44,041 nt of DNA from NCBI GenBank assembly GCA_017433405.1, contig JAFRHH010000057.1, forward strand, positions 1 through 44,041, given 5' to 3'. The notes under the pieces were generated by a model. It ran no database searches. It saw nothing but the letters and a program-made list of their open reading frames with translations, and was not told the DNA's origin. Positions within the stretch are counted from its first letter, which is position 1. Each line of letters begins with the position of its first letter. The translations under genes and the position numbers were made by a program. Source of the stretch: Clostridia bacterium (GTDB taxonomy: Bacteria > Bacillota > Clostridia > Christensenellales > Aristaeellaceae). Below, one piece after another: positions 1 through 44,041 of the stretch.

Positions 1-1089
1 CCGACGGCGGAGCCGGAGGCGACCCCCGCCCCGACGGCGGCGGTGACGCCCCTTCCCGGGCCGACGATTACCCCGAACCGGGCCTACCGGAACCTGGCCC
101 AGGGCGCCAGAGGGGCGGAGGTTCGCCGGCTCCAGGAGCGGCTGATCGAGCTGGGCTACCTGCCGGAGGGAAGCGCCGACGGCGCCTACGGCGGAAAGAC
201 CCGAAATGCGGTCCGGAAGTTCCAGGCCAATAACGGGCTGACCCAGGACGGGATCGCCGGACGGACAACCCAGACCCAGATGTTTGAGAATCCGAACGTG
301 GTGTTTAACCCGGGGGCTTCCCCGAAGCCGACGGCGACGCCGGGGCTGACGGAGGCGCCGGAGCCGGCAGAAAGCGCAAAGCCGACGGAGACCACGGAAG
401 CCCCGACGGCAACCGAGGCGCCGAAGGCGACAGCGACCGTAAACCCCACGGAAGCCCCGACGGCTACCGAGGCCCCGAAGGCGACAGCGACCGTAAAACC
501 TGTTGAAGCCCCGACGGCTACCGAGGCCCCGAAGGCAACAGCGACCGTAAACCCCGCGGAAGCGCAAAACCCCGTGGAAACGGCTGCGCCGGCCCGGGCG
601 CAGGCGACGAATCCGACAACCGAGGCGGTCTACGTGGATCTGGACCTCGAAGGCTTCGAGGAAATCGAAGGCTCGGTGGCGGTCAATGACGGGGGCGCGC
701 CCCTGTCCTGGACCGGGCTGGAGGACGGGGTGACCGTCCGGAAGACCCCGCGGCTCCGCCAGCGGGAGGACCAGATCTGGGTAAGCCTGGAGGACATGTC
801 GGAAGCCATGGAAGGCTGGGTCATGACCCGGGATGAAAACGGAACGCTGGTGCTGGAGGCGGAGGGCCATACCATCGCCGTCATGACCGAGGAGAGCGGT
901 CCCGTCGCCGCGGTGAACGGTACGGAGCGGGCGGTGACCGCCGAGGATTTCGACTTTGTGGATGAAGGCTGCTTTATCAACGCGAATTTCCTGGCCTCCC
1001 TCTTCGGGGGAGAGGCGACCTGGGTGCCGGAGGAAAAAACTCTGATGCTTCGCCTGCCGGCCCGGGTGCTGACGGAGGCGACGGACTGA
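1..1089 (+). CDS. Peptidoglycan-binding, stalk-domain protein (5' end outside window)
   Basis: The reading frame is open from base 1, and the first possible start inside the window (GTG at 43) lies within a Pro/Thr/Ala linker, so the true start is upstream. From base 1 the order is a PT-rich linker, a PG_binding_1 domain (about residues 30-95, with the GAxVxxLQxxLxxLGY and TxxAVxxFQxxxGLxxDGIAG patterns), a long Thr/Pro/Glu/Ala linker with three 18-residue repeats, and a C-terminal region resembling the copper amine oxidase N-terminal-like stalk domain. The family binds cell wall, and an extracellular location is inferred; any signal peptide would lie before the window. No catalytic domain is visible in this part. 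It ends 12 bp before the first hairpin/SD leader. Confidence 0.75.
   Translation, partial: PTAEPEATPAPTAAVTPLPGPTITPNRAYRNLAQGARGAEVRRLQERLIELGYLPEGSADGAYGGKTRNAVRKFQANNGLTQDGIAGRTTQTQMFENPNVVFNPGASPKPTATPGLTEAPEPAESAKPTETTEAPTATEAPKATATVNPTEAPTATEAPKATATVKPVEAPTATEAPKATATVNPAEAQNPVETAAPARAQATNPTTEAVYVDLDLEGFEEIEGSVAVNDGGAPLSWTGLEDGVTVRKTPRLRQREDQIWVSLEDMSEAMEGWVMTRDENGTLVLEAEGHTIAVMTEESGPVAAVNGTERAVTAEDFDFVDEGCFINANFLASLFGGEATWVPEEKTLMLRLPARVLTEATD
397..558 (+). repeat. Three tandem 54-bp in-frame repeats
   Basis: Units lie at 397-450, 451-504 and 505-558. Each encodes an 18-residue segment beginning EAPTATEAPKATAT and ending in a variable V-x-P-x. Near identity at the DNA level suggests recent expansion of the surface-protein linker. 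Copy number may vary between strains. Confidence 0.9.
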
Positions 1090-1100
1090 GCCCCAATAAC

Positions 1101-1217
1101 GTGAACTGACGTTCAGAAAGGAGACAGATTTTGTCCGCGAACCGCGTTAGCGTGTGCGGTTACAAAATCGTCATCCGGATGAAATGGCAGTCGTGAACTG
1201 ACGTTCAGAAAGGAGAA
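1101..1217 (+). promoter_or_regulatory. Composite leader: hairpin-SD, GATTTTG stem-loop, hairpin-SD
   Basis: Two copies of GTGAACTGACGTTCAGAAAG followed by GAGA lie at 1101 and 1193. Each is a small hairpin (TGAAC/GTTCA, loop TGAC) directly before a Shine-Dalgarno sequence. Between them is a larger stem-loop with GATTTTG at 1127-1133 pairing with CAAAATC at 1163-1169 and an inner AACCGC/GCGGTT pair. The second SD serves the HPr-like gene at 1225. The same arrangement precedes purR and the RNase PH gene. Function is unknown; a structured mRNA leader is my inference. Confidence 0.75.
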
Positions 1218-1224
1218 AAGAAGC

Positions 1225-1464
1225 GTGAAAACCGTACTGATTCGGCTGAGCCTGGTGGAAAATGTAAACCGCTTTGTTAATATCGTGAGCCGTTATCCCT
1301 TTGAGATGGACTTGCGGGCCGGGCGGCACGTGGTGGACGCGAAGTCCATTCTGGGAATTTTTTCCCTGGATCTGTCCCGGCCGATTACCCTGGAGATCTA
1401 CAGCGAGGACTGCGGGGAGCTGCTGAAGGAGATTGAGCCCTTTATGGAAAAGCAGGGCGCCTGA
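1225..1464 (+). CDS. HPr-family protein lacking the phosphorylatable histidine
   Basis: This 79-residue protein has the length and pattern of the PTS phosphocarrier HPr. The region around the regulatory serine is recognisable (DAKSILGIFSL, Ser41, equivalent to HPr Ser46). The usual active-site segment GLHARPA is replaced: Asn13 stands where His15 should be. It therefore cannot carry phosphate from Enzyme I by the classical route. It resembles Crh-like or other regulatory HPr paralogues, which act through the serine. The start is GTG at 1225, about 9 nt after AAAGGAG. It is a single gene, followed by a terminator. A role in catabolite regulation is inference. Confidence 0.75.
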   Translation: MKTVLIRLSLVENVNRFVNIVSRYPFEMDLRAGRHVVDAKSILGIFSLDLSRPITLEIYSEDCGELLKEIEPFMEKQGA

Positions 1465-1521
1465 GAGCCCTGCTTTTCTGAAAGCGGCCGGGTTTCCCGG
1501 CTGCGTCTGGGGGAGGGCAGG

Positions 1522-1550
1522 GGCTGCGACGGAGCGCGCAGCCTTTTTTT
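1522..1550 (+). terminator. Rho-independent terminator after the HPr-like gene
   Basis: GGCTGCG (1522-1528) pairs with CGCAGCC (1537-1543), followed by seven T. It separates the HPr-like gene from the purR promoter. Confidence 0.85.
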
Positions 1551-1561
1551 AACCTTTTTTC

Positions 1562-1622
1562 AAAAATCCGAACGTTCGTGTTTCAAAAAGGCGCAAAACC
1601 GTCCCAGAACCGAATGTTTTTC
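1562..1622 (+). promoter_or_regulatory. PurBox-like operator upstream of purR
   Basis: CCGAACGTTCG at 1568-1578 sits in an A/T-rich context and contains CGAACGTTCG, an inverted pair of the CGAA core. A second CCGAATGTTTTT lies at 1610-1621. The Bacillus PurR operator uses CCGAAC-type PurBoxes, and Bacillus purR is autoregulated. The site lies just upstream of the promoter, so autoregulation here is a well-supported inference. Confidence 0.6.
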
Positions 1623-1637
1623 CCGATTTACCTTCCT

Positions 1638-1666
1638 TTTATTCGGAAATCATGATACAATATAAT
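1638..1666 (+). promoter_or_regulatory. purR promoter
   Basis: The -10 box is TATAAT at 1661-1666. The -35 is weak (TTTATT at 1638-1643, 17-bp spacer). Transcription would begin about 10 bp before the first leader hairpin, placing the hairpin near the mRNA 5' end. Confidence 0.55.
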
Positions 1667-1684
1667 CTTGCGAAGACTGGAAAC

Positions 1685-1798
1685 GTGAGCTGTCGTTCAC
1701 AGAGGAGACAGATTTTGTCCGCGGACGCTCAAGCGAAGCGGCTGCAAAATCGTCATCCAGGCAGAATGGCAGACGTGAACTGTCGTTCGCAGAGGAGG
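1685..1798 (+). promoter_or_regulatory. Composite leader: hairpin-SD, GATTTTG stem-loop, hairpin-SD
   Basis: Hairpins lie at 1685-1700 (GTGAGC-TGTC-GTTCAC, G-U wobble) and 1775-1790 (GTGAAC-TGTC-GTTCGC, U-G wobble), each followed by AGAGGAG(G). Between them, GATTTTG at 1711-1717 pairs with CAAAATC at 1745-1751. The base changes relative to the copy at 1101 keep the stems paired. The second SD serves purR. Confidence 0.75.
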
Positions 1799-1808
1799 AA
1801 AAACTGGC

Positions 1809-2678
1809 ATGGAAAAAGTCCGGCGGAATGAGCGGATGAGCGTCCTGATGAAGCTGATGGCGGATTCGCCGAATACCGTCCACAGCCTGGGGGAATTCGG
1901 GGCGCTGTTCGGCTCCGCGAAGTCCACCATGAGCGAGGATGTGGAGCTGCTCAGGAAAACGGTGGAGGCCTTCGAGCTCGGCCAGGTGGACACGGTGACC
2001 GGTGCCGCCGGCGGCGTGATCTATCGCCCGAAGATCAGCCGGGAAAAGGCTCTGAAAACGATACAGGAGCTCTGCGGGATGCTTTCCGGCACGGAGCGGC
2101 TGCTGCCCGGGGGCTATCTGTACTATGCCGATATTCTGTCGACCCCCGGTATCGTGAACCGGATGGGCGAGATCCTGGCCACCGCCTATTTCAGGGTGGA
2201 GCCGGATTTCGTGTTGACGATGGAAACGAAGGGAATCCCGGTGGCCTTCGCCACGGCCAACGCCCTGGGGGTTCCGCTGGTGATCGCCCGCCACTCCTCG
2301 AAGGTCTACGAGGGCTCCGCGGTGAACATCAACTATGTGTCCGGTTCCGGAAAGATGGAAACCATGAGCCTGAGCCGTCGGGCGGTCTGGGGAAAGCGCC
2401 GGGCGCTGATCGTGGATGATTTTCTCCGGGGCGGGGGAACCGCCCGGGGGATGGTGGAGCTGATGAAGGAGTTCAACGTGATGATCATGGGGATGTCCTT
2501 TGTCATGAGTACGGCTATTCCCCGGAAGAAGCGGGTGACCGGCGCCCGGAGCCTGATGACCCTGACCGTGAGCATGACCGAAGGGGAGCCCCCGACGGCC
2601 CTGGTGGAGCCTGCGGACTGGCTGCTTTCCGGGGATATCCTGAAGGCCCCGATGCCAATCGGGGGCTGGCTGACCTGA
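1809..2678 (+). CDS. purR: Pur operon repressor PurR
   Basis: This 289-residue protein matches Gram-positive PurR along its length. It has an N-terminal winged-helix DNA-binding domain (about residues 1-75) and a type I phosphoribosyltransferase-fold domain. The PRPP-binding loop is seen as ALIVDDFLRGGGTA near residue 200. In the family, PurR represses purine synthesis and transport genes and is released by PRPP, without catalytic PRTase activity. The ATG at 1809 follows AGAGGAGG at a spacing of about 10 nt. It is transcribed from its own PurBox-associated promoter through the composite leader. No other purine genes are in the window. Confidence 0.93.
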   Translation: MEKVRRNERMSVLMKLMADSPNTVHSLGEFGALFGSAKSTMSEDVELLRKTVEAFELGQVDTVTGAAGGVIYRPKISREKALKTIQELCGMLSGTERLLPGGYLYYADILSTPGIVNRMGEILATAYFRVEPDFVLTMETKGIPVAFATANALGVPLVIARHSSKVYEGSAVNINYVSGSGKMETMSLSRRAVWGKRRALIVDDFLRGGGTARGMVELMKEFNVMIMGMSFVMSTAIPRKKRVTGARSLMTLTVSMTEGEPPTALVEPADWLLSGDILKAPMPIGGWLT

Positions 2679-2760
2679 GACAGATTTGCCAAAGGGGAGA
2701 GAGATGTGATATCATAAGCTGTTATCGATTGCCCGAAAGGACGGGAAGGAGGAACAGCGC

Positions 2761-3993
2761 GTGTATCAGATGACCCCGCCGCAGCCGGTTCAGATGCCGC
2801 CCCCGCCGGAAAACAAACGGCTGAGCGTTGTCCAGATCATGCTGATCGTGCTGGTGATCGGCTTCGTGGTCTGGTACCTGGTTACGACGCTGACCCCGAA
2901 GCCGGAGCCCTACGGGACGATTACCGCCGGGGTGATCGGCTCCCGGTATTCCGGGGACTGCCTGATCGTCCGGGATGAGACGCCCCACGACGCGGAAGGC
3001 GTAACCAGCGTGGACTATATCGCCCGGGAAGGGACGATGGTTTACCGGGGCAATACCGTCTGCAACGTCTATTCCTCCGGCTTTTCGACCCGGGAGATGA
3101 ATACCCTGCAGGACTACCGGAATCAGATCAAGGAGTACCAGATCAAGCTGCTCTCCGGGGAAATCACGACGGATACCAAGCTGGAAAAGCTGGCGTCGGA
3201 CGTCATGACCCAGGCCCGGGAGGTGCGCCAGCTGATCCGCGGCGCCCGGGGAAACATGGAAAACCAGGAGAGCATGCTGGCGGCGGCGATTTCGAACCGC
3301 CAGGCCTACCTGAAGGAGAAGTACAGCGAGGATCAGCGGATGACCCGGCTGTATGACGATGAGCTGAGCCAGCTGCAGCGGATTTCCTCCTGGACGAAGC
3401 AGTACGCCGCCATGACGGAGGGACTGGTCAGCTTCTATTCCGATGGCTATGAATACGGGCTGACCACGGCCAACTATCAAACCTTCTCCCCGGCTCAGGT
3501 GCGGGCGATGATCAACGGCCAAAAGCCGGACGCCGGGGCGCTCCAGAAGGGGAAGACCACGATCTACCGGACGGTTAAGGACGGCCGGTGGTACGTGCTG
3601 ATGCTGATCCGAAACAGCAACTGGAACCCGGTGGAGGGCGCTGAATACGAGCTTCGGCTGGAGAACTTCAAGGATACGACGGTGCGGGCGACGGTAACCA
3701 GCTTTACCCGGGCCGGCGGCGAGCTGGTGGTTCGCCTCAGCGTCCAGGCGCCGGTGGAGCCGGTCCTGTATATCCGGACCTGTACCGGGGTGCTGGGGGA
3801 CAGCGTCAGCAGCCTGATGGTTCCGGCCCGGGCGCTGTATTATCAGGATAATATGCCCGGCATCGTCCTTTCGGACAACGGGTATGATTGGTTTATCCCG
3901 GTAAACGTGCTGGACCGGCAGGGGGATTCGGTATATATCTCCGCGATTCAGCAGGGCGTTCTGTATGAAGGCCAGACGGTGCGCCTGTTCTGA
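2761..3993 (+). CDS. HlyD-like single-pass membrane protein of the division cluster
   Basis: This 410-residue protein has a Pro-rich cytoplasmic N-terminus, one transmembrane helix (about residues 22-44), then an extracytoplasmic region with a beta-barrel/lipoyl-like part, a helical stretch (about 110-220) and further beta structure, as in HlyD/RND periplasmic adaptor proteins. The GTG start follows GGAAGGAGG. Similar proteins sit next to sepF in many Clostridia, and here sepF follows 140 bp downstream. No partner exporter is nearby, so a function in the envelope or division apparatus is only inferred from position. The length is normal for the group. Confidence 0.7.
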   Translation: MYQMTPPQPVQMPPPPENKRLSVVQIMLIVLVIGFVVWYLVTTLTPKPEPYGTITAGVIGSRYSGDCLIVRDETPHDAEGVTSVDYIAREGTMVYRGNTVCNVYSSGFSTREMNTLQDYRNQIKEYQIKLLSGEITTDTKLEKLASDVMTQAREVRQLIRGARGNMENQESMLAAAISNRQAYLKEKYSEDQRMTRLYDDELSQLQRISSWTKQYAAMTEGLVSFYSDGYEYGLTTANYQTFSPAQVRAMINGQKPDAGALQKGKTTIYRTVKDGRWYVLMLIRNSNWNPVEGAEYELRLENFKDTTVRATVTSFTRAGGELVVRLSVQAPVEPVLYIRTCTGVLGDSVSSLMVPARALYYQDNMPGIVLSDNGYDWFIPVNVLDRQGDSVYISAIQQGVLYEGQTVRLF

Positions 3994-4133
3994 GGACAGG
4001 CGCTGGAGCCAGGTGTGGGAATGAGCGGTGACTACCGGCTGGCGGCCAGACGGGGAGCCACCATGATGCGCGTCGGAAGCGCAATTTTCGGCCCGCGGAA
4101 CTGAGCCGCGGAAATGAGGAGGAACCGGAAACC

Positions 4134-5090
4134 ATGGCGTTTATGGATATTAAAAACCGGCTGCTGAATTTCTGGAACCGGACGGCGGCGGACAGCGCCC
4201 GCCGTCCTGACGGAGGAACCAGCTTTTACCGGCCGGTGGGAAAGAAAAAGAAGGAAGCGGAAGCCCCCGCCCCCGTCCAGGGGCAGGATCCGGCCTATAT
4301 TCATACCGGCTTTACGGGAATGAACCCGCCCTCGGATCCCTACGGCTATCCCGGCGGGGGAGCCTACGGCGCTCCGCCGGCCTATGGCCAGGGGGGCTAC
4401 GGAGATCCGACCTGCGGCCAGGGGACTTACGGCCAGCCGACCTATGGCCAGCCCGCCTACGGCCAGCCCACCTATAACGGTCAGGGAGCCTACGGCCAGC
4501 CCGCCGGGGGAAAGGCGGCCTGGGAACCCACCGCCCCGCGGCCGGAGCAGGGCTGGTTCGGCGGAAAGCAGGAGCCCCGGAATAATATTTCCTATATGCC
4601 GGGCTATTCGCCGGATAACGGGTCCAGCTTTACCCATGTGGAGCATATTATGGTCATGACCAGCCTGAAAACCTGCTACGAAGCCATCGAATGCATGAAA
4701 AACGGGGAAACCCTGATCGTGACCATGGACGCCATCGCCAACGAGAACGAAAGTCTCCGGTGCCAGGATATGCTGGCGGGAGCCGCCTTTACCCTGGGCT
4801 GCTCGGTTCGCCTGCTTCAGGGGGGCCGGGTGGTGGTGATCGCCCCGGAAAACGTGAAGGTGCTGCCGGAGGAGCGGGAGCGGGTCGAAATGCCGATGCG
4901 CTCCTTCGTTCCCCAGATTCCCCAGCCGGATCAGGCCCAGGAGGCGGCCCCGCGGCGGGAGCGGCGGGTGAGCGCCAATCCGGACTGGAATGCCGCCCGG
5001 CGGGGCGAGCGGCCGGACTTTAATCCCTATACCGGAACCATGCCCGCCGCGGCGGGGGCCTATGCGGCCTTCGGCGGTTACGGAAGCTGA
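4134..5090 (+). CDS. sepF: Cell division protein SepF with a long Gly/Tyr/Gln/Pro linker
   Basis: The protein has 318 residues, about twice the usual SepF length. An amphipathic N-terminal helix (MAFMDIKNRLLNFWNR) fits membrane binding. The SepF core is at about residues 166-247 (contains FTHVEHIMVMTSLKTCYEAI and GGRVVVIAPENV). SepF binds FtsZ and bundles filaments at the septum. The extra length is a low-complexity linker at about 40-150, including a YGQP-type repeat near 99-123, and a charged C-terminal tail. The ATG follows GAGGAGG. It lies between the HlyD-like gene and divIVA. The linker could favour self-association, but that is speculation. Confidence 0.88.
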   Translation: MAFMDIKNRLLNFWNRTAADSARRPDGGTSFYRPVGKKKKEAEAPAPVQGQDPAYIHTGFTGMNPPSDPYGYPGGGAYGAPPAYGQGGYGDPTCGQGTYGQPTYGQPAYGQPTYNGQGAYGQPAGGKAAWEPTAPRPEQGWFGGKQEPRNNISYMPGYSPDNGSSFTHVEHIMVMTSLKTCYEAIECMKNGETLIVTMDAIANENESLRCQDMLAGAAFTLGCSVRLLQGGRVVVIAPENVKVLPEERERVEMPMRSFVPQIPQPDQAQEAAPRRERRVSANPDWNAARRGERPDFNPYTGTMPAAAGAYAAFGGYGS

Positions 5091-5135
5091 TCAATCCGGT
5101 TCCGGAGCCGCCGTGGGCGGACCGACGGAACAGAA

Positions 5136-5176
5136 GACAGAATGGCAGACGTGAACGGCTGTTCACAGAGGAGGAG
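5136..5176 (+). promoter_or_regulatory. Hairpin-SD leader of divIVA
   Basis: GACAGAATGGCAGAC is followed by GTGAAC-GGCT-GTTCAC (5151-5166, perfect 6-bp stem) and AGAGGAGGAGG. This is the same module as at 1775, 13209 and 32452, but without the large GATTTTG stem-loop. Confidence 0.75.
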
Positions 5177-5185
5177 GAGACAGAC

Positions 5186-5650
5186 ATGGCGAAAATTACG
5201 GTGGACGTGATTACCAACAAGGAGTTCTCCATCGAGAACCGGGGCTACAACCGCCGGGAGGTGGATACCTTCCTCGATGAAATCAGCGAGGAGCTGGAGC
5301 GGATGGAGGCAGAAATCCAGGATCTGAGACAGAAGACCACGGCCATCCGGCCCCCGGAACCCGCCTCGGGCCCCTCCGCCCAGGACGAGAGCAGCTTCCG
5401 GGAAATTCTGGAAATGGCCCAGAAGGTCCGGGACGAAACGATCCGTAAGGCAAAGGAGGACGCGGAGGCGATTCGGGCCAAGGCGGAGACGGAGGCCAGC
5501 GAGCGGCTGGGCAGCCTGAGCGAGGACCGGACCAAGGCGGAAAAGGAAATCGCGGATCTGAAGGAAGTGGCCGCGGCCTACCGCCGTCAGTTTGAGGCCC
5601 TGCTCCAGGCGCAGCAGGAGGCCCTGGAAAAGGCGTCGGATCTTTTCTGA
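5186..5650 (+). CDS. divIVA: DivIVA-domain cell division/polarity protein
   Basis: This 154-residue protein carries the conserved DivIVA N-terminal lipid-binding domain (residues 1-45, contains VDVITNKEF, GYNRREVDTFLDEI) followed by coiled coil. DivIVA recognises curved membrane at poles and septa and recruits other factors. There is an interruption rich in Thr/Pro/Ser at about 50-70 between two coiled-coil parts. The ATG at 5186 follows a GGAGGAGGAG tract. It is downstream of sepF with a 95-bp gap that contains the hairpin-SD leader. Confidence 0.92.
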   Translation: MAKITVDVITNKEFSIENRGYNRREVDTFLDEISEELERMEAEIQDLRQKTTAIRPPEPASGPSAQDESSFREILEMAQKVRDETIRKAKEDAEAIRAKAETEASERLGSLSEDRTKAEKEIADLKEVAAAYRRQFEALLQAQQEALEKASDLF

Positions 5651-5683
5651 CGGGCGTGAAAAGAGCACAGGGAGGGATAAGCC

Positions 5684-6598
5684 GTGTTTGGACACCGATT
5701 TGACGGAAAGCGTATCTCCTCGATCGATCCGATCGTTCAGATTACGCCGCACCTGATGCCGATGCGCTGCGACGCCATGGTTTTTCTGGAGCATAAGCTG
5801 GACTACGAAAAGCTGACCCGCTATATTACGCGGAAGGCCGCGGAGGGACAGCGGATTACCTATATGCAGATTGTCATGGCCAGCTATGTCCGGGCGGTCA
5901 GCCAGCATCCGGAGGTCAACCGGTTTATTTTTAACAAGCAGTATTTCAGCCGGAAAAACTGCTCCGCCTCCTATACGATCCTGAAGGAATACCAGAATAC
6001 GGACAGCAATGAAACCACGATCCGTATCGAGTTCGATCTGACGGATACGATCTTCGACGTGCGGGACCGGATGATCGCCGCCCAGGAGGCCGCCCGCGCC
6101 GAGGAGGACAGTACGGCCGTGGAAAAGATCGCCCGGGTCGTGCTGGGCGTGCCGGGGCTGACCAGCCTGATCGTCTGGCTTTACCGCTTCCTGGATCGGT
6201 ACGGAATCGCGCCGACGGCCGTGGCGAAGGAGCTCCCCTTCTACTGCGGCGCCTTTATGACGAACAACGGCTCCATCGGCCTGCACCATGTCTGGCATCA
6301 TATCTATAACTTCGGAAACGTCAGCCTGTTTATGGCCATGGGCAGCATCCTGAAGGAAGCCACGGTGGAGGCGGACGGCCGGACGCGGATGAAGCGCTGG
6401 CTGCCGATCGGCATTACGGCGGATGAGCGGGTCTGCTCCGGCGCGCATTATTCGGCGTTCTTCGCGGACGTGAAAAAGGGCTTCGACAACCCGGAAATCC
6501 TGGAAACGCCGCCGGAAACGATCCGTTTCGATCCCGGTGTGGAATACCACGTACCGAAGGTCAAAAAGCCGGAGGCGGCGGAATCAGCCGTAAAATAA
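5684..6598 (+). CDS. E2 acyltransferase-like protein without lipoyl domain and without the catalytic His
   Basis: This 304-residue protein resembles the catalytic domain of 2-oxo acid dehydrogenase E2 and the chloramphenicol acetyltransferase fold (segments HPEVNRFIF, FYCGAFMTNNGSIG, and a C-terminal DERV motif). True E2 enzymes carry a DHRxxDG motif; here the aligned segment reads ADERVCSG, with Glu248 for the catalytic His and Ser252 for the Asp. There is no lipoyl or E1/E3-binding domain, and no E1 or E3 gene nearby. Classical acyl transfer is therefore unlikely, and the function is unknown. The GTG start follows AGGGAGG. It is the last gene of the rightward block and is followed by a terminator. 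Confidence 0.65.
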   Translation: MFGHRFDGKRISSIDPIVQITPHLMPMRCDAMVFLEHKLDYEKLTRYITRKAAEGQRITYMQIVMASYVRAVSQHPEVNRFIFNKQYFSRKNCSASYTILKEYQNTDSNETTIRIEFDLTDTIFDVRDRMIAAQEAARAEEDSTAVEKIARVVLGVPGLTSLIVWLYRFLDRYGIAPTAVAKELPFYCGAFMTNNGSIGLHHVWHHIYNFGNVSLFMAMGSILKEATVEADGRTRMKRWLPIGITADERVCSGAHYSAFFADVKKGFDNPEILETPPETIRFDPGVEYHVPKVKKPEAAESAVK

Positions 6599-6621
6599 AA
6601 AAGGCCGCGGCGCCGAAAAGG

Positions 6622-6645
6622 GCTGGACGATCGTCCGGCTTTTTT
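6622..6645 (+). terminator. Rho-independent terminator
   Basis: GCTGGAC/GTCCGGC (6622-6639, loop GATC, one G-U) is followed by six T. It lies between convergent genes and ends transcription from the E2-like gene. Confidence 0.75.
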
Positions 6646-6648
6646 ACG

Positions 6649-7530
6649 TCAAATAAAACTTTCTTCTTCGTTAAACGCCGGAATAAAATCCTCCCGGGCC
6701 GCCGCCTCCTCCTGAAGAAAGCCGGGAAGATCCAGGGCTATCATATGCTCCAGCACGCGCTGATACTCCTGGCGGGTAACCTTCCGGTCCAGCCCCGGAA
6801 CGGAAACCCCGTTCATGGGCACGTACTGGTGCATCAGGCTGACGGGGGTTCCCTCCGGCAGGGTGTCCCGAATCCAGGTCAGAAGCTTCATGCTTTCTCC
6901 CGTCAGCCCCGGCAGGATCAGATGGCGGACCAGCGTTCCCCGCGTCATGATCCCCTCCGGCCCGTAAAGGGGGCGGCCGGTCTGCCGGCACATCTCCCGG
7001 ATGGCGGCGGAAGCCTGCTGAAAATAGTCCGGCGCTCCGGCACAGCGCTTTCCCATGCGGGGGCTGTAATGCTTGAGATCCGGAAGATAGACGTCGATCA
7101 CCCCATCCAGGAGCCGGAGGGCCTCCGGCGCTTCGTAGCCGGAGCTGTTCCAGACCAGGGGCAGCCTCGGCCGATAAATTTCCAGGGCCTCCAGGATCCG
7201 CGGAATAAAGGGCGTTCCGGTGATCAGAGAGATGGACTGCATCCCCATCGCCTCCAGGCGCCGGAAGGCGTCCGCCAGCTCCCGGGGCGAGTAAATTCGC
7301 CCGGCGTTCCGGTGGGAGATCTCCGCGTTCTGACAGTAGACGCAGCGGAGGGTGCAGCCGGAAAAGAAAACCGCGCCGGTGCCCCGTGAGCCGGAGATCG
7401 GAGGCTCCTCCCAAAGATGGGGCGCGATCCGGCCGATGACCATGTCCCGGCCCAGGCCGCAGAAGCCCGGCCGCGTCTCCCGCTCCGCACCGCAGTGCCG
7501 GGGACAGAGCATACAGCCCATCTGTTTCAT
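6649..7530 (-). CDS. PflX-like radical SAM protein
   Basis: This protein of about 293 residues contains the radical SAM cluster motif CxxxCxxC (CTLRCVYC) and an N-terminal Cys motif (CMLCPRHC, then CG), matching the PflX/COG1313 group related to pyruvate formate-lyase activating enzymes. It would bind a 4Fe-4S cluster and S-adenosylmethionine. Its substrate is not known and no glycyl-radical enzyme is adjacent. AAAGGAG lies only 2 nt before the ATG at 7530 and 11 nt before an in-frame ATG at 7521, so either could be used. A REP-like palindrome lies just upstream. Confidence 0.8.
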   Translation of the reverse strand: MKQMGCMLCPRHCGAERETRPGFCGLGRDMVIGRIAPHLWEEPPISGSRGTGAVFFSGCTLRCVYCQNAEISHRNAGRIYSPRELADAFRRLEAMGMQSISLITGTPFIPRILEALEIYRPRLPLVWNSSGYEAPEALRLLDGVIDVYLPDLKHYSPRMGKRCAGAPDYFQQASAAIREMCRQTGRPLYGPEGIMTRGTLVRHLILPGLTGESMKLLTWIRDTLPEGTPVSLMHQYVPMNGVSVPGLDRKVTRQEYQRVLEHMIALDLPGFLQEEAAAREDFIPAFNEEESFI

Positions 7531-7544
7531 CGCTCCTTTCAAAC

Positions 7545-7575
7545 CGGAACACGGGGACTTGTCCCCCGCGTTCCG
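7545..7575. repeat. REP-like palindrome (GGGGAC family)
   Basis: CGGAAC-a-CGGGGAC-tt-GTCCC-c-CG-c-GTTCCG forms an imperfect palindrome. Related copies are at 12406, 17946, 28667 and 41045. This copy is in the intergenic space between divergent genes. Confidence 0.75.
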
Positions 7576-7632
7576 CTCACCCCAGGGGGCTGAAACCCAT
7601 TATAGGGGAAACCCGCGCGGAAGCGCAAGGTC

Positions 7633-7661
7633 TTGTAGGTTCAAAGGGATTGGGCTATAAT
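7633..7661 (+). promoter_or_regulatory. Promoter of the beta-propeller gene
   Basis: TTGTAG (7633-7638), a 17-bp spacer, then TATAAT (7656-7661), about 57 bp before the start. Confidence 0.7.
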
Positions 7662-7717
7662 ATATACTCAGGACGAATTGTCCTGCTTAAGACCGATTTT
7701 TTCACATGAGGAGACGC

Positions 7718-10700
7718 ATGGTGGAAGAGAATAATCTGGAGAGGCCGCGGCGGGTTCGCCGGTCGGACCGATATAAAGAGGATCCGGAGGTGGCCGCCGC
7801 GCCGGAAGCGGAAGCAAACGGGGCGCCGGAAACCATCCGGGAAGCGCCGGAGCACCGCCGGGAGACGGAAGCGCCGGCGCCGGAAGCCTCCGGGGAAACC
7901 CCGACGGAGGCCGCCCTGGCGGAGGCGGCGGAGAACCGGGTACCCGCCCGGGCCCGCCAGATGAGCGCCGATCCCTACGGGGCCGTCAGCGCGGTCAGCG
8001 CAGCGGCGGTCCGGCGGCCCGGCGTCCGGCCACAGGGAAAGCCGAGACCCGGTCTGCCGCCCCGTCCCGGCGCGGAGGAGAGAGCCCCGCGGGAGCGGGT
8101 CGGTTACGCGCCGGGGCGAATGAGCGAAAGCATGCTCCGGCAGCACCGGGAGGAGCTTCGGGAGCCCTCCGGGGAGGCCGTCCGGGAGCGCCCCGGCGCC
8201 ATGTCCGGGGAAACCTTCCGGGGGGCTGGTCGGGAGCGCTCCGCCGTCAGGCCTCGGGAGCCGGTGATGCAGCCGGCCGGCCGGGATACCCGGGTCCGGG
8301 CGTATCCGGAGGACGGGTATGGGAAGCCGGCGGGGAAGCCGGCAGCTGCCGCCTATCTGGAAAAAGGAAAGAAAAAGAGTTCGCGGAAGGCGCTGATGAT
8401 CATCGCGGTCCTGGTGCTGGTCCTGTGCGGGGCCCTGGCGGCGGGAAGATTTCTGCTGCCGGAGGATAACGAAATCCGCCAGACCCTGACCCGCCTGACG
8501 CCCTTTCTGGAAAGCCGGAAGGAGGAGCCCCTCCGGAGCATCTCCTTCTCCGTCGCCGGAGGCCAGGGCGCCGTGGCGCCGACGGACGTGACCTTCTCGG
8601 TCGTGACGGCCAAGGACGTGGAAAGCATCCGGCTGGTGGACGGGGAAGGCCAGCCGGTGGTGACCTCGATCGCCCAGGCGGATAATACCGCCGACAGCGT
8701 CTGGATTATGACGCTGCATCTGGCGGAAGGCTTTGAGGGCATGGTCAGGCTGCAGGCCCGGCGCCCGGGAGGCTCCTGGCAGGATACCGGCGATACGGCC
8801 CGGATCTCCGTCAGCCCGCCGGCCGGCGCCCTGACCGCCGGCGAGGCCGGCGCGACGGCGGGGCTTCCCCTGGCGGAGGAAACGCCGGAGATAACGGCGG
8901 AACCGACGCCGGAGCCGACGGCGGCGACGGAAACGGAAGCCACAGCGGAACCCGGCCCCTGGGAGGAACCGGCGGAGAATACGGCGGAGAATACCGTGGC
9001 GGAACCCGGCCCCGGGGAAGCCTCCGGGGACACGGCAGCCGACGCGGCGGTCTGGGCCCTGCCGACGGAAATCCCGACGGTAACGCCTCAGCCGACGGCG
9101 ACGGCCGCCCCGACGGCGACGCCGCCCCTGACGGCGGAAGCGGCGGCGGAGGGAGCCGATCCCTCCCTGATTACGACGAATAACGTCTATGTGGGCAGCA
9201 AGGCCCAGAAGGAATATGCCCGCCCGGCGAAGGATCTGATCCGGATGCCCGTGGCGGATGAATATACCAAGAAGCCCATGGGGGTCCTGACCTTCCGGGG
9301 CGACAATTTCCGGCGGAACGCCGCCTGCGGTACCGTGGACAGCGCCACGGGGCTGGCGGTGGCCTGGACGGCGGAAACCGGCAGCGTCCGGGGGGTCAGC
9401 ACCAGCTATTACGGTGTCGGCTGGACCGGCCAGGCGGCCATCGTGAAATGGAGCAAGGAGGTCCGGGAAAAGAGCAATATCGAGGATGAAAAGAAGGCGG
9501 TCAGCGGGCTGAAGGAAGTGATCGTGGCCGGCCTGGACGGGTCGATCCGCTTCCTGGATCTGACCGATGGCCGTCTGACCCGGAACAGCATCAAGCTTGG
9601 CTACCCCCTGCGGGGAACCCCCAGCGTGCATTCCGGCGGCTTCCCCTATATGAATGTGGGCCAGTTTGCCCGGAAGATGAAGGTGAAGACGGGCAAGATC
9701 GGCCTGCGGCAGTATAATCTGTATACCCAGAAGGAGCTGACGCTGGTGGACGGCCTGGACGGGAAGCTCCATCGGGCCTTCAATAACATCGGCAGCTTCG
9801 AGACCAGCAGCCTGATCGACCGGACGTCGGATACGGTGATTACCGCCGGAACCAACGGCCTCCTGTATCTCCATGCCCTGAACAGCGAGTTTGACTACCA
9901 GGCGGGGGTCTATAAGATGGCGGCCTCGACGACGGTGCTCCGGTCGAAGATCAAGGGGGAAAAGGACGCCCTGACGGCGGTGGAATCCTCCCTGGCGGCC
10001 TACGATAAATATGTTTTCTACGCGGATATGGCCGGGGTGCTCCGGTGCGTGGATACGGATACCCTGAAGCCCGTCTGGGCGGTGAACACCGGGGACGCGG
10101 TCATGGCGGCGGTCGCCCTGGATCTGACCGCCGACCAGCGCCTGAACCTGTATACCGCCAATATGCTGGCGAACCGGAAGTCCGGCGCCGTCCAGATCCG
10201 TCGCTACGACGCCCTGTCCGGCCGAAACGCCTGGACGGTGGAAATCGGCGTCAGCAAGGGAAAGAAGGAAACCGCGGACGTGGGCGCCAAGGCCAGCCCC
10301 GTGATCGGCCAGAACAGCCTGAGCGGCCTGGTATACTTTACGGTAACCGGCATTTCCGCCGAGGGCAGCGCGGCCCTGGGTTTCCCCTCCCAGGTCGCCT
10401 CGGCCCTGCTCGCCCTGGACAAGGAAACGGGGCGGATCGCCTGGGCCTACGGGATGAAGGAGCGGACCGAAAGCTCCCCGGTGGCGGTCTATTCCCCCGC
10501 CGGCGAAGGCTGGCTGATCCAGTGCGACGAAAGCGGGGTCATTCACCTGCTGGAGGGGCTGACGGGACGGGTCATCAATACCCTGACGCTGGATGGAAAG
10601 ATCGAGGCCTCCCCGGCGGTGTACGGCGATATGATGGTGATCTCGACCACCGGTAAGGGCGATACCTATATCTACGGGATCCAGATTCTCGGAAGCGGGC

Positions 10701-10879
10701 GTCAGCCCGCGGCGGCTGCGGCCGAAGCCCCCGCCCTTCCGGAAAACCCGGCCGGAGAGGCCGCCGCGGACGTCCCTGCCGATCCCGCGGACGACCCCGC
10801 CGGCCCGGAGGATCTTCCCGCCGGCCCGGAGGAGCCCTTCGAGGGCCAGCCGGGCGAGGACGCGGCAGGCATCGGCTGA
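7718..10879 (+). CDS. Large membrane-anchored PQQ-type beta-propeller protein
   Basis: The protein has 1053 residues. Regions in order: a Pro/Arg/Glu-rich, probably disordered cytoplasmic part (1-220); one transmembrane helix at about 222-244; a small beta domain (about 265-365, contains VEPIRLVDGEGQPV-like strands); a Pro/Thr/Ala/Glu linker (about 370-490); a PQQ_2/BamB-like propeller (about 500-1000) with repeated blade patterns such as VYGDMMVISTTGKGDTYIYG; and an acidic Ala/Pro tail. I see no quinoprotein catalytic signature, so a scaffold or binding role outside the membrane is more likely. Of two in-frame ATGs, the one at 7718 is chosen because AGGAG lies 4 nt before it; the ATG at 7706 overlaps the SD. 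glpK follows closely. Confidence 0.7.
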   Translation: MVEENNLERPRRVRRSDRYKEDPEVAAAPEAEANGAPETIREAPEHRRETEAPAPEASGETPTEAALAEAAENRVPARARQMSADPYGAVSAVSAAAVRRPGVRPQGKPRPGLPPRPGAEERAPRERVGYAPGRMSESMLRQHREELREPSGEAVRERPGAMSGETFRGAGRERSAVRPREPVMQPAGRDTRVRAYPEDGYGKPAGKPAAAAYLEKGKKKSSRKALMIIAVLVLVLCGALAAGRFLLPEDNEIRQTLTRLTPFLESRKEEPLRSISFSVAGGQGAVAPTDVTFSVVTAKDVESIRLVDGEGQPVVTSIAQADNTADSVWIMTLHLAEGFEGMVRLQARRPGGSWQDTGDTARISVSPPAGALTAGEAGATAGLPLAEETPEITAEPTPEPTAATETEATAEPGPWEEPAENTAENTVAEPGPGEASGDTAADAAVWALPTEIPTVTPQPTATAAPTATPPLTAEAAAEGADPSLITTNNVYVGSKAQKEYARPAKDLIRMPVADEYTKKPMGVLTFRGDNFRRNAACGTVDSATGLAVAWTAETGSVRGVSTSYYGVGWTGQAAIVKWSKEVREKSNIEDEKKAVSGLKEVIVAGLDGSIRFLDLTDGRLTRNSIKLGYPLRGTPSVHSGGFPYMNVGQFARKMKVKTGKIGLRQYNLYTQKELTLVDGLDGKLHRAFNNIGSFETSSLIDRTSDTVITAGTNGLLYLHALNSEFDYQAGVYKMAASTTVLRSKIKGEKDALTAVESSLAAYDKYVFYADMAGVLRCVDTDTLKPVWAVNTGDAVMAAVALDLTADQRLNLYTANMLANRKSGAVQIRRYDALSGRNAWTVEIGVSKGKKETADVGAKASPVIGQNSLSGLVYFTVTGISAEGSAALGFPSQVASALLALDKETGRIAWAYGMKERTESSPVAVYSPAGEGWLIQCDESGVIHLLEGLTGRVINTLTLDGKIEASPAVYGDMMVISTTGKGDTYIYGIQILGSGRQPAAAAAEAPALPENPAGEAAADVPADPADDPAGPEDLPAGPEEPFEGQPGEDAAGIG

Positions 10880-10911
10880 TCGTGGAAAACAGCAGAAAGG
10901 AAGCGGAAAAA

Positions 10912-12402
10912 ATGCCGAAATATCTGATAGCCCTGGATCAGGGGACCACCAGCTCCCGGGCGGTGATTTTTACCCCGGACGGCCAGGTAACAGCCTCCTG
11001 CAACCGGGAGTTCCCCCAGCATTATCCGAAGCCCGGCTGGGTGGAGCACGACCCCCGGGATATTCTCGAATCTCAGGTGGAGGCGCTGAAGGACGCCGTC
11101 CGGCTCAGCGGCATCGACGCGGCGGATATCGCCGCCATCGGGCTGACCAATCAGCGGGAAACCACCTTCCTCTGGGATCGGCAGACCGGCGAATGCGTCG
11201 GAAACGCGATCGTCTGGCAGTGCCGGCGAACCAGCCAGATGGTGGATCAGCTGAAGGCGGACGGATACGCGGATCTGATCCGGGAAAAGACCGGACTGGT
11301 GCCCGATGCCTATTTTTCGGGAACGAAGCTGAAATGGATGCTGGATTATTATAACGTCCGGGACCGGGCGGAGCGCGGGGAGCTGTGCTTCGGAACCGTG
11401 GACAGCTTCCTCTGCTGGCATCTGCTGGAGGGCCGCCCCCATGTGACGGACGCTACCAACGCCGGGCGGACCATGCTGTTTAATATCCATAACCAGGACT
11501 GGGACGACGATCTCCTGAAGCTGCTGGATATTCCGCGGGCCTGCCTCCCGAAGGTGGTGGACAGCGCCGGCCCCATCGGCCTGCTGGATCCGGCGGTCCT
11601 GGGCCGGGCCATTCCCGTAACCGGCATGGCGGGGGATCAGCACGCGAGCCTCTTCGGCCAGGCCTGCCTGGGGGTGGGGGATATGAAGAACACCTACGGC
11701 ACCGGCTGCTTTATGCTGATGAACACCGGGGACCGGCCGGTGCGGAGCGAAAACGGCCTGCTGACCACGATGGCCTGGCGAATCGGCGGAAAGCCCACCT
11801 ACGCCCTGGAGGGCAGCGTCTTCATGGGCGGAGCCACCATCCAGTGGCTGCGGGATGAGCTGAAGCTGATTACTCACGCCTCGGAAACCGAGGGCATCGC
11901 CCGGTCCATCGCCGGAACCGGGGGTGTCTATCTGGTTCCTGCCTTTACCGGTCTGGGGGCGCCCTACTGGGATATGTACAGCCGGGGAACCCTGATCGGC
12001 ATGACCCGGGGCACGGGGCGCGCCCAGATTATCCGGGCGGCGCTGGAGGCCATCGCCTACCAGAGCGCGGACCTGATGGACGCCATGATCCGGGACAGCG
12101 GAAAAAGCCCCGCGCGTCTCCAGGTGGACGGCGGGGCCAGCGCGAACGGATTCCTGATGCAGTTCCAGGCAGATATAACGGATATCCCGGTGGTTCGGCC
12201 GGTGGTGCTGGAAACTACGGCTCTGGGGGCGGCGCTGTTGGCCGGCCTGGGGGCGGGGGTCTACGGCAGCCTGGAGGAAACCGCGGCGGTCTGGAAGCCG
12301 GATTTAACCTTTACGCCGAAGATGGACGAGGTGACCCGCCGGCTCCAGCGAAAGGGCTGGCAGAAGGCGGTCGCCCGCAGCCTGGATTTCGCCGAGCACT
12401 GA
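10912..12402 (+). CDS. glpK: Glycerol kinase
   Basis: This 496-residue protein is the normal length of GlpK. Family motifs are clear: DQGTTSSRAVIF at the N-terminus, GLTNQRETT, and a C-terminal LQVDGGASANGFLMQFQAD. It phosphorylates glycerol with ATP to sn-glycerol 3-phosphate in the cytoplasm. The ATG at 10912 follows AGAAAGGAAG; an upstream in-frame GTG at 10882 has no good SD. No glpF or glpD is adjacent. The convergent neighbour is pgsA, whose product uses glycerol 3-phosphate, though shared regulation is not implied. A REP-like palindrome follows the stop. Confidence 0.96.
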   Translation: MPKYLIALDQGTTSSRAVIFTPDGQVTASCNREFPQHYPKPGWVEHDPRDILESQVEALKDAVRLSGIDAADIAAIGLTNQRETTFLWDRQTGECVGNAIVWQCRRTSQMVDQLKADGYADLIREKTGLVPDAYFSGTKLKWMLDYYNVRDRAERGELCFGTVDSFLCWHLLEGRPHVTDATNAGRTMLFNIHNQDWDDDLLKLLDIPRACLPKVVDSAGPIGLLDPAVLGRAIPVTGMAGDQHASLFGQACLGVGDMKNTYGTGCFMLMNTGDRPVRSENGLLTTMAWRIGGKPTYALEGSVFMGGATIQWLRDELKLITHASETEGIARSIAGTGGVYLVPAFTGLGAPYWDMYSRGTLIGMTRGTGRAQIIRAALEAIAYQSADLMDAMIRDSGKSPARLQVDGGASANGFLMQFQADITDIPVVRPVVLETTALGAALLAGLGAGVYGSLEETAAVWKPDLTFTPKMDEVTRRLQRKGWQKAVARSLDFAEH

Positions 12403-12405
12403 CGG

Positions 12406-12490
12406 CCGGAACGCGGGGACGGTCCCCTGCGTGCCGGACCCGCGTTTCGCGGCGGCTCAGCCTTGCCTGCCAGGCCTGTCCCCGCGTTCG
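12406..12490. repeat. REP-like palindrome and inverted partner between convergent genes
   Basis: A palindrome at 12406-12437 (CCGGAACGCGGGGAC ... CCGG) is followed by a second half-site at 12475-12489. GAACGCGGGGAC at 12409-12420 and GTCCCCGCGTTC at 12477-12488 are perfect inverted repeats. The stop codon of pgsA (12457) lies between them, so the distal half is translated as the end of PgsA. Confidence 0.75.
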
Positions 12491-13062
12491 GGATGGCTCT
12501 CAGTCCGATCCAGCGACTTAACAGCCCCGACAATATAAGTAATCATAGCGACAATCGACAGCCCGACGCTGATCCAAAGCAGAATCAGATCCAGCCGGAT
12601 GCCCCGGGCGGCCAGCTCCTCGTGAAAGAAGGACAAAATCAGGCTGGCGATGAAGAAAACCTGGGCGGTTTTGCCGGCGTAATTGGCGTAGACCACAACG
12701 TTCCGGCTGAGCATGAAGGCCCCGCCCAGCAGCATCATGAGCTCCTTGCAGGCGACGATGGCGATGGCGCTCCAGGGCAGAACCCCCGCCAGCCCCTGGC
12801 ATACCAGGGCGGTGATGACCATAAGCTTGTCCGCCAGCGGGTCGAAGAGCTTTCCGAAGTCCGTAATCTGGTTCAGCTTTCGGGCCAGCATGCCGTCCAG
12901 CATATCCGTCAGGCTGGCGACGATGAAAACCACCAGGGCCGCCTTCCGGTCCACCTTCCAGAAGAGCCAGACGAAGACCGGAATCAGGATCAGCCGGAGC
13001 ATGGTCAGGGCGTTGGGAATGTTCCATACGTTGGTAAAGAGCTTGCGAACTTGTTGCTTCAA
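12457..13062 (-). CDS. pgsA: CDP-diacylglycerol--glycerol-3-phosphate 3-phosphatidyltransferase
   Basis: This 201-residue integral membrane protein has the CDP-alcohol phosphotransferase signature D-x2-D-G-x2-A-R-x8-G-x3-D-x3-D at residues 53-78. It makes phosphatidylglycerophosphate, the first committed step to phosphatidylglycerol. About five or six transmembrane segments are visible. The start is TTG at 13062 after GAAAGAGG; no better start is in frame. The last 14 residues or so (188-201, polar, Arg/Gly/Pro-rich) coincide with the REP-like half-site and are probably not an original part of the enzyme. Confidence 0.92.
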   Translation of the reverse strand: MKQQVRKLFTNVWNIPNALTMLRLILIPVFVWLFWKVDRKAALVVFIVASLTDMLDGMLARKLNQITDFGKLFDPLADKLMVITALVCQGLAGVLPWSAIAIVACKELMMLLGGAFMLSRNVVVYANYAGKTAQVFFIASLILSFFHEELAARGIRLDLILLWISVGLSIVAMITYIVGAVKSLDRTESHPERGDRPGRQG

Positions 13063-13119
13063 GGATGTCAGCCTCTTTCAGTCATTAATCAGACATCAAT
13101 TCGACCCGGCGGATGGAAA

Positions 13120-13232
13120 TTCCTGCCGGGAACAGGAGACAGATTTTGTCCGCGAATCGCGCTCGCGTGAGCGGTTCCAAAATCGTCATCCGTCGCAGAA
13201 AAGCAGACGTGAAGTACCATTCACAGAGGAGG
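13120..13232 (+). promoter_or_regulatory. Composite leader of the RNase PH-RdgB gene
   Basis: The order is a short hairpin TTCC-TGCCG-GGAA (13120-13132) with AGGAG; the GATTTTG (13142-13148) to CAAAATC (13178-13184) stem-loop with GTCATCC after it; then GTGAA/TTCAC (13209-13224, loop GTACCA) and AGAGGAGG. It is the third copy of the composite leader. The first hairpin has a different sequence from the other copies but the same position relative to its SD. Confidence 0.7.
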
Positions 13233-13236
13233 AACC

Positions 13237-14568
13237 ATGAGATCAGATGGAAGACAGCCGGATGAAAAAAGGCCGGTAAGCATCGAGACGGACTTTGTTC
13301 GGACGGCCTGGGGAAGCTGCCTGATCGCGACGGGGAACACCCGGGTGATCTGTACCGCCAGCGTGGAGGAAACCGTACCGCCCTTCCTGAAGGGAAAGGG
13401 CCAGGGCTGGGTGACGGCGGAATACGCCATGCTCCCCGCCTCGACGGGGGAGCGGAAAAAGCGGGACGGCATCCATAAGGACGGCCGGAGCGTCGAAATC
13501 CAGCGGCTGATTGGCCGCAGCCTCCGCCAGGCGGTGAACCTGAAGGCCCTGGGGGAGCGGACGATTACGCTGGACTGCGACGTGCTGGAGGCGGACGGGG
13601 GAACCCGGACCGCGTCGATTACCGGCGCCATGGTGGCCTTGACCTGCGCGGTGGACCGACTGATCCGGGAGGGCCGGCTGGCCTTCAGCCCGATTGTCCA
13701 CCAGGTGGCGGCTGTCAGTGCCGGGGTGGTGGGGGATACCCCCTGCCTGGATCTGAACTACCGGGAGGACAGCGGCGCCCAGGTGGATATGAACCTCGTG
13801 ATGAACGAGCGGGGGGAATTTATCGAGCTCCAGGGCACCGGGGAGGGCCGGGCCTTTACCCCCGATGAGCTGAGCCGCCTGATGGCCTACGGAAAGAAGG
13901 GCATCGGGGAACTGATGCGGGCCCAGCGGGAGGCCCTGGGGGAGCGGGCGGAGCGGATCTGCCCGAAGCCCGTGATACTGGCGGCGACGGGAAACGCCAA
14001 TAAGCTGCGGGAGCTGCGGGAGCTTCTGAAGGAGGACTATACGGTGCTCCCGATGACGGCCGCCGGCTTCCATGAGGAGATCGAGGAAACGGAAACCACC
14101 TTCGCCGGAAACGCGGCGCTGAAGGCCCGGACGGTCTGCGGAGCGACAGGGCTGCCGGCGGTGGCGGACGACAGCGGGCTGACGGTGGAGGCCCTGGACG
14201 GGGCTCCGGGGGTTTACAGCGCCCGCTACGCCGGGGAGCACGGAAACGATGAGGCCAATAACGATCTTCTTCTCTCCCGGATGGCGGGGAAGGAAAACCG
14301 GCGGGCGGCCTATGAATGCGCCCTGGCTGTTCAGTTTCCAGGGGAGGAGCCCCTGATCGCCTTGGGCCGCTGCGAGGGGAGGCTTCTGACGGAGCGGCGG
14401 GGAAGGGGCGGCTTCGGCTACGATCCCCTCTTCCTCTACGAGCCTCTGGGAAAAACCTTCGCCGAAATCACCGACGAGGAAAAGAACGCGGTCAGCCACC
14501 GGGCCCGGGCCTGCGAAAAGCTGCTGGACCTGCTGTCGGAACGGCGGAAGGCTCCCGGAAACGCTTGA
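13237..14568 (+). CDS. rph: Bifunctional RNase PH / RdgB-HAM1 non-canonical purine NTP pyrophosphatase
   Basis: The protein has 443 residues. Residues 1-240 are RNase PH (starts [14 protein letters not shown]; contains [20 protein letters not shown]), the phosphorolytic 3' tRNA-processing exonuclease. From about residue 246 ([19 protein letters not shown]) to the end is a complete RdgB/HAM1 domain with the family patterns [20 protein letters not shown] and GGFGYDPLF. It hydrolyses ITP/XTP-type nucleotides. The join is direct, with no stop or frameshift. In many Bacillota these are separate adjacent genes, so this looks like a stable fusion. The ATG follows AGAGGAGG in the composite leader. 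Confidence 0.93.
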
Positions 14569-14634
14569 CGCATAAGACAAAAAAAGGTAAAATAATTCCC
14601 GTTGGAAAACAATCGGAAAAGGGAGGCGGGGCGC

Positions 14635-15981
14635 GTGGTTCGTGACGAAAAGATCCAGGTCGGTACGGGTGAAAACGGCCCCGCTTTTTTGCTGCCCGCC
14701 ATGGCGAACCGCCACGGGCTGATTGCCGGGGCCACCGGAACCGGGAAAACCGTGAGCCTGAAGGTGCTGGCGGAGGGCTTTTCGGATCTGGGGGTTCCCG
14801 TCTTCCTGAGCGATATTAAAAGCGATCTGAGCGGGATGGTGAAGCCCGGCGCCGGCGGCGAAGCGATTGAAAAGCGGCTGGACCGTTGCGGCGTTCCCCG
14901 GGAAAGCTTCGGGTTTCACGCCTATCCCTCGATTTTCTGGGATGTTTACGGGGAACAGGGGCACCCGGTCCGCGCGACGGTGAAGGATATGGGGCCCCTG
15001 CTGATGAGCCGGATGCTGAGCCTGAATGAGACCCAGAGCGGGGTGATGAATATCCTCTTCCGGGTGGCTTCCCGGGAGTGCAGGCCGCTGACGAATCTGC
15101 AGGATCTTAAGCAGCTCCTGATCTACGTGGGCGAAAATACCCGGAATTATACCCTGGAATACGGGAACGTCTCTGTGGCCAGCGTCGGGGCCATCCAGCG
15201 GGCGGTGGCGGTGCTGGAGGATCAGGGGGGCGACCTGTTTTTCGGCGAGCCGGCCCTGGAAATTTTCGACTGGATCGAGACGGACGCGGCCAGCGGCAAG
15301 GGCCGAATCAATATTCTTTCGGCCGACCGGCTCTTTAATAACCCGACGATGTATTCGACCTTTCTGCTCTGGATGCTGACGAAGCTGTACGATCTCCTGC
15401 CGGAGCAGGGGGATACCGAAAAGCCGAAGATCGTCTTCTTCTTTGATGAGGCGCATCTGCTTTTTAATAACTGCAGCCGTTCCCTGATGGAAAAGATCGA
15501 GCAGGTGGTTCGGCTGGTCCGGTCCAAGGGCGTCGGGGTTTACTTTATTACCCAGAGTCCCACCGATATCCCGATGACGATCCTGGGACAGCTGGGAAAC
15601 CGGATTCAGCACGCCCTCCGGGCCTATACCCCGCTGGATCAGAAGGCCGTCAAGGTCGCCGCCCAGACCTTCCGGGCGAACCCCTTCTTTGATACGGAGG
15701 AGGCTATTACGACGCTGAAAACCGGTGAAGCCCTGGTGTCCTTCCTGGATGAACACGGGGCCCCGGGCGTGGTGGAGCGGGCCACGATTCTTCCCCCCCA
15801 GAGCTTTATGGGCGCGATCAGCCGGGAGGACCGGGACCGGGTCATCCGGTCGAGTCCGCTCATGGGTAAATATGAAATCCAGGCCGGCGAGGAAAGCCGG
15901 CAGGAAACGGAAGCGAAGCCGGAGGAGGCTTTGGATCCCAGCCGTTTTCAGCTGATTAACGGCCAGTGGTACTACTTCTGA
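14635..15981 (+). CDS. HerA-like ATPase of the DUF853 family
   Basis: This 448-residue protein matches the bacterial DUF853/YjgR group related to HerA helicase. Walker A is GATGTGKT near the N-terminus, and Walker B is KIVFFFDEAH near residue 270. A YFITQSPTDIP segment fits the sensor region. Such ATPases are thought to act on DNA or large substrates as ring translocases, but the function of this branch is not established. The GTG at 14635 is preferred because AAGGGAGG lies 8 nt before it, and family members begin just before this point. It ends without the Ala/Glu/Arg-rich helical tail typical of the family; a similar tail is encoded by the next gene. Confidence 0.8.
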   Translation: MVRDEKIQVGTGENGPAFLLPAMANRHGLIAGATGTGKTVSLKVLAEGFSDLGVPVFLSDIKSDLSGMVKPGAGGEAIEKRLDRCGVPRESFGFHAYPSIFWDVYGEQGHPVRATVKDMGPLLMSRMLSLNETQSGVMNILFRVASRECRPLTNLQDLKQLLIYVGENTRNYTLEYGNVSVASVGAIQRAVAVLEDQGGDLFFGEPALEIFDWIETDAASGKGRINILSADRLFNNPTMYSTFLLWMLTKLYDLLPEQGDTEKPKIVFFFDEAHLLFNNCSRSLMEKIEQVVRLVRSKGVGVYFITQSPTDIPMTILGQLGNRIQHALRAYTPLDQKAVKVAAQTFRANPFFDTEEAITTLKTGEALVSFLDEHGAPGVVERATILPPQSFMGAISREDRDRVIRSSPLMGKYEIQAGEESRQETEAKPEEALDPSRFQLINGQWYYF

Positions 15982-16063
15982 TCCCGGCGAGGCTGACCGA
16001 ATCCCGTCCCTGTTTCCTGAACGACCCCTCTCACGGCGCGGGAGAGCACCGTGCAAGAAGAAA

Positions 16064-16795
16064 ATGGCGCAGACATTCAAGGTTTTTGATCCGACGACCG
16101 GCCAGTATGTTGAAAAGGAAATCCCCACCATGACCCCCGTGCCGGAGGCGCCCGTGCCTCCCGCTCCCGTGGCCCAGGCGCCCGCCGAGCCGTCGGCCCC
16201 AACGATCCAGGTTCAGCCGATTCTGGACGCGGCGGCCCAGGCGGCCCAACCGGTGGTTCAGGCGGTTCAGGACGCGGTTCAGCCGGTGGCCCAGGCGGCC
16301 CAGCCGGTGGTTCAGGCGGTTCAGGACGCGGTTCAGGCGGCCCCGCCGGTCGTTCAGCAGCCGGCCCAGCCCCAGGTGCAGGTCATGCCGGTGATGGTGC
16401 TGGATCCGACGACGGGCCAGTATGTCCAGAAGATGATGAACATGGTGCTGGATCCCGCGACCGGCAACTATATTCCGGCGCCGGTGGCAGCGGATCCCAA
16501 GGCGGCCGCTGAGGCCCGAAAAGCGGCGGAAAAGGCCGCCGCGGATGCCCAGAAGGCGGCGGAGAAGGCCGCGCGGGACGCGGCCCGGGAGGCTCGGGAA
16601 GCGGAAGCAGCCGAGCGCAGAGCCCGGGCGGATCAGCTTCGGGAGGAAGCCGCGGAGCGGGCCCGCCGGAACGATTCCATCGCCGGCCGCGTAAAAAATA
16701 CCGCGATCAACACGGCGACCCGCCAGGTGGTCAGCGGCCTGACCAGGGGCCTGGGCAAGGCCATCAGCGATCTGTTGGGCGGCGGCAAGAAATAA
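16064..16795 (+). CDS. Ala/Gln/Pro-rich protein with a DUF853-like C-terminal tail
   Basis: The protein has 243 residues. It contains three copies of a D-P-x-T-G-x-Y motif (residues about 9, 118 and 132), a Gln/Ala/Val-rich tandem repeat (58-93), then a long charged Ala-rich helix (about 145-200) and a C-terminal segment with Arg/Gly and a G-x-V-x-N-x-A pattern. From memory of the family, DUF853 ATPases end with just such a helix followed by a V-x-x-x-x-x-R-x-x-G-x-x-L-x-R-G-I-type segment, which the upstream ATPase lacks. I infer a split tail that gained a new N-terminus. The SD is weak (AAGAAG). The start is therefore uncertain. Confidence 0.6.
   Translation: MAQTFKVFDPTTGQYVEKEIPTMTPVPEAPVPPAPVAQAPAEPSAPTIQVQPILDAAAQAAQPVVQAVQDAVQPVAQAAQPVVQAVQDAVQAAPPVVQQPAQPQVQVMPVMVLDPTTGQYVQKMMNMVLDPATGNYIPAPVAADPKAAAEARKAAEKAAADAQKAAEKAARDAAREAREAEAAERRARADQLREEAAERARRNDSIAGRVKNTAINTATRQVVSGLTRGLGKAISDLLGGGKK
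16235..16342 (+). repeat. Tandem 54-bp in-frame duplication
   Basis: Two nearly identical units at 16235-16288 and 16289-16342 each encode AQAAQPVVQAVQDAVQ plus two variable residues. This is a low-complexity expansion within the Gln/Ala-rich region. Confidence 0.85.
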
Positions 16796-16806
16796 AGCAT
16801 GATGGG

Positions 16807-16902
16807 TTCTGATCCGGTCGGGTCAGAACGGAAATGAGGCCTGGCCTGACCCTGCTGGGTCAGAGCGGGAAACAGGGGTTGGTCCTGATCCGGTCGGATC
16901 AG
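16807..16902 (+). promoter_or_regulatory. Three tandem palindromes before mscL
   Basis: Palindromes lie at 16807-16828, 16846-16863 and 16885-16902. Each has the form CTGAYCC-N4-GGRTCAG (the third is a perfect CTGATCC-GGTC-GGATCAG). Centres are about 37-39 bp apart. They fill most of the gap between the previous stop and the mscL SD. They could be hairpins in the mRNA leader or repeated operator sites. No T-run follows, so these are not ordinary terminators. Confidence 0.75.
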
Positions 16903-16938
16903 AGCAATAATAAGGAGTCAGAGAGGAAGGAAAACAGG

Positions 16939-17331
16939 ATGAAGAAGTTTCTGAACGAGTTCAAAGAGTTTGCTGTCAAGGGCAACGCGATCGATATGGC
17001 GATCGGCGTTGTGATCGGCGCCGCCTTCGGTAAAGTGGTTACCGCGATTATTGATATTTTCCTGACGCCCCTCCTGGAGGCGCTTCCGAAGCTGGAGAAC
17101 GGCGGAACGGGCTTCGTCGGCAGCCTGGTTTCCTTCTGCGGCGTGCTGGTGGAGTTCATCCTGACGGCGCTGGTGCTCTTCATGATCGTGAAGGCGATCA
17201 ACAAGGCGAAGGGCCTGAAGAAAAAGGAAACCAAGCCCGCCGCCCCGACCACCAAGGTCTGCCCCTTCTGCAAGACTGAAATCGATATCAACGCGACCCG
17301 CTGCCCGCACTGCACCAGTGAGCTGAAGTGA
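16939..17331 (+). CDS. mscL: Large-conductance mechanosensitive channel with C-terminal zinc ribbon
   Basis: This 130-residue MscL has the N-terminal amphipathic helix, TM1 (about 14-45, contains GNAIDMAIGVVIGAAFGKVV) and TM2 (about 65-90). The channel opens under membrane tension during hypo-osmotic shock. The usual C-terminal helical bundle is followed or replaced by a zinc ribbon with Cys108, Cys111, Cys122 and Cys125 (CPFC and CPHC knuckles). The ATG at 16939 follows GAGAGGAAGG. The leader holds three palindromes. The pduL gene begins 14 bp after the stop, probably in the same transcript. Confidence 0.94.
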   Translation: MKKFLNEFKEFAVKGNAIDMAIGVVIGAAFGKVVTAIIDIFLTPLLEALPKLENGGTGFVGSLVSFCGVLVEFILTALVLFMIVKAINKAKGLKKKETKPAAPTTKVCPFCKTEIDINATRCPHCTSELK

Positions 17332-17345
17332 AGGAAGGTAATCTG

Positions 17346-17918
17346 ATGAAAAAAATTCTGGTTGAAACGTCCGCCCGCCATGTTCATGTAACGAAGGAAG
17401 ATCTGGAAACCCTTTTCGGCGTCGGCCATGAGCTGACGGTAAAGAGCATGCTGTCCCAGCCTGGCCAGTTCGCCAGCGAGGAACAGGTGGATATCGTCGG
17501 CCCCAAGAATACCCTGAAGCGGGTCCGCATCCTCGGGCCGGTTCGTTCGGCGACTCAGGTGGAGCTTTCCCTGACCGACGCCAGATCCATCGGCGTGACG
17601 GCGCCGATCCGTGAATCCGGCGACGTGGCCGGCTCCGGCGTCTGCAAGCTGGTGGGCCCCTGCGGCGAGGTGGAGCTGAAGGAAGGCGTGATCGCGGCGA
17701 AGCGTCATATCCATATGACCCCCGCGGATGCCGAGGAGTTCGGCGTCAGGGATAAGGACGAAGTCTGCGTGAAGATCGAGTCCGCCGGCCGTTCCCTGAT
17801 CTTTGGGGACGTGGTGGTCCGGGTGAGCGAAAAGTTCTCCCTGGCGATGCATATTGATACGGACGAGAGCAACGCCGCCTGCGCCGTAAACGGAACCATG
17901 GGCGAACTGATCAAATAA
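17346..17918 (+). CDS. pduL: PduL-type phosphate acyltransferase
   Basis: This 190-residue protein has the two PduL half-domains with their metal-binding histidines (SARHVHVT at the N-terminus; AKRHIHMT near residue 120). PduL exchanges CoA and phosphate on acetyl or propionyl groups and replaces Pta in many anaerobes. There is no N-terminal microcompartment-targeting extension and no shell gene nearby, so a cytosolic role in acetate metabolism is likely. No ackA is adjacent. The ATG at 17346 follows AAGGAAGG. It is followed by a REP-like palindrome and a terminator. Confidence 0.93.
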   Translation: MKKILVETSARHVHVTKEDLETLFGVGHELTVKSMLSQPGQFASEEQVDIVGPKNTLKRVRILGPVRSATQVELSLTDARSIGVTAPIRESGDVAGSGVCKLVGPCGEVELKEGVIAAKRHIHMTPADAEEFGVRDKDEVCVKIESAGRSLIFGDVVVRVSEKFSLAMHIDTDESNAACAVNGTMGELIK

Positions 17919-17945
17919 CCCGAAGCACGAGATTGGAACGTAGAA

Positions 17946-17976
17946 CCGGAACGAGGGGACTGTCCCCGCATTCCGG
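17946..17976. repeat. REP-like palindrome (GGGGAC family)
   Basis: CCGGAA-c-G-a-GGGGAC-t-GTCCCC-g-C-a-TTCCGG, 28 bp after the pduL stop and before the terminator. Confidence 0.8.
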
Positions 17977-17999
17977 AGCATTAGTCTCTCAGCAAGAAA

Positions 18000-18045
18000 A
18001 ACCGGGAAGCCGGGGAAAACTGATTCCCCAACCTCCCGGTTTTTT
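18000..18045 (+). terminator. Rho-independent terminator after pduL
   Basis: AACCGGGA...TCCCGGTT with an inner GGGGAA/TTCCCC pair and six T at the end. It separates pduL from the convergent metK. Confidence 0.85.
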
Positions 18046-18091
18046 CGTTCGGTATGGCTGGCTGGAACGGCTTGGGAGCGCTGCGTTCTCT

Positions 18092-19264
18092 TTATCCAAG
18101 CGCCTTTTTCAGCTCCTCCGTTCGGTTCTCCTGCTCCCAGGGCAGGTCGATATCCGTCCGTCCGAAATGGCCGTAGGCCGCGGTCTGCCGGTAGATCGGC
18201 CGCCGGAGAGCCAGATCCCGGATGATGGCCGCCGGGCGGAAATCAAAGACCTTCCGGACCGCCTCCGCGATGGCCTCGTCGTCCCGGATGCCCGTTCCGA
18301 AGGTATCCACGAGGACGGAAACCGGCTCCGCTACGCCGATGGCGTAGGCCAGCTGAATCTGGCAGCGGTCCGCCAGCCCGGCGGCGACGACGTTCCGGGC
18401 GGCCCAGCGGGCGGCGTAGGCCGCGCTGCGGTCTACCTTGGTCGGATCCTTGCCGCTGAAGCAGCCGCCGCCGTGGGGGGCGTATCCGCCGTAGGTGTCG
18501 ACGATGATCTTCCGGCCGGTCAGTCCCGTGTCGCCGGCGGGTCCGCCGATGACGAAGCGTCCGGTGGGATTGATCAGAATTCGGGTCTCCCTGGTGAACA
18601 GCTCCGGCGGAATCACGGGGATGATGACGTTCTCTAAAATCCCCTCGGTAATCTTCTCCTGGGAGACCTCCGCGGCGTGCTGGGCGGAGATAACGACGGT
18701 ATCCACCGCGACGGGCCTGCCGTCCTCGTAGGCGACGGTGACCTGGGTCTTTCCGTCCGGATACAGGAAGGGAAGCGTCCCATCCTTCCGCACCCGGGTC
18801 AGCCGCAGCGCCAGCCGGTGGCTCAGGGCGATGGGCAGGGGCATCTTTTCCGGAGTTTCGGTACAGGCGTATCCGAACATCATGCCCTGGTCGCCGGCGC
18901 CGGTATCGGCCACGTCGGCCTCGCTCCTGGTTTCGAGAGCGTTGTTGACGCCCATGGCGATATCGGGGCTCTGCTCGTGGATCGCCGTCATGACGGCGCA
19001 GGTATGCCCGTTAAAGGATTTCTCCGGCGCGTCGTAGCCGACCTCCAGGACGGTCTTCCGGACGATGCTGGCGATATCCACATAGGTGTTGGTGGTGATC
19101 TCGCCCATGACCGTGATCATGCCGGTGGTCGCGAAGGTTTCGCAGGCGACCCGGGCCTGGGGATCCTCCTGCAGGATGGCGTCAAGCACCGCGTCGGAAA
19201 TCTGGTCGCAGAGCTTGTCCGGATGGCCTTCGGTGACGGATTCTGAGGTAAAGAGTCTGCGCAT
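18092..19264 (-). CDS. metK: S-adenosylmethionine synthetase
   Basis: This 390-residue protein is the normal length for MetK. Motifs visible: [13 protein letters not shown] at the N-terminus, [12 protein letters not shown] (methionine/ATP site), [18 protein letters not shown] (phosphate-binding region). It makes S-adenosylmethionine from methionine and ATP. The ATG at 19264 follows AAAGGGGAAC. It is transcribed alone from a strong promoter through a SAM-I riboswitch with a terminator, so synthesis is shut off by its product. Confidence 0.97.
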
Positions 19265-19297
19265 TGGAATGGGTTCCCCTTTCGATCTGAATTTCGC

Positions 19298-19331
19298 AAA
19301 AAAAACGTCTGACCTGCACACCGGCCAGACG
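19298..19331 (-). terminator. Riboswitch-controlled intrinsic terminator before metK
   Basis: On the minus strand, CGTCTGGCC and GGTCAGACG form a stem with loop GGTGTGCA, then eight T (19305-19298). It is the expression platform of the SAM riboswitch. Confidence 0.85.
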
Positions 19332-19352
19332 GATTCAATCATGATCGTGATT

Positions 19353-19471
19353 GCCCTTATCTGTCAACGCCTTCCTGATCGGAGGTGTGCGCGTTGCGGG
19401 AATTGGCACCATGCGGTTCCGCCGGTTGCCGTGACGTCATCAGGCCCGTCCCTCGGTCACTCGTGATAAGG
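19353..19471 (-). promoter_or_regulatory. SAM-I (S-box) riboswitch
   Basis: The minus strand shows the conserved S-box blocks in order: CCTTATC (P1 5' side), GAGGGACGGGCC, TGATGACGTCACGGCAACC, GGTGCCAATTCC and GATAAGGGCA (P1 3' side). Binding of SAM stabilises P1 and favours the downstream terminator at 19298-19331. It lies directly in front of metK, the classical context. Confidence 0.95.
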
Positions 19472-19483
19472 TTTGCAGAAATT

Positions 19484-19512
19484 ATAATAGAGAATAAATC
19501 CCTTCTTGTCAA
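19484..19512 (-). promoter_or_regulatory. metK promoter
   Basis: On the minus strand TTGACA (19512-19507), a 17-bp spacer, TATTAT (19489-19484). Transcription would start just before the riboswitch P1. Confidence 0.8.
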
Positions 19513-19582
19513 GTTGCTTTTTGACGAGCTTCTCCTTTAATTTTTTCCTTTTGCGTCGCGGCCTGCGGCCAATGGGGAAATG

Positions 19583-19900
19583 TCAGTCCGGGACGGTTTC
19601 GGATACGGATACGGTCACAGAGAGTGTGGAGACGATTGAGACCCATGAGATAAGGGCCGTGCAGGAGGTTCCGCCGGCGATTTTGCCCAGCTCCTCCTCC
19701 GAGACATCCTCGTTCAGCCGGCTGATCTCCCTGACCTGCTCGGGGCTGACGTCATAGCCCAGCTCCCTGGCGGCCTTGCTGACAGCGGCGAAGCTGTCCT
19801 TCTCCCCGGCGTCCTGCGCGGCCTTGATCTTCTCGCGCATCTGGTCGACAAATTCCTTGTCGCTGCGCATTCTTTCGATGTAGTCTTTGGCTGTTTTCAT
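19583..19900 (-). CDS. Nif11-type RiPP precursor peptide
   Basis: This 105-residue protein has a Nif11-like leader (residues 1-77: AKDYIERMRSDKEF..., then SEEELGKIAGG) ending in a double glycine at 76-77, the usual cleavage site for a peptidase-containing exporter. The predicted core (78-105) has 28 residues: 12 Ser/Thr, six Val, one Trp and a single Cys (Cys80), with an alternating Ser/Thr-Val pattern. The ATG at 19900 follows GAAGGAGG. No lanthionine synthetase, cyclodehydratase, radical SAM maturase or peptidase-ABC exporter is within the window, so it is an orphan precursor, or modified by enzymes encoded elsewhere. The product type is unknown. Confidence 0.8.
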   Translation of the reverse strand: MKTAKDYIERMRSDKEFVDQMREKIKAAQDAGEKDSFAAVSKAARELGYDVSPEQVREISRLNEDVSEEELGKIAGGTSCTALISWVSIVSTLSVTVSVSETVPD

Positions 19901-20079
19901 CTGGGTTTCCTCCTTCAGCATGAGATTATTCCGTTTATTTATACGGAGATAAAAACGATTTGGCAGCAGCTTTTTTCAGCACACGGCCGGTGACCGGGAG
20001 CTGCTTTCAATAGATTCGGTACGATCTGTCCGCTGTCCGGCTTTGGACTGCAGCGAAGATGATTCCCGACAATTCCCGG

Positions 20080-20108
20080 TTGACAACGATCAAACTTGGC
20101 CAGATAAT
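20080..20108 (+). promoter_or_regulatory. Promoter of the sensor-GGDEF gene
   Basis: TTGACA (20080-20085), a 17-bp spacer, GATAAT (20103-20108). The 250-bp region between this gene and the divergent Nif11 precursor also holds an AGCAGCT/AGCTGCT inverted repeat (19965-20005). Confidence 0.75.
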
Positions 20109-20152
20109 AGGGAAAAAGCAAGAAAAACACGGCCGAAGGAGAAAACGGACGG

Positions 20153-22003
20153 ATGGACGGAATGGATCGCAAAATCATAGCAGTCTGTACCTCCTGGGAG
20201 GACGAGGAAAACCTGAACCTGATGATGCTGGAGCTGATCGGGGCGACGGAAGGGACGCCCTATCTTCCGATGTGCGTGACCTTTGACCGGAGCAGTGTCG
20301 AGGCCCGGGGGGAGGAAAGCCTGAATGAATTCATGCAGGCCTTCGAGGTTCCGAATCTGGCCGGCTTCCTGCTGCTGGGGGAGATGATCCGGTCCGACGC
20401 GATCAATCAGCGGCTGATCGACCTGGCGGCCCGGAAAAAGCTGCCGGTGTTTATGCTGGAGCGCCAGTATGATGGCTGTATTAACCTGATGTTTACCTAT
20501 CTCCAGGGCTTCGAGTCCGTCGCCCGCCATATGGTTCAGGATCACGGCTGCCGGGACGTGGTCGTGGTGGCGGGAATCCGGGGGAATCCCTTCTCCGAAG
20601 ACCGGATTACCCTGTGCCGGGAAATCCTGCGGGAAAGCGGGGCGGAGCTTCCGCCGGAGCGGATTATCTACGGCGATTTCTGGGACGAGCCCACCTTCCG
20701 CGCGCTGGACAGTTATTTCGAAGGCGGCGGAAAAATGCCGAAGGCCTTTTTCTGTATCAACGACGCGATGGCGATCGCGGTCTGTATCTATCTGACGCGG
20801 CTGGGCATTCAGGTTCCGGAGGACGTGATGGTCAGCGGTTTTGACGGGATCCTCCCGGGGGAGGAGCATGAGCCCTCGATTACGACGGCCCGACCGGATT
20901 TTCCCGGTATGTTCGGAACGATGCTGGCGCGGATGGACCGGTGGCGGCCGGAAGAAGCCGGGGTGACGGAGCGGATCCCGGTTCCTTTCCGTTTTTTCGC
21001 CCGCCAGTCCTGTGGCTGCGAAGCCTCCGGACGGATTTCCGCGACCCTGAAAATCAGCGACCAGAAGATTACGAATCTGGACTTTACCCGGCATATTCGG
21101 GCCATGGGCCTTTTTATCCGGAAAACCCAGAACATGGATTCCCTGGAGGAGTTTATTCCCTGCCTTTCGCCTCTCTTTTCCGCCTGGCCGAATCCCTACT
21201 ATTTCGCCGCGGTCCTCGGGGAGGACCGGAATCAGGCCAGACCCCTGCTCTACGGCTCCGGAAGGAAGTTTGGAGACGCGCCCGTCCTCCGATGGCGGGA
21301 AAGCCCCGTCCCGGATGTGCATGAGATTCTGTCGAATCCGGAAATCCGGATTCTGATGGTTCAGCTGCTCCAGACCCGGGCGGAAACCATCGGCTATATG
21401 GTTTCCGGAATCAGGCACTGGAGCCTTCGGGAGCAGGAACGGTTTGAGGAAGAGGTGCTGTTTCTCTGCTCGGCGCTCAATACGGTGATTCGGAACCGGC
21501 GCCTGGAGGAGGCCAACCGGGAAATTCTCCGGATGGCGGAGCATGATTATATGACAGGCCTGTATAACCGCCGGGGCTTCCTGCGGGAGCTGGAGCGCCT
21601 CCTGGCCCTGCCGGAGTCCCAGAACCAGACCCTGACCCTCTTTGCCATGGATATGGACCGGCTGAAGGGGATTAACGACCGCTACGGCCACCACGAGGGG
21701 GACGCGGCGATCCGGTGCCTGGCGGAGGGAATCCGTCAGGCGGTGGAAGGGCGGGGAATCTGCGCCCGCTACGGCGGGGACGAGTTCGCCTTTGCCATCC
21801 TGGCCGGGGATGAAAAACCGGATCCGGAAAAGATCCGGACCCGGATCGAAACGACGGCCCGCGCTGTCAGCGGCCAGAAAGCCTATCTGATTTCCGCCAG
21901 CCTGGGCTCCTGCGCCTGCCAGGTCCGGAACCATCCGCCCCTGGACCAGCTGCTGGCCGAATCCGACCGCACCCTTTACGCGGATAAAACCGCCCGGCGA
22001 TAA
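20153..22003 (+). CDS. Cytoplasmic LacI-type sensor fused to a GGDEF diguanylate cyclase
   Basis: The protein has 616 residues. Residues 1 to about 290 resemble the LacI/GalR-type periplasmic-binding fold (Peripla_BP_3), with a PKAFFCINDAMAIAVCIYL and GIQVPEDVMVSGFDG signature, but there is no DNA-binding helix-turn-helix before it. A middle region (about 290-450) with a CGCE cluster follows. Residues about 460-616 are a GGDEF domain with the intact YGGDEF motif at 540-545; no RxxD inhibitory site is visible five residues before it. No signal peptide or membrane segment is seen, so it should bind a small intracellular ligand, possibly a sugar, and make cyclic di-GMP. It is divergent from the Nif11 precursor. 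Confidence 0.8.
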   Translation: MDGMDRKIIAVCTSWEDEENLNLMMLELIGATEGTPYLPMCVTFDRSSVEARGEESLNEFMQAFEVPNLAGFLLLGEMIRSDAINQRLIDLAARKKLPVFMLERQYDGCINLMFTYLQGFESVARHMVQDHGCRDVVVVAGIRGNPFSEDRITLCREILRESGAELPPERIIYGDFWDEPTFRALDSYFEGGGKMPKAFFCINDAMAIAVCIYLTRLGIQVPEDVMVSGFDGILPGEEHEPSITTARPDFPGMFGTMLARMDRWRPEEAGVTERIPVPFRFFARQSCGCEASGRISATLKISDQKITNLDFTRHIRAMGLFIRKTQNMDSLEEFIPCLSPLFSAWPNPYYFAAVLGEDRNQARPLLYGSGRKFGDAPVLRWRESPVPDVHEILSNPEIRILMVQLLQTRAETIGYMVSGIRHWSLREQERFEEEVLFLCSALNTVIRNRRLEEANREILRMAEHDYMTGLYNRRGFLRELERLLALPESQNQTLTLFAMDMDRLKGINDRYGHHEGDAAIRCLAEGIRQAVEGRGICARYGGDEFAFAILAGDEKPDPEKIRTRIETTARAVSGQKAYLISASLGSCACQVRNHPPLDQLLAESDRTLYADKTARR

Positions 22004-22030
22004 TCCGTCCGGCGGCTAATCTCTTACGTG

Positions 22031-22086
22031 AACGTATATGCCGCGAACAGGACGATGGTTTGGCAACCAATTCCGTTCGCGAGTAT
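22031..22086 (+). repeat. 56-bp repeat, copy 1
   Basis: It matches 30872-30927 at 53 of 56 positions by eye. It contains a perfect inverted repeat GCGAAC...GTTCGC around a GGACGATGGTTTGGCA core. It is directly before the SD of the glutaredoxin-like gene, so it would be part of that leader. Confidence 0.85.
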
Positions 22087-22107
22087 GAAGAGAGGAGTTT
22101 GAGAAAA

Positions 22108-22419
22108 ATGATTAAAATCTATGGAATGCCTACCTGCCCGTACTGTGATTATGTCCATGAGCAGATTCAGGGTCGGGAAGACGAATTCGAGTATATCAAC
22201 ATAGGTGAGAACATTCGGAACATGAGCGCTTTCACGAGGCTGCGGGACACATCCCCTGCCTTTGAACGCTGCAAGGCGGTCGGGGACGTAGGTATTCCCG
22301 CTTTCGTGTTTGAGGACGGCAGGGTATCCGTTGACCCGGCGGACGCGGGCCTGGTTGAATACGGTTCCGTGGGAGCCTGTTCCATCGGGGATCATAAAAA
22401 CGGAAGAAAAGGCTGCTGA
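22108..22419 (+). CDS. Glutaredoxin-like protein
   Basis: This 103-residue thioredoxin-fold protein has the dithiol motif CPYC near the N-terminus (MPTCPYCDYV) and a VGIPAFVFEDGR segment with the cis-Pro typical of glutaredoxins. It carries an extra C-terminal Cys. It is likely a cytoplasmic thiol-disulfide exchange protein. The ATG at 22108 lies about 10 nt after GAGGAG; an in-frame TTG at 22099 overlaps the SD. It is followed 2 bp later by the UvrA-like gene, so the two are co-transcribed. Base composition here looks lower in GC than the flanks. Confidence 0.8.
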   Translation: MIKIYGMPTCPYCDYVHEQIQGREDEFEYINIGENIRNMSAFTRLRDTSPAFERCKAVGDVGIPAFVFEDGRVSVDPADAGLVEYGSVGACSIGDHKNGRKGC

Positions 22420-22421
22420 TA

Positions 22422-24905
22422 ATGGATAAACCGAAGAATATTGAAGTCAGGGGAGCGCGCGTCCATAATCTGAAAAACATTGATGTGAATATTCCGCTTC
22501 ATGAAATTGTCGGCATTGCGGGCGTGTCCGGGTCGGGGAAATCGTCCCTGGCCCTGGGCGTGCTCTACGCGGAAGGATCGCGAAGATATCTGGAATCCCT
22601 ATCGACTTATACCAGGAGACGGATGACGCAGGCGGGCAGGGCGGATGTGGACGAGGTTCTGTATGTTCCCGCTTCCCTGGCGCTGCATCAGCGGCCCGGC
22701 GTGCCGGGAATACGTTCGACCTTCGGGACAGGCACGGAACTGCTGAACAGCCTGCGGCTGATGTTTTCACGCCTTGCGTCCCACCGCTGCCCAAACGGAC
22801 ACTATGTGAAGCCCGGATTTCAGGTGGCGCTGATGCAGGAGCTCGTTTGCCCGGAATGCGGCGAACGCTTTTACGGTCCCGGGGCGGAGGAGCTGGCCTT
22901 TAATTCGCAGGGGGCCTGCAAATGCTGCGGAGGGACGGGCACCGTTCGGACGGTGGATCGCGGCACCCTGGTTCCGGATGAGAGCCTTTCCATTGATGAC
23001 GGGGCGGTCGCTCCCTGGAATTCCCTGATGTGGTCCCTGATGACGGACGTCTGCAGGGCCATGGGCGTACGGACGGATATTCCGTTTAAGGACCTGACGG
23101 AACGGGAAAAAGAGATTGTCTTTGACGGCCCCATGGAAAAGAAGCATATCTTCTACCGCCCGAAAAAGGCGGACACCGCCACCGCCGGCGAAATGGATTT
23201 TACCTATTACAGCGCGACGGCAACGGTTCTGAACGCGCTGAACAAGGTCAGGGACGAAAAAGGCATGAAGCGGGTGGAAAAGTTCCTGAAGGAGGACGTC
23301 TGCCCCGAATGCCATGGTACACGCCTGTCGAAGGAAGCCAGAGCGCCGAAGCTGATGGGGATCACGCTCGATCAGGCCTGCGAGATGACGCTGAAAAACT
23401 CGGTTGAATGGGTCAGACGCGTCCCGGATTCCCTGCCGGAAGAAATGCGGCCGATGGCGCGGAACATCTGCGAGTCCTACCTGGAAATCGCGGCCCGGCT
23501 GCTGGACCTGGGACTGGGATATCTTTCTCTGGACAGAGCGTCCTCGACCCTGTCCACCGGAGAGAGGCAGCGGATGCAGCTGGCCCGCGCGGTCCGCAAC
23601 CGGACAACCGGCGTTCTCTATGTTCTGGATGAGCCTTCCATCGGATTGCACCCGGCCAATATTGTCGGGCTGAACGGCGTGATGCACGATCTGGTCCGGG
23701 ACGGGAACTCCGTGCTGCTGGTGGACCATGATACCCGGATTCTGAAGGAATCCGACTGGATCATTGAGATGGGGCCGGAGGCCGGAAAAAACGGCGGAAC
23801 CGTCATCGCGGAAGGAACCGTTGGGCAGATTGAAGAAAGTGAAAGTTCCGTGATCGGCCGGTATCTTTCCGGAAAGCAGGCACCGGTCCGGAAACGCACC
23901 GGAAAGGAACTGTTTGCGGGCGGAGAGATCCGCATGGAAACGGACCGGATCCATACGGTCAGGCCCCTGTCCGTCCGGATTCCGAAAAACACGCTGACGG
24001 TGGTGACCGGGGTATCGGGATCGGGGAAGACCACGCTGATCCTGGAAAGCCTCGTTCCGGCCCTGGAGGCGCTCTGCGATGGCAAAAAGATGCCGGAGCA
24101 TGTCAGGAAGATCGAGGCGGAGGGGATTCAGCATGTAAAGCTGATCGACGCGACGCCAATCGGGATCAATGTCCGTTCCACGGTGGCCACCTACGCGAAC
24201 GTCCATGACGAGCTTCGGAAGATCTTTGCGGGAACCGGATCAGCAAAGCAGCTTGGATATAAGGCCGGAGACTTTTCCTATAATACGGGATCACTCCGCT
24301 GCCCGGTCTGCGATGGTACGGGACAGATCGCGCTGGACGTTCAGTTCCTTCCGGATGTGGAGATCATCTGCCCGGAATGCCGCGGGTCACGATACAAAAA
24401 AGACGCAAAAAAAGTATGCTGGCAAAACAGGGCGGGTGAGCAGCGCTCGCTGCCTGAGCTGATGGAGATGGACGTCAGTACCGCGCTTGATTTCTGCCGG
24501 GAAATGAAAACGGTGAAACCAAGGCTGGAAATCCTGCGGGATCTTGGGCTCGGCTATCTGACGCTTGGCGAAGAAACGCCGGGACTGTCCGGAGGGGAGG
24601 CGCAGCGGCTGAAGCTTGCCTCTGAAATGGGAAGGCAGCAGGACGACGCTGTTTTCGTCTTTGATGAGCCGACCATCGGACTGCATCCGAAGGATGTGGA
24701 AACCCTGCTGAACGTTTTTCAGACGCTGATTGATCATGGCGCAACCGTTATTGTGATCGAGCATGACCTGGATGTTATCCGCGCTGCTGACTATATGATT
24801 GACATGGGGCCTGAAGGCGGGGAAGACGGAGGGAGAATCGTGGCCTCCGGTACACCGGATGAAATCAGGGCCTGCAAAGCAAGCATCACCGGCAGATACA
24901 TATAA
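22422..24905 (+). CDS. UvrA2-like ABC excinuclease paralogue lacking the UvrB-binding domain
   Basis: This 827-residue protein has two ABC ATPase modules: Walker A at about 34-41 (GVSGSGKS) and about 530 (GVSGSGKTT), signatures LSTGERQR and LSGGEAQR, and Walker B segments ending DEPSIGLHP and DEPTIGLHP. Zinc-knuckle CPxC pairs are present. Standard UvrA is about 940 residues; here the first zinc motif follows the first ATPase half almost directly, where the UvrB-interacting domain should be. This matches the UvrA2/DrrC group associated with resistance to DNA-binding drugs rather than normal repair. It is operonic with the glutaredoxin-like gene. Its more A/T-rich third positions suggest transfer, judged only by eye. 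Confidence 0.85.
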   Translation: MDKPKNIEVRGARVHNLKNIDVNIPLHEIVGIAGVSGSGKSSLALGVLYAEGSRRYLESLSTYTRRRMTQAGRADVDEVLYVPASLALHQRPGVPGIRSTFGTGTELLNSLRLMFSRLASHRCPNGHYVKPGFQVALMQELVCPECGERFYGPGAEELAFNSQGACKCCGGTGTVRTVDRGTLVPDESLSIDDGAVAPWNSLMWSLMTDVCRAMGVRTDIPFKDLTEREKEIVFDGPMEKKHIFYRPKKADTATAGEMDFTYYSATATVLNALNKVRDEKGMKRVEKFLKEDVCPECHGTRLSKEARAPKLMGITLDQACEMTLKNSVEWVRRVPDSLPEEMRPMARNICESYLEIAARLLDLGLGYLSLDRASSTLSTGERQRMQLARAVRNRTTGVLYVLDEPSIGLHPANIVGLNGVMHDLVRDGNSVLLVDHDTRILKESDWIIEMGPEAGKNGGTVIAEGTVGQIEESESSVIGRYLSGKQAPVRKRTGKELFAGGEIRMETDRIHTVRPLSVRIPKNTLTVVTGVSGSGKTTLILESLVPALEALCDGKKMPEHVRKIEAEGIQHVKLIDATPIGINVRSTVATYANVHDELRKIFAGTGSAKQLGYKAGDFSYNTGSLRCPVCDGTGQIALDVQFLPDVEIICPECRGSRYKKDAKKVCWQNRAGEQRSLPELMEMDVSTALDFCREMKTVKPRLEILRDLGLGYLTLGEETPGLSGGEAQRLKLASEMGRQQDDAVFVFDEPTIGLHPKDVETLLNVFQTLIDHGATVIVIEHDLDVIRAADYMIDMGPEGGEDGGRIVASGTPDEIRACKASITGRYI

Positions 24906-24922
24906 TGATGTGCGCCGAAGCC

Positions 24923-24951
24923 TTGACGGCCTACTTACCCTGCGGTAGAAT
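24923..24951 (+). promoter_or_regulatory. Promoter of the rrf2-azlC-azlD operon
   Basis: TTGACG (24923-24928), a 17-bp spacer, TAGAAT (24946-24951), 30 bp before the start codon. Confidence 0.8.
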
Positions 24952-24980
24952 GGGTAATCATGAACCGGGGAGGATGACGT

Positions 24981-25391
24981 ATGATCTCAACGAAGGGCCG
25001 TTACGCGCTGCGGGTGATGATCGATCTGGCGGAGCATGAGAGCGGTCAGCCGGTTCCGCTGAAGGATGTTGCTGAAAGGCAGGAAATCTCCAAGAAATAT
25101 CTGGAGATCATCGTCCGGGAGCTCGTGGAGGGAAAGCTGATCCGGGGAACCAGCGGCAAGGGCGGCGGATACGTGCTGCTGCGCCGGCCGGAGGAGATCT
25201 CCGTCGGGGAGATCGTGGAGCTGATGGAGGGGACCCTGGCGCCGGTGGCCTGCCTGGCGGAAAAGGCGGAGCCCTGCCCGCGAAACGCATCCTGCGCAAC
25301 CTTTCCCCTCTGGCAGGAGCTGGATCAGCTGATCCGGGACTTCCTGTATCAGAAAAAGATCGCGGATCTGATGAACCGGGGAAAAGCATGA
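24981..25391 (+). CDS. Rrf2-family transcriptional regulator with three cysteines
   Basis: This 136-residue protein has the Rrf2 winged-helix domain (starts MISTKGRYALRVMIDLA; helix-turn-helix at about 25-65). Cys91, Cys99 and Cys105 lie in the region that binds a 2Fe-2S cluster in IscR and NsrR-type members, with C-x7-C-x5-C spacing instead of IscR's C-x5-C-x5-C. It may sense iron-sulfur or redox state, or use the CymR-like mode without a cluster. Its stop overlaps the azlC start by 4 bp, so it probably controls its own operon including the amino-acid exporter. Confidence 0.88.
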   Translation: MISTKGRYALRVMIDLAEHESGQPVPLKDVAERQEISKKYLEIIVRELVEGKLIRGTSGKGGGYVLLRRPEEISVGEIVELMEGTLAPVACLAEKAEPCPRNASCATFPLWQELDQLIRDFLYQKKIADLMNRGKA

Positions 25392-26089
25392 TGCGAAGGA
25401 AAACCGTGAAGGCAGCCTTTCTCCGGTCGGTTCCCGTGATGGCCGGCTATGTCGTTCTGGGCATGGGCTTCGGGATTCTGGCCCACGACGCGGGATACGG
25501 GCTCCCCTGGGCCTTTGCCATGAGCCTTCTGATCTATGCCGGGTCCATGCAGTACGTGGGGATTGGCCTTCTGACCGGCGGGGCGACGGTGCTCAGCGCC
25601 ATCCTGACTACGATCACCGTCAATGCCCGCCATCTGTTTTACAGCATCTCCATGATCGACCGCTACAGGGATGCCGGGAAATATAAGCCTTATCTGATTT
25701 TCGCCCTGACGGACGAAACCTATTCCCTTCTCTGCGACGGAAAGGTTCCGGAGGGGACGCAGCCTCATCGGTTCCGCTTTCTGGTGTCCCTGTTTAATCA
25801 CGGCTACTGGGTGCTGGGCACCGTTCTCGGCAGCCTCCTGGGCGCTGTGCTCCCCTTCTCGACGGAGGGAATCGCTTTTTCCATGACGGCGCTGTTCGTC
25901 GCCTCCTTCGTGGAGCAGTGGCGATCCTCCTCCGAGCATCTGCCGGCGCTGACGGGGCTGCTGGGAACCCTTGGCTGTCTGCTCCTTTTCGGGCCCGAGC
26001 GGTTCCTGATTCCGGCGATGCTGCTTATCACCCTGGTGCTGACGCTGCTTCGGGGCCGGCTGTCCCCGGGAGAGGGGGCGAAGAAATGA
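25388..26089 (+). CDS. azlC: AzlC-family branched-chain amino acid exporter, large subunit
   Basis: This 233-residue hydrophobic protein has the AzlC pattern: a GYVVLGMGFGILA helix near the start, then YAGSMQYVGIGLL and NARHLFYSISM. Family members form the two-component exporter AzlCD (BrnFE), which expels branched-chain amino acids. The ATG at 25388 overlaps the rrf2 stop, and the stop overlaps the azlD start in an ATGA arrangement, showing translational coupling. Confidence 0.92.
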   Translation: MMRRKTVKAAFLRSVPVMAGYVVLGMGFGILAHDAGYGLPWAFAMSLLIYAGSMQYVGIGLLTGGATVLSAILTTITVNARHLFYSISMIDRYRDAGKYKPYLIFALTDETYSLLCDGKVPEGTQPHRFRFLVSLFNHGYWVLGTVLGSLLGAVLPFSTEGIAFSMTALFVASFVEQWRSSSEHLPALTGLLGTLGCLLLFGPERFLIPAMLLITLVLTLLRGRLSPGEGAKK

Positions 26090-26409
26090 CCGCCTCCGCT
26101 CATTCCGCCCTGCTGGTGGCCGTGATGGCCGTCGTGACGATGCTGCTTCGCTTTCTGCCCTTTTTGATGTTCAAAAAGAAGACGCCCGCCTATGTTTCCT
26201 ATCTCGGCCGGGTGCTCCCGCCGGCGATTATCGGGATGCTGGTGGTCTACTGCCTGAAGGACGTCAGGGTGCTGTCGCCGCCCTTCGGCGCGCCGGAGCT
26301 GATCGCCTGCCTGCTGACAGGCCTCCTGCAGGCCTGGAGACGGAACTCCCTGCTGAGTATCCTGGCGGGGACGGCGGCCTATATGCTGCTGGTTCAGCTG
26401 GTCTTCTGA
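26086..26409 (+). CDS. azlD: AzlD-family exporter small subunit
   Basis: This 107-residue membrane protein with about three or four helices is the AzlD/BrnE partner (segments TMLLRFLPFLMF and YLGRVLPPAIIGMLVVYCL). The ATG at 26086 overlaps the azlC stop. It is the third gene of the Rrf2-controlled operon. Confidence 0.92.
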   Translation: MTASAHSALLVAVMAVVTMLLRFLPFLMFKKKTPAYVSYLGRVLPPAIIGMLVVYCLKDVRVLSPPFGAPELIACLLTGLLQAWRRNSLLSILAGTAAYMLLVQLVF

Positions 26410-26502
26410 TGAGCTTAGCCTGCGGAAGGGGGAAGCGTCACCGGTAAATGGATATGGTCACGAACAGAAAAAAGCATTTGAAATATGAAAGGAAGGGAAA
26501 CC

Positions 26503-27015
26503 ATGGAATTCAGAGAAGTCATCCAAAAACGTTACTCCTGTAAAAAGTACGGGGCCCGCCAGGTGGAGCCGGAGAAGCTGACGGCCATTCTGGAGGCCGG
26601 GCGGCTGGCTCCGACGGCCAAGAATCTGCAGGAACAGCATGTGTATGTCGTGCAGTCAGAGAAAGGCCTTGCCCAAATCGACGCGGTTACGCCCTGCCGT
26701 TACGGCGCGCCCACGGTTCTGGTGGTCGCCTTTGACAGAAACAATGTGTTCACCTATCCCGGCGGCAAGCAGGATTCAGGGGTGGAGGATGCGACGATCG
26801 TGGCCTCCCATATGATTCTGGCCGCGGCGAATGAAGGCGTGGACAGCTGCTGGATCAACTTTCTCGATCCGGAAAAACTGGCCGAAGCGCTGAATCTGCC
26901 GGAAAATGAAGAGGTCCTGATGGTCATGGATCTGGGCTATGCCGCGGAGGGCGCGGGCCCCCTGCCCAATCATGAAAGCCGCAAGCCGCTGAGCGAAACG
27001 GTATCCTGGCTGTGA
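26503..27015 (+). CDS. Nitroreductase-family protein
   Basis: This 170-residue FMN-dependent nitroreductase-like protein has an N-terminal RYSCKKY motif (phosphate-binding Arg), LAPTAKN near residue 39, and a late VMDLGYAAEG segment. The family reduces nitro compounds, quinones or flavins with NAD(P)H; the substrate is not predictable here. The ATG at 26503 follows AAAGGAAGGG; an in-frame ATG at 26485 lacks an SD. It is a single gene. Confidence 0.88.
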   Translation: MEFREVIQKRYSCKKYGARQVEPEKLTAILEAGRLAPTAKNLQEQHVYVVQSEKGLAQIDAVTPCRYGAPTVLVVAFDRNNVFTYPGGKQDSGVEDATIVASHMILAAANEGVDSCWINFLDPEKLAEALNLPENEEVLMVMDLGYAAEGAGPLPNHESRKPLSETVSWL

Positions 27016-27069
27016 TCGGATAAGGCGCCCTGGATGCATTCCGCGAGTATACAAGGAAGCGTGCCGCAG

Positions 27070-27244
27070 ATGAGTGAGGAGAGCCGCATCGGTTTTGTGG
27101 ATCTGGAAGTGAATCCGGAAACCGGAAAGATCCGGGAATACGGGGCCTTTTCCCCGGAGGGCGGAAACGGATCAGGAGGAGACTGCCGTCCTGCTGCCGG
27201 ATGTTACCCTGACTAACAGGACAGACCTGCCCGAAGACGAATAA
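27070..27244 (+). pseudogene. Degraded start of an exonuclease/RecQ-type helicase-like gene
   Basis: The frame beginning at ATG 27070 encodes IGFVDLEVNPETGKIREYGA, which resembles the DnaQ-like exonuclease start found at the N-terminus of some RecQ-family helicases, with the catalytic Asp in FVDLE. After about 30 residues the frame turns into low-complexity sequence and stops at 27216. A second frame (from about 27158) continues with a plausible acidic C-terminal tail to a stop at 27244. It looks like the two ends of a gene joined by a large deletion with frameshift. A small unrelated protein cannot be ruled out. Confidence 0.35.
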
Positions 27245-27249
27245 AATAT

Positions 27250-27290
27250 GGCGGGGATTTCGGCCTGGTTTACGGGCCGGGATCCCCGCC
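27250..27290 (-). terminator. Long hairpin overlapping the stop of the HsdR-like gene
   Basis: GGCGGGGAT...ATCCCCGCC with an inner TCGGCC/GGGCCG pair; the TAA of the minus-strand gene is in the loop. On the minus strand it is followed by ATATTTTATT, so it may end transcription of the HsdR-like gene. Confidence 0.55.
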
Positions 27291-28637
27291 GCTGATTTTG
27301 AGAACCGGGCTTGGAACGAAGCGGCTGAAGAGCTGATCCTCGTGGGCGTTCCCGGCCTGGAGGATGACGATCGCCTCCGGGTCCGCCTGCCGGAGCCTTC
27401 GGATAAAGCCTGTTCTTCGCTCCGGGAGGGAGGCTGCTCCGGGCAGGATCACGATATTTAGCCCGGCGCTCCTCCGGCCGGAAGGGGCCCGCAGCCGGTC
27501 GAGCACCTCCTGGGGGGACTCGCAGGGGATCAGGCGGGAAGAGGCCGCCGGCGGAATCGGCTCCGCTGCCGCCGCCCCGGCGGAAACCCGGTACAGCCGG
27601 GCCTCCGGATAAAGATCCATCAGGAGCGAGTCCATCGACGCGTTCATCGCCGCCTCGCCGGCGGCGCCGCAGGCGGGAAGCGTCCAGTTCCGCCATCCCC
27701 GGTTCGCCTTCCGGATCAGGGATTTTAAAGCGGCGAGCTGCCGGGCGGTCAGCATTCTGCGGGTGATCATCCGGCCGCCCTCCGGGTCGGTTTCCTCGAG
27801 ATATTGAATCCCGTACCGCAGAAGGAACAGGAGCCGCTCCGGAAGGAACAGGGCCGTCAGCATCCGGTGGGTCGGCTTGCCCGGGGACAGGCTCCGCTGA
27901 AAGTCCCGGGTCCGGGTTGAAGCACCGAGGCCGTAATCCGCCAGAATCCGGCTTTCCTCCTCCGGGCTTCGGGGAAGCAGGCGGATCCGGCGTCCGGAGG
28001 GCCTTCCGCCCGCGGCGTAAATGGGAAATTCATTCGCCATGACCGTGGCGAAGTATTCTCCCTCCAGGGGCATCAGCCGATCCGGATCCTCGGGATGATC
28101 GTCGGAAAAGGCCCAGATCTGGGGACACTGGAGGTATCTTCGCCCCTCCCGGCTTTGGGAGCGGGTCAGCATCCGGTCATACTCCGCCTGCAGGCTGCGG
28201 GTCCGTTCCCGATGCTTGAGCTCGATCATCGCCAGCGGAAGACCGTTGATAAACAGCGTAATATCGGGACGAAAGCTGCCGGCGCCCCGGCCGCAGGCCA
28301 GCTCCGCCGCGCTGTGGAAGGCGTTACGCGCCGGATGCGAAAAGTCGATCAGGCGAAGCCCCTGCCATCCGTTCCGTAGGGTTTCATAAAAGCGCCGGCC
28401 GAGATCCTCGGCCTCCAGCCGGTGAAGGAGCTCCTCTGTCAGCCGCGCCGCCGTCTCCCGGGAGACCGGAACGCCGTTGATCCGCTCGAGGGAAGCCCGA
28501 AGCGTCTCCGGCATAAAATTGGTTTGCTTCTCCCGCTGCCCAAGCGCTTCCCGGGAAAGATAGGAAAAGCCCAGCCGGGAAAGGTGGATGAGCGCCGGAA
28601 TCGTCATTCGAAGCGTTTCCGGCCCAGGGACAGCCAT
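27270..28637 (-). CDS. Orphan HsdR-like nuclease-domain protein without helicase motor
   Basis: This 455-residue protein resembles the N-terminal part of type I restriction subunit HsdR. The PD-(D/E)xK nuclease core is intact: RPDITLFINGLPLAMIELK with Pro124-Asp125 and Glu139-x-Lys141. The segment before the HsdR motor is also recognisable (FLPERLLFLLRYGIQYLEE at about 264-282). Where HsdR has its Walker A (a WHTQGSGKS-type motif), this protein reads WTLPACGAAG, and it ends soon after a decayed DxxxLDxQ-like segment (HEDQLFSRF). Full HsdR has about 1000 residues. No hsdM or hsdS is nearby. The frame is open without internal stops. The ATG at 28637 follows AAAGGAGG. It may be a decayed or a repurposed defence nuclease. 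Confidence 0.65.
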   Translation of the reverse strand: MAVPGPETLRMTIPALIHLSRLGFSYLSREALGQREKQTNFMPETLRASLERINGVPVSRETAARLTEELLHRLEAEDLGRRFYETLRNGWQGLRLIDFSHPARNAFHSAAELACGRGAGSFRPDITLFINGLPLAMIELKHRERTRSLQAEYDRMLTRSQSREGRRYLQCPQIWAFSDDHPEDPDRLMPLEGEYFATVMANEFPIYAAGGRPSGRRIRLLPRSPEEESRILADYGLGASTRTRDFQRSLSPGKPTHRMLTALFLPERLLFLLRYGIQYLEETDPEGGRMITRRMLTARQLAALKSLIRKANRGWRNWTLPACGAAGEAAMNASMDSLLMDLYPEARLYRVSAGAAAAEPIPPAASSRLIPCESPQEVLDRLRAPSGRRSAGLNIVILPGAASLPERRTGFIRRLRQADPEAIVILQAGNAHEDQLFSRFVPSPVLKISGGDPGP

Positions 28638-28666
28638 CCGGCGCACCTCCTTTTGAGCTTGGTCTC

Positions 28667-28692
28667 AGACAGGGGGACGGTTCTTTTGTCTG
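28667..28692. repeat. REP-like element (GGGGACGGTTCTT type)
   Basis: AGACA-GGGGGACGGTTCTTT-TGTCT lies between two minus-strand genes. The GGGGGACGGTTCTT core is shared with the long palindrome at 41045-41099. Confidence 0.7.
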
Positions 28693-28707
28693 CGGCTTAA
28701 ATCCGGC

Positions 28708-30072
28708 TCAGTCCCGGGCGACCAGGGAGCGCCGGGCCATCCAGTCCCCCTTCCGGTAATAGATCACCAGGGCGATGCTCGTGATCGTCCAGGAAACCGT
28801 ATAGCACAGGCACAGGGAAAACAGGGTACGGAAGTGGGCAAACACGGTGGCGACCCAGATGATCCGGAACAGGCAGATGCCGATGCCGATGATGATCACC
28901 GGCCGTACGGCGTCCCCGACTCCGCGCAGCACCGCGGAGAGAACCTCCACGAGCACCCACGTGAAGTAGAACGGCACGAAATAGGACATGATCTGGTAGG
29001 TGGTCTGGACGACGGCCTCGTCCGGCGTCAGCAGCCGGAGCATCGGGATCGCCGTCAGCATCAGCAGCGCGCTGACCCCGATGGTGACGGAAAAGGCGAG
29101 AATCAGGCCCTGGCGAACGCACTGCTTTACCCGGTCGGTCCGGCCCGCCCCGTGATTCTGGGCGATAAAGCTGGTGATGGCGGAACCGATCGCGTTGCTG
29201 ATGGCCCAGAAAAATCCGTCGGTTTTGCCGCTCATGGCCCAGGAGGCGACCACGACGGTCCCCAGGGAGTTGACCGCGACCTGGATAATGACATTGGAAA
29301 TGCTGTACATCAGGCTTTGCAGTCCGGAGGGAATGCCGAGCCGGAGCATGTTTTTCAGATAGATGCCGTGGATTCCCAGCTGACGGAAGGAGAGGCGGTA
29401 GGGCCGCCCGTCCCGGGCCAGCAGGCCTGTCAGCAGCCCGGCGTTGACCAGCTGGGCAGCGACGGTGGCGACGGCGACGCCGGCGATGCCCCATCCGAAA
29501 ACGACGACGAAGAGGATGTCCAGCAGGATGTTGGTCACGCATCCCGCGACCATGAACAGAAAGGGATGAAAGGAATCCCCCAGGGCCCGGAGCAGGCTGG
29601 ATTCCATGTTCAGAAGCATGATCAGGGGGACGCCGAGAAAATAGATTCGAAGATACAGGGCGGCGCCCTCCATCGTCTCCGCCGGCGTGTTGAGCAGCCG
29701 GAGCAGCCAGGGGGAGGCGAGGAGCCCGAAGACCATCAGGGCGGTGCCGAAGAGGGTCATGGTGGTGACAGCGGTGCCGATGGCCCGGTCCAGATCCTCC
29801 CTTCGCCCGGCGCCGAAGATCTGGCCGATCACGACGGAGGCGCCGACGGTGATGGCGACGAAAAAGCCGACCAGGACGTTAATGATCTGGGCGGAGCTGC
29901 CGCCGACGGCCGCCAGGGCTTCCGTGCCGACAAAGCGGCCGACGATCAGGCCGTCTACCGCGTTATACAGCTGCTGGAGAATGGTTCCGGCCGCGATGGG
30001 AAGAAAGAAGACCAGCAGCTTCTTCCAGACGGTTCCGGTGGTTAAATCGTTTCTGTTGCCTGCTTTACTCAT
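28708..30072 (-). CDS. MATE-family multidrug efflux transporter
   Basis: This 454-residue protein has twelve predicted membrane segments in two similar halves. The N-terminus contains the typical MATE segments (LLVFFLPIAAGTILQQLYNAVDG is the first helix region; VGRFVGTEALAAVG follows). MATE proteins export cationic drugs or metabolites using Na+ or H+. The ATG at 30072 overlaps the end of the upstream kinase-like gene by 8 bp, so the two are translationally coupled. No product can be assigned from sequence. Confidence 0.92.
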   Translation of the reverse strand: MSKAGNRNDLTTGTVWKKLLVFFLPIAAGTILQQLYNAVDGLIVGRFVGTEALAAVGGSSAQIINVLVGFFVAITVGASVVIGQIFGAGRREDLDRAIGTAVTTMTLFGTALMVFGLLASPWLLRLLNTPAETMEGAALYLRIYFLGVPLIMLLNMESSLLRALGDSFHPFLFMVAGCVTNILLDILFVVVFGWGIAGVAVATVAAQLVNAGLLTGLLARDGRPYRLSFRQLGIHGIYLKNMLRLGIPSGLQSLMYSISNVIIQVAVNSLGTVVVASWAMSGKTDGFFWAISNAIGSAITSFIAQNHGAGRTDRVKQCVRQGLILAFSVTIGVSALLMLTAIPMLRLLTPDEAVVQTTYQIMSYFVPFYFTWVLVEVLSAVLRGVGDAVRPVIIIGIGICLFRIIWVATVFAHFRTLFSLCLCYTVSWTITSIALVIYYRKGDWMARRSLVARD

Positions 30073-30697
30073 GCTGTTCAAACCAACGTGCGGAAAACTC
30101 CGCAACGGCCTCCGCCAGTTTTTTGATGTCCCAGGACGCGGCGTTCAGGATCAGATCGAAGGAGGATCCGTCCCCGGAGTCCTTCCCCGTCAGGATCTCC
30201 CGGGTCTGCCTGCGGCTGCGGTCGATCCGCCGGATGTTCCGCAGGATCTCCTTCTCCGGCAGCCGCTCCTCCGGGGGCTTTTTGTTCTCATACCGGAGAC
30301 ACCGGTCCAGCCGGGCCTGCAGATCCGCGCATACGCTGATCCGGAAGGGATTCGATGCGTGCAACACCACGTCCGCGTCCCGCCCGACGATGACGCAGTT
30401 GTTGCCAGATTCAGCGATCTCCATCAGGATTTCCCGCTGCCGCGCCAGCAGCTGCGCCCCCGCGCTGCCCGTGCCGTGGATGGCCTGATGAAAGCTGTGC
30501 CGGTAGGTCAGCTGGTAATGAACCCATCCGTGGGTATTGAGGGCTTCCCGGACATAGTCCGGATGCAGCCCCTGCTCCTCGGCGAGGGCCTGGATGATTT
30601 CCCGGTCATAATAATCCCAGCCCAGCAGATCCGACAGCCGCTTGCCCAGCTCCCGGCCGCCGCTTCCGAACTGCCTGCTGACGGTAATAATCCGCAT
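30065..30697 (-). CDS. Cytidylate kinase-like family protein
   Basis: This 210-residue protein of the cytidylate kinase-like group (PF13189) has a P-loop-type start (ITVSRQFGSGGRELGKRLSD), WDYYDREII, and CVIVGRDADVVL. Family members are P-loop nucleotide-kinase relatives of unclear substrate, distinct from true Cmk. It forms an operon with the MATE transporter, which is a common pairing with small transport genes and does not define function. The ATG at 30697 follows GAAGGAGG and the hairpin-SD leader. Confidence 0.85.
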   Translation of the reverse strand: MRIITVSRQFGSGGRELGKRLSDLLGWDYYDREIIQALAEEQGLHPDYVREALNTHGWVHYQLTYRHSFHQAIHGTGSAGAQLLARQREILMEIAESGNNCVIVGRDADVVLHASNPFRISVCADLQARLDRCLRYENKKPPEERLPEKEILRNIRRIDRSRRQTREILTGKDSGDGSSFDLILNAASWDIKKLAEAVAEFSARWFEQHE

Positions 30698-30703
30698 GCC
30701 CGA

Positions 30704-30740
30704 TCCTCCTTCGTGAACAGCCGTTCACGTCTGCCTTCAT
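30704..30740 (-). promoter_or_regulatory. Hairpin-SD leader, minus-strand copy
   Basis: On the minus strand the sequence reads GAAGGCAGAC, GTGAAC-GGCT-GTTCAC (30728-30713, perfect stem), GAAGGAGG. It is the same module as at 5151, in the opposite orientation, and the only minus-strand copy in the window. The promoter -10 is only about 10 bp upstream, so the hairpin would be at the extreme 5' end of the mRNA. Confidence 0.75.
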
Positions 30741-30766
30741 TATAGGTGCTTTGATATAAAATACAA
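30739..30766 (-). promoter_or_regulatory. Promoter of the kinase-like/MATE operon
   Basis: On the minus strand TTGTAT (30766-30761), a 16-bp spacer, TATAAT (30744-30739). Confidence 0.7.
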
Positions 30767-30812
30767 CCGTCTTTAATGGGCATACCGCAAAAAAAGATGG
30801 CCGCGCAAAGGA

Positions 30813-30841
30813 TTGACTTTGCGGGAGAAATGACATAAGAT
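30813..30841 (+). promoter_or_regulatory. Rightward promoter without a directly downstream gene
   Basis: TTGACT (30813-30818), a 17-bp spacer, TAAGAT (30836-30841). Downstream are a perfect hairpin and the 56-bp repeat, then a gene on the opposite strand. It might drive a small RNA. Confidence 0.45.
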
Positions 30842-30847
30842 TTCCTG

Positions 30848-30930
30848 TATAAGGACTGTTCCCTGAAAGGGAACGGATATGCCGCGGACAGGACGATGGT
30901 TTGGCAATCAATTCCGTTCGCGAGTATAAT
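30848..30930 (+). ncRNA. Possible small RNA containing two hairpins
   Basis: It starts about 7 bp after the TAAGAT box. GTTCCC-TGAAA-GGGAAC (30858-30874) is followed by the 56-bp repeat with its GCGGAC/GTTCGC stem. No T-run terminator is seen, so the 3' end is undefined and the call is tentative. Confidence 0.25.
30872..30927 (+). repeat. 56-bp repeat, copy 2
   Basis: It matches 22031-22086 with three differences. One change (GCGGAC for GCGAAC) keeps pairing with GTTCGC through a G-U. The repeat covers the stop codon and the last six codons of the minus-strand Dabb gene. Confidence 0.85.
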
Positions 30931-31219
30931 CAGGGATGATATAGTCGCAGGCGACGGAGGCGCTCCGCACCTCGTGCATCCGTTTTTTGACCGGCAGGTG
31001 GACCGGATGAGTCTGGTAGGCCTCGAAGGCTTCGCGGGTTTCGAACTCCGTGATCAGCGCGAGATCATAGGAGCGCTCGCTGCCGAGAAAATCGGCGCCG
31101 GCTTCCAGACTGGCCATGCCCTCGATCTTTCCCTTCATGCCGTAGAAATTCCGAACCAGCTGAGGAATTTCCCCCTTGAATTCATCCCTGATTTTAAACA
31201 GAACAATGTGACGGATCAT
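30908..31219 (-). CDS. Dabb (stress-responsive A/B barrel) domain protein
   Basis: This 103-residue protein is a typical small Dabb-domain protein: MIRHIVLFKIRDEF at the start, HPVHLPVKKR near residue 71-80, and a late ACDYI strand. Such proteins form dimeric ferredoxin-like barrels; some are cyclases or stress proteins, and most have no known function. The natural end would be near residue 94. The last six residues (98-103) are encoded by the 56-bp repeat and appear to be added. The ATG at 31219 follows AAAGGAG at 11 nt. Confidence 0.85.
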   Translation of the reverse strand: MIRHIVLFKIRDEFKGEIPQLVRNFYGMKGKIEGMASLEAGADFLGSERSYDLALITEFETREAFEAYQTHPVHLPVKKRMHEVRSASVACDYIIPDYTRERN

Positions 31220-31301
31220 CAGAACGACGGCTCCTTTCATGAGGGTGTGGACTCATTATAACGGAGCGGTCTTGCAAAAACAAGAAAGGGAGTGTCGGAT
31301 T

Positions 31302-31919
31302 ATGGATAAAAAGGCGATGTTTGCCATCTCGTACGGGCTCTTTGTCGTGACGGCCGCCGAGCAGGGGAAGCATAACGGGTGCATTACCAATACGGTGATG
31401 CAGGTGACCGCGGATCCGAACCGGATTTCCGTCGCGGTGAACAAGAGCAACCATACCTGCGGCATGATTGAGCGGACGGGGCGGTTTACGGCCAATATTA
31501 TCAGCCAGGCGGCGACCTTTGAGCTGTTTAAACGCTTCGGTTTTCAGAGCGGCCGGGATGTGAATAAGTTCGAGGGATTCTCCGGTGCCTGGGCCGGGGA
31601 ATGCGGGATGATCGTCTTCGAGGGGACGAACGCCTGGATCGCGGCGGAGGTTGAGCGGACGGTGGATCTGGGAACGCATCTGCTGTTTATCGGGAAGGTC
31701 CTGGACATGGAAACGCTGAATGATACGCCCTCCGCGACCTATGCCTACTACCAGGAGCACATCAAGCCGAAGCCCCGGGCGGCTGAAGGCGGCGGGGAAG
31801 GGAAAACGGTCTGGCGCTGCCGGATCTGCGGCTATGAATATACCGGGGAGGAAATCCCGGAGGACTTTATCTGTCCGATCTGCAAGCACCCGGCCTCCGA
31901 TTTCGAGAAGGTTCCATAA
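31302..31919 (+). CDS. Flavin reductase-rubredoxin fusion (high-molecular-weight rubredoxin type)
   Basis: The protein has 205 residues. Residues 1 to about 155 are a FMN-binding flavin reductase domain (VVTAAEQGKHNGCITN, NRISVAVNKSNHTCG). Residues about 170-205 are rubredoxin with Cys173, Cys176, Cys191 and Cys194 (CRICGYEY and CPIC). This matches Hrb of acetogens, which passes electrons from NAD(P)H to FprA-type flavodiiron proteins for O2 or NO reduction. No flavodiiron gene is in the window. The ATG at 31302 follows AAAGGGAG. Confidence 0.92.
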   Translation: MDKKAMFAISYGLFVVTAAEQGKHNGCITNTVMQVTADPNRISVAVNKSNHTCGMIERTGRFTANIISQAATFELFKRFGFQSGRDVNKFEGFSGAWAGECGMIVFEGTNAWIAAEVERTVDLGTHLLFIGKVLDMETLNDTPSATYAYYQEHIKPKPRAAEGGGEGKTVWRCRICGYEYTGEEIPEDFICPICKHPASDFEKVP

Positions 31920-31994
31920 GCGTGCGCCGAAAAAGGATCCCCGGGAGCGAACCCGGACAAAGGAAATTCAGCCGGCCGGCGATGAAGGGGACTT

Positions 31995-32012
31995 CCTTTT
32001 TCCGGAAAAAGG
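31995..32012. other. Perfect palindrome downstream of the rubredoxin fusion gene
   Basis: CCTTTTT-CCGG-AAAAAGG. The 230-bp gap before HU also holds a CCGGG/CCCGG hairpin (about 31941-31956). One of these may end the upstream transcript; neither has a clear T-run. Confidence 0.4.
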
Positions 32013-32065
32013 GATGAATTTGACACAAAGTGGCTTAAAATGCCGGAAAACAAGGCGCGGAGGGC

Positions 32066-32094
32066 TTGAAGCAAGGGCTTTCTTGTGGTAGGAT
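32066..32094 (+). promoter_or_regulatory. HU promoter
   Basis: TTGAAG (32066-32071), a 17-bp spacer, TAGGAT (32089-32094). A perfect inverted repeat CTGTAC-GTG-GTACAG at 32116-32130 lies in the leader and could be an operator or hairpin. Confidence 0.65.
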
Positions 32095-32151
32095 GATGCC
32101 ATAGGAAACGAAAAACTGTACGTGGTACAGGAAAGAAAGGAAAATGGAAAC

Positions 32152-32433
32152 ATGAATAAGGGAGAACTGATCGAAGTCGTATCCTCCAAGGCTGAAATTA
32201 CCAAGGCGGAAGCCGGCCGCGTTGTCAGCGCTGTGCTGGATGGAATCGTGGACGGCCTGAAGGCGGATGGAAAGGTCGTCCTGCCCGGGTTTGGCTCCTT
32301 CGAGGTTCGCAGCCGGACAGCGAGAGTCGGCCGGAATCCCCGGACCGGTGAAAATATCAAGATCAAGGCTACAAAGGTGCCCGCTTTCAAGGCCGGCAAG
32401 GGCATGAAGGAAGCCGTCGCGAAGAAAAAGTAA
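32152..32433 (+). CDS. hup: HU-family DNA-binding protein
   Basis: This 93-residue protein is the usual HU length. The beta-arm region shows the family pattern (VVLPGFGSFEVRSR, RVGRNPRTGENIKI, then AFKAGKGMK). HU dimers bend and compact DNA. The ATG at 32152 follows AAAGAAAGG at about 11 nt. Downstream, separated by 46 bp with a hairpin-SD leader, is a Lys/Ala-rich protein likely in the same operon. Confidence 0.95.
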   Translation: MNKGELIEVVSSKAEITKAEAGRVVSAVLDGIVDGLKADGKVVLPGFGSFEVRSRTARVGRNPRTGENIKIKATKVPAFKAGKGMKEAVAKKK

Positions 32434-32435
32434 GA

Positions 32436-32476
32436 TGACAGAATGGCGGACGTGAACCGCCGTTTACAGAGGAGAT
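32436..32476 (+). promoter_or_regulatory. Hairpin-SD leader before the DUF6465-like gene
   Basis: GACAGAATGGCGGAC, then GTGAAC-CGCC-GTTTAC (32452-32467; one G-U pair), then AGAGGAG. It lies between hup and the next gene, so the module also works inside an operon. Confidence 0.75.
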
Positions 32477-32479
32477 ACA

Positions 32480-32938
32480 ATGGCAACGCTGAAAGAGAAG
32501 GCAAAGACTGCCGGAAAGAAGATTTCCGATCTCGCCGTAGCGAATGAAATCGAGGCGAAAAAGGGCGCGGCCAAGGCGAAGCGCACGGTAAAGAAGAAGC
32601 TCGAGGAGGCCGCCGCTCCCGTCGCAGAAAAGCTCGACGAGGCGAAGCTGGCGGATCAGATGGCCAGGGGCCGGAAAAAGGCTCAGGGTGATCGGAAGAA
32701 GGCGGAAACCAGGGCGAAGGCCGAATCGGTAAAGACCGCAGTGAAGACCCCGGCGAGAAAGGTCGCCGCCGCGAAGCTGAAAATCAATATCCAGTCCCCC
32801 ATGGGCGGCGTGATTACCCCGGAGGAAGTCGCGGCGAAGGTCCCGAAGGGCGCGAAGGAAGTTTATATCCGGGTGGATGAGAACAGGATCTACTGGGTGG
32901 GGCCGAAGGACAGCGGCTCCGTTGAGATCTGGGAGTAA
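32480..32938 (+). CDS. Lys/Ala-rich protein with DUF6465-like C-terminal domain
   Basis: The protein has 152 residues. Residues 1 to about 97 are Lys/Ala/Glu-rich, helical and basic, like the tails of histone H1-type bacterial proteins. Residues about 100-152 form a compact domain (KINIQSPMGGVITPEEVA, then VYIRVDENRIYWV and a final SVEIW) that I associate with DUF6465. Placement directly after HU and the basic tail suggest a nucleoid-associated protein, but this is inference. The ATG at 32480 follows AGAGGAG at 5 nt. A strong hairpin (about 32956-32983) follows the stop. Confidence 0.65.
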   Translation: MATLKEKAKTAGKKISDLAVANEIEAKKGAAKAKRTVKKKLEEAAAPVAEKLDEAKLADQMARGRKKAQGDRKKAETRAKAESVKTAVKTPARKVAAAKLKINIQSPMGGVITPEEVAAKVPKGAKEVYIRVDENRIYWVGPKDSGSVEIWE

Positions 32939-32955
32939 CGGAAGACAACAACAGG

Positions 32956-32983
32956 GAGGGACGCCGATGGCCGGCGTCCCTCG
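32956..32983 (+). terminator. GC-rich hairpin after the DUF6465-like gene
   Basis: AGGGACGCCG-ATGG-CCGGCGTCCCT. It has no T-run after it, so a terminator function is only possible. Confidence 0.5.
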
Positions 32984-33120
32984 TTCTGCGCCTCCCCCTG
33001 TCTGGAAAACGCAACCGGACATAACCGAAATATGAGAATTCTGTTATCTCCGGTTGGTGGAATCCGGGGCAACCATGCTTTACAATGATCACATCATTCA
33101 GAAGTTCGGGAGGCTCTCCG

Positions 33121-33852
33121 ATGGTGATCGCGGAAGTACGGGACCTTGTGAAAAAGTATCCTTCCTTCGAGCTGAAAAAGAATTCCTTCAGCCTCGAAAG
33201 CGGGCGGATTACGGGCTTTATCGGCCGGAACGGCGCGGGAAAGACGACGACGATCAAGGCCATGCTGAACATGATTCATCCCGACGGCGGGGAGGTTCGC
33301 TATTTCGGCCTGCCCTTCCTGGGCCATGAGGCGGAAATCAAGAAGCGGATCGGCTATTCGACGGGAACCGTCAGCTGGTATCCGAGAAAGAAGATCCGGG
33401 ATCTGGTTGAAATCGCCAGGAGGTTTTACGATACCTGGGACGAGGAGGCCTACCGGTCTTATCTCCGGCTCTTTGAGATCGATGAGACCAAAACGCCCCT
33501 GGAGCTGTCCGAGGGAATGAAGGTCAAGGTCAACCTGATCCTGGCCCTGGCCCACAGGGCGGAGGTGCTGATCCTCGACGAGCCCACCAGCGGCCTGGAT
33601 CCCTTTTCCCGCAGCGAGCTGCTGGGGCTCTTTACGGAGCTTCGGGACCGGGGCGTGACGGTTTTTTTCTCGACCCATATCATTACGGATATCGAGAAGT
33701 GCGCGGATGATATCCTCTATATCTCGAGGGGGCGGATCGCCGCGGCCCTGCCGAAGGCGGAATTCGTCCGGCAGTATTCGAGGGACGGCGAGCGCCTGGA
33801 GGATACGATGCTCCGGCTGGAGACGGAGGAAGGAGGCGCGGCTCATGACTGA
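33121..33852 (+). CDS. ABC transporter ATP-binding protein
   Basis: This 243-residue ATPase has Walker A GRNGAGKTT near residue 40, a variant signature LSEGM, and Walker B with LILDEPTSGLDP. It belongs to the group that works with a small ABC-2 permease and an accompanying regulator (as in YtrB/EcsA-like systems). The ATG at 33121 follows GGGAGG. It overlaps the permease gene by 8 bp. Substrate unknown. Confidence 0.9.
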   Translation: MVIAEVRDLVKKYPSFELKKNSFSLESGRITGFIGRNGAGKTTTIKAMLNMIHPDGGEVRYFGLPFLGHEAEIKKRIGYSTGTVSWYPRKKIRDLVEIARRFYDTWDEEAYRSYLRLFEIDETKTPLELSEGMKVKVNLILALAHRAEVLILDEPTSGLDPFSRSELLGLFTELRDRGVTVFFSTHIITDIEKCADDILYISRGRIAAALPKAEFVRQYSRDGERLEDTMLRLETEEGGAAHD

Positions 33853-34498
33853 TCTGCTGCGGAAGGAAATGCGGCTGAGCGCGTCGGTGCTCTCCTATCT
33901 GTTTATCGCTTTCGGGCTGATGTTCCTTTTGCCGGGCTATCCCGTTCTCTGCGGGGCCTTCTTCGTGAGCCTCGGGCTCTTCCAGAGTTTCCAGCTCGCC
34001 CGGGAGGCGAACGATATCGTCTTCTCCGTCCTGCTGCCCGTTGCCAAGCGGGATATCGTCCGGGGAAAATACGCCTTCGTCTGCCTGATCGAGGGCTGCG
34101 CGCTTTTGCTGATGGCCCTGGCGGTTCTCCTTCGGATGACGGTCTTTTCTCAGGCGGAGGTGTATCGGATGAACCAGATGATGAACGCGAACGGCTTCGC
34201 CCTGGGGATGGCCTTTGTGATCTTCGGCCTGTTTAACTGGATCTTCGTCGGCGGATTTTTCAAAACAGCCGTCAAATTCGCCCGCCCCTTCGTTGGCTTT
34301 GTTATCGCCTGCTTCCTGACGATCTTCGCGGCCGAAGCCCTCCATCATATTCCGGGGCTGGAGCGGCTGAACGCCTTCGGCACCGATGCCCTGGGCCTGC
34401 AGCTGATCCTGCTGGGGGCGGGGATCCTGCTTTTCCTGCTGATGACCCTGCTGTCCGGCCGAAGGGCCTGCGAAAGATTTGAGAAAATCGATTTGTGA
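33845..34498 (+). CDS. ABC-2-type permease subunit
   Basis: This 217-residue protein has six predicted membrane segments, following the ATPase with an 8-bp overlap that indicates coupling. It resembles the ABC-2 permeases of Clostridia that accompany GntR- or XRE-type regulators. Direction and substrate cannot be told. The ATG at 33845 follows AAGGAGG. Confidence 0.85.
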   Translation: MTDLLRKEMRLSASVLSYLFIAFGLMFLLPGYPVLCGAFFVSLGLFQSFQLAREANDIVFSVLLPVAKRDIVRGKYAFVCLIEGCALLLMALAVLLRMTVFSQAEVYRMNQMMNANGFALGMAFVIFGLFNWIFVGGFFKTAVKFARPFVGFVIACFLTIFAAEALHHIPGLERLNAFGTDALGLQLILLGAGILLFLLMTLLSGRRACERFEKIDL

Positions 34499-34511
34499 GG
34501 GGAACGAAACG

Positions 34512-34952
34512 ATGCTGAAGGACAATCTGGTGATGCTACGGAATCTTCACGGCTTTTCCCAGGAGGCGGTGGCCGAGAAAATTGGGATTTCCCGCCAGGC
34601 CTACGCCAAATGGGAAACCGGCGCCACGATTCCGGATATCGAAAAATGCGCCCTGCTGGCGGAGGTCTATGGGACCACCGTGGACAGCCTGATCCGGACG
34701 GAGCCGGCGGAGGGAATGGGTATGATTCCGCCCCCGCCGAGGGGCAAGAATATCTGGGGAACTGTCGCCATCAACGACAGAGGCCAGATCGTGATTCCGA
34801 AGGGGGCCAGGGAACGCTTCGGGCTGACGGGAGGCCAGCGGCTGGTGGTTCTGAGCGACGAGCAGGGAATCGCCCTGATCCCCGACGAGGCCTTTATGAA
34901 GAGCATGAACCGGATGATGGATGCCGTCGCCCGGGAGGCGGAGGAGCCCTGA
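34512..34952 (+). CDS. XRE-AbrB fusion transcriptional regulator
   Basis: The protein has 146 residues with two DNA-binding modules. Residues 1-65 are an XRE helix-turn-helix (FSQEAVAEKIGISRQAYAKWE). Residues about 85-125 are a SpoVT/AbrB swapped-hairpin domain (VAINDRGQIVIPKGARERFGL). Such fusions often sit in ABC-transporter operons and probably repress them. The ATG at 34512 follows GAGGGG. It is the third gene of the operon, 13 bp after the permease stop. Confidence 0.88.
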   Translation: MLKDNLVMLRNLHGFSQEAVAEKIGISRQAYAKWETGATIPDIEKCALLAEVYGTTVDSLIRTEPAEGMGMIPPPPRGKNIWGTVAINDRGQIVIPKGARERFGLTGGQRLVVLSDEQGIALIPDEAFMKSMNRMMDAVAREAEEP

Positions 34953-34972
34953 TCGATATTTAACAAAGAACG

Positions 34973-35001
34973 TTGACAGACCCGTAAATATTTGATAAAA
35001 T
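34973..35001 (+). promoter_or_regulatory. Flavodoxin gene promoter
   Basis: TTGACA (34973-34978), a 17-bp spacer, TAAAAT (34996-35001). Near consensus. Confidence 0.85.
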
Positions 35002-35042
35002 ATAATTGTATCCAATAGATGCAAAAAGGGAGGATGATGATC

Positions 35043-35453
35043 ATGAAGGTGGCAGTCAGATATTATACAAAGACCGGCAATACCAAACGTCTTGCGGACG
35101 CGGTGGCCCGGGCGGTGGGGGTGGAGGCGCTGCCCATCAGTACGCCGGTGACCGAGCCCGTCGATCTGCTGTTTCTCGGAAACTCTTATTATGCCTTCAG
35201 TATCGATCCCGAGGTTCGGAGCTTTATCCGCTCCCTCGACAGGTCGAAGGTGGGCAAAATCGTGAATTTCGGCTCCGCGGCCATGCTGAATTCGACCTAT
35301 AAGAAGGTCAGGGCCGAGGCGGAGAAGGTCGGGATCCCGGTGGATGAGCGGGAGTTCCACTGCCGGGGCGAGTTCAAGGGCATCCATAAGGGAAAGCCGG
35401 ACGCGGAGGACTGCAGGTCGGCGGCTGAGTTCGCCAAAAAGATCGTGGGCTGA
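35043..35453 (+). CDS. Flavodoxin-family protein
   Basis: This 136-residue protein has the FMN phosphate-binding loop TKTGNTKRLA near the N-terminus and the flavodoxin alpha/beta order (DLLFLGNSYYAFSID, VNFGSAAM). It is a cytoplasmic electron carrier, possibly with low-potential partners. The ATG at 35043 is chosen because GGGAGG is 10 nt upstream; two earlier ATGs overlap or crowd the SD. Confidence 0.88.
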   Translation: MKVAVRYYTKTGNTKRLADAVARAVGVEALPISTPVTEPVDLLFLGNSYYAFSIDPEVRSFIRSLDRSKVGKIVNFGSAAMLNSTYKKVRAEAEKVGIPVDEREFHCRGEFKGIHKGKPDAEDCRSAAEFAKKIVG

Positions 35454-35492
35454 TGATCGAAAAACACGGGTGCTGACGGAAAAAACACAGGG

Positions 35493-35533
35493 ATATGTTC
35501 GTATGAAAGCATTTTTGTACGGACATATTTTTT
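35493..35533 (+). terminator. Rho-independent terminator after flavodoxin
   Basis: ATATGTTCGTA...TACGGACATAT with T-run at 35528-35533. Confidence 0.8.
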
Positions 35534-35537
35534 GTGG

Positions 35538-35566
35538 TTGACAAGGGGAAAAGAGTTGACTATCCT
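35538..35566 (+). promoter_or_regulatory. Promoter of the glycosidase operon
   Basis: TTGACA (35538-35543), a 17-bp spacer, TATCCT (35561-35566). The -10 is weak; TATAAA at 35570 is an alternative with a poor -35. Confidence 0.45.
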
Positions 35567-35610
35567 GAATATAAAATCCGACCCGGCAGAAAAACAGATT
35601 GAGGTGGCTT

Positions 35611-37896
35611 ATGAACATTGCTGAAATCAGAAAAGTGATCTCCAACATGACCCTGGAAGAAAAGGCCGGGCTCTGCTCCGGCGCGGACTTCTGGCATACC
35701 AAGGCCGTGGAGCGGCTGGGCGTGCCCGCCACGATGGTTTCCGACGGCCCCCACGGCCTGCGGAAGCAGGATGAGAAGGCGGACCATCTGGGTATCAACG
35801 ACAGCATCAGGGCGGTCTGCTTCCCGGCGGCCAGCGCCACGGCGGCCTCATTTGATCCGGAGATGCTGGAAAGGATGGGCGAAGCCCTGGGGGAGAGCTG
35901 CCAGCACGAAGGCGTCAGCGTCCTGCTGGGGCCGGCAGTCAATATCAAGCGCAGCCCCCTGTGCGGCCGGAACTTTGAATATTTTTCCGAGGATCCCTAT
36001 CTGACGGGGGTTCTGGCGGCCGCCCTGATCAGGGGCGTCCAGAGCAAAAACGTGGGAACCAGCATCAAGCACTTTGCCCTGAACAGCCAGGAGCACCGGC
36101 GGATGAGCTCCTCCGCGGACTGCGATGAGCGGGCGATCCGGGAAATCTATTTCCCCGCCTTTGAAATGGCGGTCAGGGAAGCCCAGCCCTGGACGGTGAT
36201 GTGCTCCTATAACCGGATTAACGGGGTCTACGCCTCGGAAAACCGCTGGCTGCTGACGGACGTGCTCCGGAAGGAGTGGGGCTTCGAGGGCTATGTCATG
36301 TCCGACTGGGGCGCCGTGGCGGACCGGGTGGAGGGCATCAGGGCCGGCCTGGATCTGGAAATGCCCTCCTCCGGCGGCATTAACGACCGGAAGATCGTGG
36401 CGGCGGTGAAGGCCGGAAAGCTGGATGAAAAGCTGGTGGACCAGTGCTGCGAGCGGATTCTGAAGATCGTTTACCGCTTCGCGGAAAACGCGAAGCCGGA
36501 GACCCCCTGGGATCAGGAAGCCCAGCATCTGATGGCGGCGGATATGGCGGCGGAGTGCATGGTGCTGCTGAAGAACGAAGGGAGCATCCTGCCCCTGAAC
36601 AGGGCGGACGAGATCGCCTTCATCGGCGAGTTCGCCGAGAAGCCTCGCTTCCAGGGGGGCGGCAGCAGTCATATTAACTGCTTCAAAACCACCGGCGCCC
36701 TGGAGGCGGCTGCGGGGCTGAAGGTCACCTATGCCCGGGGCTACGATGTGAAGGCGGATCTGGCCTCGCCGGAGATGATCGCCGAGGCGGTCGCGGCGGC
36801 GAAGAAGGCGAAGGTGGCGGTCGTGTTCGCGGGTCTGCCGGATTCCTATGAAAGCGAAGGCTACGACCGGACCCATATGCGAATCCCGGATTGCCAGAAC
36901 CGCCTGATCGAGGCGGTGGCGGAGGCGAATCCCCGTACCGTGGTGGTGCTCCATAATGGTTCTCCCGTGGAAATGCCCTGGATCGGTCGGGTGGCGGGCG
37001 TCCTGGAGGCCTATCTGGGCGGCCAGGCGGTGGGCCTGGCGACGGTGAAGGTGCTCTTCGGCGACGTGAACCCCAGCGGCCATCTGCCGGAAAGCTTCCC
37101 CATCAGGCTGGAGGACAATCCCAGCTATCTGTTCTACGGCGGGGAACCCCGGGGATCGGAATACCGGGAGGGCATCTTTGTGGGCTACCGGTATTATGAT
37201 AAAAAGAAGATGGACGTGCTGTTCCCCTTCGGCCACGGCCTGAGCTATACGACCTTTGAATATACCGGCATCCGGGTGAGCCGGGAGACCATGAAGGATA
37301 CCGATACGGTGGACGTGACGGTGACGGTGAAGAATACCGGAAAGCGCGCCGGTAAGACGGTGGTGCAGCTCTACGTGGGCGATGTGGAAGGCTATGTGAA
37401 TGCGATCCGGCCGGTTCGGGAGCTGAAGGCCTTCCGGAAGGTGGCCCTGGAGAGCGGCGAGACCAGGGAGGTGACCTTCACCCTGGATAAGCGGGCGTTT
37501 GCCACCTGGCGCGGCGAAATCCATGACTGGTGGGTGGAAAGCGGCGACTTCTCCCTGGAGGCCGGCGACAGCAGCGCCTGCCTGCCGCTGAAGGCCGTGG
37601 TCAGGGTGGAATCCACGGTGGAGCTGCCGCGGAAATATGATATGAACAGTATCTTTATGGACGTCATGCATGATCCGAAGGCCGCTGCTATCGTAAGTCC
37701 CTTTATGCAGCAGTCTGCGGCAGCCTTCGGAAACGATGAGGAGAAGAAAACCTCCGAGGCGGCCAGCGAGGCGATTACCGCGGAGATGAGCCTGGCCATG
37801 ATGCGCTACATGCCGCTGCGCTCGGCGCTGAGCTTCAGCCAGGGACAGATCTCAGAGGAGGACATGCTGGACATGATCCGCCGGATGAACGAATGA
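35611..37896 (+). CDS. Glycoside hydrolase family 3 beta-glucosidase
   Basis: The protein has 761 residues. The GH3 N-terminal barrel contains the catalytic nucleophile Asp232 in MSDWGAV, and KHFALNSQEHRR for substrate binding. A second domain with GGGSSHIN-type sequence follows, then a fibronectin III-like C-terminal domain (VTVTVKNTGKRAGKTVVQLYV). There is no signal peptide, so it acts on imported oligosaccharides. An Ala/Glu-rich tail of about 80 residues follows the Fn3-like domain. The ATG at 35611 follows GAGGTGG. It is the first gene of an operon with the GH2 enzyme. Confidence 0.92.
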   Translation: MNIAEIRKVISNMTLEEKAGLCSGADFWHTKAVERLGVPATMVSDGPHGLRKQDEKADHLGINDSIRAVCFPAASATAASFDPEMLERMGEALGESCQHEGVSVLLGPAVNIKRSPLCGRNFEYFSEDPYLTGVLAAALIRGVQSKNVGTSIKHFALNSQEHRRMSSSADCDERAIREIYFPAFEMAVREAQPWTVMCSYNRINGVYASENRWLLTDVLRKEWGFEGYVMSDWGAVADRVEGIRAGLDLEMPSSGGINDRKIVAAVKAGKLDEKLVDQCCERILKIVYRFAENAKPETPWDQEAQHLMAADMAAECMVLLKNEGSILPLNRADEIAFIGEFAEKPRFQGGGSSHINCFKTTGALEAAAGLKVTYARGYDVKADLASPEMIAEAVAAAKKAKVAVVFAGLPDSYESEGYDRTHMRIPDCQNRLIEAVAEANPRTVVVLHNGSPVEMPWIGRVAGVLEAYLGGQAVGLATVKVLFGDVNPSGHLPESFPIRLEDNPSYLFYGGEPRGSEYREGIFVGYRYYDKKKMDVLFPFGHGLSYTTFEYTGIRVSRETMKDTDTVDVTVTVKNTGKRAGKTVVQLYVGDVEGYVNAIRPVRELKAFRKVALESGETREVTFTLDKRAFATWRGEIHDWWVESGDFSLEAGDSSACLPLKAVVRVESTVELPRKYDMNSIFMDVMHDPKAAAIVSPFMQQSAAAFGNDEEKKTSEAASEAITAEMSLAMMRYMPLRSALSFSQGQISEEDMLDMIRRMNE

Positions 37897-37912
37897 TCGC
37901 TGAATGGGAAAA

Positions 37913-37955
37913 GAACGGGGCAGCGGGGAATTCCGCTGCCCCTGTTCAGAGGAGG
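37913..37955 (+). promoter_or_regulatory. Strong hairpin directly before the beta-mannosidase SD
   Basis: GAAC-GGGGCAGCGG (37913-37926) pairs with CCGCTGCCCC-T-GTTC (37933-37947), followed by AGAGGAGG (37948-37955). The outer GAAC/GTTC and AGAGGAGG match the hairpin-SD module, but the stem is far longer. Confidence 0.7.
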
Positions 37956-37964
37956 TTAAACAGG

Positions 37965-40466
37965 ATGAAACGACAGACACTGAGCGGGGAATGGCGCCTC
38001 GAAATTCCCGGAAGCGGCTTTCCGGCGGTCCGGGCGACGGTTCCCGGTTCCGTTTACAGCGACCTGCTGTCGGCGGGCCTGATCCCGGATCCCTTTGACC
38101 GGGACAATGAGGATGAAGCCCTGAAGATCATGGAATATGATTTTATCTACAGCCGGAACTTCCGGGTTTCCCCGGAGCTGCTGGCGGCGGACGCGGTGCT
38201 GCTGCGCTGCCATGGCCTGGATACCCTGGCCACGGTGGAGCTGAACGGCCGGGCAGCGGGGAAAGCGGATAATATGCATCGAACCTGGGAATTTGACGTC
38301 AGGGGGCTGCTGCGGGAAGGGGAAAATACGATCCGGGTGACCCTCGCCTCGCCGACCCGGTTTATCCGGGAGGCCTATGACCGCAAGCCCCTGGAGGGCT
38401 CCTCCGACGCCATGCGGGGCTTCCCGTATCTGCGGAAGGCCCACTGCATGTTCGGCTGGGACTGGGGTCCCCATCTGCCGGACGCCGGCATCTGGCGGGA
38501 GATCGAGCTGCTGGGCGTGGAGAAGGCGCGGCTGGGGGATGTGGTGGTCCTTCAGCACCATGGCCCCGACCGGGTGACCCTGGAAATCTCGGCGCGGGCG
38601 GAGCGCTTTGCGAAGGGCGGAACCCCCGGGACGGTCAGGGGCGAGGCGCCGGAGGACGGGGCGCTTTCCGTTTCCGTCAGGGTCACGTCGCCGGAAGGCG
38701 CTGTCCTGACAACCGAAGGAAAGGCGTCCGCCGGCCCGGCGCCGGCGGAAAGCCTCTTCATCGGGATCGACCACCCGAACCTGTGGTGGCCGGCGGGCTA
38801 CGGGGATCAGCCGCTGTATACCCTGGAGGTGACCCTTCGGGACGGGGAGCGGGTGCTGGACGTGTGGAGGAAGCGGATCGGCCTGCGAACCCTGACGGTT
38901 CGCAGGGAAAAGGATCAGTGGGGCGAGAGCTTCTGCCATCGGGTCAACGGGCTGGATGTTTTCGCCATGGGGGCGGATTATATTCCGGAGGACAATCTGC
39001 TGCCCCGGGTGACCCGGGAGCGGACCCGGCGGCTGCTGGAGGACGCCCGGGCGGCGCATATGAACACGATTCGCGTCTGGGGCGGCGGCTATTATCCCGG
39101 GGAGGATTTCTATGACCTGTGCGACGAGCTGGGCCTGCTGGTCTGGCAGGATTTCATGTTTGCCTGCGCCTCCTACGATCTGACGGAGGCTTTTGAGGAA
39201 AACGTCCGGGCCGAGGTGCGGGACAATCTCCGCCGCATCCGCCACCATGCCTCCCTGGCGCTTCTGTGCGGAAACAACGAAATGGAGTCCTTCGTGCCGG
39301 GGAAGCTCTTCGCCAAATCCGAAAGGGAGATCGCGGATTATATCAAACTCTTTGAGTACATCCTGCCCAGGCTCGTCCGGGAGGAGGCCCCGGAAACCTT
39401 CTACTGGCCCTCCAGCCCTTCCTCCGGAGGCAGCTTCGACGCGCCGGGGGACGAAAACCGGGGCGACTGCCATTACTGGGACGTGTGGCACGGGCTGAAG
39501 CCCTTTACGGATTACCGGAACCATCTCTTCCGCTATGCCAGCGAGTTCGGCTTCCAGTCCTTCCCCTGTATGGCGACGATCGAAAGCTTTACCCGGCCGG
39601 AGGATCGGAATGTCTTCTCCTATGTCATGGAAAAGCACCAGCGGAACGCCAGCGCCAACGGGAAGATCGCGGAATACCTCTCCCAGACCTACCTTTACCC
39701 ATCCACCTTCGATGCCTTCGTTTACGCCTCCCAGCTTCTGCAGGCCCAGGCCATGCAGTACGGCGTGGAGCACTGGCGGCGCCACCGGGGCCGCTGCATG
39801 GGGACGCTGGTTTGGCAGCTGAACGACTGCTGGCCGGTGACCAGCTGGGCCAGCATCGACTATTTCGGCCGGTGGAAGGCGCTGCACTACTATGAGAAGC
39901 GGTTCTTTGCCCCGGTGCTGATTTCCTGCGAGGAGGAGGGCACCCTGACCCAGAAGCCCAACGTCAACGCGGAGCCCTTCCCTCTGAGGAAGTCCGCCCG
40001 GCTGAACGTCTGCAACGAATCCCGGGAGCCCTTCCGGGGCCGGATCCGATGGAGTCTGCGGAGCCCGGACGCCGCCGTCCTCGAGGAGGGAAGGGTGCCG
40101 GTGGAAGCGCCGCCCCTCTCCGCCCTGTGGCTGGACAGGCTGGACTTCCCGGATCGGGATCCCTATGGATGCTATTTTGCCTATGAGCTGGAGGATGAAG
40201 CCGGAACACCCGTGGGGGGCGGAACGGTGCTGTTTTGCGCGCCGAAGCATTTCCGCTTTCGGGATCCGGGCCTGACGGTCCGCATGGAGGGGCAGGAGAT
40301 CCTGGTGACCGCCGGGGCTTATGCCCGCAGCGTGGAGATCCGGTGCAATCCGGACGCCCTGCTGGAGGATAACTTTTTCGATATGAACGGGGGCACCCGG
40401 CGGATCCGGGTGCTCCGGGGCGATCCCGGCCCCCTCTCCGTCCGCAGCGTTTATGATATCCGGTAA
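37965..40466 (+). CDS. Glycoside hydrolase family 2 beta-mannosidase
   Basis: This 833-residue protein has the beta-mannosidase-type GH2 arrangement: sugar-binding jelly roll (1-180, contains FGWDWGPHLPDAG), Ig-like domain, barrel (about 300-640), C-terminal domains. The acid/base is Glu439 in CGNNEME and the nucleophile Glu527 in ASEFGFQSFP. It removes mannose from the non-reducing ends of beta-manno-oligosaccharides. No signal peptide is seen. The ATG at 37965 follows AGAGGAGG. Together with the GH3 enzyme it fits cytoplasmic breakdown of mannan or glucomannan fragments. Confidence 0.94.
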   Translation: MKRQTLSGEWRLEIPGSGFPAVRATVPGSVYSDLLSAGLIPDPFDRDNEDEALKIMEYDFIYSRNFRVSPELLAADAVLLRCHGLDTLATVELNGRAAGKADNMHRTWEFDVRGLLREGENTIRVTLASPTRFIREAYDRKPLEGSSDAMRGFPYLRKAHCMFGWDWGPHLPDAGIWREIELLGVEKARLGDVVVLQHHGPDRVTLEISARAERFAKGGTPGTVRGEAPEDGALSVSVRVTSPEGAVLTTEGKASAGPAPAESLFIGIDHPNLWWPAGYGDQPLYTLEVTLRDGERVLDVWRKRIGLRTLTVRREKDQWGESFCHRVNGLDVFAMGADYIPEDNLLPRVTRERTRRLLEDARAAHMNTIRVWGGGYYPGEDFYDLCDELGLLVWQDFMFACASYDLTEAFEENVRAEVRDNLRRIRHHASLALLCGNNEMESFVPGKLFAKSEREIADYIKLFEYILPRLVREEAPETFYWPSSPSSGGSFDAPGDENRGDCHYWDVWHGLKPFTDYRNHLFRYASEFGFQSFPCMATIESFTRPEDRNVFSYVMEKHQRNASANGKIAEYLSQTYLYPSTFDAFVYASQLLQAQAMQYGVEHWRRHRGRCMGTLVWQLNDCWPVTSWASIDYFGRWKALHYYEKRFFAPVLISCEEEGTLTQKPNVNAEPFPLRKSARLNVCNESREPFRGRIRWSLRSPDAAVLEEGRVPVEAPPLSALWLDRLDFPDRDPYGCYFAYELEDEAGTPVGGGTVLFCAPKHFRFRDPGLTVRMEGQEILVTAGAYARSVEIRCNPDALLEDNFFDMNGGTRRIRVLRGDPGPLSVRSVYDIR

Positions 40467-40509
40467 CGAACGACCGCAAGCCGAAGAAAGAACAGGGGGA
40501 AAACGCAGC

Positions 40510-41040
40510 ATGATCCTGTACCATACCGGACCCGTAGCCATCCCCAAACCGGATATCCGGATCGGCCGGAAGAACGCGGACTTCGGCCAGGGGTTCTATC
40601 TGACCCCGGACCGGGACTTCGCCCTTCGCTGGGCGGGCCCGGAGGCGGTTCTGAACGAATACGAGCTGGATGAGAGCGGCCTTGTCATCCATCGGTTCGT
40701 CCGGGATGAGGACTGGTTTGACTGCCTTTTCCGGAACCGCCGGGGCCGGGACGGGGTGACCGGGGCGGACGTGGTGATCGGCCCCATCGCCAACGATACG
40801 CTCTTCGATACCCTGGGAATCATCTCCAGCGGTTTTCTGGAACCGGCTCAGGCGATGCGCCTTCTGATGATCGGGCCGGAATATACCCAGGTCGCGGTCA
40901 AAACCGACCGGGCCGCGGCCCGGCTCCGGTATCTCCGGTCGGAGCGGATCGAAAGGCAGGACGAAAAAAGCCGCCTGCTGGAGCAGGAGGCCTATCAGAC
41001 CGCCTTCGCGGCGGCCATGGAAGAAATGCTGGGGGAATAA
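40510..41040 (+). CDS. DUF3990-family protein
   Basis: This 176-residue protein starts with the DUF3990 pattern ILYHTGPVAIPKPDI, then GRKNADFGQGFYLTPD, a fold related to ADP-ribosyltransferases (a conserved YHT, and FGQGFYLT similar to the second beta-strand motif). The third catalytic-type residue is not obvious to me. Similar genes often come with toxin or phage-defence gene pairs; here it stands 43 bp after the beta-mannosidase gene with no antitoxin-like neighbour. The SD is GGGGG at about 13 nt. Biochemical role unknown. Confidence 0.7.
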   Translation: MILYHTGPVAIPKPDIRIGRKNADFGQGFYLTPDRDFALRWAGPEAVLNEYELDESGLVIHRFVRDEDWFDCLFRNRRGRDGVTGADVVIGPIANDTLFDTLGIISSGFLEPAQAMRLLMIGPEYTQVAVKTDRAAARLRYLRSERIERQDEKSRLLEQEAYQTAFAAAMEEMLGE

Positions 41041-41044
41041 CAGC

Positions 41045-41099
41045 AGACAGGGGGGACGGTTCTTCCTGTCCGTCAGGACAGAAGAACTGTCCCCCTGTT
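41045..41099. repeat. Long REP-like palindrome between convergent genes
   Basis: GACAGGGGGGACGGTTCTTC...GAAGAACTGTCCCCCTGT with an inner CTGTCC/GGACAG pair, about 50 bp in all. It sits in the 70-bp gap between the DUF3990 gene and the ABC ATPase gene and may end transcription from both sides. Confidence 0.8.
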
Positions 41100-41110
41100 T
41101 GCGATTGTTT

Positions 41111-42184
41111 TCAGGTGGTAATCTTCAGCTCCTCCTCCAGGCTGCTCCCCGCGGGGAAGAGCATGATCTCCCGGGGGGCGAGGGTGACGGTCTCCCCCTG
41201 GCGGAAGGCGGCGTAGGCTTCCGGCGGGGCGATGACCCGCATGAGATGCCCGCCGACGCGGACGCGGCAGTCGCAGACGTCCCCCAGGTAATACTTTGCC
41301 TCCAGGGTGCCCCTGAGCGGGCCGCCTTCCGCCGCGAGGGTGATGCGCTCCGGCCGGATGGCGATCTCCACCTTTCCCCGCTCCGCCCCGGCATGGGGAA
41401 GGGACTGATCCGTGCCGTCCAGAAGGACCCGGCCCTCCCCGGCGGTTCCGGGAAAAAAGTCGACCTTTCCGAGAAAGTCCGCCACGAAGGGATTGACCGG
41501 ATGGTTGTAGATTTCCTCCGGGGTGCCCGACTGCTGAACGATGCCCCGGTGGATCAGGAAGATCCGGTCCGACATGGCCATGGCCTCCGTCTGGTCATGG
41601 GTGACATAGACGACGGTGATCCCCAGCCGGGTCTGAATCGCCTTGATTTCAAAGCGCATGCTTTCCCGCAGCTTCGCGTCGAGGTTGGACAGGGGCTCGT
41701 CGAGGAGCAAAAGCTTCGGCTGCCCCACCAGGGCCCGGGCCAGGGCGACCCGCTGCTGCTGGCCGCCGGAGAGCTGGCTGGGAAGCCGCTCCGCGTACTG
41801 GGAAAGATGAACGGCGCTGAGGGCGCGATCCACCTCCTCCCGAAGCTGCTGCTTCGGGACTTTTCGAATCCGGAGGGGATAGGCGACATTTTCCCGGACG
41901 GTCATATGGGGCCATACGGCGTAGCTCTGAAAGACCATGCCGATCTGCCGCTCCTCCGGGGGAACGAAAACCCGGTCGGAGGAAACCACCCGGTCCCCGA
42001 TCAGGATCTCCCCGCTGGTGGGCTTTTCGAAGCCGGCGATCATCCGGAGCATGGTGGTTTTGCCGCAGCCGGAGGGCCCCAGCAGGGTAATGAATTCGCC
42101 GTCGCCGAAGACCTGGCTGAATTCCCGGAGGATCGTATGATCCCCGAAGGCTTTGGTTACGTTGCGGATACTGACGGTGGACAA
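41111..42184 (-). CDS. FbpC/PotA-type ABC importer ATPase
   Basis: This 357-residue ATPase has Walker [10 protein letters not shown] (near residue 36), Q-loop FQSYAVWP, signature LSGGQQQR, and Walker [17 protein letters not shown], plus a C-terminal TOBE domain (about 280-350). It matches the iron(III)/spermidine-type group. The TTG start at 42184 is used because GAGGTGAT lies 7 nt before it and no better codon is in frame. It follows the permease gene on the minus strand and probably forms an operon with it. Confidence 0.92.
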
Positions 42185-42204
42185 GCCGGATCACCTCTTC
42201 CCGA

Positions 42205-44041
42205 TCAAATGGAGAATTCGCCTTTGGTCAGGCGGTTGAGAACAAAGTTCAGCCCAACGACGAAGAGCAGAATGGCGAAGGCCATGGCGCAGGCGACGGG
42301 CTGGCTGGTAAAGGTCCAGTATTCATAGAGCTCGAAGCCGATGGTCTTGGTGCCGTTGGCATAGAGCAGGGTGGTCATGGAAAGCTCATAGAAGCTGGGG
42401 ATGAAAATCAGGAACCAGCCGGCCGCCACGGAGGGGGAAATCAGCGGGCCCGTGATCCGCAGCATCGTCCGGCCCCAGGAGGCGCCGGCGATCTGGGAGG
42501 ATTCCTCCAGGGAGGCGTGAACCTGGCTCATGGCGGAAACAACGGTTCGCATGCCCATCATCAGGTATTTCAGCAGATAGGCGATGATGATGATCCAGGC
42601 GGTCTGATAGATATCGATGCCGAAGTTTCCCCGCATGGAAAGAATGAGGCTCAGGGCGATGACGACGGAGGGCGTGCTGGATCCCAGGGTGATCAGGAAA
42701 TCCGGAAGCCGGCGGCCCCGGATCCGGGTGCGCTGGAGCAGGTAGCTCATGACGCAGGCGATCAGAATGCCGACCGTCGCCGCGGCGGCGGCAAAGAGGC
42801 AGGAGTTTTTCAGGCAGCTCAGCACCTCCTCCCGGCTGAAGATGAGCTGCCACTGGCTGAGGGTGAAGTTGCCGGGGGCCAAAAGGGATTTCCCCAGATC
42901 CGTCTTGAAGGAGGTCGTCAGAATCGTCGCGAAGGGAATCACGATGACGATGAGGGCGAAGAGGACGACCAGGGCGGTCAGGGGCTTGCGCCATTTCCGA
43001 AGATCGACGATGTTCGGCCGGGTGCTCTTCCCGGAAACGGTGATATACTGCTTCCGGGCCGCCAGAACGTCGGAAAGGATCAGCACCAGGATGGCCAGCG
43101 CCATCAGGAACAGCCCGAGCCCCATGGCGTCGGTCATGCCGTCGGACCCGCGGCCGACATAGTCGATAATCCGGGTCGTCACGGTATGAACCCGGCCGGG
43201 AACTCCGATGATCGAGGGAATGCCGTAGCAGCTGGCGGCGGAGATGAAGACCAGCAGCGCCCCGGCCACCAGCGCGGGGGTCGTCATGGGCAGCGTGATC
43301 TTCAGGACGGTTTTAAGAGGCGAGGCGCCGGCGACGCGGCTGGCTTCCTCCAGGGTGGGGTCCATCTTCTCCATCGCCCGGGAGATCGTGATAAAGGCAT
43401 AGGGATAATAGAAGCTGGTCAGCACCCAGATCAGCCCCGGCAGGCTGTAGACGTTCAGCGGGCCGGGCCCGTCCCCGAGACCGAAGAGGGCGCGCAGCAG
43501 CAGGTTCAGATCCCCGACGTTGGGGTTCAGAAGCCGGAGCCAGGCCATGGCGCCCACATAGGGGGGAACCATGTAGCTGAGGATGAAAAGCCCCCGGAAG
43601 AACTTCCGTCCGTAGAGATTGGTGCGGCCAACCAGCCAGGCCAGGGGGAAGGCCAGGGCGGTTCCCAGGACCATGGTGCAGCCGGCGGCGACGAGGGTGT
43701 TGATCAGGGCGCCCAGGTTCAGCTCGTTGGTATAGAGCCGGGTGATCACGTTCAGGGAGAACCGCCCGTCGGGGAAGAGGGCACGGAAGAGCATATGGAC
43801 CATCGGCAGCACCTGGAATACGATCAGGAAATCCGCGATGAGCAGGATGGCGGCCCACCGGAGGTCCAGCCGCCAGGACCGGTCCGCCCTCAGCCAGAAG
43901 AAAAGAAGCACCGCGTCCAGGATCATCAGGGCGCCCAGCAGCACGAAGGTCTTTCCGGCGGAGCAGAAAAGCCGGGTAACCGGGTTCAGGAGCCCCTCCG
44001 CCGCCCAGATCCATCCGGTGATCCGGGCCTCGTCGGTCCGG
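42205..44041 (-). CDS. FbpB-type fused ABC permease (5' end outside window)
   Basis: The minus-strand frame is open through to the right edge, with coding-like sequence upstream of the GTG at 43944, so the gene begins beyond 44041. It carries two permease units in one chain, each with an EAA loop (EEASRVAGASPLKTVLKITLP and EESSQIAGASWGRTMLRITGP are the two regions) and about twelve helices in all. This is the arrangement of ferric-iron (FbpB/SfuB) or 2-aminoethylphosphonate importers. The substrate-binding protein gene would be expected upstream, outside the window. Confidence 0.9.
   Translation of the reverse strand, partial: RTDEARITGWIWAAEGLLNPVTRLFCSAGKTFVLLGALMILDAVLLFFWLRADRSWRLDLRWAAILLIADFLIVFQVLPMVHMLFRALFPDGRFSLNVITRLYTNELNLGALINTLVAAGCTMVLGTALAFPLAWLVGRTNLYGRKFFRGLFILSYMVPPYVGAMAWLRLLNPNVGDLNLLLRALFGLGDGPGPLNVYSLPGLIWVLTSFYYPYAFITISRAMEKMDPTLEEASRVAGASPLKTVLKITLPMTTPALVAGALLVFISAASCYGIPSIIGVPGRVHTVTTRIIDYVGRGSDGMTDAMGLGLFLMALAILVLILSDVLAARKQYITVSGKSTRPNIVDLRKWRKPLTALVVLFALIVIVIPFATILTTSFKTDLGKSLLAPGNFTLSQWQLIFSREEVLSCLKNSCLFAAAAATVGILIACVMSYLLQRTRIRGRRLPDFLITLGSSTPSVVIALSLILSMRGNFGIDIYQTAWIIIIAYLLKYLMMGMRTVVSAMSQVHASLEESSQIAGASWGRTMLRITGPLISPSVAAGWFLIFIPSFYELSMTTLLYANGTKTIGFELYEYWTFTSQPVACAMAFAILLFVVGLNFVLNRLTKGEFSI

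Follow-up and report, generated by a model that had tools for sequence, protein, structure and literature searches.

A short interspersed repeat of a Clostridia bacterium that probably inserts behind GGAG and carries its own Shine-Dalgarno sequence

Introduction

Insertion sequences of the IS200/IS605 group have a hairpin near each end, lack terminal inverted repeats, generate no target duplication and insert 3' of a fixed tetranucleotide, according to two accounts (PMC6006769, PMC7290912). PATEs and other ends-only derivatives of this group are short and non-coding, with subterminal hairpins and a tetranucleotide target, and these properties are shared by the repeat of about 95 nucleotides (94-97 nt) described here. 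It differs from PATEs in that no parent insertion sequence was found, in that its apparent target is the core of the Shine-Dalgarno (SD) sequence, which its right end re-supplies, and in being present in hundreds of copies.

The REP and REPIN (BIME) sequences resemble the repeat as high-copy, intergenic, palindromic, species-specific families with a tetranucleotide at the hairpin foot. However, the repeat is not arranged in inverted pairs, is 94-97 nt long with two unlike hairpins, and has GGAG where the REP foot has GT[AG]G. REPs occur predominantly downstream of coding regions, as reported in PMC3733652, whereas the repeat is often found upstream of genes, at the SD. The BOX, RUP and SPRITE elements of the pneumococcus and the Correia elements are also small and interspersed, and some are reportedly co-transcribed with their neighbours (in part PMC3049150). 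A literature survey, judged by titles and the beginnings of abstracts, yielded no SD-targeting or SD-replacing repeat family. We know of no SD exchange for the BOX, RUP, SPRITE or Correia elements.

Results

The sequence-only reading had listed eight hairpins ahead of SD-like motifs in the window (the whole stretch of 44,041 nucleotides that was analysed), and all eight are found. The hairpin-SD motif, GTGAACNNNNGTTCRCNNAGGAG, is matched 270 times with at most two mismatches in the 2.53 Mb source genome (G000), compared with 0 matches of the reversed control pattern, and 197 times with at most one. The hairpins are not the free-standing leaders that they had been taken for, but form the 3' end of a larger unit, the interspersed repeat, present at full length or with its 5' part truncated. 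From 5' to 3' this unit consists of GGAG, ACAGATTTTG, hairpin A, CAAAATC, GTCATCC, a further stretch, hairpin B (GTGAAC N4 GTTCAC) and AGAGGAG. The upstream GGCAGAC noted earlier is indeed conserved, but as part of a longer conserved block and not as a separate motif.

Three of the window hairpins (1193, 1775 and 13209) terminate full-length repeats, and five belong to 5'-truncated copies. The full-length repeat at 1120..1215 (plus strand; hairpin B at 1193-1208) starts with a GGAG that is the putative target and at the same time the SD of the previous copy; its own new SD runs to 1215, and the GTG of the HPr-like gene is at 1225. That previous copy, at 1099..1123 (plus strand), is 5'-truncated, retaining the hairpin at 1101-1116 and the SD; it scores just 11 bits against the profile (E 0.13) and was recognised directly in the sequence. 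A second tandem pair is formed by the truncated copy at 1671..1707 (plus strand; hairpin 1685-1700 and SD) and the full-length repeat at 1704..1797 (plus strand; hairpin B 1775-1790 and SD), ahead of the purR ATG at 1809, so that hairpins 1101 and 1685 each abut a full-length copy. The third full-length repeat, at 13135..13231 (plus strand; hairpin B 13209-13224), sits within the rph-rdgB SD (ATG at 13237). The remaining truncated copies, each with hairpin and SD, are at 5137..5174 (plus strand; hairpin 5151-5166) ahead of divIVA (5186), at 30705..30738 (minus strand; hairpin 30728-30713) ahead of a cytidylate-kinase-like gene (ATG at 30697), and at 32437..32474 (plus strand; hairpin 32452-32467) ahead of the gene at 32480.

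The genes named earlier as being served by the hairpins are recovered by Pfam as PTS-HPr (a weak match, E 1e-5), PurR, DivIVA, RNase PH and Ham1/RdgB fused in a single ORF, and a cytidylate-kinase-like protein (minus strand), with the exception of the gene at 32480, which has no Pfam match at E 0.001. The stems are not all intact, the innermost pair of hairpin 13209 being G-A and the outermost pair of hairpins 1101 and 1193 being G-G. The Rfam cis-regulatory leaders have a structured 5' untranslated region in common with the repeat, but no family attains its gathering threshold there, the window having a SAM riboswitch elsewhere only; this agrees with the earlier statement that no known element matches.

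Among 95 copies, 57 are intact at both ends, 31 lack the 5' part and 7 lack the 3' part, as counted in a collection made with profiles of the consensus and therefore biased toward intact right ends. It could be argued from the frequent 5' truncation that the element is RNA-mediated and reverse-transcribed; this is very unlikely, as the same asymmetry would result if the 3' end were retained as the only SD of a gene, and as the majority of the copies are complete. Of 56 full copies, 36 have GGAG as the left tetranucleotide, 6 have AGAG, 5 have GAAG and 9 have another; on the right, 43 have GGAG. Where the left tetranucleotide is not GGAG, the right one is still GGAG in 12 of 20 copies; since the right GGAG is constant even where the left differs, it is not a target duplication. 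The alignment and the end table reveal neither target duplication nor terminal inverted repeats, in contrast to a MITE of the terminal-inverted-repeat type, and a subterminal hairpin lies near each end (A at the left, B at the right). The source genome also has a second repeat family, of the GGGG[AT][CG]A[CG] type, at loci L004, L050 and L051.

The copies are not spread randomly with respect to start codons, which would have spoken against the earlier reading: in an unselected sample, 40 of 56 copies are followed by an ORF of 80 aa or more whose start is no further than 30 nt from the 3' end, compared with 499 of 2000 random points. In the source genome, 16 of 31 full-length copies, and 10 of 20 that are truncated but still 3'-intact, end 4-12 nt ahead of such an ORF, as do 19 of 22 congener copies, the background at GGAG sites in stretches of the source genome being 750 of 5991; 21 of the 22 congener copies have such an ORF within 12 nt of their end. 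These 22 are the copies with a fetched locus, leaving out L140 (a short copy of G026), L183, L184 and L179. Many copies of the source genome are not at SDs: of 33 full-length copies, 10 are at an SD position, 15 elsewhere in intergenic DNA and 8 overlap called genes on either strand, as placed with a crude caller that takes the longest ORF greedily.

The closest of 36 congeners, as judged by two proteins, is G005, which has no match to the hairpin-SD motif or to either of two covariance models of the repeat (R1, R2). In 12 gene pairs, chosen by best tblastn match, where the source genome has a full-length copy, a GGAG-type SD, read by eye, is present shortly before the G005 start in 11. At rph, G005 reads ...GGAGAGGAACCATG where the source genome has ...GGAG, the element and GAACCATG, with an alignable left flank; at metH, G005 reads ...GAAATGAGGAGagcgccATG where the source genome has ...CGGTAAgcagGGAG, the element and gcgcccATG. 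Both flanks match at these two genes only, and in both the insertion is inside the SD. From this comparison the left GGAG is read as the target and the right GGAG as the repeat's own; a gene hit in this way would keep its start signal, the insertion being in the SD and the repeat having its own SD at the right end.

The 44 other genomes of the genus have four matches to the hairpin-SD motif (at most one mismatch), in three genomes, and at E 0.01 no match is found to model R1 in 38 or to model R2 in 40 of the 44. Homologous, diverged families are detected with R2 in G026 (21 matches) and G067 (14), with 1 match in G061; two of the matches in G026 and one of those in G067 overlap another on the opposite strand, leaving 19 and 13 distinct places. 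An order-wide search, a weak test in which only 14 candidates per genome were scored, gave matches in 2 of 297 genomes and 1 of 125 genera. In viral contigs a 16-base piece matched 12 stretches, but the rest of the repeat was absent from them by eye and the matches were put down to chance.

The empty sites, the few congener matches, the copy number and the tandems strongly support one of the two possibilities raised earlier, that of a mobile repeat equipped with an SD of its own. Gene conversion from one SD region to another, with no transposition involved, could also have spread the hairpin-SD leaders, as the SD motifs offer short homology and the tandems would be compatible with it; the sharp junction at GGAG and the intact units of about 95 nt at unrelated genes make it extremely unlikely.

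The stem changes of the hairpins had been thought to point to selection on RNA structure. Within the source genome this does not hold, as the 4 double-change cells are no excess over the shuffled mean of 2.3, and RNAalifold gives a covariation term of 0.03 with hairpin B outside the consensus, although 92% of its cells pair. Covariation is found across species for hairpin A, with 34 double-change cells compared with a shuffled mean of 10.2 and none of 500 shuffles as high, in a set of 14 picked copies of the source genome and 14 congener copies. In the predicted fold (z -4.0 as RNA, -4.9 as DNA), GGAGAC pairs with GTCATCC. This guide-like GTCATCC sits 3' of hairpin A, whereas the guide of IS608 is 5', and the right end has no evident guide. 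It is constant when the left tetranucleotide varies, and the first two pairs are broken in 10 and 7 of 52 copies. The new SD is predicted to be unpaired at 0.55, compared with 0.25 for the average GGAG (36 copies with a left GGAG), and is predicted to be more open than closed in only 26 of 52 copies.

The greater openness of the new SD, the conserved stems with the covarying hairpin A and the sense orientation before starts would suit leaders that are native to the genome and form a cis-regulatory or translation-enhancing family, inherited vertically and kept as the hairpin boosts translation or guards the mRNA. This is nevertheless quite unlikely when considering the plain SDs at the matching G005 genes, the lack of a match in most congeners, the unrelated genes served, the tandem and misplaced copies, the missing covariation within the genome and the openness of the new SD in only half of the copies. 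A translation-enhancing hairpin is unnecessary to account for the placement.

In the assembly of the source genome (89% complete) one Y1_Tnp gene was found, RAYT/TnpA-REP-like, at C5:805-1548 (minus strand), and no TnpA of the IS200 subclass. It encodes a protein of 247 aa with the motif NHVH and the tyrosine motif YIVQNQ, not Y---NP, for which no solved structure was matched by sequence at E 0.01. A full-length repeat lies about 150 nt upstream of this gene, and the GGAG at the base of hairpin A is similar to the GT[AG]G foot of REPs (PMC6006769), as would be expected if the repeat were a REP-like element moved by this sole Y1 enzyme. As a mobiliser it was rejected, and this reading is doubtful. 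Its relatives (57-58%) do not track the repeat, being present in five genomes without it, while none was found in G067 (77% complete), which carries the repeat. A cognate RAYT would be expected to be flanked by the repeats; in the 6 kb examined around this gene there is one copy, on the upstream side only, and with repeats this dense, finding one close to a particular gene is unremarkable. The length and NHVH fit RAYT subclass 2.1 (the tyrosine motif deviates), for which PMC6006769 reports no REPs and GGGG[AT][CG]A[CG] repeats instead; these exist here as the separate family mentioned above. As a candidate for an autonomous copy, locus L072 was also rejected: its left and right halves, 1.2 kb apart, enclose a hydrolase-like ORF (by eye) and no transposase.

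Discussion

Judged from the sequence comparisons, the repeat is very probably a mobile DNA element, non-autonomous and about 90 nt long, which inserts 3' of GGAG and has its own SD at its 3' end, and its target logic is best read as IS200/IS605-like. The element would insert directly 3' of GGAG (less often NGAG or GAAG), the insertion site fixing its orientation, and a sense-strand GGAG is often the SD core of a gene. An SD that is hit would be moved about 90 nt upstream, and hairpin B with AGAGGAG would give the gene a new SD at normal spacing. As this new SD is a GGAG target too, insertion into the end of an earlier copy would generate the head-to-tail tandems. It is possible that transposition proceeds via single-stranded DNA, with an enzyme of the HUH/Y1 type acting in trans and the conserved GTCATCC serving as its guide by pairing with the flanking GGAGAC. 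The same pairing may mask the old SD in the mRNA, with hairpin B exposing the new one. The 5' truncation of 31 of the 95 copies is not predicted by single-strand transposition alone.

Tentatively, these features may define a class of elements with a Shine-Dalgarno niche, in which GGAG would be recognised by a built-in guide, insertion would be in the sense orientation in the ribosome-binding site, and the old SD would be masked and an own SD supplied. A considerable fraction of the genes would thereby have their leaders rewritten, while still being translatable and perhaps coming under a common translational signal.

Compact bacterial genomes offer few places where an insertion is harmless. 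Many genes would offer a safe site to an element that enters a ribosome-binding site and returns one, and their 5' leaders would be changed as well. If this is true, it illustrates how translation signals come to be rewritten genome-wide by a selfish repeat, and sister species would provide a natural experiment, in which the same gene occurs with and without the insert.

Occurrence of the element

The eight hairpins of the window are present as they had been described in the sequence-only reading. When the pattern GTGAACNNNNGTTCRCNNAGGAG is searched with up to 2 mismatches in the genome of the window (G000; 2,533,817 bases in 92 contigs, 89% complete), 270 matches are found, 118 and 152 on the respective strands, and the reversed control pattern gives 0 matches in the same search. 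A longer conserved unit is visible 5' of the copies in 20 stretches of this genome and in the window, and a profile built from 36 long copies (E ≤0.01) has 56 matches in 442,440 bases (20 stretches of 18–20 kb plus the window), a sample picked regardless of copies. In all G000 stretches, including those fetched for the copies they hold, there are 95 distinct copies at E 0.001, of which 57 have both ends intact, 31 are 5'-truncated, and 7 are 3'-truncated. For 52 full copies, the consensus sequence reads GGAGACAGATTTTGTCCGCGAACGCGTnAGCGAAGCGGTTACAAAATCGTCATCCGGACAGAATGGCAGACGTGAACTGnCGTTCACAGAGGAG and contains hairpin A, GTCATCC, hairpin B, and a terminal Shine–Dalgarno (SD) sequence. Much of the spread of the element is probably not very recent, because these 52 copies differ from each other (pairwise identity: mean 0.815, maximum 0.968).

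Target site and empty sites

At ≤1 mismatch, 197 matches are found in G000 and 4 in the other genomes of the genus (in 3 of 44). The nearest of 36 congeners (a set leaving out G061–G068), as judged by two proteins with 77% and 82% identity, is G005, in which two covariance models both give no match under strict filtering. The rph leader reads ...tttcgacccggcaggacaggaatcctgctggaaaaGGAGAGGAACCATG in G005 and ...attcgacccggcggatggaaattcctgccgggaacaGGAG[element ending GAGGAG]GAACCATG in G000; the metH leader, which in G005 comes after the end of a conserved upstream gene, reads ...GAAATGAGGAGagcgccATG and ...CGGTAAgcagGGAG[element]gcgcccATG, respectively. Best matching paired 18 genes between the two genomes, through a search with 22 joined protein pieces plus a comparison to five more stretches of G005; the G000 copy is full-length in 12 of these pairs and truncated in 6. 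GGAG is seen by eye shortly 5' of the G005 start in 11 of the 12 full-length pairs, the start of the 12th being ambiguous; in one of these 11 (pair 14), the G000 element is at TGAG, upstream of an apparent native SD that has survived. By eye, rph and metH are the only pairs in which the two flanks can both be aligned; era aligns on the left alone and tyrS on the right alone.

The tetranucleotide flanking the left end is GGAG in 36 of 56 copies, AGAG in 6, GAAG in 5, and another in 9. The right tetranucleotide is GGAG in 43 of the 56, and because it is also GGAG in 12 of the 20 copies where the left one differs, it is, by this comparison of copies, part of the element itself. Nine of the 36 GGAG-left copies come after the end of another copy (motif test), and tandem pairs (1101/1193 and 1685/1775, for example) are consistent with a later copy having inserted into the SD brought by an earlier one.

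Placement relative to genes

The sequence-only reading had proposed a count of copies relative to start codons, and the copies are indeed placed nonrandomly: an ORF of ≥80 aa begins ≤30 nt from the 3' end in 40 of the 56 copies of the 442,440-base sample, when compared with 499 of 2000 random points, 189 of 597 GAGGAG sites, and 8 of 56 for the reverse orientation. With a stricter rule (ORF spacing 4–12 nt), the count is 26 of 51 3'-intact copies versus 750 of 5991 GGAG sites, those at elements included. A crude gene caller places 33 full-length copies in SD position (10), elsewhere in intergenic regions (15), and inside or opposite called genes (8), the corresponding numbers for GGAG sites outside elements being 170, 505, and 5323. 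Therefore, SD placement in G000 is enriched, yet far from universal. Copies at AGAG sites seldom serve a gene (1/6). Upstream of the era-like gene (stretch L053), the frame of the preceding gene appears by eye to enter the element, and this insertion may have altered the end of the upstream protein.

Structure and covariation

In the predicted fold of the consensus single strand, hairpin A is lengthened by GGAGAC–GTCATCC pairing and hairpin B adjoins the terminal SD (z: −4.0 as RNA, with a made-up tail, and −4.9 as DNA). Standard pairs occupy 93.2% of cells in the G000 copies. The stem changes had earlier been taken to point to selection on RNA structure; this does not hold for G000, where covariation is no higher than shuffled, and RNAalifold keeps only hairpin A. 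Across species (28 hand-picked copies), the hairpin A helices have 34 double-change cells versus 10.2 shuffled and a covariation of 0.186 versus 0.105, a level reached in 0 of 500 shuffles; with the helices slid, values are 0.011–0.079 or below the observed one. Few independent events are behind this covariation, because much of the change is between two families. In context, the predicted unpaired values of the 36 GGAG-left copies are 0.55 for the right GGAG and 0.22 for the left (random GGAG sites: 0.25), and a closed left together with an open right site is predicted in only 17 of them.

Comparison with IS200/IS605 elements

The element is like an IS200/IS605-type element without a gene, having a flanking target tetranucleotide, a fixed end tetranucleotide, and two subterminal hairpins, and sharing with this type the lack of inverted repeats and of target duplication (properties as given in excerpts of PMC6006769 and PMC7290912). 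Membership is not claimed, because the guide-like GTCATCC lies 3' of hairpin A, whereas the IS608 guide is 5', and no right-end guide is seen in the element. The sole Y1 (RAYT/TnpA-REP-like transposase) gene found in the G000 assembly (L033, 805–1548, minus strand, 247 aa) has an element copy ~150 nt upstream; it was rejected as mobilizer, its distribution not being shared with the element. REP-type relatives are described in the excerpts of PMC6006769 and PMC3733652; an SD-targeted repeat does not occur in those of PMC3049150, PMC2775950, and PMC7290912, and in literature searches, the titles and abstract beginnings of the open-access papers matched yielded no report of a repeat inserting into and replacing SDs.

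A second G000 repeat family, GGGGACAGGCCCC / GGAACATGGGG and ACACGGGGACGGTCC... (L004, L050, L051; L001 and L016), is sometimes directly 5' of truncated element copies and resembles the repeats, GGGG[AT][CG]A[CG], that have been described with Y1 proteins of subclass 2.1. Contig C17 of G005 (L133–L137) has its own repeated motif, GGTCCGGAGGGGACGGTTC, of which a 14-mer occurs 7 times in 84 kb when both strands are counted; a search of G005 for Y1_Tnp gave no hit. The window also holds a SAM riboswitch at 19354–19472 (minus strand; 77 bits, over the Rfam gathering score).

Related families in congeners

The model of 52 G000 copies finds diverged relatives in G026 (14), G067 (9), and G061 (1), weak single matches in G018 and G013, 2 matches in G009, and none in 38 of 44 congeners. 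A model of 13 G026/G067/G061 copies has 21, 14, and 1 matches in these genomes (2, 1, and 0 of them overlapping another on the opposite strand), 1 in G009, and none in 40 of 44. In both searches, 92–94 candidates were scored per genome, so the G000 counts in them are capped and are "at least" values. The strong G009 copy (L179 / L146) is near-identical to that at L072 10426–10519 (minus strand) of G000, another species; because the flank is also common to both, it looks either transferred with its surroundings (horizontal transfer) or like a contaminant or assembly contamination.

GGAGAC, hairpin A, GTCATCC, and a final GAGGAG or AAGGAG are kept in most copies of the G026/G067/G061 families, and hairpin B is ACGAAAC-NNN-GTTTCGT; a stem scan finds no good hairpin B stem in 3 of 13 copies and imperfect ones in some others, and this hairpin is absent from their consensus fold. 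The purR gene, with a tandem in G000, has in G026 a degenerate short copy with a G000-type end, GTTCACAGAGGAG (L101 / L140). Among 22 congener copies (9 from G067, 12 from G026, and 1 from G061), an ORF of ≥80 aa lies within 12 nt in 21, with a spacing of 4–12 in 19 (binomial p 8e-15 versus 12.5% of G000 GGAG sites). It is possible that this near-start placement reflects targeting alone, or targeting plus the retention of copies that have become the sole SD of a gene.
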